Assembly: GCA_949130485.1 (NCBI GenBank)
Contig: OX422199.1
Coordinates: 7,040,402-7,104,401, forward strand
Direction of reading: 5' to 3'
Length of the DNA: 64,000 nt
DNA from: Agelas oroides
Lineage: Eukaryota > Porifera > Demospongiae > Agelasida > Agelasidae
Part shown: positions 1-64,000 of the stretch, piece by piece
How positions within the stretch are numbered: the stretch's first letter is position 1
How the letters are laid out: the number at the start of each line of letters is the position of its first letter
Notes under the pieces: generated by a model
Seen by the model: the letters and a program-made list of their open reading frames with translations, nothing else
Database searches by the model: none
Told to the model about the DNA's origin: nothing
Translations under genes and position numbers: made by a program

Positions 1-102
1 CATTATATAACACTATCAACAATTCACATTGCATGGGTAGTCGTACGTATACTGCAGTGATCTAGGCATTTTGTGAGAAATAGTCACACAATATAATATG
101 AT

Positions 103-915
103 TCATGAAGATTCCTCCTGAAGGATTCTTGTTTCCATGTACCCCTCCTCTTCGTCAGAAGTTAATTGCATTCTTTGGATAGTTTGTGCATTATAGTGTG
201 GAAGGGCTAGCCTTGTCATGATTTCCGAGTCTGTCCAATTTCTATCTTTTTTCTTGGGTGTGACAGTTCCACTGTTAACTTCGCTGCCACTGTTGTTCTT
301 TATGTACCCCTCACTGTCTTGATAGAACCCCGAGTCATCAGTAGGGAAGGTTGGTGATAACAGAACAGAACTTGGGAAGGTGGAGAGGATAGGATCGAGA
401 CAAGTATGATCTGTTTCTCCTAAAGTGCAGCTGGTAAGAAGAGGTGGTAGTTGTGCTGGTTGCTTCATCTGTGAACTGGACAGCTGCTGCTCAGGATCCA
501 AACTTGGATGTATGGCTTCTTGCTGAGTTGGGTTCGAGGCAGGAATTGTGGCACTTTGCTGAATACCAGAAGTGTGTCTTATCTGTGGCGACTTTCTTGT
601 TGAATGCTCTAAGTTTCTCTCCCAACCACCCAGTACATCTGTTATAGAAGACATCTGAAATTCTTCTTCATTTCTTGAACATGGTATTTCTCTGCCCAAG
701 AGATCTTTCCCTTTAGAATGAGTATTGCTTCCATGTTTTGAGCGCGCTATAGCTTCCGAGAATTCTTCTAGCTGATCAGGTTCAGCTGATGATGTCTCAA
801 ATGTCGTACTTGTTGTTGACCTTGAGTCACCCAATACATTAATGATACTAACCACAGAGCCAGGTTTAGTGGGTAAAGTATGGATACTGATAGGGTTAAA
901 GTCCGGGTCAATTTC
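103..915 (-). CDS. Gene A exon 16: cytoplasmic tail, stop codon
   Basis: 813-nt terminal exon: 270 residues and a stop. It opens [15 protein letters not shown], aligned with [12 protein letters not shown] in gene C. A short motif of the type S-I-x-x-V-L-G occurs twice (SIINVLG and SSITDVLGG). Tyrosines sit in acidic or Gly contexts ([22 protein letters not shown]) near the C terminus, candidates for phosphorylation-dependent binding. No PPxY motif is present, unlike B and C. A polyadenylation signal was not found before the window edge. Confidence 0.85.
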   Translation of the reverse strand, partial: EIDPDFNPISIHTLPTKPGSVVSIINVLGDSRSTTSTTFETSSAEPDQLEEFSEAIARSKHGSNTHSKGKDLLGREIPCSRNEEEFQMSSITDVLGGWERNLEHSTRKSPQIRHTSGIQQSATIPASNPTQQEAIHPSLDPEQQLSSSQMKQPAQLPPLLTSCTLGETDHTCLDPILSTFPSSVLLSPTFPTDDSGFYQDSEGYIKNNSGSEVNSGTVTPKKKDRNWTDSEIMTRLALPHYNAQTIQRMQLTSDEEEGYMETRILQEESS

Positions 916-3900
916 CTAGAAGAAACAGATCAAGGAGAACTGATAATCTCACAATATAGTGGAAAGGAAGAGCTAGTGTATGCTTAGGTATATCCTCTCA
1001 ACCCAACTGTCTTCCTTCTGACATTGCATGGATTATTGGGTAAAAGTAAGCACAATTGTTGGATGTCACTTGGTGTCTGCATTACAGAGGTTCCAATGCA
1101 TACAATTACTACATGAACTCACATCCTTTAATATGACTGCCAGTGGAAACGGTTTGTCTTCTACTTCACAGCTACATAACAATAATTACACTGCACATAA
1201 CAATAATTGCACATAACAACAAGTGGAGGAATTACTACACTAGCTAGACAGCTGCCGGAAGTATAAATAATCTAGTCTTGTGCCCAGACCCAGGGGTGTA
1301 GACACAAGTTGAAAAGTGGGGGGCTTAATTCCAGGCGTGCAAAGTGCACCGAAAATTTTGATATATTCATAGCTCAAATTGTAGCAATTTCAGCATGTCA
1401 CTGTTGTCTTGGCGACTGCAAACCAACCCGTGGGTGAAAGTCCAAAATCTGGGGGTATTTTCGACCATGTTGAAGTGGCCTATTTGGCTGAGATCGATCC
1501 CCATCATTCATCTAGCCCTCAACAACCACCTAAATGCCATTTGGAAGCCATAATGCACGCAATGTTTCTTTTGACTAGTGAGATGCATTTAGCCAATGCT
1601 AAATGCATCTTACCGAACCCCCCCTCCCCCTCCACCTGAACCAGTCATGATCTTGGCCATAGAGTACCGTATTTCTTCGAATAGGCGCCACCTTCAAATA
1701 GTTGCTGCCCTCGAATAGTAGCCGCACAACAAAGAGCTCTGAGTGAATAAATGCTCCCCTCGAATAGCAGCTGCGGCTAATATACACAGCACACGCACAC
1801 GTATGTGAACACTTTCTGACGAAGGTCACTGGGTGCTAGGTCTGTTCGTGTTGTACAACTCCTTTCCACGGCAGACAGCAGGAGTGAGGGCTGCGCTTAC
1901 TACTGACAGCATACCTTATCCAGCCATTGTTGATGTTGGCGGGCTTTTCAAAGAAATAAACGCCGCCCTCGAATAGTAGCCGCACAGAAACATGCAGCAA
2001 AAAAAAGTTGCAGCAGCGTCTGATTGAAGAAATACAGTATTTCTAATTCTCACATTGACCTCTTTTCAGGCTAGCCATCATGTGATAGTCACATGTGACA
2101 GTCATGTGACAGTCATGGACAGTCATGTGATGGTCATGTGACAGTCATGTGATGGTCATATGATGGTCATGTGATGGTCATGTGACAGTCATGTGACTGT
2201 CATGTGATGGTCATGTGACAGGTCACGTGATTCTGATTCTCACATTGACCTCTTTTGGTCCTTGGACAGCTCATTAACGCATAGCACATGTAGCTGTGTT
2301 GGACCTCCCATAGGTAGTTCATAAACTCCTGACATCAGCAATGTGATGCTTGAGTTTGTCTCTAGGTGTCATGAGGCAAACATACCTTCGTGCTTTCCTA
2401 CAGAGCACAGCAGCAGCCACAGATATAGCAAATACCAGAGCCACTATTACCATCACAACTATGACAGCAACCTTGAGCGTTTGAGTATCTAAATGAGGTA
2501 GAAAGGACACAAACTTAACATATGTGGCAATCCCAGATGGAGGTCGAATGCTATTCTGTTGCGTAATTCTAGCCCATCACTAAGTTTGATGCACTATAAT
2601 AGTGCCGGGCTTCTGTTAAGGGCGGGGCTCATACTCACTTAATAGACACATCAAATATTTACAAAGATCATAATTTATGATCCCCACCCTTACGGAATAA
2701 TATTCAATTTCTATCCGCGACTGCCACATGTATAGAATCTAGCACTTACACAACTAGTGATATTCATCATAAACTTAGTTGACTAATTGATTTTCAGCAC
2801 ATTTTCATTTCTACCATAGTCTCACAAAAGAGCGCCCAAGGGTGGAACAAATCACAAATGTGTCAAAGAAGGGGGTGTGCAATCTTCCAAGTGTTTCTGC
2901 ATTCACAAAAGAGTGCCCATATATGTTTACAGTGACTCAATGCTTTTGAATCTGCCAGCCTGGTGGTGTTAACAGCGATTTACAGCGAAGTCTCCAGCCC
3001 TTGAAGTCAAGTCCTAACGGTACACCAGCACTCTGAACGGCAACATGCAACAGTGAGCATGGTATAGCTAGCACGTCAGCCCAGCTGTATTAGCTACGTC
3101 CATCTACACAAAGCCATCTTCAATAAAGTATAACACAGAGCTTTTTACTTTAGATATGGCTAACACTTGAAGCTGTACTTCTCAAACTCCATTGGAGTGA
3201 GTTTCATTAGCATGCGAAGTTCACTTACTGCAAGGTGCATGGGTACTCATTAGAGCAAACTTTGACCCCATACAGGAAATTGGGCCAAAAGTACGGTGGA
3301 CGCTCTTTCATGAGACTACCCTACTTGTACAAATGTTAATGTAATCAAGCCCCGCCTCCCACTGTACTGTGACATGATAGTTTACTAACCTGTACATGTG
3401 AACCCATCTCCAGTGAATCCAGTGTTGCAAATACAGACATAACTTCCAATTGTGTTTGTACAGTTTGCATTTGGATCACAATCATCCACCCCTCTTTCAC
3501 ACTCTGGAATGTCTGTGACATGATATGAAATATAGTAACTACAGCGGAACCTTATCATTTAGAACCTTTGAAATGTAGACACTTTGTTCAACAGATATGT
3601 TTTGCTCAGGTACGGATTACTTTCCCATTGACAGCTACATATTATACTCCCTAAAATGCAGGCAGCCTGCTATTCCGTACAGCAGTTGTTTGGTCCCACA
3701 CATTACCTGGACTGTGCAACGTTCACCCAATCATACAGCAGTTGTTTGGTCCCACACATTACCTGGACTGTGCAACGTTCACCCAATCATACAGCAGTTG
3801 TTTGGTCCCACACATTACCCGGACTGTGCAACATTCACCCAATCATACAGACACTTGTTTGGTCCCACACATTACCTGGACTGTGCAACGTTCACCCAAT

Positions 3901-6900
3901 CATACAGCAGTTGTTTGGTCCCATGCACACATTACCCAGACTGTGCAACGTTCACCCAATCATACAGACACTTGTTTGGTCCCACACATTACCCGGACTG
4001 TGCAACATTCACCCAATCATACAGCAGTTGTTTGGTCCCACACATTACCCGGACTGTGCAACGTTCACCCAATCATACAGCAGTTGTTTGGTCCCACACA
4101 TTACCCGGACTGTGCAACATTCACCCAATCATACAGCAGTTGTTTGGTCCCACACATTACCCGGACTGTGCAACATTCACCCAATCATACAGACACTTGT
4201 TTGGTCCCACACATTACCCGGACTGTGCAACATTCACCCAATCATACAGCAGTTGTTTGGTCCCACACATTACCCGGACTGTGCAACATTCACCCAATCA
4301 TACAGCAGTTGTTTGGTCCCACACATTACCTGGACTGTGCAACGTTCACCCAATCATACAGACACTTGCATACCTCTCACAGGATTCACCCAACCGTACA
4401 GACACTTGCATACCTCTCACAGGATTCACCCAATCATACAGACACTTGCATACCTCTCACAAGATTGTCCACCAAGATTCAATGACTGAACATTACCGTA
4501 TATCGGGTTTTAATTGCATAGTAAAATAATTGCGTTTCTTCAAATCTAGACGTGAATGCGTTTAAATAATTGCGTTTGACCAGGTATACGAAAAATCTGT
4601 GACGACGACCACCAGGCTAGCGCTCGGACTGTTTGTGTTCTACAACTTGCTTCCATGGCTGACAGCAGGACTAAGAGGCTGTGCGTACTACTGACTGCAT
4701 CTAACAGTCGTCACTGTATTGCTCGTACGTGGCTTATCCAGCCGTTGTTGATGTCTCAAGGAAATAAACGCCGCCCTCGAATAGTAGCCATACAAAAAAC
4801 AGCAGCTAAAAAAGTGGTAGCCGCGGCATTAGCCGAGTGAAAAAGCAGTAGAGAGTCATAATCACACTTGGTAGAATGCTAGAAACTTAGCTACAGGCTT
4901 TCTTCTAGGACGGCAGCTGTAACTGTTGACGTGTGAAGTTGTGCACATGGCGAATTAATGATTACATAATTTAAATGAATGCGTGTTTAATTTTTGCGTT
5001 TGCTAGTATTTCTCGCAATTTGCAATTAATAGAAACACGCAATTAAAACCTGATATACGGTATGCAACACTTTACTCATAGTAATAATCTCTGGTCAGCC
5101 TGGCCAGCAAAGGGAAAGCTCTGAAACGCAGCTTTGTTGTGCTGAACAGCTCAATAGCACAAGTACACATTGCCACGCCTACCCAAAATACGAATGCCCC
5201 ATATTCTGAATGCATAGCTTGCAAATATCATAGGTTACTAGGGTATTTGCATTAGAGGGGCTCCTCTCTAAACACATATGTAATACTGTACAAAAACTTT
5301 GTACCTGTGCAGTTGAGCCCATCACCTTCAAAGCCTTCCCTACATGTACAGTTGAAGCTGCCATCGCTGTCAGTACAGGTGGCACTGGAATGGCATCTAT
5401 GAATCTCCAGTCCACATTCATCAATGTCTATGAATTGAATGAAAAAGCGTGCACTTATAGCATCTAAGTTTGCCTTTTTCAGGGTGATGCACGATTGTTC
5501 GTGCATCTAGTAGAGACTGTAAGGCCATTCTGAATTAATTATTTGTTTGAACTAACATGACCACAGGAATGTTGGATCGGTCGGTCAGGTGGGTAATATT
5601 TTATTTAGGCCCACCAGATGCATTAATAACTACAACACATGGCAGCCAGTTTGGCTCTGAAATGGTAGCCTACATAGCCTATGCACATCGCACAGGCTAC
5701 TGCATGTACTACGGCTTTTGTGGTAGCGATAGTGACTTGTCTGGGTCGGGAACTACTGAGAACAGTTGTGAGGACTGAACCTGAGTGGACATTTGGCAAT
5801 TTGTATGCGTATACTTCTCGGAGTCAACACAATTTTATCCTACTTGTGCTAAAATGTTTGGTGCATATAACAATTGTTACCCAACTATGAGGCACTTTTA
5901 AAACTTCAGGTCGGTTGGGTTAGTTCAAACAAACAATTAATTCAGAGTGGCCTAATTACTACAGTTCTCAGAAATACTACTTACTTGTACAGTTGACCCC
6001 ATCTCCAGTGTAGCCAGGGTTGCAGGAGCAGGTGAAACTTCCCTCTGTGTTAGTACACTGTGCATTCTCATGACAGTTGTTCAAGTCATCAACCTCACAT
6101 TCATTGATGTCTACATGACAAAAGAAATGGATTTTGTAGTCATAGCAACAACTGCATCATGGTCTTGATCCATGAACTCTCTCACTATGCTGCAGGTCAA
6201 TTAATCCATCAGTTAACTTTACCTGTACAGTTGAATCCATCACCTTCAAAGCCTTCTCCACATGTACAGTTGAAGCTGCCGTCTGTGTCAGTGCAGTTGG
6301 CATTGGAACGGCATGTATGTATCTCCAGTTCACACTCGTTGACATCTGGAGATTGAATGATTAAAGGGATAATAAATAAAGTGCATGTTAAGGTCCCCAC
6401 CTCAGAAATACAGCATCTTACTTGTACAGTTGACTCCATCTCCAGTGTAACCAAGATTGCAGGAGCAGGTGTAACTCCCCTCTGTGTTAGTGCACTGTGC
6501 ATTCTCATGACAGTCATTGGAGTCATCACTCTCACACTCGTTGATATCTGCATAAAACACAGTAAGTCATTAACAATTGTGCAAAAGATAACATCATGCT
6601 GACCAGTGATATCTGCATTGAATTACAAAAAAGATAATGTGTAAGACTGGCACATTGTGCTAGAGATTAGCCTCATTCTCAGTTTTGAACTGCTCAGTAT
6701 AGAAAATGGAGAAAGAATGCTTTGAAATCTCAGCACATGGCACAGCTGATGTTGCATAAAGGGAGCAAGAGCGCATAAGAACGGGCGGCTAGAGTAAGAG
6801 CGTGTAACTCCAATAGAAGCCCGTAGTCCGGGCAAAATTATTGAACCGTACTAAAAATAGAACATCCGGTCACGTGTACGCTTAGTAACAATGCATAAGG

Positions 6901-9900
6901 GCTTATGTCAATGCAGCGTGCGCAGTGCGTGTTACTATTTTTAGTACTGGCGGTAAATTCCGCCCGGTTTTGAATTTTACGTAGTTACACGCTCTTACTC
7001 TAGCCGCCCGTTCTTATGCGCTCTTGAGGGAGGAGTATTCATATTTACACGAAAAGCTAGTGAAACATGTTCTATCGGGGAGTACTACAAACATATCCGA
7101 CCTTGAAGCACAAAGCATTGTTGTGATACAAGCATTCCAACTTCAGCTAGTGAAACATGTTCTATCGGGGAGTACTACAAACATATCCGACCTTGAAGCA
7201 CAAAGCATTGTTGTGATACAAGCATTCCAACTTCAGGGCATTACCTTATTATTTATCAAGAGCGAATAAGAACGGGCGGCTTGAGTAAGAGAGTGTAAGC
7301 CTGTAGTCTGATCAAAATTATTGAACCGTACTAAAAATAGAACACCCGGTCACATGCTTACAAACAACAATGGCTTATGTCCAGGCAGCATGCATAGTAC
7401 GTGTGTTACTATTTTTAGTACTGGCTGTAAATTCTGACCGATTTCAAATTTTACTGAGTTACATGCTCTTACTCAAGCCACCCGTTCTGTTCTATATATG
7501 GTCACTGCTGGATATTTCTTGCATACCGGGTATTACTCAGCAGCCCTACAGATCATGTATTCTAGATTCTATACGTCACGTGTGTTTAATGTGACTAGGT
7601 ACTCATTGCAACATGGTGGCTGCTACAGAACACAGGATTGATCTATTCCGGAAGTTAGTGTGAGACAATGTGTGACATCTGTGACCCAGATCACATGGAA
7701 TGACTCCCCTGACTTAGCCTCGTTCCCAGGCCTCTCCCGTTTCTTGTTCTTCGGTTTGTGTTCAGTATAATACACGGAAGTGGAAGAGCAGCGAAAAACA
7801 GGGAAGGTTTTTTGAGCATTTGAATTACGTCAGGTGGACGTGAGGTGGATGTAGGGGGGGAGGGGCCCAATAGGAAAAATAACGCACTGGATCATCCATT
7901 TGAGCGCTTTGCCGCAGTTCTGGACTCCACACATTAGCGCAGTCAAAACTACTCGTCTTGACTGCTTTCAAGCTTAGTGTGTACATATTTGAATATCGGC
8001 CCCTCCCCCCTACGTTCACCTTGGGTCCACTCATGTGATGAATGCTCCCAGGCCTTCTCTTTTTTTCATTGCTCTTCTGCTCCCATGTCTTAATGTGAAC
8101 GCAAGATAAAATGGGGGAGGCCTGGAAACAAGGCTACCCCCGACTAGTGATAACTTACCAGTGCAAGAAGGTTTCCTCAGGAATGGGTTGTTTGCGAATG
8201 AATTAGTTAAGAATGCTAAACTCATAACAGCAATCAAATTTAGCTAAGCCTGAAAACTACTCATGTGAATAACAATCAAGACATTTGATACTGATGGGCT
8301 AGTTAACATCTTTTTGACTGGCACAGGTGGTAAGTAAATTCTAGGCTTGGAAGAGAACTGATTGTTGCAATGGAATTTTGCATTCAGTTAGCAATAACTC
8401 ATTTGGAACTCTGATAACAAATGCCTAGCCAAAAAAAAACATTACACAGCGCATGCCACCATCATGAACCTCAGTCGCACTATAACTGCAGTACACTCCC
8501 AAAGCTATCCATGTGCACGTGATATTCATGTATATTTGCACAAACATGCGCTACCAGTGTAGGCTTCACAAGAAGGTAATCACATTTGCGAAATATTGCA
8601 AATCCTTTTAATGTTTAAGGCAGTACTAACAATGGTTCTTACATTCATCATTGTTTGTGTATGACAGTATCAAAACAATGTGCCTTACCATCTCATAAAA
8701 GCATTCCAAGTTTAGGCTAAGAAGGATTATAACTTGGTGAGAAATAGAACAAGCTTTTCAGCCTTCAAGTTGACACACGCTGGAAAACTTCTGGTTTATG
8801 GAACTATGGGTGATCAACAGCAGGCTACTCACAGATGGTACAAATTATGCACATTTGTCGAGGCCTCTTCAGATAAGGACCATGCATAAACTTCACTCAT
8901 AATAATTGGGGCGAGCCTGAGCGAGCCCCACACTAGCGGGACTGCATTGCGGAAGTGTGTGGGTATGTATCTATGCTTGCGGCCATATACCGAAATGCAC
9001 ATTTAAATATTTCCCAAAAATTGAACATCCTCGTGCATGCACTTGTAGGTAGCCTCAATAGGTGAAGGGCAATGCTGGGCTACTGCCAGAGTGCGGCGAC
9101 AGCAACCGTAGCGAAGACGGCTCAAGTTTAAGCACGCGCGGCACCTTACTTCTTGTTTGTCACAGCAGCTACAGACCAACACGGCATCAACGGCAGGCTG
9201 CTCGCAGACAGTACAAAATGACACGCGGGCTTGAGATCGCTTCAGGTAAGGGTCGTGCATAAACGGCAATCATAAACGCTAGTGATCCAGCTCATGATTT
9301 CAGCGTGAAGCTTAGTCTATTCATGTGTAGCCATAGTAGCTGCTTGCTCAGGCTCACCCCCACAACGTTCTACATTTTCTAGTAATACTGTATGAAGACT
9401 GGCTGGACATATGAGACTGGTTAATTTTAGATTATACACTGACACATTAATATGGCCATTGTATCATTATAAACCAAATCCGTAGCAGGTGGCTGAGTAA
9501 ACCCTATCACAGGTTGTGTACCATACCATGATTAGTAAGCAGTATAGATAACATTGTGTAGGCACAGTTGTAAGACGAACAGGTATTGATGCATTCATAT
9601 GTTTGAACCCCCCGTATATATCATGAAGGTGAGTGCGATTAGTCTTACACAAGGTTTAGCTCCTGCTACTCTAGTCTTGTCCCAAGACCCAACCCAAGAA
9701 AGGAGGAGTCTGTTGACATTCAGTCGATTCCTTGCGCTTTCTTAAAAACTACAGATTTCACTTTCAAATAGAGGGTTTTCACATGATGTAATGAATACAA
9801 AAGGGAAAAGGAAAACAGCCGCCATGCTGGATTACAATGAGATGGTAGCTTCTATTGCGATCTCGGCAAATGCAAAGAGACACTTAGAATGCTTCTAGGT

Positions 9901-12900
9901 TGTGTTGAATCGGGTGAAATACCACTGCTCTGTAAGTAAACAGCTAAATCAAGCTTATCTGTGAGGCCAGTTTGTTTTCGATCGATACCACCATATACTG
10001 TCATGTGTAAAGCTGTACTCAAACACTGTGGCACAAGTTTTAGTATACGGATGTGCACGGTTTTGATGATGTAGGTGAACAGCCTGTATTGGAAAGTCTT
10101 TGCTAAAAGTCCCAAGGAACTGGCAATTGGGCATTTGGCATGGTTACATGCACCCAATGGCAAGGTTCATCTTTGTGAATCTCATCAGAAGTGATGACAT
10201 CACTTCCTGTCAATTGCCTAGTTACACAATCATTTACAGTTAATTATGCTCAGACTGTACAGGTTTTCACAAGTTGAAACCAGGTGTGGAAAGACAGAGA
10301 CAGAGTCAGCAATTGCAAGTGAGAGAGAAACAAAAGTAAGCTGTTGTAAACTAGTTATGACTTACTTGTGCATGCAAACCCATCCCCGGAGTATCCATGG
10401 TTACAGTAACACTCATAGCTTCCCTCAGTGTCAGTACACTCTGCATTGGTGTCACAGCCAGCTTCTCGATCACACTCATTCACATCTGGTGAAATGATAC
10501 AATTTTAAAAATCTGTTCGCCTGTTATCTGTTGCAGTCACAACAATGATTCAACAGGGACCACCAAATTCCAAGAAAAGTACTTACTTGCACAATAGGTT
10601 CCATTTCCTTCATACCCCAGTTTACAAAGACACAAGACCCCTCCCACACTATCAGCACAGATTGCTGCAGTGTGGCAGTCATGGATTCCCCTCAAACACT
10701 CATCAATATCTGAAATAGAGTGCATACTTATAATTATCATACGTCTAACTCACGCTAATGTATGGGAGTCAATGGGGAAGCCTTGCAGCTGCACGCAGTT
10801 TATAAAAAGCCGTATTTTTTACTACAAGTCACGCGACAATCCGTATCAGTACTACAAGTCACGCGAGAATCCGTATCAGGTACTACAAGTCACGTGCGCT
10901 GCGTCTGAACGTGCAATGAAATCGAAGGTTCGTATGATAAAATCATTATCACCATAGTACTAAGCTATACCGGAAAAAAACATCACTCGTTTGTTGCCGT
11001 TGGCATTGTTACTCGTGCTGCGCACTCGTAACAATACAGACGGCAACAAACTCGTGATATTTTCCGGTATAGCTTCGTACTATGGTGATAATTATATACT
11101 AATGGCCCATACACACTACAATGTGTGCAATTGTATACAGTGGAACCTCCCTTAACGGACATTCTCTATAGCGGACACCCCATTATACAGGACAAAATGT
11201 TGTGGTCCGCATTGAATTTGCATTACGCGTAATACTTTACAGCTCTCCGAAATGCGGACACCTCGCTATGCCGTAAAGCGGACAGATTTTGCGGTCCCGC
11301 TAGTACCTAGACTGTACAAAATTCACACGATAATGCGGACGCTGGCAGGCCTCTCGCACAAGATTGTCCGGCACCGCTGATTGATTCACCAACTGGACAT
11401 AGTTCTAGCCATCGTACAGCAAGGGAGAGCTCTGGAATGCACCTTCGTAGCGCTCAATGGCACGAGTACGCATTGCCACGCCTACCGGAAATATACCGGA
11501 AGCCTCCGAAGTAGGGACACCTCTTTACTCAGGACACTTTAGATGGCACCAATGGTGTCCGCATTATAGAGGTTCCACTGTACTCAGCAATGTACTTGGC
11601 ACTGGTATCCGATTTACCCACAGCCTACACATATAGTGGCTTCATAGCCTTCCATGCAGGCCGCTGCCTCTAAAGGTGACTACCAGAGGGTAGTCAAAAT
11701 GCTCGGCAAATTACAATTGTTTAGAATTGTTTCGAAGGGCTAATGTTGTTACTAATAAGCACTATATAAAATCACGCCACTGCCTAAGTTCTTGCCCTTT
11801 GAAGTACAAAATGGGGAGAGCTTAGCCTCGTTCCCAGGCCCCGCCCAGCTTTCCGTCGCTTTCAGTACTGCAAGCGACGGAAGGCTGGGCGGAACCTGGG
11901 AACGAGGCTAGGGAGAGCTCACAGACAATACAATGGTAGACGTGACACAATCGACAAAAGGGCAAAATTTTCATAACAAAGAGGCAACGGTTTACATGTT
12001 GTTCAATCATCTACACATTCAACTCTTGTTATGTATGGCGGTTGCTCCCTGCTAGCTAGACACGTGGTATGTTGCCTGGGATTGTTGCTCTATGCTTAGT
12101 TCAGAACCCAGTATACTCAGGCACAATTAAACCTTTCTACCACTCTTTTTATCATGATGGCATGCATGTGAGACAAAGTACCAGGCCTTCTATTGGGAAT
12201 GACGCTTGATGTCACCTACATAGATTCATAGCCCTGGTCACTTGGTTCATTGTGCAGGTGAAGCCATGCCTTGCTAATTCTAACCAGGGCTATTAGCTGG
12301 TGACAAATTGTCTAGTCTCTGCCCAGACCCACTGCCCAGTCAGCAGTCTTGATTCTGAACAAACCTAGCCTTGTGCCCAGCCTGTGCACGCCTCTCAGCG
12401 AAAAACTGTCTGGTGAACGAAGTTGAATTTCTTGGGCTTATTCCCAAAAAGTGGTAAGGACCAATGAGATTGCGAGATCACGTAGCACTTCCCTTACAAC
12501 AGTAAAATTTTTCATCTCTACTTGGGTATCTGTACCATTTTTTTGAGCAATTTTGGTGCAAAATGTTTTGAAAGCTGCTAGATTACACTGTTGCAAAATT
12601 GTGCTCTAGCCTAAGAAATTCGACTTGGTTCACCAGACCGTTTTTCCTTGTAAGAGGGTGGGCTCTGGGGACGAGACTAGAATTCAGTGGTGCTACATTA
12701 CACAAGCTTGCTCACTAGTCAGTGAAATTGCTCTACCTCACAAGTAGCCTCGTTCCCAGGCCTTCCCCGTTTTTCGCCGCTCTTCCGCTTCCGTGTATTA
12801 TACTGAATGCAAACCGAAGAACAAAAACGGGGGAGGCCTGGGAACGAGGCTACCTCACAAGGATGTAATCATTGGTTTGTTCAAAGACTGAGACTGCTAG

Positions 12901-15900
12901 GCACAACCCAATAAGGTTCAACAGTCTCCAGACCCTTTTCCTTGTGAGAGGGTGGGCTCTGTGTATACAATTTGTCTTGCTACCAGCTTAGGAAACCTTA
13001 CTGGTGCAGGAAATCCCATCTCCCTCAAATCCACTGTTGCAGGTGCAATTGTAGCCACCAGCGAAGTCACTGCATGTGGCATTGACGCTGCAGTTAGCAG
13101 TCAAACATTCATCAATATCTGCAAAGTGCAAACATTTGAAAAACTTTAATATCTGAATGTATATATTATGAGCAAAATTCACTGCACTGCCTGGCCCCGC
13201 CCACCGTAGTGCTGGGACAATTAATCGATAATCATATTGCCAATGCATAATATCACGATTACCGATGGACAATCGGTAAAGACGGTTTATGGTTTTATTG
13301 CATATGCGCAGTTGCCAGTATGCTGTGAACTGCGCATGCTGAGTTCAGGGCTAAGCTTAGAGATCTTGTTGAATCACGTCATAGCCGAACTGGAGGCAGC
13401 TCAGATGACACAAGAAGTGCACATAGTGTCTCCTACTGGTACAAAGAGAGCATTTTACTTCCAGTGATGTTAGCCGATAGTCAATCAATTTGTGTGTACT
13501 GATAAATAATTCCCAGCACTAAACAAAAAGTGTATTTGTAGCCTGGTTTCCAGGCCTTCCCACCACCTGTGCAAAAACAGATGGAAGGCCTGGCAGAGTT
13601 TGTCGTGTGAATGACCTCTCGTACACACAGGTAGACAGAGGAGGAATAGGGGAGGTGGGGAGAAGGGCTCCGAACACAACTGGCACATGTTCTTTGTTCT
13701 ATACAACAAAGTGGTAAGTTGTTAGATTCCAAAACTTTTTTTTAGGAAATACAGCGCTTGGACACACATACAAGAAAAAGGCCTCAAGATCGTTCAGACC
13801 CCCACCGCCTCCCGCCCTCTGTCCACCTAGTAGACATTGATGTCATTCATGTGATAAGATCTCAAAGGCATTCCCTCTCCATTTTTCGATATTACATGTG
13901 ATCAAAAACTGGAGGTGGTGAAAGTACTTTTCAAAGCTGTAATCCCATTGGTCAATATAATATTTAATTATTATACACAAATATATGCATATATGCGCCG
14001 TTGCCCTAACACCCCTAACCTAACCAATCAGATTAGAGCTTTGAAACACACTTTGGTACTGTAGGCTGGTGAAGGCCTGGGAATGAGGCTAGCATATTTG
14101 AATAAGAGGGTGTCTGCAGACTGGAGACACAGGTATGATTGTGCTCAATGATCCAGATAATTGCTTCCACAGCTGAACAACTCTAGCACAAGAAACCACA
14201 CAGAGTAATTCCTAGAATATCCCATCGTAGGTACTGCCCCACAGAGTTGGTAAATTCACTCATTATGCATTCCTTGTGGTCACTAACATGACATTATTTT
14301 AAAGCTCATGCAGTTCCAATTTTCATTCTTTGAAAGTTATGGTTTCACAAACTAGATTCATAAAGATCTGAAGTTTCCACATTGAACAAATGATCCCATG
14401 TCCTTAACAAGATGAAGTGTTTCGAACACCATGGTGCATTCAAAATATGTGAAGAAATTTACTCTGCCACACATGCATTCTGCTCAAAGTGCTACAAATT
14501 GAAATTGAAAAACACTCACCAGAGCAGGTAAAGCCGTCTCCCTCAAACCCCCTCTTGCAAGTACAGTTGTAGCCTCCATTTGTGTCAGTGCACATTGCAT
14601 CATCGCTACAGTTATTGGCTCCAGTCAAGCACTCGTCAATATCTGTCAGAATTATTGGAATAGATAGACTAATAGTCATATGACATCTACCGTAGATCTG
14701 GAAATTTTCGTGTAAAAATATTTTCGTGGTCTAGGATACCCACGAAAATTTTTGACAGTATTAAATCAATTCTACGTTCCCAGGTTTGGTGATCTGGAAG
14801 AGACTACGCACGCCGAGAAAACGTGGAGTACGAACAGTTTGCTGCATTTGTGGCTACCACGCAGCTGTTGGCGAACTATTCGCGCAGGAAAGAGAACCAA
14901 AGAACGCTGTAGGCACGTACTGTGGTAGTAAAGACAGACGGTTTATCGGACACCGAGCGGAAAGTTGTAACGCATTTGCCATGAGTCACCTGCGGGTATC
15001 GAAGAAGAGGCCATCTCTCGCGAAATAACTAGCTAGCTGTGCTGTGAAACCATGTGTACAAAAATGTGCTGACTATCTGTTGTAAAATATATTTCGTGTT
15101 TTTTATTTTCGTGGTTTACGCAAACCACAAAAATATTTCTACAACAAAATTTCCAGATCTACGGTATAAGAGTACAGACCTCCATGGTAGTAAGTAGGCA
15201 TGGTGAACTTAAATAATTGCCGAGTGCAGCTAGGCTTGGTAATTGCATCCTATTGTCGCCCCCGTATGTTCATATCTTTGTCACGTTTTCAGTTTCCAAG
15301 AGCCTCCCCCGTATGTTCATATCTTTGTCACGTTTTCAGTTCCAAGAGCCCCCACATGTTTATGTGCACACACGATCTGAATCATAGATAGTGTCACTGA
15401 GCAAGTGAGCAAGATTGACATGAACATCCAGACAGTAACGATTTGTCCCAATTGGTAGCTACTGCCAGCAAAGTAACCAAAAAATTTAGATGTTATGAGG
15501 TGAAAATAGAAGAAAGTGAAATGGCTGGCAGCCACCGGGAATCAAACCCAAGACACCTGGCTTGAGCTGCCGTTCTGCCAAAACATCTAATCTCTATGTT
15601 TCCAGCGTGAGTCAAAATGTTCTGAAACAAAACAGGCGACATCAAACCAGTGAGATATAGCTGACACCAAACTTGGGCTGCCACAATACATCGTATGTCG
15701 TTATGTCATGACATAAAGTAGTCTTGACATGATATGACATAAGCCAAGTCTATATCGATACTTTTAAACATTTGTGCATTTGCATAATTACTTAGCTGGG
15801 ATTTACCTGAACGCACAAGAAGCTGACACAGAATGTAGGAAATTGGAACCAACAGACCTAAATTCCTACTTGTGAAAGGTCACATGTACTCGTAACTTAC

Positions 15901-18900
15901 CAAACACTAGCATACTAAGTTAATGAGTCATTTATGACTTTTCATGCAGTGATAGATTGAAATGAACCTCATGTCATGACATATCGTCATATCATGACAT
16001 ATGATATAAAATTTAGCCATGTCATGGCAGCCCTACACCAAACTTACTTGTACAGTTCAGTCCATCTCCTTCGTATCCAAACTTGCACTCACAGATGAAA
16101 CTGGTGAGAGTGTTCTTGCACACTGCATTTACATGGCAGTTATGAAGCCCTCTTGAACATTCATCAATATCTGCATTTAAACAAACAAGTCATGATCACA
16201 GGGCAGTGTTGCATGAAAATGCTCAGCATCATGTAAATCAGTAGCTGTTAATTAACTCTCATGGAGTTAGCCTCACAATTTAGATCACCTGAAGACACCG
16301 TAACTCTTGTTTGAAGGCCCCTCCCCACCTGTCTACCTAGGTAGATGTTGATGTCACATGCCAAATACTTCCAGGCCTTCGATCCCCTCCGTTTTTGATA
16401 CTGCAAGCAATCAAAAACTGGGTAGTGGGAAGGCCTCAGAATGAGGCTAGTATAAATTATGTTGCGGTAATAATATACTCTTTCAATTGCTATAAAGGAC
16501 AATCATCCAATGCCATTCTGCTTGGTGTTGGTACTATATAAGTATCAAGAGTGCATAAGAACGGGCGGCTAGAGTAAGAGCATGAAATTCCAAACCGGGC
16601 GGAATTTACCACCAGTACTAAAAATAGTAACACATACTGCGTAGCTGTGCGCATAGACTAAGCAATTGTTGCTAAGCACGTGTACAGTTCAATAATTTCG
16701 ACCGGACTACGGGCTTCAATTGGAATTACACGCTCTTACTCTAGCCACCCGTTCTTATGCACTCTTGAAGTACAGAATGGAACAGAGAAAGGTTGCCTGC
16801 CTTGTAGGTCAGCATGGGTGACTGAACACGCTTACCTTTGTTGAATGACAGAAGGCTCAGGAAACTAAACGCTGTTTTGTGAACTTTTCACGTGGGTAAC
16901 TTGAGATGGTAAACAAGCCACCCTCATGCACTGACCTATACCTCCCAGGTTTGGTGTTGTCTGCCAAAATTTACGAGTGACTGTCAAAATCAGTTAGCCT
17001 CGTTCACAGGCCATTCCCGCCTCCAGTTTTTGATCGCTTGCAGTATGCAAAAACAGAGGGGGAATGCCTGGGAGAAAGAGTCACATGCGTGACATCAGGT
17101 AGACGTGAGGGTAGACATGAGGGGGGCGGTGCCTGATCGTTGTAACTCACAAACTTTGCGTTGATCAGCCTCGAGTCTACCGAACAAGCTGTATTGACGC
17201 TGTCTTTCGAACGTTACAGTCTCAAGTTCTTGGACAAGATATTATAAGAAGGACCTCAAGATTCTTCGTTGGGCACCGCCCCCCCTCATGTCTACCCTCA
17301 CGTCTACCTGACGTCACGCACGTGACTCTTTCTCCCAGGCCTTCTCCCTCCGTTTTTGCATACTGCAAGCGATCAAAAACTGGAGGCGGGAACGGCCTTG
17401 GAACGAGGCTAAAAATCAGTTACAAGTATCGCTCATGTTCTCCACCTCGTAATGTACGTATCCCCTCATCTTATTTTATCCCAACAATGGTAAAGTGTAC
17501 TATATACAAATTTTTTGTTATGTGTAAACAACCACAAGGCAATTGAAAGTGTGTACAGGTTAGGGTCAGTGGGTATTAACAGTTTCCTCGATCCTAAAAG
17601 AGAAGGTAGCTTCCCATCCACACACATACACACACATGCACATACACTCACACTCACGCACATACATTAACACACATATACTCATGCATGCTCACAAACT
17701 GTACCAGGCAATTGAAAATATGTACAGGTCAGTGTGTATTAACAGTTTCCTCCTAAAAGGTAGCTTCCCATCCACACACACATACTCACATACGTACACT
17801 CACAAGCACACCCATACTCACGCACATACATTAACACACATATACTCATGCACTCTCACAAACTGTACCAGGCAATTGAAAATATGTACAGGTCAGTGTG
17901 TATTAACAGTTTCCTCCTAAAAGGTAGCTTCCCATCCACACACACATACTCACATACGTACACTCACAAGCACACCCATACTCACGCACATACATTAACA
18001 CACATATACTCATGCACTCTCACAAACTGTACCAGGCAATTGAAAATATGTACAGGTTAGTGGGTATTAACAGTTTCCTCCTAAAAGGTAGCTTCCCCAC
18101 ACACACACACACACACACACACACGTTCTGACATGCATTCAACACATATATTAATTAACACACGCATCCTCACACATGCACTCACAATTCTTACCAACTG
18201 TACAAGGTGTAGGCTGCAGTGCAAAATAAGTGATGGAGTTGAACACACCCGGTGTTATTGTATTTGCGTAACAGCCAGAGAAAGTACACCGTACACCACT
18301 TGCAAGAGTCGGTGTTATAGACCCTGATGCCGACGTTGCAGCAATCGGGCTTATAGCTGTACCTGAATCAACCTGAATACATAAACAAGAGGCAATAAGT
18401 TGTTAGTCTTGCACAACCCTAAGGTTACTATGAAATGTAGTAAAGCTGTCTGGCTTAAGAGTTTCAGCTAGCCTCGTTCCCAGGCCTCCCCCGTTTGTAC
18501 CTTCTGTTTGCGTTCTCATCATGTGAGTGGACGCGAGGTGGACGTAGGGGGGGGGGGGGGGCGATATTCAAATATATACATACTAAACTTGAAAGCAAGT
18601 TTCTTACCGGTCAAAACGAGTAGTTTCCATCACGCTAAGGTCTGGAGTCCGAAAACGCGGTAGAGCGCTCGAACGGATGGTCCTGTGTGTTGTTTTGGCA
18701 GTTGGGCCCCTCCCCCCCTACGTCCACCTCGCGTCCACCTGACGTCATTCACGTGATGAATGTGCCCAGGCCTTCCCCGTTTTAATTCCTCAAAACGGGG
18801 GAGGCCTGGGACCGAGGCTAAGTTTCAGCTACTGTTTTGGTCTCGTGCCCAGATCCTACCCTTTCATAAGAAAACTAATCTGGTGAACCAAGCCCAAATT

Positions 18901-21900
18901 TTTGGGGGTAGCGCATTTTGCAACTAGTGTAACCTAGAATATTTTACACCACCCCCACTCAAATAATGTTTGGATACCTGAGTAGAGTGGAAAAGTTTTA
19001 CTGCTGTTAATGGAAGTGCTTCATAATTATTAACAATCTCGCAATCTCCTGGTCCTTACCACTTTTTGGGAACAGGCCCAAGAAATTCAACTTAGTTCGG
19101 GAGGCACACATGGGCTGGGCACAAGACTAGTACTATTTAGGTATCTTGGGTGTGGTTTAGGCTGACATGAAATTACAGATGACATAATGGGCAGTAGTCT
19201 CATACCCAGGCCGCATGGGAGGCCTGGGTATGAGGTACGAGGCCTGGTACGATTTTTTTTATCTGAGAAGAAGTGGGGCCTCCCCTAGTAATTTGTGGAG
19301 TTGGGTCTAGAGGCCCTCGAGGAGCAGAGCATAATGCCAGAAACATTGATGGTCAGACTCATAGCGATATAGATATAGGTAAAGCAAGTAAGAAGGTAAA
19401 ACAGAATTGTGAGGGCTAGTGCGTACACTAACATGTGAGTGAAGTACATGGTCGTAGCTCAATGGTTGTAGTTCAACGGTCAGAGCACTGGCAACTCAAG
19501 CCAGGGGCCACAGGTTTCAATCCTAGCAATGGCTGGTATTTTCATGTGCTTTTTTGTGAATTTACAGCTCTGCTTTGCTTTTATACCCAAACCACCCTAC
19601 TGGAAGTTTTGAGACACTGGAATTAGAACAATAAAATGAATATACATAACTCACAATTGAGCTGGAGGAGTTGGTGCAAGTGTATTCAACTATTACATGG
19701 CCATAGAGAGAGTAGTGTTCCAGCCTAGGTCCGAGTTGGTACCTGACAACAGGATTGCTTGTGGCGCAATTGAGAGTGAGGTTTACATCTGTACCATTGT
19801 CAGCATCTGTAATTGACACAATGAACACTCATAGTCACATGATAGTCACATGATAGTCACATGATACTGTATGGCGAGAAATTTTCGCGAGACAAAATTT
19901 TCGCGGTTTTTGCGGATTTGCCTCAGACCGTGAAAATATTAACCGCGAAATTTTGTGATCGTCGTGCTTTGTGCTTTGTGATTGTCGAACCGCGAAAAAT
20001 TTTTCGCAAAATCTTTGCCAGCGGCCAATCCGTGAAAATTTTGTCCCGCGAAAATTTCTCGCCATACGGTAGTCACATGGGCACCGTATACCATTGACAG
20101 CATCTGTAATTGACGCAATGAACACTCATAAATAGTCACATGATAGTCACATGGGCACCGTTTGCCATTGTAAGCACCTACAAATAAAACTGTATGAAGT
20201 TGGTAGTAAGAAAGGTATAATCTACTTTCAAATTTACCAAGGGTTAAATTTCTGGAAAAAAAAAAAGCAAACTAAACAAACGGGGAATCAAATCTTTCTT
20301 TGATCAGCAGTCAAACGCTTTACCATTAACTTTGGTCACAATTCACAATCAACCATACAGTGATGACTGATCTACAGTGATTTAGCTCACAAAGTTTTGA
20401 TGTTATGAGGCAAAATGGCAGAAAAATTAATGCTGACATAGGATCGTTGTTTAAGCATTCACATAGCAAAAGGTTCATGAGAACAGGACATTTCAGCTTG
20501 AAAGCCTTCATCAGCTATACGTATACACAACTTCAGTTGCGTATAGCTGTTGAAAGCTCAGAAAACAGTCCAGGACCTACATCATCCGTATACATAGCAG
20601 TGAGCCTGGACCAGATTAAAATTAAAGGCTGGCAGCACTGGCGGTCAGGCCCGGGCAAGCCTGGGCATTGCCCGGGTAAAATTCTGGTCAATTGTGGTTA
20701 TTGCTTACGGAAACTCGTAGCAGCTCCACCGTGCGTATCGCCTGCCCGGGTAACCTCGCAGCTCTGAAACCACTAATGGCTGGCTTCTGCCGGGAATTCC
20801 AATATAGGACACCTGGCTTGAGTTGCCATGACAACCAGATAACCAACAGCCCTCACAATCCTCTATATGTATTGCACAAGTGGTAATGAATGCCTCAGTT
20901 GCATACCTGGCAGCCACTCAGATATGTGCCATATTAAGGGTCAAATGGGAAATTCTCTCCATCAGGAGAAAACCCATGGTGAGTGGTTTTCTCACTCGAA
21001 ATGCTTAGAACATACATCTTACATCAGGCAAGCAACCAAGCAGCTAATCACTACACTCCATCTACCAGCACTTGTTCTACATTGGTTGCTAAGCAGCCAA
21101 CAACAAAATCTAATATGAATGCATGAGTAAAGTTGAAGAATGCATCACCCATCATGTAACAACTGACACTGTTGAACCCACACAGTTTAACACAACTAAC
21201 ACCAACTACAGTGAATGAATACACAAACTGGAGGAAGAAGCTAACATAACTGTATATATACCCAACCACACCAAATGATGCTCATTCATAGGATATAGAT
21301 TCCCACAGACATTTCTTCAGAGGCAAAAGGTCAAAAAAAAAACTGTGGGTCGCATGTGCGAAAACAACAACAAACTAAACCACCGTCTATGCGCTCAACA
21401 TTTAGGTACAAAACATTACAGCACGGTTACTTCCCCACATATAAATTGTTTAGTACTGTGTTGTGGTACTCACTCAAAGTTATCAGCAATTAGGTATAAA
21501 AGCACCTTCTTGCTGAAACCAGGAAATTCCATTTTTGGATGAAAGCTGAAGCCATGTTATGCCTACACAAGCCACAGCTCAACCAGTTACAACTGATGGC
21601 ACTATGGTCTCATGTTCAGACAATAATCAGATAGAGTACAGATGGGCAACCATTCTCTATAATAATCAAAGACTATGTAGAAGATAAAGCATCATGATAT
21701 CGTACTTTGCACCACTGCCATCCACTTCTGAGTCACTAGGAGGGAATGATGCGAGTCAATGGGGAAACCTTGCAGCTGCATGCAGTGTGTAAAAAGCCGT
21801 ATTTTGTACTACAAGTCACGCGAGAATCCGTATCATGTACTACAAGTCATGTGTGCTGCGTCTGAACATGCAATGAAATCGAAGGATACAATCATTATCA

Positions 21901-23802
21901 CCATAGTACCAAGCTATAAAAAAAAAATCACTTGTTTGTTGCTGTTGGCATTGTTACTCGTGGACCAAAACACTGCAAATGCATTGCAAATGATATGAAG
22001 TTGTGTTTACTCAACTATTTGCTCACGAACAACTTCGTCTAACATTATTGCACAATCTATGACTGAGAGATTGGTTATTCAGACTACCATACTAGGGTTT
22101 CATACAGAGGTGGGGGGGGTACACTAGAATTCTCCCCCCCCCCCCCCAAACATAATTGCCTCAACAAACTTGTGATATTTTCTGGTATAGCTTTGTACTA
22201 TGGTGACACTTATATATTATAGCTTTTTGTGTACCTTGCATGAGGTGTTGTAGGACCACATATATGTCAATAGGACGGACATTTGTCAAGTACAAGGATG
22301 TCATCAATGCAAGTATGTATCCCAGCCTAATAACCCTAAAATCTAAATCTCAACAGCTAATTTGTGTAGTGTGGAGATTTGGGGTGATGAGATGTGGTTC
22401 GTTGATTGTTCATGATAAGATCAATAGCTACAGTGAAAAGTAACCTTTCCGACAAGATGTTAAGGAAAACGAAACTAAAGTCCCACATACCCAGGAAGGA
22501 GACATAGAGACATGTAACCTAGACAGGATATTTGTGAGTGAATTGTCTGTTTTGTGCAGAGTGTGTATGCCTGGAATAGGTCCTTCTGGACCAAGACATT
22601 GCATGCATTGCAAATGATACGATGAAGTTGTGTTTACTCAACTATTTGCTCACAAATAACTTCATCTAACATAATCGAACAATCTTTGGCTGAGAGATTG
22701 CATGGTTGTTCAGACTACCATACCAGGGTTTCATAGAGAAGGCCGAGCATGAAGTGCAAGGCATCGCCAAGCATAGAGTGTGAGGCAGAGAGATGCTCCC
22801 GACACTAGTAGTAGGCTGATGAGCTTCAGCGGTAAGGGGCGAGGAAGCAGGGTGCTTCCGCAAAGTAGCTGGCATGTCCATCGTTGCTGCGGGCAGTCCG
22901 CGTTTCGCAGTAGACACTTTAACTGTAGACAGCCGGCTTAAATAAACTTTAATCTCAATATTTCGACTTCAGGATGAGTCCCCCTCCTCCCATAATTGGC
23001 TCAATATCTACAATAGGGTATATACAATACAATAACAAAGTACAGCATAGTTATACACTTAATTATTATAGCTGAATGTGACGTTCTGAAACACCCTCGT
23101 GGGTGCACCGATGCACGCATGCACCTTTTGCGTGCATCTACATTCCCCACTCCCCTTCCCCAAGGAAAATCCTGTATGGAACCCTGCATACACTACTAAA
23201 GTCTGTTAGCGCATGGGGTTAATTTTTTCACCCCAGTCAGGGAGTCAACAAACTACTTAAGAGTTGACCATAGAAAAGTAACCATAGTTGGCTCACAACT
23301 GGTAGAGAACTGCTATCATATAAGTGGAACCACACGAGGAAGAGATAACAAATCATCTAAATTTTAATCAAGGTCTCAGGGTGTCTCAGGGGAGGATCAC
23401 CGCTGTAGTACAGTCAGTGAAAGATGTTAAAAAATGAATAGACCTGCAAGCTTGCCCTGCACAGGAGCAGATTGTTGTAGGCACTGCTTAATTTCCAATG
23501 GCTTTCAACTGCACGTTCGTTTGTTTTGTTTTTTTACGAATGCTGTGTTAAAGGAGACGTGAGGCTGGACTATTATCTTCGCAATTTGATAGGTTAGTTA
23601 GCTGCACCGCATAACCTTCTGTCAATTTAGTTGGTTGTACCATACAAGCCCTACGTTGCGCAGCATAATTTATTTCAACTCGGCCACATGTATATACGTG
23701 TGTACAGTGACGCTATATGAATGACTAACCTGGAGGGCATTCGCTAGTGGTTCCCCGGTTGATCGTCAACAGTGCCACAGCCAAAGACAGAAACAGCTTC
23801 AT
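103..23802 (-). CDS. Gene A: multi-EGF single-pass membrane receptor-like protein (16 exons)
   Basis: Hand-assembled spliced gene; exons 23730-23802, 19655-19806, 18195-18372, 16048-16170, 14520-14642, 13002-13118, 10587-10709, 10366-10485, 6422-6547, 6223-6345, 5985-6110, 5305-5427, 3390-3512, 2386-2488, 1123-1171, 103-915. They total 2595 nt, exactly 865 codons, with GT/AG borders and matching phases throughout. The product has a signal peptide, a six-cysteine N-terminal module of about 110 residues, ten calcium-binding EGF domains (one per phase 1-1 exon), a transmembrane helix and a 270-residue tail exon. It should be a type I plasma-membrane protein. No catalytic domain is visible. Its exon plan matches genes B and C downstream on the same strand, so it is the most diverged member of a tandem family. 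The introns carry many MITEs. The ligand and function are unknown; adhesion or receptor use is inference from architecture. Confidence 0.85.
1123..1171 (-). CDS. Gene A exon 15: juxtamembrane
   Basis: 49-nt exon, phase 2 to phase 0, encoding [16 protein letters not shown]. It was found by searching for the phase-2/0 exon that must bridge exons 14 and 16; the acceptor is TAG|C and the donor GAT|GTGAGT. The final LKD parallels LLFKD in gene B and FYKD in gene C. Confidence 0.65.
1665..2039. mobile_element. MITE, TACCGTATTTCTTC ends
   Basis: The left end TACCGTATTTCTTCGAATA pairs with a right end GAAGAAATACAGTA. The interior shares blocks (CGCCGCCCTCGAATAGTAGC) with the element at 4494-5062. 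It lies in the gene A intron between exons 14 and 15. Confidence 0.65.
2075..2232. repeat. Short minisatellite, TCATGTGAYGG units
   Basis: About 14 units of 10-11 bp (GTCATGTGACA, GTCATGTGATG). Each carries a CATGTG word. It lies in the gene A intron between exons 15 and 14. Confidence 0.85.
2386..2488 (-). CDS. Gene A exon 14: transmembrane helix
   Basis: 103-nt exon with about 24 hydrophobic residues ([20 protein letters not shown]) followed by LCRKAR, a positive stop-transfer that puts the tail inside. It enters in phase 1 and leaves in phase 2 at AG|GTATGT, as in genes B and C. Confidence 0.85.
3390..3512 (-). CDS. Gene A exon 13: calcium-binding EGF domain 10 (membrane-proximal)
   Basis: 123-nt phase 1-1 exon; [17 protein letters not shown] ... 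[18 protein letters not shown]. It has IPEC rather than IDEC, so calcium binding may be weaker. The donor is G|GTTAGT, and it splices to the transmembrane exon. Confidence 0.84.
3680..4370 (+). repeat. 56-bp minisatellite (about 12 copies)
   Basis: The unit contains GGTCCCACACATTACC and GACTGTGCAACATTCACCCA, with CAGCAGTT and CAGACACTT variants of the joint. A 35-bp relative continues to about 4480. The unit lacks stop codons in all three plus frames, so long open frames here are artefacts. Confidence 0.9.
4494..5062. mobile_element. MITE, TACCGTATATCGGG ends
   Basis: The left end TACCGTATATCGGGTTTTAA is matched by the inverse TTAAAACCTGATATACGGTA at the right. It was inserted into an older transposon copy (3540-5266). 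TA at both borders suggests Tc1/mariner-type mobilisation. Confidence 0.75.
5305..5427 (-). CDS. Gene A exon 12: calcium-binding EGF domain 9
   Basis: 123-nt phase 1-1 exon; [17 protein letters not shown] ... [18 protein letters not shown]. It is a duplicate of exon 10. Confidence 0.86.
5985..6110 (-). CDS. Gene A exon 11: calcium-binding EGF domain 8
   Basis: 126-nt phase 1-1 exon; [18 protein letters not shown] ... [18 protein letters not shown]. It is a duplicate of exon 9 and the counterpart of 33085-33204 (B) and 53599-53718 (C). Confidence 0.86.
6223..6345 (-). CDS. Gene A exon 10: calcium-binding EGF domain 7
   Basis: 123-nt phase 1-1 exon; [17 protein letters not shown] ... [18 protein letters not shown]. 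It closely matches exon 12 here, 32837-32959 in gene B and 53316-53438 in gene C. Confidence 0.86.
6422..6547 (-). CDS. Gene A exon 9: calcium-binding EGF domain 6
   Basis: 126-nt phase 1-1 exon; [18 protein letters not shown] ... [19 protein letters not shown]. It is nearly the same as exon 11, and with exon 10 forms a two-domain unit that was duplicated. Confidence 0.86.
6767..7026. mobile_element. MITE, AAGAGCGCATAAGAACGGGC ends (copy 1)
   Basis: The ends AGAGCGCATAAGAACGGGCG and CGCCCGTTCTTATGCGCTCT are perfect inverse complements. It is the best preserved of five copies. Confidence 0.8.
7055..7234. repeat. Perfect 90-bp tandem duplication
   Basis: Two identical 90-bp units (offset exactly 90) lie between MITE copies 1 and 2. 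Being a multiple of three, they keep one frame open, but no gene signal accompanies it. Confidence 0.85.
7258..7490. mobile_element. MITE, same family as 6767-7026 (copy 2)
   Basis: It starts AGAGCGAATAAGAACGGGCG and ends CTCAAGCCACCCGTTCT. It is more diverged than copy 1 and sits in the same orientation 230 bp away. Confidence 0.7.
7715..8136. mobile_element. MITE, TAGCCTCGTTCCCAGGCC ends
   Basis: The terminal inverted repeat is TAGCCTCGTTCCCAGGCC against GGCCTGGAAACAAGGCTA. The flanks CCCCTGACT and CCCCCGACT are a 9-bp target duplication with one mismatch. Confidence 0.8.
8908..9361. mobile_element. MITE, GGGGCGAGCCTGAGCGAGC ends (copy 1)
   Basis: The left end is GGGGCGAGCCTGAGCGAGCC and the right end GCTTGCTCAGGCTCACCCC. 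The interior shares blocks with the copy at 29373-29927 in the opposite direction. It holds a Cys-rich open frame on the minus strand (9003-9269). Confidence 0.7.
10366..10485 (-). CDS. Gene A exon 8: calcium-binding EGF domain 5
   Basis: 120-nt phase 1-1 exon; [16 protein letters not shown] ... GSYECYC ... YSGDGFACT. It lies only 101 nt from exon 7. Confidence 0.84.
10587..10709 (-). CDS. Gene A exon 7: calcium-binding EGF domain 4
   Basis: 123-nt phase 1-1 exon; [17 protein letters not shown] ... [15 protein letters not shown]. All six cysteines are present, but the loop before CLC lacks the aromatic residue of the hydroxylation consensus. Confidence 0.83.
10765..11090. mobile_element. Hairpin-bearing repeat (copy 1)
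   Basis: It starts with GAGTCAATGGGGAAGCC, then about three ACTACAAGTCACGCG units, and ends with a hairpin: TATCACCATAGTACTAAGC against GCTTCGTACTATGGTGATA. A second copy lies at 21745-22208. Confidence 0.6.
11136..11582. mobile_element. pogo/Tigger-like MITE, TACAGTGGAACCTC ends
   Basis: The ends TACAGTGGAACCTC and GAGGTTCCACTGTA are inverse complements with TA at the borders. CAGTGGAACCTC-type termini are known from pogo/Tigger-like DNA transposons. The interior repeats CGGACA motifs. No transposase is present. Confidence 0.75.
11823..11910. mobile_element. MITE, TAGCCTCG family, 88-bp minimal copy
   Basis: An almost pure hairpin of the family ends. Flanked by perfect GGGAGAGCT duplications (9 bp). 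Confidence 0.82.
12311..12680. mobile_element. Foldback repeat, TCTAGTCTCTGCCCAGACC ends
   Basis: The left end and an internal second left end (CCTTGTGCCCAGCC, 12366) face a right end GGGCTCTGGGGACGAGACTA. Inside, AGTTGAATTTCTTGG is matched by CCAAGAAATTCGACTTGG-like sequence. It resembles 18840-19130. Confidence 0.6.
12745..12852. mobile_element. MITE, TAGCCTCG family
   Basis: A 108-bp copy with GGCCTTCCCCGTTTTTCGCC and its inverse. Flanked on both sides by CCTCACAAG, a 9-bp target duplication. Confidence 0.82.
13002..13118 (-). CDS. Gene A exon 6: calcium-binding EGF domain 3
   Basis: 117-nt phase 1-1 exon, the shortest EGF in the gene; [15 protein letters not shown] ... GGYNCTC ... FEGDGISCT. 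The loop between the first two cysteines is short. Confidence 0.85.
13539..14091. mobile_element. MITE, TAGCCTCG family, diverged long copy
   Basis: The ends TAGCCTGGTTTCCAGGCC and GGCCTGGGAATGAGGCTA. The flanks GTGTATTTG and GCATATTTG agree at 7 of 9 positions, an aged target duplication. Confidence 0.65.
14520..14642 (-). CDS. Gene A exon 5: calcium-binding EGF domain 2
   Basis: 123-nt phase 1-1 exon; [11 protein letters not shown] ... [12 protein letters not shown] ... [10 protein letters not shown]. It has six cysteines and the C-x-D-x4-Y-x-C-x-C hydroxylation-type consensus. The donor is G|GTGAGT. Confidence 0.85.
14688..15166. mobile_element. MITE, TACCGTAGATCTGG ends
   Basis: The left end TACCGTAGATCTGGAAATTT and right end AAATTTCCAGATCTACGGTA are inverse complements over 20 bp, flanked by TA. 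It lies in the intron upstream of gene A exon 5. The open frame inside is not recognisable. Confidence 0.75.
15488..15585 (-). mobile_element. tRNA-derived SINE-like fragment
   Basis: On the minus strand it shows GCTCAAGCCAGGTGTCTTG then GGGTTTGATTCCC, a pol III B-box-like block, followed by a tail with TTCTATTTTCACCTCATAAC. The same tail follows the B-box block at 51082-51128. Confidence 0.55.
16048..16170 (-). CDS. Gene A exon 4: calcium-binding EGF domain 1
   Basis: 123-nt phase 1-1 exon encoding one EGF domain ([11 protein letters not shown] ... YEGDGLNCT) with six cysteines. The IDEC start is the calcium-binding consensus. An A, not G, ends the exon, so the next domain starts with Asn rather than Asp. 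Confidence 0.85.
16266..16451. mobile_element. MITE, TAGCCTCG family, degenerate copy
   Basis: It starts TTAGCCTCACAATTTAG and ends GGCCTCAGAATGAGGCTA, with CTACCTAGGTAGATGTTGA inside as in the other long copies. No target duplication is visible. Confidence 0.5.
16547..16767. mobile_element. MITE, same family (copy 3)
   Basis: The ends AGAGTGCATAAGAACGGGCG and CACCCGTTCTTATGCACTCT are inverse complements with one mismatch. It lies in gene A intron 3, in the opposite internal orientation to copy 1. Confidence 0.78.
16995..17411. mobile_element. MITE, TAGCCTCG family, long inverted-repeat copy
   Basis: The arms are complementary far inward (CACATGCGTGACATCAGGTA against TACCTGACGTCACGCACGTG). 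Perfect 9-bp target duplication AAAATCAGT on both sides. Confidence 0.82.
17530..18124. repeat. 164-bp (CA)-rich tandem repeat
   Basis: Period exactly 164 (CTGTACCAGGCAATTGAA at about 17698, 17862, 18026), about 3.4 copies, each with a CACACA-rich part and TATTAACAGTTTCCTCCTAA. It ends in a (CA)n run 70 bp from the donor of gene A exon 3. Confidence 0.88.
18195..18372 (-). CDS. Gene A exon 3: N-terminal six-Cys module, second half
   Basis: Phase 0 to phase 1 exon of 178 nt. I chose the acceptor before GTTGATTCAGGT because it gives phase 0 and a reading frame with VRCTFSGCY and PTPCTV, which aligns with TNCTFYLCY and SPISCVTG in gene C exon 3. The donor is G|GTAAGA next to a (CA)-rich tandem repeat. 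Confidence 0.75.
18469..18820. mobile_element. MITE, TAGCCTCG family, long inverted-repeat copy
   Basis: The arms include GGACGCGAGGTGGACGTAGG and its complement plus a G-run. Perfect 9-bp target duplication AGTTTCAGC at 18460-18468 and 18821-18829. It lies between gene A exons 3 and 2. Confidence 0.82.
18840..19130. mobile_element. Foldback repeat, GTCTCGTGCCCAGA ends
   Basis: GTCTCGTGCCCAGATCC faces TGGGCTGGGCACAAGACTAG, and the interior holds TGGTGAACCAAG and CAACTTAGTTC arms. It is the same family as 12311-12680. Confidence 0.6.
19440..19530 (+). mobile_element. tRNA-derived SINE-like fragment
   Basis: GGTCGTAGCTCAATGGTTGT resembles an A box and CACAGGTTTCAATCC a B box, with CAGAGCACTGGCAACTCAAG between. 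It does not fold as a functional tRNA by eye. Confidence 0.5.
19655..19806 (-). CDS. Gene A exon 2: N-terminal six-Cys module, first half
   Basis: Phase 1 to phase 0 exon of 152 nt encoding a segment with NLTLNC and VEYTC, rich in Asn and Ser (N-glycosylation sites). It occupies the place of the 161-nt second exon of genes B and C and keeps the two cysteines found there. The 3' side in plus coordinates shows a partial duplication of the exon start (see findings). Confidence 0.75.
19865..20071. mobile_element. MITE, TACTGTATGGCGAG ends
   Basis: A 207-bp element whose two ends (TACTGTATGGCGAGAAATTT; AAATTTCTCGCCATACGGTA) are inverse complements. The GCGAAAATTTT words are the same as in the elements near 59-60 kb. 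It interrupts a duplicated piece of gene A exon 2. Confidence 0.75.
20778..20845 (-). mobile_element. SINE-like fragment
   Basis: GCTGGCTTCTGCCGGGAATT and GACACCTGGCTTGAGTTGCC match the SINE at 15488-15585 in the same orientation; the B box is altered. It lies in gene A intron 1. Confidence 0.45.
21745..22208. mobile_element. Hairpin-bearing repeat (copy 2), interrupted
   Basis: It has the same order of blocks as 10765-11090, but about 200 bp (21962-22160) has been inserted in the hairpin loop. The inserted block is itself repeated at about 22591-22740. Confidence 0.6.
23730..23802 (-). CDS. Gene A exon 1: signal peptide
   Basis: ATG at 23802 starts a hydrophobic leader ([20 protein letters not shown]) followed by ECPP, then a donor reading G|GTTAGT. 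It ends in phase 1, as do the signal exons of genes B and C. The leader sequence itself is unrelated to theirs. Confidence 0.8.
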
Positions 23803-23862
23803 CTTGCAACGAACACGCACTACATTACCACCGACAGACAATCCCCTATTACGCGCACCGAG

Positions 23863-23886
23863 GGCGTGCGTGATATTACGCACGCC
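23863..23886. promoter_or_regulatory. 24-bp palindrome upstream of gene A
   Basis: GGCGTGCGTGATATTACGCA with CGCC is a palindrome with one mismatched pair, 61 bp upstream of the gene A start codon. A dimeric factor site is possible. No TATA box is clear. Confidence 0.45.
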
Positions 23887-24499
23887 ACACCTACCATGCT
23901 GAAAACCAGACTGTGACTACATTACTTCCTGTCACGAAACTGAACTCAAACTTACCACCATGATACCAAAACAATACGTTCAACATTAAGTAAGGAGTGG
24001 TTTCTGTGAAGTAGATTTGCTCCGAGTCAAACCTAGTCTTGCAGTAGTCTAGTCTTGCAGCACCCGACTGTCTCCATTGCAAGAGTTGGTTGAGATATAT
24101 CTGCTATATCCCAACCGAAGAGAAAGTTGGTGGATACATGAAATCAAAAACTTCAAACCTTACACAAGTCTGACATCACCTCTGTGTTCAGAAAGGCCCC
24201 CTTCACAGATGAGTATTTGAAAACTACTAGCTACCTAGCTTGGCTCACAAGCAATTGGCAGTTGTTGTATAAACAATATACAGCATGCAGTTGGCACCCT
24301 TGGGCTGACTCTCATTAATGTTTGAGACCTACAAGGAGGAGAAGGTACATTTTGAGAGGTCTGTTGAAGAATTGGTTGGTTTCAGCTGGTAACGGAAAAC
24401 TTTCAATTTATACAGGAGCCAGCTGAACAACGGAAAGAAAAAAGACTCGATACCAACTTAAAAACAATCTGTTAACAAAGAACTTTCTTTCCATGTAAT

Positions 24500-26060
24500 A
24501 CACACTATAGCTAGCTGAAAAACAACACAATTAAAGATCCTGTGTGGTCCACTGCATTCCACTGTGTGCCAAGTACCAAAAGTAAAAGATCAAACTTACT
24601 TACTTGGTTGACTGACACATTGAAGGAAATTATGCAAATGTGGTCTACTGCATCTTGTGTGCAGTGTGCAGCCTGGCCCAAGATCTGATCAAAAGAAGGG
24701 AGATTCTGAACCAACTTGGAACATCAGTAAAAATTTCAAGTAGTAACAGATAACCTCCTTTCTACAAGTCTACTGATAAGCCTTAAAAGAAAGATCAAAT
24801 ATGCTCTACTGCACACATTCCACTGTGTATTGAGTGCCCAGCCTGATCCATGGAAAGAAATCAAAACAAAGTGCACGGTCTACCGTACCGTGCTGCACAT
24901 GGAGTGTCACATCAAGAAAGCTCAAGTGTGGTCTATGGCATCCTGTGCAGAACGCTCAACCTCTGATCATGGACACAGTGCCCGGCCCAACCCATGAATT
25001 AACACAGATCAAGTGTGGTCTATGGCATCCTGTGCAGAACGCTCAACCTCTGATCATGGACAGAGATCAAGTGAAGTCCTGACTTAACTTTGTGTGACTA
25101 CAAGTGCCCGCCAACCCATGAACACAGATCAAGTGTGGTCTACTGCATCCTACTGTGTGCAGTATGCCCATGCAGCCTGACCATGGAGACAGATCAAGTG
25201 TGAATGGAAAAAGATTCTCTCTTGCCAACTTCAAAACAACAATTTTCAAGGTAGTAACAGAGAACTTTCTTCCATTTATAGAGGAGCCAGCTTAGAAGCA
25301 ACAGAAAGAAAGATCATATGTGGTGCACTGCATTCCACTGTGTGCATGCAGAGTACCCAGCCAATGGCAAATGTTTACACCCCACCTGGTTGAGTGCAGA
25401 GTGACACTTTGAGAGATCAAGTGCTTTTTGCTGTGTGTGGAGAGCACATGCAGCCTGGCCCACAAAGACAGACTAAGATCAAGTGTGAATGGAAAATGGT
25501 TCTCTCTTACTCACTTGGAAAAGCTAGTAACAGAGAACCTTCTTCTATTTATAACAATTTACAAGCTGGTAGCAGAGAACCTATACAGGAGCCAGCTTAG
25601 AAGCAACAGATCATGTGTGGTGCACTGCATTCAACTGTGACGCCAGCTGAGAAACAACAATTAAGTGTCATCCACTGCATTCAAAGTGTTAAGCCACAGT
25701 GAAAGATCAAAATGCGGTGTACTGACATATATTGAGAGAGATCAAGTATTGTCTACTGCATCTTGTGTGCAGAGTGCCCAGCCTGACCCATAGAGAAAGA
25801 TCAAGTCTAAATGGGAAAATAGTTCTGTTACCAACTTGAAAAATCAGTTCGACAGAGAACCAACTGAGAAGCCATTATTGCATCACACTGCATTCAGAGT
25901 GCTCCAACACATGGAGAAACCTGCTGCGAATAGTGTCCAGCCCAACAAATGGAGAGATAACAAGGGTCTACTGTATTTCACTGTATGCAGAGTGCATGTG
26001 CCTAGCCCAATCCCGAGTTCCCAGCACAATGGAGAAATTTAATGTGGTTTAGATACTGCA
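24500..26060. repeat. Degenerate satellite-like repeat between genes A and B
   Basis: The words AGATCAAGTGTGGTCTACTG, CATCCTGTGTGCAGAGTGCC and CAGCCTGACCCATGGA recur roughly every 100-130 bp, at least ten times, with a shorter perfect duplication at about 24925-25070. No coding frame is consistent across units. Confidence 0.75.
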
Positions 26061-26094
26061 TTCCACAGTTTACAGTGAAATCTGGAGGGTGAGG

Positions 26095-26100
26095 TTTATT
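26095..26100 (-). terminator. Candidate polyadenylation signal of gene B
   Basis: AATAAA on the minus strand, 266 bp after the stop codon. No equally good signal was found for genes A or C. Confidence 0.45.
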
Positions 26101-26167
26101 ATAAACTGCTAAAAGTGAACAAGAATTAGCAACGAAATAAACAAAACGCACTTTCAGCTTCCTGCAT

Positions 26168-26222
26168 ACAAAAACAAACAAACAAACAAAAACAAACAAA
26201 CAAACAAACAAACAAACAAAAA
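26168..26222 (+). repeat. (CAAA)n microsatellite
   Basis: AAACAAACAAAC array about 145 bp beyond the gene B stop codon, probably within the 3' UTR. Confidence 0.9.
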
Positions 26223-26365
26223 GCAACTACTGTGAGGTTGAGACACTACTGGCTGTTACTGTATGAAACACTTGGAGATGTGAACTGTCAATGAGTAATA
26301 CAGCTGATGAAAGATCTGTTTGTTGAACCAAAGTTTCAAGGTTAAATTGCAGACTAAGGAAAGGG

Positions 26366-28273
26366 CTAATTAAATTCATTTGCATTGTATGGTAATTCTT
26401 CTTCAGCTTTGGAGTAGTCTGTGATGTATCCACTGCTTGTTGACAGGTGCTGCACTTTGAAAGGTGATGAAAAGTTTTGAAAAGTGTTGTTGAAATAACC
26501 GAAAGTATTATCAGTTGTTGTACTGTAGTGTTCGGAGGATGATATCATACTGAGATCGTCTTCTATTCCAAAGTACTTGGATGAACTTCCAGGACTTTGA
26601 AGGCCAAGTAAATCAGGCTTCTCTTCTATTGATGACAAAAGATGAGTGTTTGGCAAATAACCAGGAGATGACCGTGATTTTTCAGCTGGGGTGTAGTATC
26701 CCTCCGCCTCTACGATGGATGTAATCGGCTGTGGATCCAGATACATGGATGATTCCAATTCGTCGTTGTGGTTAAAATGAAGGGACCCATAGCTAACTTC
26801 CATCAGTTCTTCACTATGAACGCATTCACTGTTTTTCCCTGCAGAATTGCAGGCAGCTGTATCGTGATGATCTCCAGTGGAAGGTTCAACAGTAGAAGTA
26901 CTGTAACAGTTTGTTGCAAGAGTGTTCTCTGACAAATAATCAGATGAAGATGGCAATTCTGCTGCCTCCTCCAGAGGTATGGAGTGAAGGGATTCTGATT
27001 CAATGATGTGGCTGCCCAAATCTAATGTGCAGAGGGACCCAGGGCTGTCTGCAAGTGTATTTTCACTATGAACGTATCCATTGCTCTGTCTGGCAGAATT
27101 GCAGGGAGCTGTATCATTACAATCTGCAGCAATTGTAGAGGTCCAATTTGCTGCATCAGTGTCTGAGACAACTGTATTTGACAAATAACCTGACAAGGAT
27201 GGCAATTCTTTAGTTTGTACATAGTATCCTTCATTCTTGGGTGACTCCGTGATGGTTGGTGGATCAACTGCCTCCACCAGAGATATGGAGTGAAGGGATT
27301 CTGATTCAATAATGTGGCTGTTCAAATCAAATGTCCAGAGGGGTTCATGGCTATTTGCAAGTAGATTTTCACTACAAACATGTTCACTGCTTTGCCCTGT
27401 AGAATTGTAGGCAGTTGTAGTGTTATGATCTCCAGAGAAAGGCTCGACAAGAGAAGTACAATTTGCTGCATCGGTGCTATCTGAGAAATAACCGGAAGAG
27501 GATGGCAACTGTTTTGTTGGAACATGGTATCCCTCGTTCTTGGATGTCTCGGCCATGGTTGGAATTGAGTGTGGATCAGCTGCCTCCTCTAGAGATATGG
27601 AGTGAAGGGATTCTGATTCGACAATGTGGCTGTTCAAATCAAGGGATCCATGCCTATCTGGAAGTAGATTTTCACTATGAACATATCCATTGCTTTGCAC
27701 AACAGAAGCTTGGGCAGCTGTATCATTATGATCCTCAGAACAAAGCTCAACAACAGAAGTGCGGCTACCTACATGAATGTCCGAGTAATCAGAGCCAATA
27801 AAACTCATTTCTGCTTCACTGCCATCATCATTTCGAATATCTGCTTCACTGTTAATATTGTTTTGGTCATCCTCCTCTAGAACAAGATTTGTGCACAACT
27901 CTTCAGAGTCTTCATAAGAAGGTGGAGAGATACTACTTCCTGTCTGCATTAATTTATCCATGGACACAACATCTGTGCTTTGGGGTATGTTTGAATCATA
28001 GTATCCTTGGTTAGAATCACTTGCGATTAAATTGTTGTTAGGAGATACAATAGTTGTGCTGGTACTGTTTTTGTGTAGAAAGGTGTCTGTTAACTCATTA
28101 GTAGGGTCTGGGACTATATTTTCTGATTTGCTGTCAGTGTCTGTATCACCTGCTTGTGTCTCTGTGGCTGTAATGGTGCCTAATGTGTCAAACACACTGG
28201 TCATGGAGGGAAATGCTGTGTGTTTTGGGATGCTGAAAGGACTCACAGGATTGTAGGTCAAGTCCAACATATC
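26366..28273 (-). CDS. Gene B exon 12: expanded tyrosine-rich cytoplasmic tail, stop codon
   Basis: 1908-nt terminal exon: 635 residues then TAG. It opens [16 protein letters not shown] and contains SVFDTLG, matching SVFDKLG in gene [10 protein letters not shown] near tail residue 120 is a PPxY motif, the known ligand of WW domains. From about residue 170 to 565 the tail consists of four imperfect units of about 80-108 residues, each with ESESLHSI or a relative, while GY motifs ([26 protein letters not shown]) recur. Gene C has only one such unit. The exon is extremely Ser/Thr/Asn rich and probably disordered. Confidence 0.87.
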   Translation of the reverse strand, partial: DMLDLTYNPVSPFSIPKHTAFPSMTSVFDTLGTITATETQAGDTDTDSKSENIVPDPTNELTDTFLHKNSTSTTIVSPNNNLIASDSNQGYYDSNIPQSTDVVSMDKLMQTGSSISPPSYEDSEELCTNLVLEEDDQNNINSEADIRNDDGSEAEMSFIGSDYSDIHVGSRTSVVELCSEDHNDTAAQASVVQSNGYVHSENLLPDRHGSLDLNSHIVESESLHSISLEEAADPHSIPTMAETSKNEGYHVPTKQLPSSSGYFSDSTDAANCTSLVEPFSGDHNTTTAYNSTGQSSEHVCSENLLANSHEPLWTFDLNSHIIESESLHSISLVEAVDPPTITESPKNEGYYVQTKELPSLSGYLSNTVVSDTDAANWTSTIAADCNDTAPCNSARQSNGYVHSENTLADSPGSLCTLDLGSHIIESESLHSIPLEEAAELPSSSDYLSENTLATNCYSTSTVEPSTGDHHDTAACNSAGKNSECVHSEELMEVSYGSLHFNHNDELESSMYLDPQPITSIVEAEGYYTPAEKSRSSPGYLPNTHLLSSIEEKPDLLGLQSPGSSSKYFGIEDDLSMISSSEHYSTTTDNTFGYFNNTFQNFSSPFKVQHLSTSSGYITDYSKAEEELPYNANEFN

Positions 28274-30209
28274 CTGTGATAAAAAAAAATTAAGTATTAA
28301 TAAGTAAAATAAAAATAAAGCACTCATTGTAAACGCTTGTATCTTTTAACATTAGTACAACTAGTAGCAACTGCTGTTACACTTTAGCTTCTTCCAGCAG
28401 GTGAGCTTGTGGGTTACACAAGCACACTTGCCTAACGTGGCAATATTTATGAGCAATGATTGCTTACTAAGCCTATTCATGAGTATCATATTTATTCAAA
28501 AGAAACGCATGATCCAAGAAATTTAATTCTGGAAATTTATGGGTGGATGCAACTACTTAGCACAAGCCGCCACGCACTAGTTACTTTTGGGTTGATCCAA
28601 TTTAGCACAATACCAGAATGAAGCCTCTCAGTTGTGCCAGTCAGTTTGTTTTATGACAACAAAGAGTGGTCAAGAACAATTTCCAGGAGAAAGAGCTATC
28701 CCATAAATTTCTACTTTGGTGTTTGTAAGACTTTGTTGCTGTAGCTGCTACTGTCTACCAAGAACCTCACTTCTGGAGAACTGAAGGCCAGGAACTCTTT
28801 GCATTTCTGTTTTACCCCCAAAAATTTTGTGTTTGAATCCATTGCAACACATGATCTAATCTAACACCAGAAATTAAATTCCTGGAATTTATGGGTGGAT
28901 CTAACTTAACGCATGCCCACTCAAATTATTTAATTCGCATGTGTTTTATAAATAAATACGGTAATCATTTTATTGTTTCATTTATAAGCAATCATTCACA
29001 AGATGAATTCTGCAGACTAAGTATAATAGTCAACATACTTTCAATTTAACACGTCAAATGGTCTTTTGTGACAGCATGTGACAGTAGGAAATTGGTGAGA
29101 GGCAGTGCAGAGACGAATTTGAGAAGTTGGCAACTTCACTGTTGTTACCAGGAGCCACCATACAATGATGCTAGGCTACCCTTTGCCTTTCCTGCTCTTT
29201 CTTATGATAAGGGGATCAATGTGCTGCCAGTTGACAACCTAAGTAACCTAATTGTGTTTCATACCTTGTCGTCTCCATCACAAAGAGTGACTGGGGCATG
29301 GCGTGTAAACTAAGAGTAATACTTGTATAGTTTGATTGTAATCTCAGTACTAGTGAGATGATTCATCATCACGGGGCGAGCCTGAGCAAGCAGCAAACTG
29401 CTGATTTACTAATTTGTCATGGCACACGCAGGATTTGTCACTGTCGACTGTTTAAGCCAAACTTGATAACGGGGGGAGGAAATACATCCCAGCTGTTTCT
29501 CCAGCCAGGGCACCTAATGTGGCTACACATACATGGACTAAGCTTACACCGAAATCACGAGCTAAATTCCTGGCGTTTAGCTAGTGTCGTTTATGCATGG
29601 CCCTTACCTCAGTGAAGCGACCTCAACCACCGTCCATATGAGTAAATTTGTACCGCCTGTGAGCGGACTGGTTGGTAGAAGCACAAAGCAGAGTTAAGTT
29701 GCCACGCGTGCTTCAACTTCAGTCGTCTTCGCTCCCGGTCGCCGACGCTGCACTCAGACAGTAGCCCTCCACTGGCCTTCACATGCTTGATAATCGATCT
29801 TCGTGAAATATTTGAATACGCTTATTTGAAATTTACGGTAAGTGGTCGGTCCAAACAAACAAACAAGCATACACACACGCGTGCGCAATGCAGTCACGCT
29901 AGTGTGGGGCTCGCTCAGGCTCGCCCCAAATGAATAGATATACCTACAAGCAAAAACCTCAGACTGAGACCTCCTTACACGTGTACAATTATGTGCCCCA
30001 TGCTAAATAGATAGGAGATAGGGCAGTCATAAGACTTTGTTTCCCACATGCACTGGTCCAAGTGCTGCAGATGCAGATCCCACGTCTGTTCACCTTGAAT
30101 AGTCCAAAGTGCAATCTAACTGGGAGTGGCAAGGAAGGTTGTACTGCACTCAATATCATCCCCTTCCTTACATACGACACACCTTCCACCTTCTCCCCCC
30201 CACACACAT

Positions 30210-30251
<42 letters not shown>

Positions 30252-33200
30252 TTCTCCCTTCCCCTTTGACATCATAATAGGCTAAAGAATGAATTTCAAA
30301 CTTACGTCTTTGAATAGCAGCTTGTGAACTTTAAACCTGCATTTATGATTGAACAATTTCCTTGTTAGCTATAATCACTCGTAGCATTAGAACATGTATG
30401 AAAAGAAAACAGTAGCATTAGAACATGTATGAAAAGAAAACAGTGTAATATACAAGCCTGTACTGAACACTGTAGCATCAGTACTTAAGTAAAGCCATAG
30501 TTATATAAATGTGAAGCACATGTTACAAAATATCAAGCAGCTTGTAGTAACGTACATTGTAGGCTCTCGTCTCCTGATCTTACACACGACACTGATGGCC
30601 ACACACAGTAAAGAAATCAACATTATCAGCACCACAGCAGGTACAAACACAGCCAGGAGTAACGCTACTCCAGACACATCTGTAATGGGGAAACAACATC
30701 ATGTCTGTCATATGTATACCACATCAATAGGATGTGTTATGTCATCACAAACCTGAAGACTTATTCGCAGTCTAATGTCAGCACTCTAGGTTATCATTCC
30801 TTTTCAATAACTGAAAAACTTGTTGTCAGGTTTGTGCAGTGTGATGTTATGAAGTAGAGTGTGCGGTGGAGATAAGTTACGCACTAGCAGAAGGATGGTT
30901 TGGGAAGGTGGGAAGGTTTAAGCACTCAGTGCTGTGGCTGGCTGTATAAAGTCCATGATGGCACTGGATAGGCCATTTTCCCCTTCTTTGCACAAATAGG
31001 CTTAGAAAATGCACCTCTCATCTTATAGAGGTTCTATTTCTGGCACTAGAGTAAGTTAGCAATCATCGGACGACAGGTATATTCGGACACTCAAACGCGG
31101 AGGGAAAACTGCGTAAACATTCGGCGATACCACAAGACTGTAGCTGAGGTACGTGGTACCTGGTGTACCAAAAATGACGCCCGCGCATTGTTTCCTGTTG
31201 GCGCTAGAAGCGATAAAATGGCCGTCCGAAAAACATCAATATTCGGAAAAGTGTATGTATTTTCAGACACTGTTGTTTGTGCCTTCTCTGAAGCTGCTTT
31301 TGGAGAGATTTTAGCCAAATTTCACCGTCCGATATCGATCGAATCGGACTGGTCCATGTTCAGCTGCGCCCCTGAGTGTTCAAAGCAGCTACCGCTACCA
31401 AAATATATTGCGAATTGGGGAGGTCTTGGGGCATCGTATCGATGCTAAAATCTCTCCAAAAGCAGCTTCAGAGAAGGCACAAACAACAGTGTCTGAAAAT
31501 ACATACACTTTTCCGAATATTGATGTTTTTCGGACGGCCATTTTATCGCTTCTAGCGCCAACAGGAAACAATGCGCGGGCGTCATTTTTGGTACACCAGG
31601 TACCACGTACCTCAGCTACAGTCTTGTGGTATCGCCGAATGTTTACGCAGTTTTCCCTCCGCGTTTCAGTGTCCGAATATACCTGTCGTCCGATGATTGC
31701 TAACTTACTCTATATAAATTTTCGATCTGGGAAGGCATTCGCAATTCTAGAGCCCCAACTGTTGAAGGCTTGCTAACCAGTTGGCATGGTTAGAGACATG
31801 AATCTGCAAAGAATGCATGGTTGAAAGTGCCTTTGATTCAAATTTCAAGCACTTTATGCCAGCAGAAGTCTAAACACAGGATGTTGAAGGTATAGGACTA
31901 AATTATTGCTTTCTATCTCACCTGAATATCCAGCAGTGTCGGTAACATGAAAACAGCATCCATTTGCAGTTTGGCATTCATTGATGCTATAACTTAACTA
32001 AATACCTTTTAGTATGGCTTTTAGTTTTAGTTAATCAAACTACAAACTTGTACCCCAACAGGTGCAGCACTAAGTGGTCTGGGGACAAGACTAGAATGTC
32101 TCATGTAACACTCAGTGAATTAAGGCAACAACTTGCAGTGAAGGATAGTTGATGTACTTGCCAACAATTTGGCTGGAGGTCAGATAATGCTGCTTATGAT
32201 GTATACATAACTTGAAGGCTCTGTATGTATATGCATGCCCAGAAAAATATCTCAGAACACAATTTTATCAAAATTTCACTCCATACTAACTATAGTGTTG
32301 TTTTAGTTAACTATAACTTTAACTAAATACTATTTAGTATGGCTTTTTAGAGTTTTAGTTAAGTTGAAGTTGTCATCAGTGGCATAGCCAAGGGTGGGCC
32401 CAGTCTGTCCAATTTATCATTAGGCCCACCAAAGTCCAAGTGAATTGTGCATGGCTTGTGTGCACTAGCTACATTATACAGCAACACAGCAAAATAAAAC
32501 AGACCTTTTAAGGTGCACTGAAGTCAGAAGAGCAGTGTTCCACTGCTGAAAGTTTTGTAGCTTTGCCCTTAAATTATAAGTCCCTCTCCCACACCCACGC
32601 CCAAATGTCAGATATTAAGTGGCATTTGCGCAACATTATTTCCCGTAACCACCCAATACTCACCTAGATACACTCATAATGAAAGTATAACAAACGTAGG
32701 TGATAGATAAACAAGTAGATTCTTCTATTTTGAATAAGCCTTACCAATGCTGATGAAGCTACCAACGGTGTACTGCATACTAACATGTAGACAACATTAT
32801 GACACTAGCTATGAAAGGAAGGGTCCAGTTACATACCTGTGCAATTGAATCCATCTCCTTCAAAGCCTTCTCCACATGTACAGTTGAAGCTGCCATCAGT
32901 GTCAATACAGTTTGCATTGGAATTGCATGTATGTGTCCCCAATTCACACTCATTGATATCTGTCAGAATTAGGAAATTGCATAAATATGTTTCCAGTCTA
33001 TATAAATGTATAGGTATTATTGTGTACACAAATGGCACAGTAGTGATCACACTCTTTCTACAGCAAAGTGCTTTTCTTACGTACTCATGCAGTTGACTCC
33101 ATCTCCAGTGTAGCCAGGATTGCAGGAGCAGTTGAAGCTTCCCTCTGTGTTAGTGCACTGTGCATCCACATGACAGTTGGTCGAGTTCTCACACTCATTG

Positions 33201-36200
33201 ATATCTGCATAGAACACAAATTGCATATCAATGTCTTTGTATGCCTACAGCTATGTATCACAATGCTGTTAAAAAGTGACTAGGAAACCATTAATAATAC
33301 ATAAAAGCTTCAGCAGTCTTATACCCCAACAGGTCAGCGGTGGGGGGGGGGGGGGGGGGTAGGGGGGGGCATGGGGGGCCCATGTCCCCCCACTCCTTTG
33401 GAACTGAGCAAGCACTAAATGCGGAGGTTTACCGAGCGCTTAGCGCACGTAGCTACTCCGACACAGCGCACATCTCTATTATGAATCACTGCTTGATGTC
33501 CTGCAAACATAAAGCACTCAAATCTGCAGCTCCCAAGAGACAGTTCTGTGGCAGTGCCTCGGGAAGGGGCTTCGAGAAACGACCATACAATGAATCACCT
33601 GAGTTACAGTCCAGTCGCCATAAATTTTGCGTGGTTATGGTGGTCTCCGATGGCCTCAGAAGCACTCTCATATGATCTAAATTTAAAAGTTTTCCTGGAG
33701 GAGTATCCCCTAGAATGCTGTGTTATACACGCAAAAAAACTGCACGCGCCGCATGGCTGCACCAACCCCCACTCTATGTGTGCCCCCTCCCCCCCCTCTT
33801 CGATCTCTGGATCCGCCCATGCGGGTGTAGCACTAAGTGGTCTGGGGACAAGACTACTTGTAGTGAGAGAATGTCTTATGTAACAGAATTAAGGCAACAA
33901 CTTGCAGTGAAGGATGTACTTGCCAACAATTTGGCTGGAGGTCAAATAATGCTGCTTATGATGTATACATAACTTGAAGGCTCTGTGTATGTGCATTCCC
34001 AGAAAATATCACAAAACACAGCAGAGCACCTAATTTCTTATTGCTGCTTGGACGTAGCTAGCTAGCTAGCTAAGGCACCAACTGTTCATTGCTAAAAGTT
34101 CAAGTACTCAATGTCATGTAGGATGTTATAAACACTTAATAGCTCAACACCTATATGTACAGCTGAAACTAGTGATCTCCAACTAAAATTGAAACCTTAC
34201 AAATGCAACACGAAAAGCAATTAGGAAATTTGTGCAGCCAGAGTGATTGATATTAGTGCAAGTTGACATTTTTATCTCATTCATGGCCTAAGTTATGATT
34301 TTTAGACGTAAAAGTCTGGCTTTCCAGATTTTCCATACATAACACAGCACCGTAACCATGCTGTACTCCTTTTTCTTTTTCAATATCTTCACTTCTGAAC
34401 AAGCTATCAACATGAAATTTGCACCAAACAGGCAACAAAAGATCAGATTTTTAATTTAAAATGTGTGTAAGGTTGTATGGCTTCAATTAAATACCTTTGC
34501 ATTATCCACCAATTCTCACTACATCTCACTTGCAGTACAGAAGTTTTGAATGTCACAAACTTATTTCTTGTTTACTATTTATGACGGAGATTTACACCAC
34601 ACGATGGAATACTATTAGTTCAAATTAAAACATCCGATATATATATATATACTCCTTTATTACACCCCTTGTGTTAGATTTTCTTCCCAATTGGGGTTTA
34701 GCATGACCATCAAGTGGAACTGGAGCTAATAGTATGTCTTATGTCAATTTCTGAAAATGAGTGAGTAGCTCAGCCACTGAAAATTGCTTATGATTCTAGA
34801 AGACTTCTCTTTCAGAGTGATTTAGCCCTAGCACTTGCTTATCTGAGACTTGAGAGTCTTCATATTTGCAGACTTTGACCTCTGACATCATGCATCTGCC
34901 ATAGTCAATACTGTACTAATTTCTCTCTCAACTGCTTTTTTTCCGTCTCAACTCGAATTTCAGGGACCTGCGTGGTGCCCAGCTGTGTAGGTAGGGCCTA
35001 GGGACAAGATAGGCATGCGCAAATTATTGCTTGCACATAGTTGTCCAAGCAACCCAGTGTATGCAGGACCTAAATAACTATCTGGAGTAACGAGAGACGT
35101 ATATTAACTGTATGCAGTTCTGAGCGTATCAAGCTCATACTAACGAACCTGTATCTACTTGTAATACGGGCAGTACTCCACCGCTAACTGTTTTCTGTCG
35201 AATTTTGGGCGACTTTTAACTCGCTTACCGACAGATCCATGTTTTTTGATGTAAAACGACTCCCAGATCTGAAATCAGCGTCCTGGGTTTGCCTTGGAGC
35301 AGTCAAACGGCTCAGAAACACTTACCCAGTTACGGAATCACATTGCCGAATGAAGAGTAGGCGGTGCCACAAACGCAATACTTATTTCGCATTAGTTAAC
35401 CATTGCAGATTTACGCAAGAAAAATTGTTAGCGCATAACTCCGGAATTACTCGCCCGATTTGGGCGAAACAAGTTTTGCTTGGAAGAGCAGTGACTGGGC
35501 TTTATCCTGGTTAACCAATGAAGACATCTTCATTATGAGTTTTTGCATTGAAATTTTTACATTACAAAAGGTAGAATCATAGAGGTTGGAGATTGCTACT
35601 GAAACTCTGCAGGTCTTTCTTTTTGAGTAAACTCTTACCACTGCAGTTCAATCCATTTTCATCCAGCTGGTACCCTGTTTCACAGCTGCAGATGAAGCTC
35701 CCAATGGTGTTAGTACAATTGTGTTCACAGCCTCCATTTGTAATGTTGCATTCATCTGTGTCTGTGGTAGAACAAGGCATTTAGTATTTAATAGTTAAAA
35801 GCCTCTATACAGTTCTTTCAAACTCTTACCACTGCAGTTTAATTCATTTTCATCCAGCTGGTACCCTGTGTCACAGCTGCAGATGAAGCTCCCAATGGTG
35901 TTAGTACAATTGTGTTCACAGCCTCCATTTGTAATGTTGCATTCATCTGTGTCTGTGGTAGAACAAGGCATTTAGTATTTAATAGTTAAAAGCCTCTATA
36001 CAGTTCTTTCAAACTCTTACCACTGCAGTTTAATTCATTTTCATCCAGCTGGTACCCTGTGTCACAGCTGCAGATGAAGCTCCCAATGGTGTTAGTACAA
36101 TTGTGTTCACAGCCTCCATTTGTAATGTTGCATTCATCTGTGTCTGTGGTAGAACAAGGCATTTAGTATTTAATAGTTAAAAGCCTCTATACAGTTCTTT

Positions 36201-37920
36201 CAAACTCTTACCACTGCAGTTTAATTCATTTTCATCCAGCTGGTACCCTGTGTCACAGCTGCAGGTGAAGCTCCCAGTGGTGTTAGTACAACTGTGTTCA
36301 CAGCCTCTATTTGTAATGTTGCATTCATTGATGTCTGTGGAACAACAAGGCATTAAAAACCCTTTAAACCCTATGGTGCACTTTTGGTTACATCACACTG
36401 CGCACTGCACAGAAAAGATAGTCTCCGCAGGGTGACATGTACGTGGTGGCTGCTAGGCTTGGCTGTCAAAGGGCCATGGTTGGGACCGGGTGGGACACTT
36501 CTCGCCCTGGCTGCATGTGGATTGTTCCTAATTGTCCTTCTCTCCAACAACTGTTTCATGTTACTTAATCCCAATCTAGGGCTCAAAGTTTCTGTATGGC
36601 TATAACTATGTACCATAGCATGCAGGTCCATAGTTTTGAATACTGTATAATTCCATACACCTTATTAATTTGTACACCTGCTTGCTTTGCTCTTTGAAGT
36701 TGGTTAGAGGTCTTTGTGCAATCAACATCAATTCATTGACGTCTATGGGATAACAAACATTTTAAGATCAGTGCTGTATGCTCTGACATGGATGTATTAT
36801 AGCAGGCCATAAGATTATAGCTAAAATAATGTCCTTCTTCAGGGACAGCGGCAATGGTATGCCCGGTGGTTTTTGAGGGAGAAAAAAATGGTGTCGCTTG
36901 GATTCTAACTTACACATGCGCTATGGAATAGCCTCTCCCAGCAGTTCGTCGTAGCTTGGGACATCTAAATTATGACGAGGCCTTCTTCAGACAATTTCAA
37001 GTCTTCAAGCATCCAAAGTAGCGAAGAGAGGATTGGGGCTTACTGAATTTTCTATGGCAATATTTGAGGGCGAGGCAAGCCCGCAAATTGGGGAGGGGCT
37101 AACACGCACGAAATGCTTGTGTGAGACAGTCATTTCAGGCAGCTCGGTTCAATCGCCTCAAATGGCTTCACTAGCTACAGAAACTACAAGTGTGGAGATT
37201 CTAGTAGCATTTTGGCCCAAACATAGCCTCAGAAGCGATCTCAGAGTGCCTAATTTGAAAAAATTTTCCTGGGGGACCATGCCCCCAGACCCCCCTACAC
37301 TTATGCATACGCTCATCCATCATCACAACGGCTGTACAAGTCTATAATAGCTGGCTCCAGCCCTGTTCTTTCTGCCCAGTATGTAGCAAATGTGAAGGAT
37401 CCATGGACCACAGTATGACAGATGGAACGCTACACATAGTGCTGCACTGTGGCTAGAAGACATATGTGTTCCCATTTGCACTTTTCATCCTGTTATACAC
37501 ACGCCAAATGGTATCATTGTTTTCAAATTGCCAGCAATTTTCACTAAGTAGCAAAGCATTTATATTGCTTCTTCAACCTAGCTAACAAGGTAAAGTATTA
37601 TAGTTATGGTTTCTACCACTAATAAATCAATTAAGCAGGAGCCAAGGAATTGCACACAATATGCACACACACACACAAATGTGTGTACACAAGCACGACA
37701 ACAATGCGTGATGACATCATTTGTGTTGCTAAAAACAATGTCATCATGCACTCTTGCAGTACACACACATACATCAACCCTCAATTAGTATGAATTGGCA
37801 GTATGCGGCAGTTAGTGGCTCGATTAAGGCCAAAAATTATGCAATGGTTACCGTGTGTGTGTGTGTGTGTTTGTGTTTGTGTGTGTTTGTGTGTGTGTGT
37901 GTGTGTGTGTTTGTGTTTGT

Positions 37921-37975
<55 letters not shown>

Positions 37976-40900
37976 CGTGTGTGTATGTGTGTGTGTGTGT
38001 GCAATAACTTACCACCAGTGACACATGAAACAGGAGATGCCTTGCCCAGTTGATGAAAAGGTGGAATAGTTCGATCCTGCCTATAGCAGAGATAGAAGGT
38101 GCAGTTTGTCCATGGTTGAAGTGACTGTTGCACAGTCGCATTGAATTGCTGGTTATTGGCGTCTTTTAAATCAAATAATGGATCCAGGTTGGTAACATTG
38201 ATCCTTCTATCACTATGGTTTGTTGTCCATGGTGTTCCTCTAACCTGCAGAAACAACATAGCATACAGTCAGTTGATAAAAAAAAGCATGAATGGAATGT
38301 TCCATTATCTTAGAAAACAAAGTAAATACCATATAACATACTTTTAGTGTTGACTAGTGTTGACCCTTGCTAACTACATACATTTTCCACAGTTACCCAC
38401 ACACAACCATAATTAGTCACATTATCCAAGAAAACCACCACCAACTCCTTGCCACTTATCTTAATTGCTATTTGAGTGGGAAGTGAGGCAAAAAGATAGT
38501 GCATTTAGTGGTTAGATTAAGGCTAGTGTATGCAGGGCCATATAGCCACCAGTCAGGTTAGTTCGTTTTCCACTTTATCCCTCATGGCTTGCTTGATCAA
38601 TTAGCACCATTCTTCAGCAGACACCCACGCAAGGCCCACACATCAAACACACACATCACACATTGGGAAGTGACACGTTGAACCTTGCAAGATGGCTGCA
38701 AACAGTGTGAAAAGAATGTCTTCCGAGTCTTCCTCCCAACAACTTTCTGTTCTTCCAAACGAACGATTTGTCTCACAAGCCTCATCTGTGAAGGGTGTGG
38801 CTTGCAAGATTAGCAAATGAATGGAAAGCCAAAACCAGTGCTGTATGGCGCAATGGGAAGGAAAGATAACATGTATTTATGTGAAACATTGTCACTTGGC
38901 CTAGCTCTAAGCGGTGTTGGTGCTTAGGAGTTAAGCCATGATCACGAAACCACTGGAGGATAAGGTTTACGTCTTGTTGGAGAAGGAGAACATCGTTAGG
39001 GGAATCTATGGCTTTGTAAAGTAGAATATTGTCCGCATATAGGACAAGTTTGGCTCCCGAGGATAGAGGTAAGTCAGTGATAGAGTGCATAAAAATTTTA
39101 CTTGCGTTTCTACCATCCTTCAATGGATCCACCCGAAGACGCACGTGTTCTAACAACCATAACACCTTAGGCACACCCTAGACCTAAACAGCATAACATT
39201 AAGCACCAGGCTAGACCTTCTCACTGTGGATGCAGGAATATCTCTCCAATAATAATTTCTTGTCCCAGCCCCATTCCCATTTTCCAAAGTTAACCATAGG
39301 ATAGCCCCTCAGTTCGAGATAATTGAGCCGGAGGCTGAGGTGGTGGATAGTGAGAGTATCCACTCAGGCAATGTGCTTGTACAGTCAACCCACCCAGGCC
39401 CGCAACCCCGTCCGCAGGGGATCTCCACTTAGCTACCACAGTGTATTCAATTGCGAGAGGAAGGACAGCTGTAGTCAAAAGACCCCGTCTTTATCCATCT
39501 CCACATATATACACGTGTATAAAGTATAAAGCCCTTATCCTAACACAACCCCTGACCCAGCCTGTAGAGAAACCTACAGCATGCACATAGAGTGGTTCCA
39601 GTATCTGAGCTTACTGTTGCAACTTAGTCACAAGTGAGCCTTCCAAAACTCAGAAACATCTTTATGACCAGTAATGTCTTATAATGTAACGCAACTGGCT
39701 GTGAGTGAGCCTCAAAGCAATAAGTCAAGTGTGAGAGAGCCTCACACTCGTAATGTTAATTTGAGTGAGCCTTAGACCCATATCGTAACTGTGAGTGGGC
39801 CTCACAGTAGTAAGTCAAGTGTGAGAGAGCCTCACAGATAACACCGAACAAGACCCAGTCCAACCCTAGCCATAGCTCAGCCTTACGGAACCGACTATAC
39901 CCCTAAGGCGGTACCGTTACTATAGCTAGCAAAGCACACGCCATAACTAGCGTAAAGATGCCGTTACTAGGATAAGTACGCCGTTACTAAGAGAAGCACG
40001 CTCCCATTTAAAGCCCGCCGACCGCGCTCACACACAAACTACACAGCCAAAAATTTTCTGACCCGATACAGTTCCGTTGCCAAAAAGTTCTGTTACAGGC
40101 GTATTTTCGGAACTGAACCAGTACCGCAGTAGCATCAGGACAGTATCAGATCAGTACGCACATATCTGTATCAGACCTGTACGAACGTACAGCATGTCTT
40201 AGGGCTGTTTTTGCTGAACTGATACAGAGCTGCAGAACTGATACAGATCCGATTTACAGTTCGGTATCAGACCCGTTGCCAAAAAGTTCTGTTGCGTTTC
40301 TGGGTACAGATCTGGATCAGATTGGTTCCACTTCTGATTCAAAACGTACGATTTTGCTGTGTACTAATATACTCACCACGAGCAGTTGCTACAGCACAGA
40401 CCCGAATGTCCAGCGAATGAATCTTCGGTACAGAAACGCCTACTGCCGAACAAGCCTCCCAGACGCCCCACCAAGACGAGACGACGAGTCTACAACAATC
40501 AGTGCGTTGGTTTGCTAGTTAATGTTGTGATAACTAACTCCACCCATTGAGCCCCACCCCCAATTTGCTTAGTAAAGAATATTCATCACTCTGTGAATGC
40601 CAACTGAGAGCTGGGCTCCTCACTCAAAGCAAGCCTTAGGCGGGGAGTGGTCCCGCCCTTTCTGTAGTAGGCCACGGGTCGGGAGTTCAAAGGGACCGAA
40701 ACCCGTGGTCATGCGAGGACCGGAAAGGGTACTCCCCTGAAGACCAGTGTTTTTTGAGCATATCTTCCAAAAAACAATAACTTACTTTGCCATAACTGCC
40801 CCACCATTTGAGCCATAAATGCCCCACCATTTTAAGTCATAAATGCCCCGCCCATTTAAGCCATAAATGCCCCATCCATTTAAGCCATAAATGCCCCATC

Positions 40901-43900
40901 CCCATATCCCATCATGTTTTAAACTTCTCACACTTTATATATGTGTGGAAATTTTCACATCATGAACATCGATGTGCCAGCGGTGTTGGTGCTCCCCCAC
41001 TCGACACACAACTTGTCATTGTTTCATTATCAGTGCAAAGCATCTTTCAGACCAGAGAAATTGACTGACAGACAGAGGTTAGTATAACGGAAGTTTCCAG
41101 AAAAGCCTGGGGAGTCACACACGCACAAACAGTGGGTACCAGGTGCTCGCTCTGATTTTTCAAGTGCCTGGGCTAAGGTAGCCCTTCCTACATTTTTTGA
41201 CCCGTGCAGGAACTTGAGCAAAAAGAGGGGGGTGGGTGCTTGCTTTGTGGTGGGAACTTGATAATACTCTATGTTAGCTAGGCAACACAAAAACTAACTC
41301 AGGTACAGTTGTGATGCCAGGGTAATAAGTTATGTATCCATTCCAAGAAACTATTAACATTTACTACTAACAACCTGTATGAAGCTGTTTTAAGTTTCTT
41401 TTACCGCCACCCATATCTGAAGATTGTCACTCACCTGCTGACCATCATTCCCAATACAGATGTAATCAATACGAATGAAAAGGCTGCTATGATGCCTATC
41501 CTCTGTCAATATATCAGTATATGATCTGGGTACAACTTCCACTACTGCACTATCATTTGAACAGGCAGGAATGACTGATGTCACAAGAGTTCCAACTGAA
41601 GAAAGTAGAGAAGAGAGAAAACTTACAAAACTTAACACCTGCTGAAGGGGGTTGAGGTTTGGACTCTAATGTCAATCCTCTGTTAATGGGAGAGCAATGC
41701 AGGCTGTAGTCAAACTATGGCACTGTATGCAGATACATGCAGCCTTCACAAAGTTTATAATTGCCATGGAAACACATAGTGCACAGTATTATACCACACC
41801 AAAATTCACAAATCGTTTTGAGTTGGTGCATGTGATATACTTAGCTTCCCATCTCAGTAGTACTCTGCCTCTCACACAAGGCTTCATTTGAGAAAAATTG
41901 TCAAGAGAGAGTGAAAGTTGATGGTCAAAAGTTTGGAGGGGGGAACAATAGTCTTGTTCCCAGGCCTCACACAGTGTTCATTGCTTGCAGTGTAAAATTT
42001 TGTAATGCTGCGTGAGGCGTGCGGCATGGCAACCTTTTGTGTTGTTGTGCATTGTATCCAAACTATACAGGGGGGTCTAGGGGCTTGCCCCCAAATCCTC
42101 TGAAATCACTTCTTCAAGTAAGAAAGCTGTATCAAAACTGGTTACCATATTTACCATTACTCTCCCCAAAGTGAACCCTGTCTCACATAACTGTTGATGG
42201 TATCCTATCACATAATGTGCTTAGTCTCCAGAATAACTGATGTCCTGACCTGTATAGTTAACTAGGCCTTGGCAACGCATTCCACTTTATGATTAACAAA
42301 ATACATGTTTTGAATTCTTTTTTTGGTTATAGTACAAGGTGGAAACAATTAATTGGCTAAGGCATAGCCAAAGCCAATAAACGCTAAACCGCTTACACAG
42401 AGTATGATAAACTACTTCTACCACAGCAATTGCATTAGTAATTGCACTAGTATGTTCACCTTGCATTGATTGGGAGTGCAAAAGTGTCCAATATTTGGAA
42501 GTGTCCACTATATAGCAGATCTCTACTATTGAGGGTGTTCACTAAGTGAGGTTCCACTGTACACATGAACCTGTCTACATGCATACCTATTACCTACTAT
42601 ATGTAGCTGTACATTTAACTATTATGTTCCTTGTTGCCTGGCTCGGAGTGGAATATGGCAAGTTAAATGAGGTGGTTATCACTAGTGCTGCTGCTTTTTT
42701 CTCTTGGCTTCCAGTCACCGACGAATGACCACACTATTAGCCTTGGGTGATAATTGAATATCGTGGGGTAAGCCTGAGTGAGCAGCGCACTACTGGTTTT
42801 ATATTTTCTCATGGCACGCAGACCATACATGTAGAACAGACCATACATGTAGCACAGACCATACATGTAGCACAGACCGTACATGCAGAACAGACCATAC
42901 ATGTAGCACAGACCATACATGCAGAACAGACCGTACATGTAGCACAGACCATACATGTAGAACAGACCATACATGTAGCACAGACCATACATGCAGAACA
43001 GACCGTACATGTAGCACAGACCATACATGTAGAACAGACCATACATGTAGCACAGACCATACATGTAGAACAGACCATACATGTAGCACAGACCATACAT
43101 GCAGAACAGACCGTACATGTAGCACAGACCATACATGTAGAACAGACCATACATGTAGCACAGACCGTACATGCAGAACAGACCATACATGTAGCACAGA
43201 CCGTACATGTAGAACAGACCATACATGTAGTACAGACCACACATGTAGAACAGACCACACATGTAGCACAGACCGTACATGTAGAACAGACCACACATGT
43301 AGAACAGACCATACATGTAGAACAGACCATACATGTAGCATTATTTATCAGTCAGCGAAGCCACATGTACACAGGCATACACTAAACTTAACATTCAAAT
43401 CGTGAGGTGAACCTCTGCCATGTGTGAGCACTGTTCATGCATGACCTTTACTTAAGTTACACCATGCATACTTTCTGCCATCTGTGACTGAGCAACTTGC
43501 CTTCAGCATGGTCTGTCACAGTATAGTTCAAATAGTTTACAGAAAGTTGCCATGTGCACTACAATTTAAGTTGTCCTAGCTCTCTTCACACTGACGCTTC
43601 AGTCTGTCAGTAGCCCTTCACCCTAGCTCTCTGAAGCCAAACATTGTGAAAAATATGCAAAACAGTCCTGCTAGTGTGGGGCTCACTCAGGCTCACCCCA
43701 ATTGGGTAGTCATGCTTAGGAATGCACATTTGGCAGCAGTGATTGGTCATAAGTTATAACATGCCTTAGTATGTCAACAGTCCCCTGGAATGAATCCAGA
43801 ATCCACATGTATGTATATACACATATACATACACACATGCCAAGAACCTACACTGTAATATAAGATTAGCTAATACACTTGGAGATGAACCCACCTAGTG

Positions 43901-46900
43901 ATTTTAACCATACCACATGGTATGTGAAGTTTCCAGAATTGCAATTGGTAAACAAAATTTTACAAAGTTCCAGGGGTTGCTATGTTGTCGAATGCTCTGG
44001 CCTGCTTGTTTGGTGTTGCTCATCTTACAAGTTTGGGGGGAGACTACAACTGCATGTGTCATTGTGACACTGGTACGGTTACTACATTTCTGCTCAGTCA
44101 TGCAGACGCTATGAAATCTAAGTTCAGAAACCCGAGAATGGTACAGTCCCAGACTCCCCAGCTCAAGAACACAAACATAAAAATTTTGGGCAGTGCCAAA
44201 GGTCGAATGACAGTAGACAAGGTCTAATTGTGCTCGGGCGTACCTGGGACCCAGAACAGCAAAAAGGAGAAAAGTTACTGAGTAGCTTACTACACAAAAC
44301 ACTGCCTTTTTGTTCTGAAAATTCTGGCGCTCTTCCAATTACATCAATCATGCTCACGTGAGAAAAGATACCAGGGTCTCCCCAACTAGTGATGAATAGT
44401 GGGGGAGCCCGAAAGGATGCTAGATATAACATGGAACACCTCTCTGTCTTGTAATAACAACTGTATCAAGAAAATCAATTTCTTGTTATAGATGAAGGCT
44501 AGCAAGGTAACCCAATACAGCTACCATCATTATATTGATTACAGTACTTGTGCTGCAAATGCTCCAGGTAGTGACAACTTAATTACATACACACGCATCA
44601 GTTATTTTGTCTGTGTGTTTGGCAGGACTTGCTACCTGTCTAATTGTTTCAATGGTCTGCGGTCATATTTTGTGAATGCTTGGCTTGTATTTTGCTACAT
44701 GGGTGGATCAAAGCAAATACCAATTAGATGACATCACGGTCTAACTTCCAGTTTGAAGGAAGATGTTACATTAGTGCAGTACATGTGATATGGCTTTGCA
44801 TATCAGGCCTTCTTATGGTATGCATGGTGAATAACATCTTAGAAGCACAGTGCCGTAGCTCTCTACTAACCTACCAAGCCACTCCATATGAAGTTACTGG
44901 CTGGGATAAGTGGGAGGAAGAGGATCTAAAGTATTCTCTTTACCTACTACTAGCTTGGTTCCCAAACCTTCAAAGAAGGATGTACTATGAATGTGATTAG
45001 CCATGCAGCTAACTGTTAAATAAACTGGTAGTCAGCAAAGTTACTATTGTCCAACACAGGCCAAGTGTAACACACCTGTGGGGAAAAACATTCTTTAATT
45101 CTCATTTCCAGATCATGTGTTTATTACTGTGTATTATTAGAGCCGAGTAATAAATCCCACTGGTATCCTATAATTCAGAAATGGGAAAAAATCGTACATT
45201 CTGATAATTGTACAAGGATAAAGCCTAACTGCATGAGATAGCACTCCACATCTCCCTGTCACCCCAATGCAGGTAATGAGACCTGTAACATATGCACTAC
45301 ACATGCACAACCTGTTCACTGGGTGGCTTTGTACAACAACCAGGCCTGGTATAAAGTGCTAAGAGATGCTGTTCATTGATTGGCCAGACAGCAATAAAGC
45401 TAGAATGTCCAGCAATAGCACTTTTTAGTTTGCACACATTTCAAGAGCTTCATGCCAACCAATCAAATTGCTGACAGTAAATAAACACTACCACTGGTGC
45501 TTAGATCATTTACAGCAACCATGTTAAGTCTTGGAAACCGAACCAAGAACCCCTACACAGTGTACACCAACACAAACCTGAAGCCTGCCCAAAACTAAAG
45601 TTGCCATGCCGAATGTGGTTATAACCACACATTAGATGCTCTTTCTACAGTGGCATTGCCTAGGCAACAGGTATATCTGCCCAACACTTAATATGAGTAA
45701 ATCAACCACGCCTAAGGAAGAAAGTCAATTGGAAGCTAGTGGGCATTGTGGAGTGAGGCCTCATGTAGCTGAAGCTTTGTTCATGTCTGTAGTAGACCAG
45801 CATTAAGTGGATAACTTGAATTTAGACTCTGACAACTTGAAGGAGTCAAGTAGAAGAAAGGCATGGAGTCCTTACCATAGGTAAGTAAGCACACATGCAG
45901 ACAAGCAGCCATTTCTCAGCTACTGGACACTTAAATCACAAATGTCACATGGGCACCTCTGTTGTCTATGTAATTATGGCAAAGCCACAACAAAGCTGTT
46001 GAAGTTCTTTGAACACACTAAGAAAGATTGTGCAGCCCTACTTGTCACATTCTTTGGCCATAGATTCTTGGGAAAGATTCCCTAGTAAGGTAGGGTTCTC
46101 ATCAAACCATAGATTAGACTCAGTGGCTCACACTACCCCCAACAGTAGCCTCGTTCCCAGGCTCCCCCCCCCCCCCCCCCCCCCCCCGACAGTACCATGT
46201 ATACATGCAACAGGAAGAGTGGACAACTCTATGTATACATGCAAGAGTGCATAAGAATGGGCGGCTTGAGTAAGAGCGTGTAACTCCAATAGAAGCCCAT
46301 ACTCCGGTCAAAATGATTGAACCATACTAAATATAGAACACCTGGTCACATGCTTAGCAACAATGGCTTATGTCCACATGCAGCTGCGAATATGTGTTAC
46401 TATTTTTTGTACTGGCGGTAAATTCTGACTGGTTTCAGATTTTACGGATTTACACTCTCTTACTGAAGCCACCCATTCTTATGCATTCTTAATACAGCAA
46501 CAGGAAGAGTGGGCAACTTTCTTGTTATGGTTTGTACTATAATTGTCCGGGCATTGAAGTGTAGTCGATTAGTGTAAACATTGGTCAATGATCCTTGTTG
46601 TCCAGGTATTTGTAGTAAAACCACAGAGCTCTTGGTCACCTTACATACTTGTACCTAGCCGGTACCTAGGCTCCTCCCCATGCAGAAAATGGGGAGGAGC
46701 CTAGGTACGAGTACCAGGATATTAGTGTCAGCTGTGTAAACACCGGCCAATGATAGTATTGTCCAGGTGTTTGCAGTAAAACCACAGAGCTCTTGGTCAC
46801 CCTACATACTTGAAATGCCTATACCTAGCCTTGTAACTAGGCTCCTTCCAATGCAGAAAACAGGGAGGAGCCTAGGTACGAGGCTACCTATACCTATGCC

Positions 46901-47643
46901 TGAGGCTATTATGCTTCAAATTTTGTTTTATAGAATTCACCCTACTGTGCAATTAAACACAGTTTGAAATTTCAGCCCGATGCAAGCCATAGACTATTCG
47001 TAGTCTTACACATGTGCTTTTCAAATACATTTTACTGCTACCTTCCATTTTTGAGCCAAGTCTGATTTAAGAAGTGTAGGTGTAAATGACTGCTCTCGAG
47101 TAAGTTAGCACACCACTGTGGATGCTACAAAAAAAAACCTGCAGGCTAAATATGCCAGAAAGCCACAGTGTAAATATTATGCTGCCATAACAGATGGCTT
47201 TATACCCACACTTTGTCAACAATAAGTCCTTACATAGGGTGAGTTAGTTTACACAAGTTATTTTAATGCATGTGGTACCATGCAGACAAATGTACATAAC
47301 CAAATCACTACACTAGTACTTGTTTGCTTGGAAATGAAGCTTTGGGTTCTGCACTGGCCACTGCTGTGCACTTTGCAATCATTTAATAAATATTGGCAGA
47401 AAACAAGAGCTGTGCCTGTTCAGCTGAACAATTATTCATAATAATACCATGCAGAATTAATGTCCAAATATCTGTCATCAGACAAGTGTCACTGTTTCTG
47501 GGGTAAACTATGTTTGAAGTGCTCTTACCCGGGCTGTCACCAACTGTACAGTCCCCAGAATCAAAATTGCCAAACGCGGGAACGGGAGCGAGAAACAGTA
47601 CAAAGCTCCAGAGCAGGGAAAACGCTACCAACTGCTTCACCAT
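26366..47643 (-). CDS. Gene B: multi-EGF single-pass receptor-like protein with an expanded tail (12 exons)
   Basis: Exons 47529-47643, 41435-41595, 38013-38244, 36212-36334, 36021-36143, 35830-35952, 35639-35761, 33085-33204, 32837-32959, 30556-30679, 30306-30336, 26366-28273; 3306 nt, exactly 1102 codons. The order is signal peptide, six-Cys N-terminal module (about 140 residues), six EGF domains, transmembrane helix, 10-residue juxtamembrane exon and a 635-residue tail. The four distal EGF exons form a nearly identical tandem array; the two proximal ones are the pair shared with genes A and C. Gene B is the closest relative of gene C, including homologous introns and 5' flank. Inside its introns lie a large foldback, a LINE remnant and several MITEs. 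No enzyme domain is seen; a cell-surface receptor or adhesion role is inferred. Confidence 0.86.
26579..27757 (-). repeat. Coding repeats in the gene B tail
   Basis: Four imperfect in-frame units at about 27757-27458, 27457-27143, 27142-26906 and 26905-26579. The shared DNA words include the stretch encoding ESESLHSI. The third unit lacks the NEGY segment. Confidence 0.8.
29373..29927. mobile_element. MITE, GGGGCGAGCCTGAGC ends (copy 2)
   Basis: The left end is GGGGCGAGCCTGAGCAAGC and the right end GGGGCTCGCTCAGGCTCGCC. It lies in the gene B intron between the tail exon and the juxtamembrane exon. Confidence 0.72.
30199..30249 (+). repeat. (CA)n microsatellite
   Basis: A (CA)n run of about 20 repeats, 57 bp from gene B exon 11, in the intron before the tail exon. 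Confidence 0.92.
30306..30336 (-). CDS. Gene B exon 11: juxtamembrane micro-exon
   Basis: 31-nt exon, phase 2 to 0, encoding (M)[10 protein letters not shown]. It is flanked by GCAG and GTAAGT and has an exact counterpart in gene C (50836-50866). Confidence 0.83.
30556..30679 (-). CDS. Gene B exon 10: transmembrane helix
   Basis: 124-nt exon, phase 1 to 2. A hydrophobic stretch ([20 protein letters not shown] and on to VVC) is followed by KIRRREPT, the stop-transfer. The donor is AAT|GTACGT. Confidence 0.87.
31047..31712. mobile_element. 666-bp foldback element with 269-bp inverted arms
   Basis: The left arm 31047-31315 and right arm 31444-31712 are near-perfect inverse complements around a 128-bp centre; I found only occasional mismatches. 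The outer ends read TAGAGTAAGTTAGC and its complement, consistent with a TA-flanked MITE. It lies in the intron between the transmembrane and EGF 6 exons of gene B, so the pre-mRNA would form a long hairpin. Confidence 0.85.
31922..31986 (-). pseudogene. Decayed EGF exon in gene B
   Basis: A 65-nt remnant with [11 protein letters not shown] and a usable CAG|GTGAG donor, but the acceptor side has lost a base and the second half of the domain is gone. Including it would break the frame, so I leave it out of gene B. It sits between the transmembrane exon and EGF 6, where gene C keeps an intact EGF exon (52643-52765). Confidence 0.65.
32837..32959 (-). CDS. Gene B exon 9: calcium-binding EGF domain 6 (membrane-proximal)
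   Basis: 123-nt phase 1-1 exon; [17 protein letters not shown] ... [18 protein letters not shown]. The next intron holds a decayed EGF exon (31922-31986) and the 666-bp foldback. Confidence 0.87.
33085..33204 (-). CDS. Gene B exon 8: calcium-binding EGF domain 5
   Basis: 120-nt phase 1-1 exon; [16 protein letters not shown] ... [18 protein letters not shown]. The donor is A|GTACGT. It is the counterpart of gene C 53599-53718. Confidence 0.87.
   Translation of the reverse strand: MSMSVRTRPTVMWMHSALTQREASTAPAILATLEMESTA
33205..35638 (-). other. Gene B intron (exons 7-8)
   Basis: The 490-bp insertion, then a block also found in gene C (33826-34100 against 53845-54140). From 34100 to 35630 I see no recognisable feature except a short (TA)n run near 34640. 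Confidence 0.65.
33332..33826. other. Insertion of about 490 bp absent from the paralogous intron
   Basis: The gene B intron reads CCCAACAGGT, then this block, then GTAGCACTAAGTGG, whereas gene C (about 53838-53860) runs straight through as CCAACAGGTGCAGCACTAAG. The block starts with a poly-G run and ends CGATCTCTGGATCCGCCCAT. I do not recognise the element. Confidence 0.6.
35639..35761 (-). CDS. Gene B exon 7: EGF domain 4 (array copy 1)
   Basis: 123-nt phase 1-1 exon differing from copies 2 and 3 at about three bases, giving [16 protein letters not shown]. It has the NGGC complement-type EGF spacing. Confidence 0.88.
35830..35952 (-). CDS. Gene B exon 6: EGF domain 3 (array copy 2)
   Basis: 123-nt phase 1-1 exon identical to exon 5. 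The intron on either side is 68 nt. Confidence 0.88.
36021..36143 (-). CDS. Gene B exon 5: EGF domain 2 (array copy 3)
   Basis: 123-nt phase 1-1 exon; [18 protein letters not shown] ... [18 protein letters not shown]. By eye it is identical to exon 6 across the full 191-bp unit. Confidence 0.88.
36212..36334 (-). CDS. Gene B exon 4: EGF domain 1 (array copy 4)
   Basis: 123-nt phase 1-1 exon; [18 protein letters not shown] ... [18 protein letters not shown]. It is the most diverged unit of the four-copy array, at its upstream edge. Confidence 0.88.
36335..38012 (-). other. Gene B intron (exons 3-4)
   Basis: The 1.7-kb intron includes a trace similar to the start of an EGF exon on the minus strand near 36742 (GACGTCAATGAATTGATG), too short to call, and the (TG)n run. 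The remaining sequence is unrecognised. Confidence 0.55.
37857..38001 (+). repeat. (TG)n microsatellite
   Basis: About 145 bp of TG with TTTG interruptions. It begins 12 bp past the donor of gene B exon 3. Confidence 0.92.
38013..38244 (-). CDS. Gene B exon 3: N-terminal six-Cys module, second half
   Basis: 232-nt phase 0-1 exon: [20 protein letters not shown] ... TNCTFYLCY ... SPVSCVTGG, with cysteines 4-6 and several N-glycosylation sites. The donor directly abuts a (TG)n microsatellite of about 145 bp in the following intron. Confidence 0.87.
38782..39174 (-). pseudogene. LINE reverse transcriptase fragment
   Basis: The minus-strand frame encodes [17 protein letters not shown] followed by [19 protein letters not shown], which is the YADD box and the next helix of a LINE RT, with YADN in place of YADD. 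It is a short relic in the second intron of gene B, on the same strand as the gene, and a different lineage from the LINE at 60 kb. The residues after the motif are degenerate. Confidence 0.7.
39685..39850. repeat. Short tandem repeats, GTGAGAGAGCCTCACA type
   Basis: Alternating GTGAGTGAGCCTCA and AAGTCAAGTGTGAGAGAGCC units of about 25-30 bp in gene B intron 2. Each unit is a small palindrome (TGTGAG ... CTCACA). Confidence 0.7.
40795..40905. repeat. TTTAAGCCATAAATGCCCC tandem repeat
   Basis: Five to six units of about 20-23 bp, gene B intron 2. Confidence 0.8.
41435..41595 (-). CDS. Gene B exon 2: N-terminal six-Cys module, first half
   Basis: 161-nt phase 1-0 exon: [14 protein letters not shown] ... 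[13 protein letters not shown]. It holds cysteines 2 and 3 of the module. Its donor GTGAGT follows CAG. Confidence 0.87.
42765..43699. mobile_element. MITE, GGGGCGAGCCTGAGC family, with minisatellite (copy 3)
   Basis: The ends GGGGTAAGCCTGAGTGAGC and GGGGCTCACTCAGGCTCACC. More than half of the element is an 18-bp tandem repeat (42819-43339). It lies in gene B intron 1. Confidence 0.72.
42819..43339. repeat. 18-bp minisatellite (about 29 copies)
   Basis: The unit is CAGACCATACATGTAGAA or CAGACCATACATGTAGCA, with C/T and T/C variants. Because 18 is a multiple of three and no unit has a stop, several frames on both strands stay open; these are not genes. Confidence 0.93.
46163..46188 (+). repeat. 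Poly-C run inside a TAGCCTCG-type fragment
   Basis: TAGCCTCGTTCCCAGGCT (46146-46163) runs directly into about 22 C. Only one end of the MITE remains. Confidence 0.8.
46242..46491. mobile_element. MITE, same family (copy 4)
   Basis: It starts AGAGTGCATAAGAATGGGCG and ends CCCATTCTTATGCATTCT. The flanks both read GCAACAGGAAGAGTGG, a local duplication around it. It lies in gene B intron 1. Confidence 0.75.
47529..47643 (-). CDS. Gene B exon 1: signal peptide
   Basis: ATG at 47643; leader [20 protein letters not shown], probable cleavage near PVPAFG, then [13 protein letters not shown] with the first conserved cysteine. The donor is G|GTAAGA. It is almost identical to gene C exon 1. Confidence 0.88.
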
Positions 47644-47696
47644 AGCTGCGACTGCAGTGGACTACCTTGACTATACTCTGCACCACACAAGAGCGA

Positions 47697-47703
47697 TTAT
47701 AAC
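47697..47703 (-). promoter_or_regulatory. TATA-like element of gene B
   Basis: On the minus strand GTTATAA, about 55 bp before the ATG, inside a 5' flank that is still similar to gene C. Confidence 0.35.
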
Positions 47704-47795
47704 ACGCCTATACCGGAAGCGCAGCCAAGCAAGGACGTCCGGGTTCAACCCAAGCCAGACGCACTTCCGCATAAAGGGTACTCTCGAGCTAGTCT

Positions 47796-47902
47796 AGTCT
47801 CGTGCCCAGACCATCTCGCACGAGAGGGTCTGGGGACGAGACTAGCCTCGCCCCGCGCGCGCCTCCCGGCGAGAGGGTGTGGGGTCTGGGGACGAGACTA
47901 CA
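47796..47902. mobile_element. Compact foldback cluster, AGTCTCGTGCCCAGACC ends
   Basis: One left end followed by two right ends (GGTCTGGGGACGAGACTA at about 47829-47846 and 47885-47902), GC-rich between them. It lies about 150 bp upstream of the gene B start. Confidence 0.6.
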
Positions 47903-49329
47903 AAAGGGCTTGCGAGACTCTCGTACAGCACCAAGCGAAGTGTCAGAGCGATAGATATTAAGTCCGCCACAATGATTGGACTAGTGTAGCTTTAGTGGAC
48001 TAAGCGGTTGACAAAGGCAATAATTTGCTTGGTCAACCTCTACACTATGTAAAGTTTTATGTGTCAAGGGTTCTCCTAGAGTCACTGTAGCTAGTCACAA
48101 CCGAGACCAGGGTTCCAACAATTTGGCTGCTTGACAGCTTGATCTCACAGAGTTTGACAGTTTGACTGTATTAACATATTGATCCTCCTGAACGTAGCCA
48201 GGCTCCTTTTCAGACCTTTATTGTCTCCCGTGTTTGTAAATATGGCGGGAGAGGACCTGGAAGAGCTTGTCAAGTGTGGTGATGTTATGTAACATCACAA
48301 GGCTACTAGACACTTGGAAGGCCATGACCAACCCAAGGAACACTCTTGAGGCCCTTGTTTATAATATCCCGATCTCACAGGTCAGACCAAGCCACTTCCG
48401 CAAAAAGGAAGGGTATGGTAAATGGTGTATACGATGTATTTTTTCTTTACTTTTTGAATGGTTTTTACATTTCACAATGGTTTAAACAAATTTCACGAGT
48501 TAGCAGCTGGCTAGTAGAAACGCTGCTGTTAGCGTAGCTGCATGAGCTCAGCCCCACCCACTCATGCATGCACAGTTTTTTAGTACACACATTGTGTAGA
48601 GACTAAGTTCAAAAAGGGTGGAAAATTTGCATACGGCCCTTCGGTTCCGTTTGTTTGCGTACATCTCTAAAGAGCTCACAGACACAACAGTAAAACATGG
48701 GATTGTCTGAAATGCGAGACTGAGTGTACAGAAACTTGACAATGGTCAATGGTAACATGGTAATGGTTGTGCACATGTGACTTATCATCAGCTGGGCCTT
48801 TGCTAAAACTAAAGTTGGGGGATACTAGGTATAGACAATACTGCAGTAATTGCAATGCATATCAAATAGGATACGATACTGGCCCCTCCCAAAGTTGAAG
48901 GTACATTACCAAAATACTTTCAATTATTGCTCTACACATGGCCTTTGTCCTCACTAGCGTTGCTGTTTTCCAGCTGTGACTGCATATATGTGCCATACGA
49001 TCTATGTGAACTAAATAAAACTGTGAGGAACCAAGTATACTGTATCAGTATCAGTGGTATCAATAAATATGGTATTGTAGTACCCATCTGCCCATCTCTA
49101 GTACGTGTTAAAACACAGGGTCCAATACCTGACTGACTGCAACTTGATGAAAATGAATTGTAGATCCAGAAGTAGCTGCAGCAATGCACTTGTATCACTA
49201 AAGGAAAGTTACATGACAGGGCAATATAAATGCTGGGAGAGGGGGGGATATAACAATGAGGTAGTTGTTGCTACTTAATGTGAAGTCGCAGTGTGCAAAC
49301 AGTTCCATGTGCTGCAAAATGTTTTGTGC

Positions 49330-49565
49330 CTTCATTTGTGTTGCAGTTCCTATAGTGAAGTGGTTAACTGCAAGGATTCGTTCACACCATACCATGTATT
49401 GAAGTGGTTAACTGCAAGGATTCGTTCACACCATACCACGTATCGAAGTGGTTAATTGCAAGGATTCATTTGCTTCATACTATGTATTGAAGTGGTTAAC
49501 TGCATTTGCACCAAAGTACAGTGGTTAACTGTTAGTTTGTTAGTTGAGTGGTTAACTGCAAGAAA
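49330..49565. repeat. 61-bp tandem repeat just past the gene C stop
   Basis: GAAGTGGTTAACTGCAAGGA with TTCGTTCACACCATACCA, about three units plus shorter partial ones. It begins some 20 bp beyond the stop codon, so it should lie in the 3' UTR of gene C. Confidence 0.85.
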
Positions 49566-49584
49566 GTGTTAGTTCATTTGCACC

Positions 49585-50406
49585 CTAGTTCGGTACATCT
49601 CCAGGTTCAGAGCAGTCTTTGATATATCCACTGCTTGTTGACAGGTGCTGCATTTGTTCTGAGGATGACATCATGGTAAGACTGAGCTCGTCTTCTGCTC
49701 CAATGTAAATGGATGAACTATCAGGATTTTGAAGGCCAAGTGAATCAGGGTTTTCTTCTACTGATGCCAAAACATGGGTATCTGACAGACAACCAGAAGA
49801 TGATTGGACGTAGGATTCTTCTGGCTCCATCATGGCTGGAATTGGCTGTAGAACAGCTGCCTCCTCAGGAAACACGGTTGGAAGAAATTCTGAATCCAAT
49901 TCAACAATGTGGCTGTTCTCATCAAATGTGCAGAGGGGCCCATGTTCACTATGGATGTATCCATTGCTTTGCTCAACAAAAGCATGACCAGGCATATCAC
50001 TGCAATCCCCTGGCTCACTGTTATTGTCATTTTGATTATTTGCTTCACTGTTTTGGTCATCCTCTGAGTCCTCAATTGGATAAGAAGGTGGGGAGGTGCT
50101 ACTTTCTGCCTTATCCAAGGACACGGCAGCTGTGCTTTCGGGTGCATTTGGATCACTGTATCCACGGTCAGAATTGCTTGCAACAAAAGCGGTATCACTT
50201 GTAGGGGATTCAATGGCTGTGCTAGTACTGTTTTTGTGTACTAAAGTGTCATTAGTAGGGGTAGCTAATTTGCTGTCAGTGTCTGTATTGCCAGTTTGTG
50301 CTCCTGTATCTGGAATAGTACCTAGCTTGTCGAATACACTAATAACGGAAGGGAATGTTGTGAGTTTCGTGAAAGGGCTGATGGGATTGTAGGACAAGTC
50401 AATCTC
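49585..50406 (-). CDS. Gene C exon 12: cytoplasmic tail, stop codon
   Basis: 822-nt terminal exon: 273 residues and a stop. It opens [14 protein letters not shown] and has [16 protein letters not shown] contains a PPxY motif at the same place as in gene B. Gly-Tyr motifs include [18 protein letters not shown] and STSSGYIKD at the C-terminal end, where gene B has STSSGYITD. It is rich in Ser, Asp and Asn. Confidence 0.87.
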   Translation of the reverse strand, partial: EIDLSYNPISPFTKLTTFPSVISVFDKLGTIPDTGAQTGNTDTDSKLATPTNDTLVHKNSTSTAIESPTSDTAFVASNSDRGYSDPNAPESTAAVSLDKAESSTSPPSYPIEDSEDDQNSEANNQNDNNSEPGDCSDMPGHAFVEQSNGYIHSEHGPLCTFDENSHIVELDSEFLPTVFPEEAAVLQPIPAMMEPEESYVQSSSGCLSDTHVLASVEENPDSLGLQNPDSSSIYIGAEDELSLTMMSSSEQMQHLSTSSGYIKDCSEPGDVPN

Positions 50407-50521
50407 CTGTGGTGAACAATAAAGTACTCAATGTGACTGGAGTGTTATTTTCTAATGATAAGCACCTTCATGCTGTGTTGCAACATCAACCCATCCCCCA
50501 ACACAACACACTCTTCCACCT

Positions 50522-50566
<45 letters not shown>

Positions 50567-53500
50567 ACACACACTGCCACTTGCATGTGTGAGATTTATT
50601 CTTTCTGTTGGGGATACCCTCCCCCCTCTGTCTACCTAGGTAGACATTGACATATTACTTATGTGATAAAACTTTTCATACTGTGAAGTGATCCAAAACC
50701 AATTGGTGGTGAAGGCCCTAGCTGAATGCATCTTGGGGTGAGGTGTAAACGTGATCAATCAGTAAATATTTATTGTAGGTACAGTGGTAATAAATACAAT
50801 TAAATTGCTATTGATAAATGAATTTTCAAACTTACGTCCTTATAAAACAGCTTCTGTACTTCTAACCTGCAATTGAGGTGAAACAGTTTGACTGTTAATT
50901 CCTTGAAATGCATGTCCAATGGTATGAAGTGAAAAAGAGGAAAATCGCTCCGAAAAAGTGGTCTGGTCATTGAGCTACAACCACTGGGCCAATACCACCT
51001 CTCACATTCTTCTATACATATGCACGGTAGGTACTCTATGCTTCAGCCACAGTATGTGAATTGACAGCTAAAGCCAGCAGGGTTTGATTCCCAACTATAT
51101 ATTGACTTTCCTCTATTTCATCTCATACCATCAAATATTTACCTGTACAGCTGAGGCAAAATATTCTAAATGCAGCATGTACTTTTCTGATTCTACAAGA
51201 CAATGCTATATATAATACACAATTTCATACTGAACAGTAATATTATTTTGTAAGGTGGAACAGGACTGGAGGAAGGAACATTGTATAGCTGGTGAACCTT
51301 GTATATGCATAAACACACAGCATCTAGTGGGCTCTGCCCTGTGCGAGGTTTGTAAAAGCTGGTGGTTGTCCAGTTGTCATGGAATGGCAGAGCACTGGCA
51401 GCTCATGCCAGGTCCTAAATTAAGCCGACCTCTATTTTCACACTATAACACCTCATTTTTTTATTTCTAATGTGAGGCAAGATCTAAGCACTCTGTGAGC
51501 TGCACATGCAAGCAGTCTGGGTTTGTTCACACATAATGTAAGTCGCTATAAGCTATTAGTACAGTGCTCTTTCCTTGCAGGTGAGAAGTATGCATATTTT
51601 CTGTTCAACATTTCTAACCATGTCCATGAACTAACTGCTCAAAAAACAACTTAATCTTGGTCCAGTCACATATGGAGCAAACAGGGGAAATGTAGAATTG
51701 CACATTCAACTACAGCACAAGGTGAAAAATGTTTAAAAAATGTAACATACATACATTGTACGATCTTGCCTCCTGGTAATATTATACACGACACAGATGA
51801 CCACACACAGAATAGTAATCAGAACCGCAGCAAGTGCAAGTGCAACCAGAGACATCAACCTATAATCTGGTATAACCGAGAGAGACAGTTATGAAAACAT
51901 ATCATCGGCTGTCATGCATATAACACTACACCACTCTAATGCCTCTTGGCTTAGTATCAACAAAGGTGCTGCTGATTTTCCATAGTACATGGCCAGCGAT
52001 GCTGCTGTCCTTCTGGAAAGCCATGGCAGTTCTTGTGAATGTGTTATAGACCTTGTTCATAGCATCATGTTGAATAAATGCCCACTGTTTTCTTTTTGTT
52101 CAAAGTGTGACCACCAAGCCTTTGGAGTCTTAGGTGGTCAATGTGACAAATTGTAGCATCAAGCTATCCCACGACCCCAAATTTTGATGCACCTTGATTA
52201 TAGTATACTGTAAGCGGACATGTATACTCATGTAACTAGAACTTTGAAATGCCATACTAAAAGGTAGTTTGTTAAAGTTATAGTTAACTAAAGCAATACT
52301 AGTTAGTATGGAGTGAAATTTTGATGTGTTGTTGCTCTTTAGACATCAAGCGGACATGTATACTCATGTAACAAGGCTGGCTGAGACTACATTTGAGATG
52401 GCCACATCAAGAAATCTGCTCAGCTATAATTAGCACACAATTTAGTCAAACATAATATCCTTCTGGACCAATAATGGCCTGCTGGTCTTGTACTGTGGCT
52501 TATTATAGAGAAGGTTCCTGAATGGCTGCAACCATGTATCTATGTACCACAGCATGCAGATTAGCGTCATTCCCAGGGCCTGATTTTTTTAGTGGACCTG
52601 GGAACGAGGCTAAATGCAGCTCTATCATTTTAAAATTCTCACCACTACAGTTCAATCCATTGTTTTCCAGCTGGTATCCTGTGTCACAGCTGCAGTAGAA
52701 GCTCCCAATAGTGTTATTACAACTTTGTTCACAGCCTCCATTTCCAGTGTGGCATTCATTGATGTCTAAGAGCAACAACACATCAAAATTTCACTCCATA
52801 CTAACTAGTGTTGCTTTAGTTAACTATAACTTTAACAAACTACCTTTTAGTATGGCTTTTCAAAGCTGTCAACAGTGGCATAGCCAAGGATGGGCCCGGT
52901 CTGTCCAATTTATCAGTAGACCAACCAAAGTTCAAGTGAATTGTGCATGGCTTGTGTCACACTAGCTACATTATACAGCAACACAGCAGACCTTTTAAGG
53001 TGCACTGAAGTCAGAAGAGCAGTGTTCTACTGCTGAAAGTTTTGTAGCTTTGCCCTTAAGTTATAAGTCCCTCTCCCATGCACACCCATGCCCAAATATC
53101 AGAAATTATGTGTCATTGGCGTTCCCATAACCACCCAATACTTAGCACCTAGCTACACTCATAATGAAAGTATAACAAAATAGGTGATAGATAGACAGAT
53201 ATCTTGAATAAGCCTTACCAATGCAGATGAAGCTACCTATGGTGTACTGCGTAGTAACATGTAGACAACAGGGGCTCCATTATGACACTGTGAAAAGTAG
53301 GGTCCAGTTACATACCTTTGCAACTGAATCCATCTCCTTCAAAGCCTTCCCTACACGTACAGTTGAAGCTGCCATCTGTGTCAGTACAGTTTGCATCGGA
53401 ATGGCATGTATGTGTCCTCAGTTCACACTCGTTAATATCTGTCAGCATTGAAGGAAATTACTTAAATATGTTTCCAGTTTACACTAGCTATATACTTGTA

Positions 53501-56500
53501 TAGGTATTATTGTGTACACAAATGGTACAGTAGTGATCACACTCTTTCTACAGCAAAGCGTCCTTCTTATGTACTCATGCAGTTGTACTGTAACTTACTT
53601 GTACAGGTGACTCCATCTCCAGTGTAGCCAGGATTGCAGGAGCAGTTGAAGCTTCCCTCTGTATTATTGCAGTTTGCATCCACATGACAGTTGCTCGAGT
53701 TCTCACACTCATTGATATCTGCATAGAACACAAATTGCATCTCAATGTCTTTGTATGCCTACAGCTATGTATCACAATGCTGTTAAAAAAATGACTAGGA
53801 AACCATTAATGCATAAAAGTGTCAGCAGTCTTGTACTCCAACAGGTGCAGCACTAAGTGGTCTGGGGACAAGACCACTTGTGGTGAGAGAATGTCTCATG
53901 TAACACTAAGGCAACAACTTGGAGTGAAGGAGAGCTAATTAGATGTACTTACCAACAATTTGGCTGGAGGTCAGATAATGCTGCTTATGTATAGATAACT
54001 TGAAGGCTCCGTATGTATATGCATTCCCAGAAAATATCTCAGAACACAGCAGAGCAGCTAATTTCTTATTGCTGCTTGGACATAACAACTGTTCATTGGT
54101 AAAAGTTCATGTACTCAGTGCACATGTAGGATGTTATACACACTTAATAGCTCAACACCTATACATGTATGTACAGCTGAAACTCTGCAGGTTTTAGTAA
54201 ACTCTTACCACTGCAGTTTAGTCCATTTTCATCCAGCTGGTACCCTGTATCACAGCTGCAGATGAAGCTCCCAATGGTGTTAGTACAACTATGTTCACAG
54301 CCTCCATTTGCAGTGTTGCATTCATCAACATCTATGGAGAGCAATAAGGCATCAAAACCTCTGTCAGCTGCAACTATGCACCAAAGCATACAGATTTTCA
54401 TCTTAATAAACTCTTACCACTGCAGTTTGATCCATTTTCATCCAGCTGGTACCCTGTTTCACAGCTGCAGATGAAGCTCCCAATGGTGTTAGTACAACTG
54501 TGTTCACAGCCTCCATTTGTAATGTTGCATTCATCTATGTCTGTGGAACAACAAGGTATTTAAATTTTCTTTAAAGGTTCAAACTCTCTGTATAGGTACA
54601 ACTATGCACCAAGGAGTGCAGACCTGAACAAACTCTTACCACTGCAGTTTAATCTACTGTAATCCAGCTGGTACCTGTGTCACAGCTGCAGATGAAGCTT
54701 CCAAATGTGCAATGTATATCATGCACGCACACATCCACACACGAAACCATGAACCCTCAAGCTAGTTGTTGCTATTGCCAGCATAGCAGCAAGTGTAGCT
54801 AAACCATGCAAATGGCACCACTCCTGTCTGTGTAGAACATTCTAACTAACCCGGCCCTCTTGTTGCTTGAATGGGTACTACTATTGATGTATCAGACTCC
54901 CTATGTACTACCATTTGAGGGTATAATGTCCATTCCTTTGGAAAGCCCATTGATATAAACGACTTTTGACTAAGGTATGTATAGGCGCCTAGTACTACGA
55001 AGCCATTAAGTCACAGGATAGACAGTTAGACACTCTACTTCTCACTAGCTAGCCACAATGTGACACTGGCAGTACCATACATGTAGCCTCTTCAGTCTGC
55101 TCTTAGTGCTGAAAAACAGACAAACAGCCTTAGTGCTAGCTTTGTGGCCATCATCGGCAATATGTGTGCACATGTTTTTGTGTCTTGTATACCAGTGTAT
55201 AGCTGAGGCTAGTTTTAGAGAGCAGCGTTCATATCACTCAGCACTTCTGATTGTACAGCTACTATTTGAGGGTAGAGACTATTCTAAAGTTGGAACCTGA
55301 TCAAGGAAATACAGCGTACTAAACATAATATCCTTCTGGCCTGCTGGTCTTGTACTGTGGCTCTACAATTGATGATCACAGAGAAAGTTCCTGAATGGCT
55401 ACAACCATGTATGTACCACAGCATGCAGCTCTAAAATTCTTACCACTGCAGTTTAGTCCATTTTCATCCAGCTGGTACCCGGTGTCACAGCTACAGGTGA
55501 AGCTACCAATGGTGTTAGTACAATTGTGTTCACAGCCTCCATTTCCAGTGTTGCATTCATTGATATCTATAGAGCAACAAAACATCAAAATTTCACTCCA
55601 TACTATAACTAGTGTTAACTATAACTTGAACTAAATACCTTTTAGTATGGCTTTTTAGAGCTTTAGTTAAACTTGTATCCCAACAGGTGCAGCACTAAGT
55701 GGCTACTTGTGGTGAGAGAATGTCTCATGTAACACTCAGTGAATTAAGGCAACAACTTGCAGTGAAGGATAGTTGATGTACTTACCAACAATTTGGCTGG
55801 GGGTCAAATAATCCTGCTTATGTATACATAACTTGAAGGCTGTAATATTATGCATGCCCAGAAAAATATCTCAGAACACAGCAGAGCACCTAAATTTGTC
55901 AAATGCTTTGGGGGGCATGGACCTAAACCATGTGGGCAGGTGTGTATTCATTCTGTTTTCTACCTGCTATGCACATTTAGAGTTTGGGTGCAATTTAGAA
56001 AATTCTAGAAGCATGACTCCTCCCCTAGAAATTATACTGATGCTCTGAGATTGTTTCTGAGGACATGCTGATGCCATATTGCCACTAAAGTTCGATAAAG
56101 GTAAATGAGAATGTCTTGTATGTCAAAGTGCAAAAGAAGCCACATCTACCAGCCAGCCTTTGAGTCAAACAATGCTAGCTTAATACACCATTTTGTTTTC
56201 TTCTGCGGCTGCCAAACTAGCGTGCAAGGAGAGTGCACTAACGCTGCTTTGCCACTGTGCCTAGCATCATTGGAGTAGTATGTGGGGTTTAGTCTCAACA
56301 AAAGATTGGTTCAGCAATCACTGGCCTGCTGGCCTTTGTACTACGCCTATAACATATCAAGACCCACCCCCCTATTTATGCTAAAGTTCCTGCATAGGGT
56401 TGAGAAAAAATGTATTAACACAATGGTACAATGGTAACTCAGCAAAATACTGTACAAACATAACAACTGAATTTCACCAGTATTTATCTCAAGACCAATT

Positions 56501-56614
56501 TGGCTTCCTAGGCCAATTTTATTTGGCTGGTCTCTACTCTCGTTTTACAATATTGCCATATTAATGAAATTACTCTTTCTCTCTCTCTCTGTGTGTGTCT
56601 GTGTGTGTGCATGC

Positions 56615-56645
<31 letters not shown>

Positions 56646-59600
56646 CATGTGCACAAGTACAATGATTTACCAGTGACACATGAAATAGGAGATGTCCTGC
56701 CGAAATAATCAGCATCAGATCGTCTCTGCTTATAGCAGAGATAGAAGGTGCAGTTTGTCCCTGGTTGAAGTGACTGTTGCACAGTTGCAATGAATTGCGG
56801 GTTATTTTCATCTTTTACATCAAAGAATGTATCCAGGTTGGTAACATCGATTCTTCTATCTCTGTAGTCTGTTGTCCATGGTGTTCCTCTAATCTGCAGT
56901 AACAACATGAGGATACGAACAGTCAGCTGACAAAACACGAATCACTAGTTTTAAGATCTAGATCAACGAGTAAATGATACAATAGAAGCCCATAGTCCGG
57001 TCGAAATTATTGAACTGTACTAAAAATAGAACACCGGTCACATGCTTAGCAACAATCGCCTATGTCTACGTGTAGCTGCACAGTACGTGTTACTATTTTT
57101 AGTACTGGCGGTAAATTCCGACTGGTTTTGAATTTTACGCTCTTACTCTAGCCGCCAGTTCTTATGCACTCCTTTGTTGATAAACTAATCAGTGTGTGTA
57201 CACTTGGAAGGAGTGCATGGTCACACAACATCTGCAATACCATAAGTATAGTCTACATATGAAATAGGACTACAGCTAGGTTGTCCCCATTCATGTAGAC
57301 TATATATGTATGTGATATTCCATGTATAGAAGGATTTATACTCCCAGTATAGTATTTTTTACCACATTGAGACAGTAAACTAAAACTCAGTTTTGTGCAA
57401 ACTATGCTGTTCATCATGCAAGCTTTTGTATATACAGTTTCTACATAAAATGAATATATGACCCATTTTATACGCTTCATATATAATAATAAAATATGTA
57501 AAAGTGATTTAATGTACATAGCTACTGTTCCTATAAAACCTGCACATTGGTGTTGCCTACGTATATACGTATATCCCTCCCAGCAAAGAATGAATTTTTG
57601 ACCATACAAGTGTCTACCCCATATTGCCACTCACCTGCTGACTATCATTTCCAACACAGATGTAGTCAATACGAACGAAAAGGCTGGCATGACTTCTATC
57701 CCCTGACCAAATATCATCATATGATCTGGCTACAACTTCAACTGCTGCACTATCATTAGAACAAGTGGGGATGACTGATGTCACAAGAGTTCCAACTGAA
57801 GAAGGTAGAGAAGAAGAAAAAAACAGCTGCTGATGAGGCTTGGAGAGTTGAACTCCATAATTAATCCTCTGTTAATGGGAGAATAATGCACTTCCCAGCC
57901 AATTGCAGAAACCTTGGCACTGGCATCTTCTATACTAACTTTCACATACTCTTGCATATTCTATTATGTCACCATGGAAACACCAGGTAGTGTAAGCAGC
58001 ATCACACAAAAACCACACCAAATTATAAATTGGAAAATTTTTGATGGGTTAATAATCGTTTTTGCCAAAACTAAATTTTCTTAGTTTTTAAAAAAAAATT
58101 GTGTATTTTCAAACATACAATGTATATTAATTTTGTTGTACAGCATGTATCAATACAGAATTTCCTTGCATTTTATCATTCTACAGTGTGGTTAAAGGTC
58201 CTCTCTCTTTGTTCATTGCTAAACCTATAATCTCTAAAAACATAAGGCCACTACAAATTGGATAATAATTTCCCGTCCTGGCTAAGGATGCAATAGCGTG
58301 GGCGGGCAGGTTTTTTTATTATTCATTACAGATGTGGTAAAGGAAATACAAACCACAAAGTACTAAAACATGGTCACTAAGTGTCTTGTATACATACAAA
58401 CCTCCAACAGCTGTACATGCTACACACAGCAAGGACCGAAAAAGCGAAAGAAAGTAGACAACCTCCACTGCAATGGCACTGTATGGTACAGTACTGCTCG
58501 AGCGCATGGACTAGACCGTAAATAATTTTGAATAGATAACGTCATAATTCGTTATAATAGAAGATAACCACAATTAGGCGGGCTCATGAAGGGCATGCGG
58601 GCGGTGGACGGGAAACTATTATCCAATTTGTAGTGGCCTAAGATTAGTACTTTTAACAAATCAACTATTTTCTAGTTTATGCTAATTGCAAACTATAAAC
58701 TCAATCAATGGTATAAATATATACTAATATTGTTACTATTAGACACATAGTTGTATGTGTGCAAATGTTTACAGCAACTTGACATGGTTCTCCTATATTT
58801 ACACTTATTAACAGTATCAGCTTACAGCAGTATTTATGTACCACACTTGCATTTACTAGTAAGATTCCCTAGTAATACATATTTATAGTGAATGTTTTAG
58901 TTGAACCACATTGTTGCCTAGGATACAAGGGAGAGTCCGTGGTCATAATGATGATGATGGTTTCATGTGGGAAGTATGATGTAGCAAGCTATGTAGTGTA
59001 AACACTGGGCAATGGTCATACTGGTATAATGTTGGTAGTCCATTGATGAACTTTTTAGCTTATAATCACTCTCTTCTTCAACAAGACCTATTTGGTTATA
59101 TTCCTGGCACCGCAAACTATGCAACCAAGATAACCTTCCACTCAATATGCGAGTGTCACCGGACTCTCTCCCGCTTTTCGTGTGAGAGTCTGGCTCCGCG
59201 AGACTAGTCTGGAGTTAGTCTCGCGGGCCAGACTCTCACGTGTGTGAGAGTCTGGCCTGCGAGACTAGTCTGGAGTGGCTTATAGGCCAAATGGTTAAGG
59301 AAACGTTTATGGTAAACTGTTACAGTCTGTAAGTTTACAATACCGTATGGCGGTTTTTATTCGCGGGGCAAAATTTTCGCGGCAAGCTACTTGTGCAGTC
59401 TCAGTACAATAATATCATGTAAAGGTTTTCAGTCTGAACACACTCGTTGGCAGCACGGACAGCAGCTGGCTGGACCGAGGAAGAGAGTGAGCCCTCCGGA
59501 TTTGGTAGCTGTCATCGTGGGATGGCTTGAGGACCGACATAGAGCACGTGGACCTCACACCTATACATACGCATATTTTCGCGGGCTAAATCTCCATACC

Positions 59601-62600
59601 GTATAGCCGGTTAATTTCGCGGGGTGCAAATTTTCGCGTTTTTCGCGAGTCGGGACCGATTCGCGAAAATTTTCTCCCGCGAAAATTTAGCTGTTTGTTG
59701 AAAGTAACACGTGAAAGAGACCGAGTATCATTTTAGAAGTCTGTCGTTGTAAAGCAAAGTTCTAGATGTCTATCGTTTCCTGTGTCTTACAATATCGCTC
59801 CCTTCAGGGTTCAATACTGCCACTGCGGGATCTTTTGCGTTTCTACGTTCCTGTGCACACTGTAGTTGCTCTCCAACTGTTGCTACCCAAACAGCGCTAT
59901 ATGTGTGGTAGCCTCGAACGCAGCTTTCTGCTTCAAAAGCCTCCATTGGTATCATTCGCACGTTTTGCTTCTCTGCTGGCAAGTTACGGTAGTTGTACAT
60001 GTGCGCTAAATAGAAATTTATGACGACGCGCGTGTGACCGCGAAATTTTAATTCGCGAAAATTTGTGCTGAGGCATCTTTTGCTCGATTCGCGAAAATTT
60101 GTACCCGCGAAATTAACCGGCTATACGGTACTTGACTGCGAAAAGCGCAAAAATTATCCCCCTGCGTAAAATACATTGATTTTAGCATCAAAAGGCTTTT
60201 CATACGTGAGGATCTCTCACCTGAAACGCGGAAACTAAGAGCACAACGCAGAAAAGAGAATAGCAATTCTCAAAGATCACAACGTTCCCGCAGCTCCAGT
60301 GAGAGCCTCTCTGAAAGTCGTCCTGGTGATGTCAACCAACAATGACTGCACCTCTAAACAGCAACATTCGGATTATCAGCTATAATTGTAGAGGATGGAA
60401 ATCCGCGTCTAACTTTGTCTTTAATCTCTTAAATGATTGTGATATCTGTATGATTCAAGAACATTGGCTCTTCAAAGAACAGTTACAATCTCTTAACATC
60501 AGTGATGAATATTCCTCAACTGCTGTTAGTGGTATGGTTAGTACAGAATTTGTTGCTGGGCGGCCCTTTGGTGGCTGTGCCATACTCTATCGTAAGTCAC
60601 TCTCTAAATTTATTACAACTATAAAGTCAATTTCAAAAAGATTTTGTGCAATTTCACTTACCTGTTCCTCAATGTCGATCCTCTTGATTTGTGTTTATCT
60701 ACCTACCAACTATGGTACTTCTCAAAGTCATGACTTCTACTTGGAGGTTCTGGGTGAGCTTAAAGGCTTTATTGATGCGCAGGTCTTTGACAAAGTTATT
60801 GTTGCTGGTGACTTCAATGTTGATTTTAATCATCGAGGTACCACCTGTGTATACTTGCAAGCGCTCATGAACGACCTTCAACTGTGTGCTGTTGATCTTC
60901 TCCCATGTTATAATATTCATTTCACGTATGAGAGAGATGATGGTCTAGCTCGCTCCTGGCCGGATCACGTTCTGACCAATTGCCACTGTGTCGACAACAT
61001 CTCCTCCATTATGTGTATACACTCTCCAGATAACTTTTCCGATCATGTTCCTGTCTTTTTTGAACTTAACGTATCTCTACCTCATGTGGGCAGTTCTGAC
61101 ACTATTAGCTCGCGTGGTAATACTAGTCTTCATGATAAAATCGACTGGCGTAAAATTGACTCTGCCTCAATAGAGGCTTTACAAGATTTGTGTTCGGGCA
61201 AGTTTGTCCACTCTTTCAGATGAGTTGCAAGATTGCTCAACTCCAGATTGCAAGTTGCATCAACCTGCTATTGACTATGCATGTGAAAAGCTGTTTTCTT
61301 GTCTGTATCATGCTGGACAACAATGTTTTCCACAGTTCAGTAAACGTGCTAAGGTTATGGCAGGATGGAATGACTCCGTTAGACTGCTTCGCAGTAAAGC
61401 TCTATTTTGGAATCGTTTGTGGTCAGATAATGGTTGTCCCTCTAGTGGTGTTCTATCGCAAATCAGGAAGAAAGCCAAGTCTCGCTACAAGTATGCTGTT
61501 AGATCTCTAAAACGTCGGAAAGATCACATCGTCAGTAAGAAAATCAGTTCTGCCTTAACTGGGAGACACAATCGTGTTTTCTGGCAAGAAATAAAAAGAG
61601 TCAAGCGCTCCAAGACTGCTAAACGCTCACAGTCCTCTATTGTTGATGGTTTTACAAACATGCGAGATATAACAAATAACTTTCATAATAGACTTAGTAC
61701 TGTTCTCAACTCTGTCGAGGAGGATGTGGCATCCTTTTCTTTTCTGCAAGATTCTAGTTGTACTGCTAATATATCAATTTTTCCTGAGACTGTATCAGAA
61801 GCCTTGGAAAAACTGAGAACCAACAAGCAGGATGGCAGCCAACTCTCTTCAAACCATCTCCTTCTTGCAGCCCCTGTTCTGGAAGAATTTCTATCAAAAT
61901 TCTTTACAGTCATTATTAGACATGGGTATATGCCTCAGCTACTCAGGAACTGCATACTGATTCCTATTCCTAAGTCAGGGAAGGATCCGTCTCAATCAGA
62001 CAATTATAGACCCATTGCTTTGGCCCCCAATCTGAGTAAGGTTCTTGAATGGTGTATACTACTACAGTTTGGCTCCTACTTATCAACGTCTGATTTGCAG
62101 TTTGGCTTCAAAAGTGGCACTTCCACTGATTCTTGTACAGGTCTGCTAAAGAATACTATTGCCCTTCACATCCATCGTAAGACTAAGGTCTATGGCTGCT
62201 TTCTAGATGCCAGTAAAGCGTTTGATAGAGTAAGTCATAACACCCTGTTCAATATCCTTGAGAGGAGAAATGTACCCCCTATTTTACTGCGCTTTCTTTG
62301 GTCTTGGTACAAAGACCAGTCTTGCACTGTTAAATGGAACTCCTATGTATCCGACCCCTTTGGTGTAACAAATGGTGTACGTCAAGGTGGGGTACTATCA
62401 CCAGTCTTATTTACGGTCTATCTGGATGAGCTGCTCCAGCGCTTGTCTACTCTCGATATTGGTTGTCATGTTGGCCATCATTATGTTGGCTCCTTATGTT
62501 ATGCTGATGATATTGCCCTTCTTGCTCCATCACCCTCTGCTCTCAGAATTCTTCTCAGAGAATGTGAACTCTTTGCCACTGATCACAATCTTACCTTCAA

Positions 62601-63738
62601 TGCTGCCAAAACTCAGTTAATCTGTTTTCTTTCTTCTCAGGTCACCTTCTCGAATTCTCTGACACTGTTACCCACCTTGGTCACGTTTTACACTGTTCGC
62701 TTGATGACAGTGATGACATCAAGAGAGCCACACTTGAAATGTGTAAAAAAGCCAATATTATCCTAAGTACCTTTTCTTCGTGTGATCCGCATGTCAAGAC
62801 GGTCCTCTTTAACTCACACTGCTTGTCGTTGTATGGTGGTGCTCTCTGGGACATTACTTGCAGACAGCTTACTTCCTTGGAGGTTGCCTTCAATAATATT
62901 CTCAGGCGAATTTGGAGGGTCCCAAGAAACTGCCACACTCGAATTCTGCATAAAATTGCACATCTTGATAGTGTTCTCAATCGACTTATACGTTTATCTG
63001 ACCGTTTTTCAAGAAAGACCTGCGAGTCGAATTCATATTTGCTTCATGACTCCTTTACCCTATTCAACACCAATGTGTTTACTCCAGTTGGCAGCAATCG
63101 CTACTGTGCTCACAAATATGTGAAATTGTACTTTGAGGAAGACCTTATTTGTGCTGACTTTGCAAGATACCTGCGCATCAGTGACTCCAGTGTAAGAGAT
63201 TTGGACATTGAGTCAATGATACAAATTATTTGTTGTAACTAATTATCTTCACTTAATTATTTTAGTGTCTTCCTTTACCTTTACTTCTACCCTCCTGTAC
63301 ACCTAAATTTGGTGTGTTTATCGAAAATTATTATTATTATTATTATTATTATTATTGACCCAATACCATCTAGCAATAACAGTTTCCCACACTTGTTGAT
63401 AAACCAATGTTATTTTGACAGTGGAGGTTGATATTGTGTTGATTGACAATCTGGGAGTTGATACTCCCACTAACCAATATGCACTCAGATTGGATGTCCG
63501 CTTGCCTGTGTAGTACGTTACATTATTCTGTGTTGCATCGGTCCTTTAACATGCGCATCTTGGGGTGTAAATACGTCCACAAGTATAAAGCTAAAATATA
63601 CGTATGCGCACATACTGTCTTACCCGGGCTGTCCTCAACGGTGCAGTCCCCAGAATAGAAATTGCCATAAGCAGGACCGGGAGCGAGAAACAAGACGAAG
63701 TTCCAGAGGAGAGAAAACGCTACCAGTTGCCTCGACAT
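49585..63738 (-). CDS. Gene C: multi-EGF single-pass receptor-like protein (12 exons)
   Basis: Exons 63624-63738, 57635-57795, 56671-56893, 55444-55566, 54418-54540, 54209-54331, 53599-53718, 53316-53438, 52643-52765, 51755-51866, 50836-50866, 49585-50406; 2199 nt, exactly 733 codons. The architecture is that of gene B: signal peptide, six-Cys module, six EGF domains, transmembrane helix, juxtamembrane micro-exon and a 273-residue tail with one copy of the unit that is repeated in gene B. A frameshifted seventh EGF exon remains at 54638-54707. The first intron (5.8 kb) was enlarged by two MITEs and an antisense LINE. B and C share intron blocks, so they come from a segmental duplication. The role is inferred only from architecture. 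Confidence 0.86.
50523..50574 (+). repeat. (C)n(CA)n low-complexity run
   Basis: About 30 C followed by CACACA, in the gene C intron upstream of the tail exon. A run like this is easily misassembled. Confidence 0.9.
50836..50866 (-). CDS. Gene C exon 11: juxtamembrane micro-exon
   Basis: 31-nt exon, phase 2 to 0, encoding (M)[10 protein letters not shown], with GCAG acceptor and GTAAGT donor. Confidence 0.83.
51055..51130 (+). mobile_element. SINE-like fragment
   Basis: AAAGCCAGCAGGGTTTGATT with TCCC is the B-box block, followed by TCTATTTCATCTCATACCA, the family tail. It lies in the gene C intron between exons 10 and 11. Confidence 0.5.
51755..51866 (-). CDS. Gene C exon 10: transmembrane helix
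   Basis: 112-nt exon, phase 1 to 2; [20 protein letters not shown] and on to VVY, then NITRRQDRT. The donor is AAT|GTATGT. Confidence 0.86.
52562..52612. mobile_element. MITE, TAGCCTCG family, very short remnant
   Basis: TAGCGTCATTCCCAGGGCCT is followed closely by GGACCTGGGAACGAGGCTA; almost no interior is left. It sits 30 bp from gene C exon 9. Confidence 0.6.
52643..52765 (-). CDS. Gene C exon 9: EGF domain 6 (membrane-proximal)
   Basis: 123-nt phase 1-1 exon; [18 protein letters not shown] ... [18 protein letters not shown]. Gene B has only a decayed remnant in this position (31922-31986). Confidence 0.87.
53316..53438 (-). CDS. Gene C exon 8: calcium-binding EGF domain 5
   Basis: 123-nt phase 1-1 exon; [17 protein letters not shown] ... 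[18 protein letters not shown]. It is the counterpart of gene B exon 9. Confidence 0.87.
53599..53718 (-). CDS. Gene C exon 7: calcium-binding EGF domain 4
   Basis: 120-nt phase 1-1 exon; [16 protein letters not shown] ... [18 protein letters not shown]. It is the counterpart of gene B exon 8. Confidence 0.87.
54209..54331 (-). CDS. Gene C exon 6: EGF domain 3
   Basis: 123-nt phase 1-1 exon; [18 protein letters not shown] ... [18 protein letters not shown]. The intron to exon 5 is 86 nt. Confidence 0.88.
54418..54540 (-). CDS. Gene C exon 5: EGF domain 2
   Basis: 123-nt phase 1-1 exon; [18 protein letters not shown] ... [18 protein letters not shown]. It lies just downstream of the decayed copy at 54638-54707. 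Confidence 0.88.
54638..54707 (-). pseudogene. Decayed EGF exon in gene C
   Basis: It keeps [10 protein letters not shown] and a good TG|GTAAGA donor, but one G is missing from the usual ACAGGGTACC, which shifts the frame into a stop, and the IDEC half is absent. It lies upstream of intact exon 5 and is evidently a dead unit of the NGGC-type EGF array. Confidence 0.7.
55444..55566 (-). CDS. Gene C exon 4: EGF domain 1
   Basis: 123-nt phase 1-1 exon; [18 protein letters not shown] ... [18 protein letters not shown]. Confidence 0.88.
56571..56655 (+). repeat. (CT)n/(GT)n microsatellite
   Basis: CTCTCT followed by GTGTGT, placed 15 bp past the donor of gene C exon 3, the same place as the (TG)n of gene B. 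Confidence 0.9.
56671..56893 (-). CDS. Gene C exon 3: N-terminal six-Cys module, second half
   Basis: 223-nt phase 0-1 exon: [20 protein letters not shown] ... TNCTFYLCY ... [13 protein letters not shown] microsatellite follows the donor, as in gene B. Confidence 0.88.
56980..57172. mobile_element. MITE, same family, left end missing (copy 5)
   Basis: It begins inside the element at AATAGAAGCCCATAGTCCGG and ends GCCGCCAGTTCTTATGCACT. It lies in the gene C intron between exons 2 and 3. Confidence 0.7.
57635..57795 (-). CDS. Gene C exon 2: N-terminal six-Cys module, first half
   Basis: 161-nt phase 1-0 exon: [20 protein letters not shown] ... [13 protein letters not shown]. The donor is GTGAGT. 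Confidence 0.88.
58245..58639. mobile_element. MITE, AGGCCACTACAAATTGGATA ends
   Basis: The left end AGGCCACTACAAATTGGATA and right end TATCCAATTTGTAGTGGCCT are inverse complements over 20 bp. The interior carries GGGCGGGCAGG and GCGGGCGGTGGACGGG. It lies in gene C intron 1. Confidence 0.75.
59159..59275. repeat. GC-rich imperfect palindrome
   Basis: The words GTGAGAGTCTGG, GCGAGACTAGTCTGGAG and CCAGACTCTCAC occur in both orientations, giving a strong hairpin. It is probably a short foldback element in gene C intron 1. Confidence 0.55.
59341..59602. mobile_element. MITE, TACCGTATGGCGG ends
   Basis: The left end TACCGTATGGCGGTTTTTAT has a degenerate inverse partner TCTCCATACCGTA at the right, where it meets the next element. 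The interior has CGCGGCAAG words of the same superfamily. Confidence 0.55.
59597..60130. mobile_element. MITE, TACCGTATAGCCGG ends
   Basis: The ends TACCGTATAGCCGGTTAATT and AATTAACCGGCTATACGGTA are perfect inverse complements. It abuts a MITE on the left and the LINE on the right, in gene C intron 1. Confidence 0.75.
60140..60345 (+). pseudogene. LINE ORF1, C-terminal fragment
   Basis: An open frame reads [20 protein letters not shown] and on into an Arg/Ser-rich end ([19 protein letters not shown]), stopping at TGA 60343-60345. The stop overlaps the ATG of the next ORF as ATGA. Basic, Ser-rich C termini are usual for nucleic-acid-binding ORF1 proteins. The 5' part is missing. Confidence 0.6.
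60342..61223 (+). pseudogene. LINE ORF2, AP endonuclease part
   Basis: The frame starts at ATG 60342 and shows the order expected for an APE endonuclease: [19 protein letters not shown] (catalytic Glu), [20 protein letters not shown] and FSDHVPVFF (catalytic His). The frame stops at 61223, after a shift near 61200, while the reverse transcriptase continues in another frame. In intact elements this part nicks the target DNA. Confidence 0.85.
61204..62766 (+). pseudogene. LINE ORF2, reverse transcriptase part
   Basis: RT motifs in order: [68 protein letters not shown] and [12 protein letters not shown] with the catalytic YADD at 62500-62511. After about 62640 the frame turns to unrelated sequence and stops; the true continuation lies in the frame of 62739-63242. 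The catalytic residues are intact, so only the frameshifts show it is dead. Confidence 0.9.
62640..63242 (+). pseudogene. LINE ORF2, C-terminal region
   Basis: It continues the RT protein in a third frame with [30 protein letters not shown] and [18 protein letters not shown], the region after RT typical of CR1/jockey-like elements. The stop is at 63240-63242. A single small indel near 62640 explains the split from the preceding part. Confidence 0.8.
63327..63356 (+). repeat. (ATT)n tail of the LINE
   Basis: Ten ATT units directly after the LINE 3' region, a common 3' end for CR1/L2/RTE-like elements. Confidence 0.85.
63624..63738 (-). CDS. Gene C exon 1: signal peptide
   Basis: ATG at 63738; leader [20 protein letters not shown], then [18 protein letters not shown]. 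It ends in phase 1 at G|GTAAGA. It differs at only a few positions from gene B exon 1. Confidence 0.88.
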
Positions 63739-64000
63739 GATTGCAACTGCACTGGACTACCTTTGTGTGCCAGAGTATATAACTGCACACCAACAACGGA
63801 AACGCACATTACACAAGAACGTCCGGTTCATGTACTCGACGTACCCCTCCGACTATACGTCAGCCTGCGGGCGGGACTCAGCTAACCACATGATCCATGT
63901 TTAGACAGTTCTCTACTGCAAGAGATATATCGCGCGATGCTACTCACCTAGATGTCAGGTTTCTCTGGGCCTGTAACAACAGAATCCATGCTATTTCTTG
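63739..64000. other. Gene C 5' flank
   Basis: The first 100 bp resemble the gene B 5' flank; the rest to the window edge shows nothing recognisable. Confidence 0.6.
63776..63783 (-). promoter_or_regulatory. TATA-like element of gene C
   Basis: On the minus strand GTTATATA, about 40 bp before the ATG. Both flanks also share a block with ACGTCCGG further upstream. Confidence 0.35.

Follow-up and report, generated by a model that had tools for sequence, protein, structure and literature searches.

The 64,000-nucleotide stretch of Agelas oroides DNA analysed here, hereafter the window, carries an array of three same-strand paralogues of one architecture. On balance, these genes probably belong to a kinase-less tandem family that evolves by birth and death and encodes single-pass receptors or adhesion proteins with an EGF stalk. 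All three lie on the minus strand, gene 1 with 16 exons and genes 2 and 3 with 12 each (Table 1). Each follows the order that the preliminary description had proposed. A signal peptide and a six-cysteine module, the latter divided between two exons, precede the EGF exons, which number 10, 6 and 6 respectively and are all of phase 1-1. Then come a single helix, a micro-exon of phase 2-0 that measures 49 nt in gene 1 and 31 nt in genes 2, 3 and 4, and a tail contained in a single exon. Above the Pfam cut-off, genes 1 and 3 searched whole and gene 2 searched as ectodomain and tail matched EGF-type families only, with 10, 6 and 6 EGF_CA stretches.

Rebuilding the three hand-assembled coding sequences from the DNA and from paralogue comparison returned the same lengths (2595, 3306 and 2199 nt), all multiples of three and free of stops until the terminal one, with AG/GT junctions and matching phases. 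The gene 1 rebuild depends in part on the earlier model, because the search for its exon 2 spanned lengths of 107-197 centred on the 152 nt missing from the earlier total; the splice sites of the exon obtained are good, its phases are those expected and its cysteines align. A chance origin is unlikely, as had been argued. For window AG..GT segments matched to each exon in length and phase, the stop-free fractions, multiplied over the exons as we selected them, uncorrected for that selection and leaving out the tail exon, give 10^-8.8 to 10^-11.9 per gene, and the tails of 635, 273 and 270 codons exceed the longest one-strand open run found in 60 single-base shuffles (186 codons).

Table 1. Exons of genes 1-3 and extent of the two upstream copies, in window positions (genes 4 and 5 are numbered in the same frame).
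Feature	Position	Strand	Remark
Gene 1 exon 1, signal peptide and first Cys of module	23730..23802	-	
Gene 1 exon 2, six-Cys module first half, phase 1-0	19655..19806	-	length-guided search
Gene 1 exon 3, six-Cys module second half, phase 0-1	18195..18372	-	CTFxxCY common to other copies
Gene 1 EGF1	16048..16170	-	Pfam
Gene 1 EGF2	14520..14642	-	Pfam
Gene 1 EGF3	13002..13118	-	Pfam
Gene 1 EGF4	10587..10709	-	Pfam
Gene 1 EGF5	10366..10485	-	Pfam
Gene 1 EGF6	6422..6547	-	Pfam
Gene 1 EGF7	6223..6345	-	Pfam
Gene 1 EGF8	5985..6110	-	Pfam
Gene 1 EGF9	5305..5427	-	Pfam
Gene 1 EGF10	3390..3512	-	Pfam
Gene 1 transmembrane exon, phase 1-2	2386..2488	-	hydropathy
Gene 1 juxtamembrane exon, 49 nt, phase 2-0	1123..1171	-	
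Gene 1 cytoplasmic tail, one exon, 270 aa	103..915	-	genome search matched itself only
Gene 2 exon 1, signal peptide	47529..47643	-	
Gene 2 module first half, phase 1-0	41435..41595	-	
Gene 2 module second half, phase 0-1	38013..38244	-	
Gene 2 EGF1	36212..36334	-	start of 191-bp tandem exon duplication
Gene 2 EGF2	36021..36143	-	
Gene 2 EGF3	35830..35952	-	
Gene 2 EGF4	35639..35761	-	
Gene 2 EGF5	33085..33204	-	
Gene 2 EGF6	32837..32959	-	
Gene 2 transmembrane exon, phase 1-2	30556..30679	-	
Gene 2 micro-exon, 31 nt, phase 2-0	30306..30336	-	
Gene 2 cytoplasmic tail, one exon, 635 aa	26366..28273	-	
Gene 3 exon 1, signal peptide	63624..63738	-	
Gene 3 module first half, phase 1-0	57635..57795	-	
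Gene 3 module second half, phase 0-1	56671..56893	-	
Gene 3 EGF1	55444..55566	-	Pfam
Gene 3 EGF2	54418..54540	-	Pfam
Gene 3 EGF3	54209..54331	-	Pfam
Gene 3 EGF4	53599..53718	-	Pfam
Gene 3 EGF5	53316..53438	-	Pfam
Gene 3 EGF6	52643..52765	-	Pfam
Gene 3 transmembrane exon, phase 1-2	51755..51866	-	
Gene 3 micro-exon, 31 nt, phase 2-0	50836..50866	-	
Gene 3 cytoplasmic tail, one exon, 273 aa	49585..50406	-	
Gene 4, complete copy upstream of window	88782-75069		
Gene 5, copy without tail, upstream of window	98309-94639		

The window had been thought to hold a family of three; its three genes stand, but the array is longer and continues upstream with genes 4 and 5. Gene 1 shares exon order and phases with genes 2-5, in gene 5 only as far as the helix, and an hhalign comparison of its module with the other four gave P 0.006 over 26 columns with a probability of 6%, a weak result if taken alone. 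The number of EGF exons does vary among copies (10, 6, 6, 9 and 7 in genes 1-5). Genome-wide, 29 places match the module at E up to 1, namely 15 second halves, one of them weak, 13 first halves and one fragment; at E < 0.001 there are 14 of the 15 second halves and 10 of the 13 first halves. Besides that of gene 1, tails were located at seven loci (genes 2, 3 and 4, C1:13.58, C1:31.56, C17:2.97 and C17:3.00 Mb), and decayed remnants lie at C17:6.097 and about C17:4.814 Mb.

The reading frame of gene 5 stays open from its signal peptide as far as the helix, where a phase-2 GT donor follows, and neither micro-exon nor tail was found across its 5.8-kb gap. Protocadherin variable exons splice to common tail exons, and the gene 5 cassette might likewise be joined to the micro-exon and tail of gene 4, whose phase its donor fits. 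We consider such tail sharing highly improbable. At C17:6.05-6.09 Mb the last element of the cluster is a tail remnant with an early stop and without an AG acceptor. Reading past the helix exon of gene 5 leads to an immediate stop, so that it is simpler to assume a protein that just lacks a tail, or a copy that is dying.

The architecture of these proteins had been called undescribed-looking. At the sensitivity reached, the head has no credible match in Pfam, PDB or the protein database. Five of its cysteines are invariant in 7/7 aligned copies and the first is present in all six rows that cover it. None of 409 database candidates matched the module at E up to 10; the search took in proteins of about 491-1563 aa, and distant or short relatives may have been missed because of this range. 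The rows returned were at chance level (ThiF at E 0.17 in one of seven modules in Pfam, villin 2vik at E 0.91). A tentative fibronectin type III reading gained no support; Pfam gave no FN3 match, and hhalign against one FN3 sequence gave P 0.47. Searches with whole proteins were uninformative for module and tail, their 2826 matches being dominated by EGF repeats; the 120 matches listed share 33-56% identity over 17-51% of the query, and many are named fibrillin-like. Taken together, these comparisons brought to light hardly any close relatives of the family elsewhere. The titles and abstract openings of the literature covered, chiefly outside the subscription journals, describe no family of this kind.

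Several known systems resemble parts of this architecture. Fibrillin, LTBP and other matrix proteins with calcium-binding-type EGFs share the tandem EGF_CA repeats, but Pfam found no TB domain (PF00683) in genes 1-3, which have instead a membrane helix, a long tail and an unrecognised head. Notch also combines an EGF stalk with a single pass, whereas LNR, NOD, DSL and ankyrin are all absent from genes 1-3 by Pfam. By these diagnostic domains, the genes are members of neither standard family. Receptor tyrosine kinases have a single pass and possible tyrosine sites in the tail in common with them; however, Pfam detects no kinase in genes 1-3, and the label 'EGF receptor-like' finds no support in the EGFR sense. 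No catalytic-loop kinase motif occurs in the 164 kb. Linkage of kinases to module copies was considered and rejected, since among the 129 of 1425 kinase candidates that were scored the PF07714 match nearest to any module place is 59 kb away. Kinase arrays are found in the genome on C8 and C15.

The general layout is that of Draper, MEGF10 and CED-1, which combine an extracellular N-terminal module, EGF-like repeats, one helix and a kinase-less tail (PMC8092387). The sponge genes could accordingly encode engulfment or scavenger receptors whose module and EGFs bind targets and whose tail is phosphorylated by Src-family kinases, and filter feeders might be expected to use such receptors. This reading is unlikely nonetheless. 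No EMI domain was listed by Pfam for genes 1-3, nor for seven modules at E up to 10, a search in which HMMER filters discard most matches above 0.1; the EGFs are of the calcium-binding type rather than NIM repeats, and pattern searches of eight tails found neither ITAM nor NPxY.

Tail length varies as had been noted, from 270 to 867 aa, and two pieces are shorter still, at 251 and 72 aa. The description 'tyrosine-rich' suits genes 2 and 4 (4.1-4.4% Tyr) but not gene 1 (1.5%, 4/270 residues). The seven tails longer than 100 aa contain 14-19% D+E and 21-27% S+T. Apart from chance-level rows, the tails matched no described family in the libraries searched and no phage record; a database search able to find only proteins of about 403-1281 aa with exact words in common returned two. 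One, which has no stated source, is the window's own ORF over again, identical in sequence; the other, an ENA ORF, is the single match from outside. In six of eight tails an LxYxP[VI] motif, absent from gene 1 and from the tail labelled C1b, begins at residue 4 or 5, and six of eight tails have a YxxPhi-type site with its Y at residue 6 or 7; a pattern search finds the ITIM pattern [SIVL]xYxx[ILV], which in ITIM-bearing receptors lies close to the membrane and recruits phosphatases, at the start of the same number of tails. Sites of the form GY[VILF] number seven in the 867-aa tail of C1b, seven in gene 2 and at most two in genes 1, 3 and C1a. Tyrosines kept in the ten tail pairs, with overall identity in brackets, are 19/25 (73%), 10/15 (56%), 7/11 (61%), 7/7 (56%), 3/6 (53%), 8/16 (42%), 11/24 (41%), 4/11 (40%), 4/14 (40%) and 1/6 (26%), without consistent excess over the identity of all residues; this comparison does not favour a special role for tyrosine.

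These tails bear on a further reading, in which the proteins serve adhesion or matrix anchoring, the tail acts in endocytosis or in contacts with the cytoskeleton and any tyrosine phosphorylation is incidental. The YxxPhi-type site near the start of most tails, the near-average retention of tyrosine and the copies that are tail-less or keep only a remnant are consistent with it; yet seven GY[VILF] sites in each of C1b and gene 2 exceed what a single sorting signal needs, and we hold the reading to be a possible but rather doubtful one. Signalling through the tail cannot be the role of every copy, because no tail was found for gene 5 and two other loci retain remnants only.

Under the preferred reading of a kinase-less family of EGF-stalk proteins, we infer that the genes are expressed and their products carried to the cell surface. 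The six-cysteine head, of no recognised family, would most likely bind a partner as its ligand, and the 6-10 EGF repeats, by binding calcium, would form a stiffened spacer whose length may shift through duplication of EGF exons. One helix would span the membrane and lead, through a short juxtamembrane piece encoded by the micro-exon, to the long, acidic, Ser/Thr-rich tail. Though lacking a recognised domain, the tail may recruit cytoplasmic proteins, probably through the membrane-proximal LxYxP[VI] and the repeated GY[VILF] once phosphorylated by separate kinases, or else through trafficking adaptors.

The preliminary description had further suggested a fast-evolving recognition locus, an idea that the substitution rates do not bear out. 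Values of dN/dS are below 1 in all six module pairs (0.47-0.59) and all three tail pairs (0.49-0.71), which leaves diversifying recognition unproven. When EGFs of equal length in genes 2-5 are paired with their nearest counterparts, dN/dS is 0.04-0.97 in 34 of the 36 pairs, 25 of these 34 being below 0.5, and the remaining two show zero synonymous change. EGF2 and EGF3 of gene 2 both have dS 0 against EGF2 of gene 3, compared with dS 0.28 between the modules of these two genes. These are signs of what may be recent EGF-exon exchange between genes 2 and 3. Together with the tandem copies, the variable EGF number and the loss of tails in some of them, they would suit polymorphic receptors for self/non-self recognition, but the module and tail rates speak against this very unlikely reading, and a word search of the main text of a grafting transcriptome study on Amphimedon finds neither EGF nor receptor (PMC5450542). 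The Botryllus fuhc histocompatibility genes are likewise linked and encode recognition proteins, both at the surface and secreted, a functional analogy only; fuhc-tm has Ig domains and demonstrated polymorphism, whereas genes 1-3 are known from one assembly (PMC3691228).

A broader proposal, improbable in our estimation, is a lineage-specific kinase-less recognition system for self/non-self or microbes, in which an orphan six-cysteine head and a variable EGF stalk would be joined to tyrosine-site tails served by the many kinases of the genome, with tail-less copies as decoys or tail-sharers. Animal lineages with few known receptors must still sense cells and microbes by some means, and a multi-copy orphan receptor family with an unrecognised head, set in a genome that has large kinase arrays as well, provides concrete candidates for testing. 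Should the recognition locus prove false, the array would add one more lineage-specific family of EGF-repeat receptors; should it prove true, the molecular basis of allorecognition in this lineage would come within reach.

The genes were rebuilt from open frames, splice consensus and copy-to-copy comparison, and the models of the window reproduce all three coding lengths of the preliminary description without internal stop (see table). Gene 1 has a divergent N-terminal module, and its exon 2 was located by a search around the 152 nt lacking from the earlier total, so that the CDS total of this gene depends partly on the earlier figure. This exon has good splice sites and phases as expected, and its cysteines align with those of the other copies. 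Every described gene of the family is carried by the minus strand. The window (C17:7040402-7104401 in assembly G000; 259 Mb, 141 contigs) has a GC content of 40-45% in 4-kb steps, many short tandem arrays and one LINE-like element; no tRNA was found in it. Together with 100 kb of flanks (40 kb and 60 kb), it forms a 164-kb region containing 200 N.

Features of the family and its surroundings (window numbering, carried on past the window ends, unless a contig or locus is named)
Feature	Position	Strand	Description
Gene 1	23802 to 103	minus	16 exons, CDS 2595 nt
Gene 2	47643 to 26366	minus	12 exons, CDS 3306 nt
Gene 3	63738 to 49585	minus	12 exons, CDS 2199 nt
Gene 4	88782 to 75069	minus	upstream of window; complete; CDS 2682 nt in 15 exons, with 9 EGFs
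Gene 5	98309 to 94639	minus	open from signal peptide to helix, 7 EGFs
Module fragment	67982-68059		between genes 3 and 4; part of the second-half exon, possibly left over from a lost copy
56-bp tandem array	3678-4361		12 copies, gene 1 intron separating EGF9 and EGF10
Possible inverted repeat	31050-31709		gene 2 intron; both strands read as the same peptide stretch, like a foldback/inverted-repeat mobile element
18-bp tandem array	42819-43338		~29 copies, several frames open, gene 2 first intron
LINE-like element	60330-63242	plus	several frames, gene 3 first intron, opposite strand to gene 3; ORFs for an endonuclease (Pfam Exo_endo_phos) and a reverse transcriptase (Pfam RVT_1)
Tail repeats	L023:5707-8307		867-aa tail of C1:31.56 Mb; internally expanded, its repeated units bearing the motifs NYVRSEDLL and GYVDSE
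Kinase-like arrays	C8:4.86-5.93 Mb; C15:1.23-1.49 Mb		extensive tandem runs of tyrosine-kinase-like matches, open frames 154-970 aa

The module is encoded by two exons of phases 1-0 and 0-1 and carries six cysteines, five of them invariant in 7/7 aligned rows and the first in all six rows that include it. It has no credible match in Pfam (one ThiF row, E 0.17) or among PDB sequences (one villin row, E 0.91), and the homologue search returned none among 409 word-sharing candidates. The stalk consists of calcium-binding-type EGFs, each encoded by one phase 1-1 exon; EGF1-4 of gene 2 are a tandem duplication of a 191-bp exon-plus-intron unit (97% matches). Next to the helix exon, of phase 1-2, comes a micro-exon, which measures 49 nt in gene 1 and 31 nt in each of genes 2-4. 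It seems to be fused to the tail exon at C17:2.97 Mb, and none was found at C1:31.56 Mb.

Further copies are dispersed over two contigs. Querying the whole genome with the module identified 29 places with E ≤ 1, comprising 15 second-half exons (14 at E < 0.001), 13 first-half exons (10 at E < 0.001) and one 25-residue fragment, counts that are lower bounds since the gene 1 module escaped the same query. They lie at 2.95, 4.82, 5.85, 6.05-6.09 and 7.08-7.14 Mb on C17 and at 28.7, 29.8, 30.3 and 31.6 Mb on C1. Tail queries recovered genes 2, 3 and 4, the loci C1:13.58, C1:31.56 (867 aa), C17:2.97 and C17:3.00 Mb, and one weak match carrying 11 stops; the gene 1 tail matched only itself. At C1:13.58 Mb, a 251-aa tail with its micro-exon and helix is preceded by two EGFs, and no module lies within the 20 kb examined. 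For gene 5, neither micro-exon nor tail was found in the gap ahead of gene 4.

Several copies appear decayed or tail-less. At C17:6.064 Mb, helix and EGF exons (one EGF exon with stops) have no sense-strand tail match up to the signal exon of the next gene; an antisense match to one tail (E 7e-4) was taken as chance. At the end of the C17:6.05-6.09 Mb cluster, the 31-nt micro-exon is open, and the beginning of the tail lacks an AG acceptor and runs into a stop after ~40 codons. A similar tail remnant follows EGFs and helix at C17:4.82 Mb, its acceptor probably lost as judged from translation. At C1:30.27 Mb, six EGFs and a helix have neither recognised tail nor kinase motif within 9 kb. These four partly read copies look like the birth, death and tail loss of a family.

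Selection was estimated by Nei-Gojobori counts (custom script) in genes 2-5. The dN/dS ratio is 0.47-0.59 for the module (6 pairs, genes 2-5) and 0.49-0.71 for the tail (3 pairs from genes 2-4). EGFs were compared in 36 nearest pairs of equal length, each with under 14 differences, and 34 of these give 0.04-0.97. The exons are supported as coding, most clearly for the EGFs. The preliminary description had proposed a fast-evolving recognition locus; with module and tail at 0.47-0.71, diversifying selection is unsupported, and a recognition role is improbable. EGF2 and EGF3 of gene 2 show zero synonymous differences from EGF2 of gene 3, whereas the modules of these genes reach a dS of 0.28, a sign that EGF exons were exchanged recently.

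The tails are Ser/Thr-rich and acidic, and Pfam detected no domain in those of genes 1-3. Outside this genome, the tail has one match, a 627-aa ENA ORF with 72.7% identity to the gene 2 tail over 608 residues. Tyrosines number 26/635 in gene 2, 14/320 in gene 4, 7/273 in gene 3, 4/270 in gene 1, 20/867 at C1:31.56, 11/474 at C17:2.97, 3/251 at C1:13.58 and 1/72 at C17:3.00 Mb. Six of the eight tails, all but those of gene 1 and C1:31.56 Mb, have an LxYxP[VI] motif that begins at residue 4 or 5. GY[VILF] sites occur seven times each in gene 2 and C1:31.56 Mb, five times at C17:2.97 Mb, four in gene 4, twice in gene 3, once in gene 1 and never at C1:13.58 or C17:3.00 Mb. Over ten tail pairs, tyrosine retention tracks overall identity, exceeding it when gene 3 is compared with gene 4 (7/7 at 56%) and falling short of it for gene 4 against C17:2.97 Mb (4/14 at 40%). 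This amounts to no consistent excess, so that phosphotyrosine docking is a plausible but putative role of the tail sites.

Scoring of 129 of the 1425 candidates from a genome search with PF07714 gave at least 148 matches, some of them in the arrays of C8 and C15. Among the scored matches, none falls in the 164-kb region and the closest to any module place is ~59 kb away (C17:5.792 versus 5.852 Mb). As far as this evidence goes, the family lacks a kinase and has no linkage to RTK genes.

Genes 1-3 lack the defining domain of RTKs and those of fibrillin and Notch, which places them outside all three groups. The layout of Draper/MEGF10/CED-1, as outlined in PMC8092387, resembles that of this family. 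However, Pfam listed no EMI domain for genes 1-3 or for seven modules, and pattern search found neither ITAM nor NPxY in any of the eight tails; the family is therefore kept apart from that group. From its predicted architecture, it is placed as a new form among EGF-repeat surface receptors without a kinase; at the sensitivity reached, it appears restricted to its lineage.
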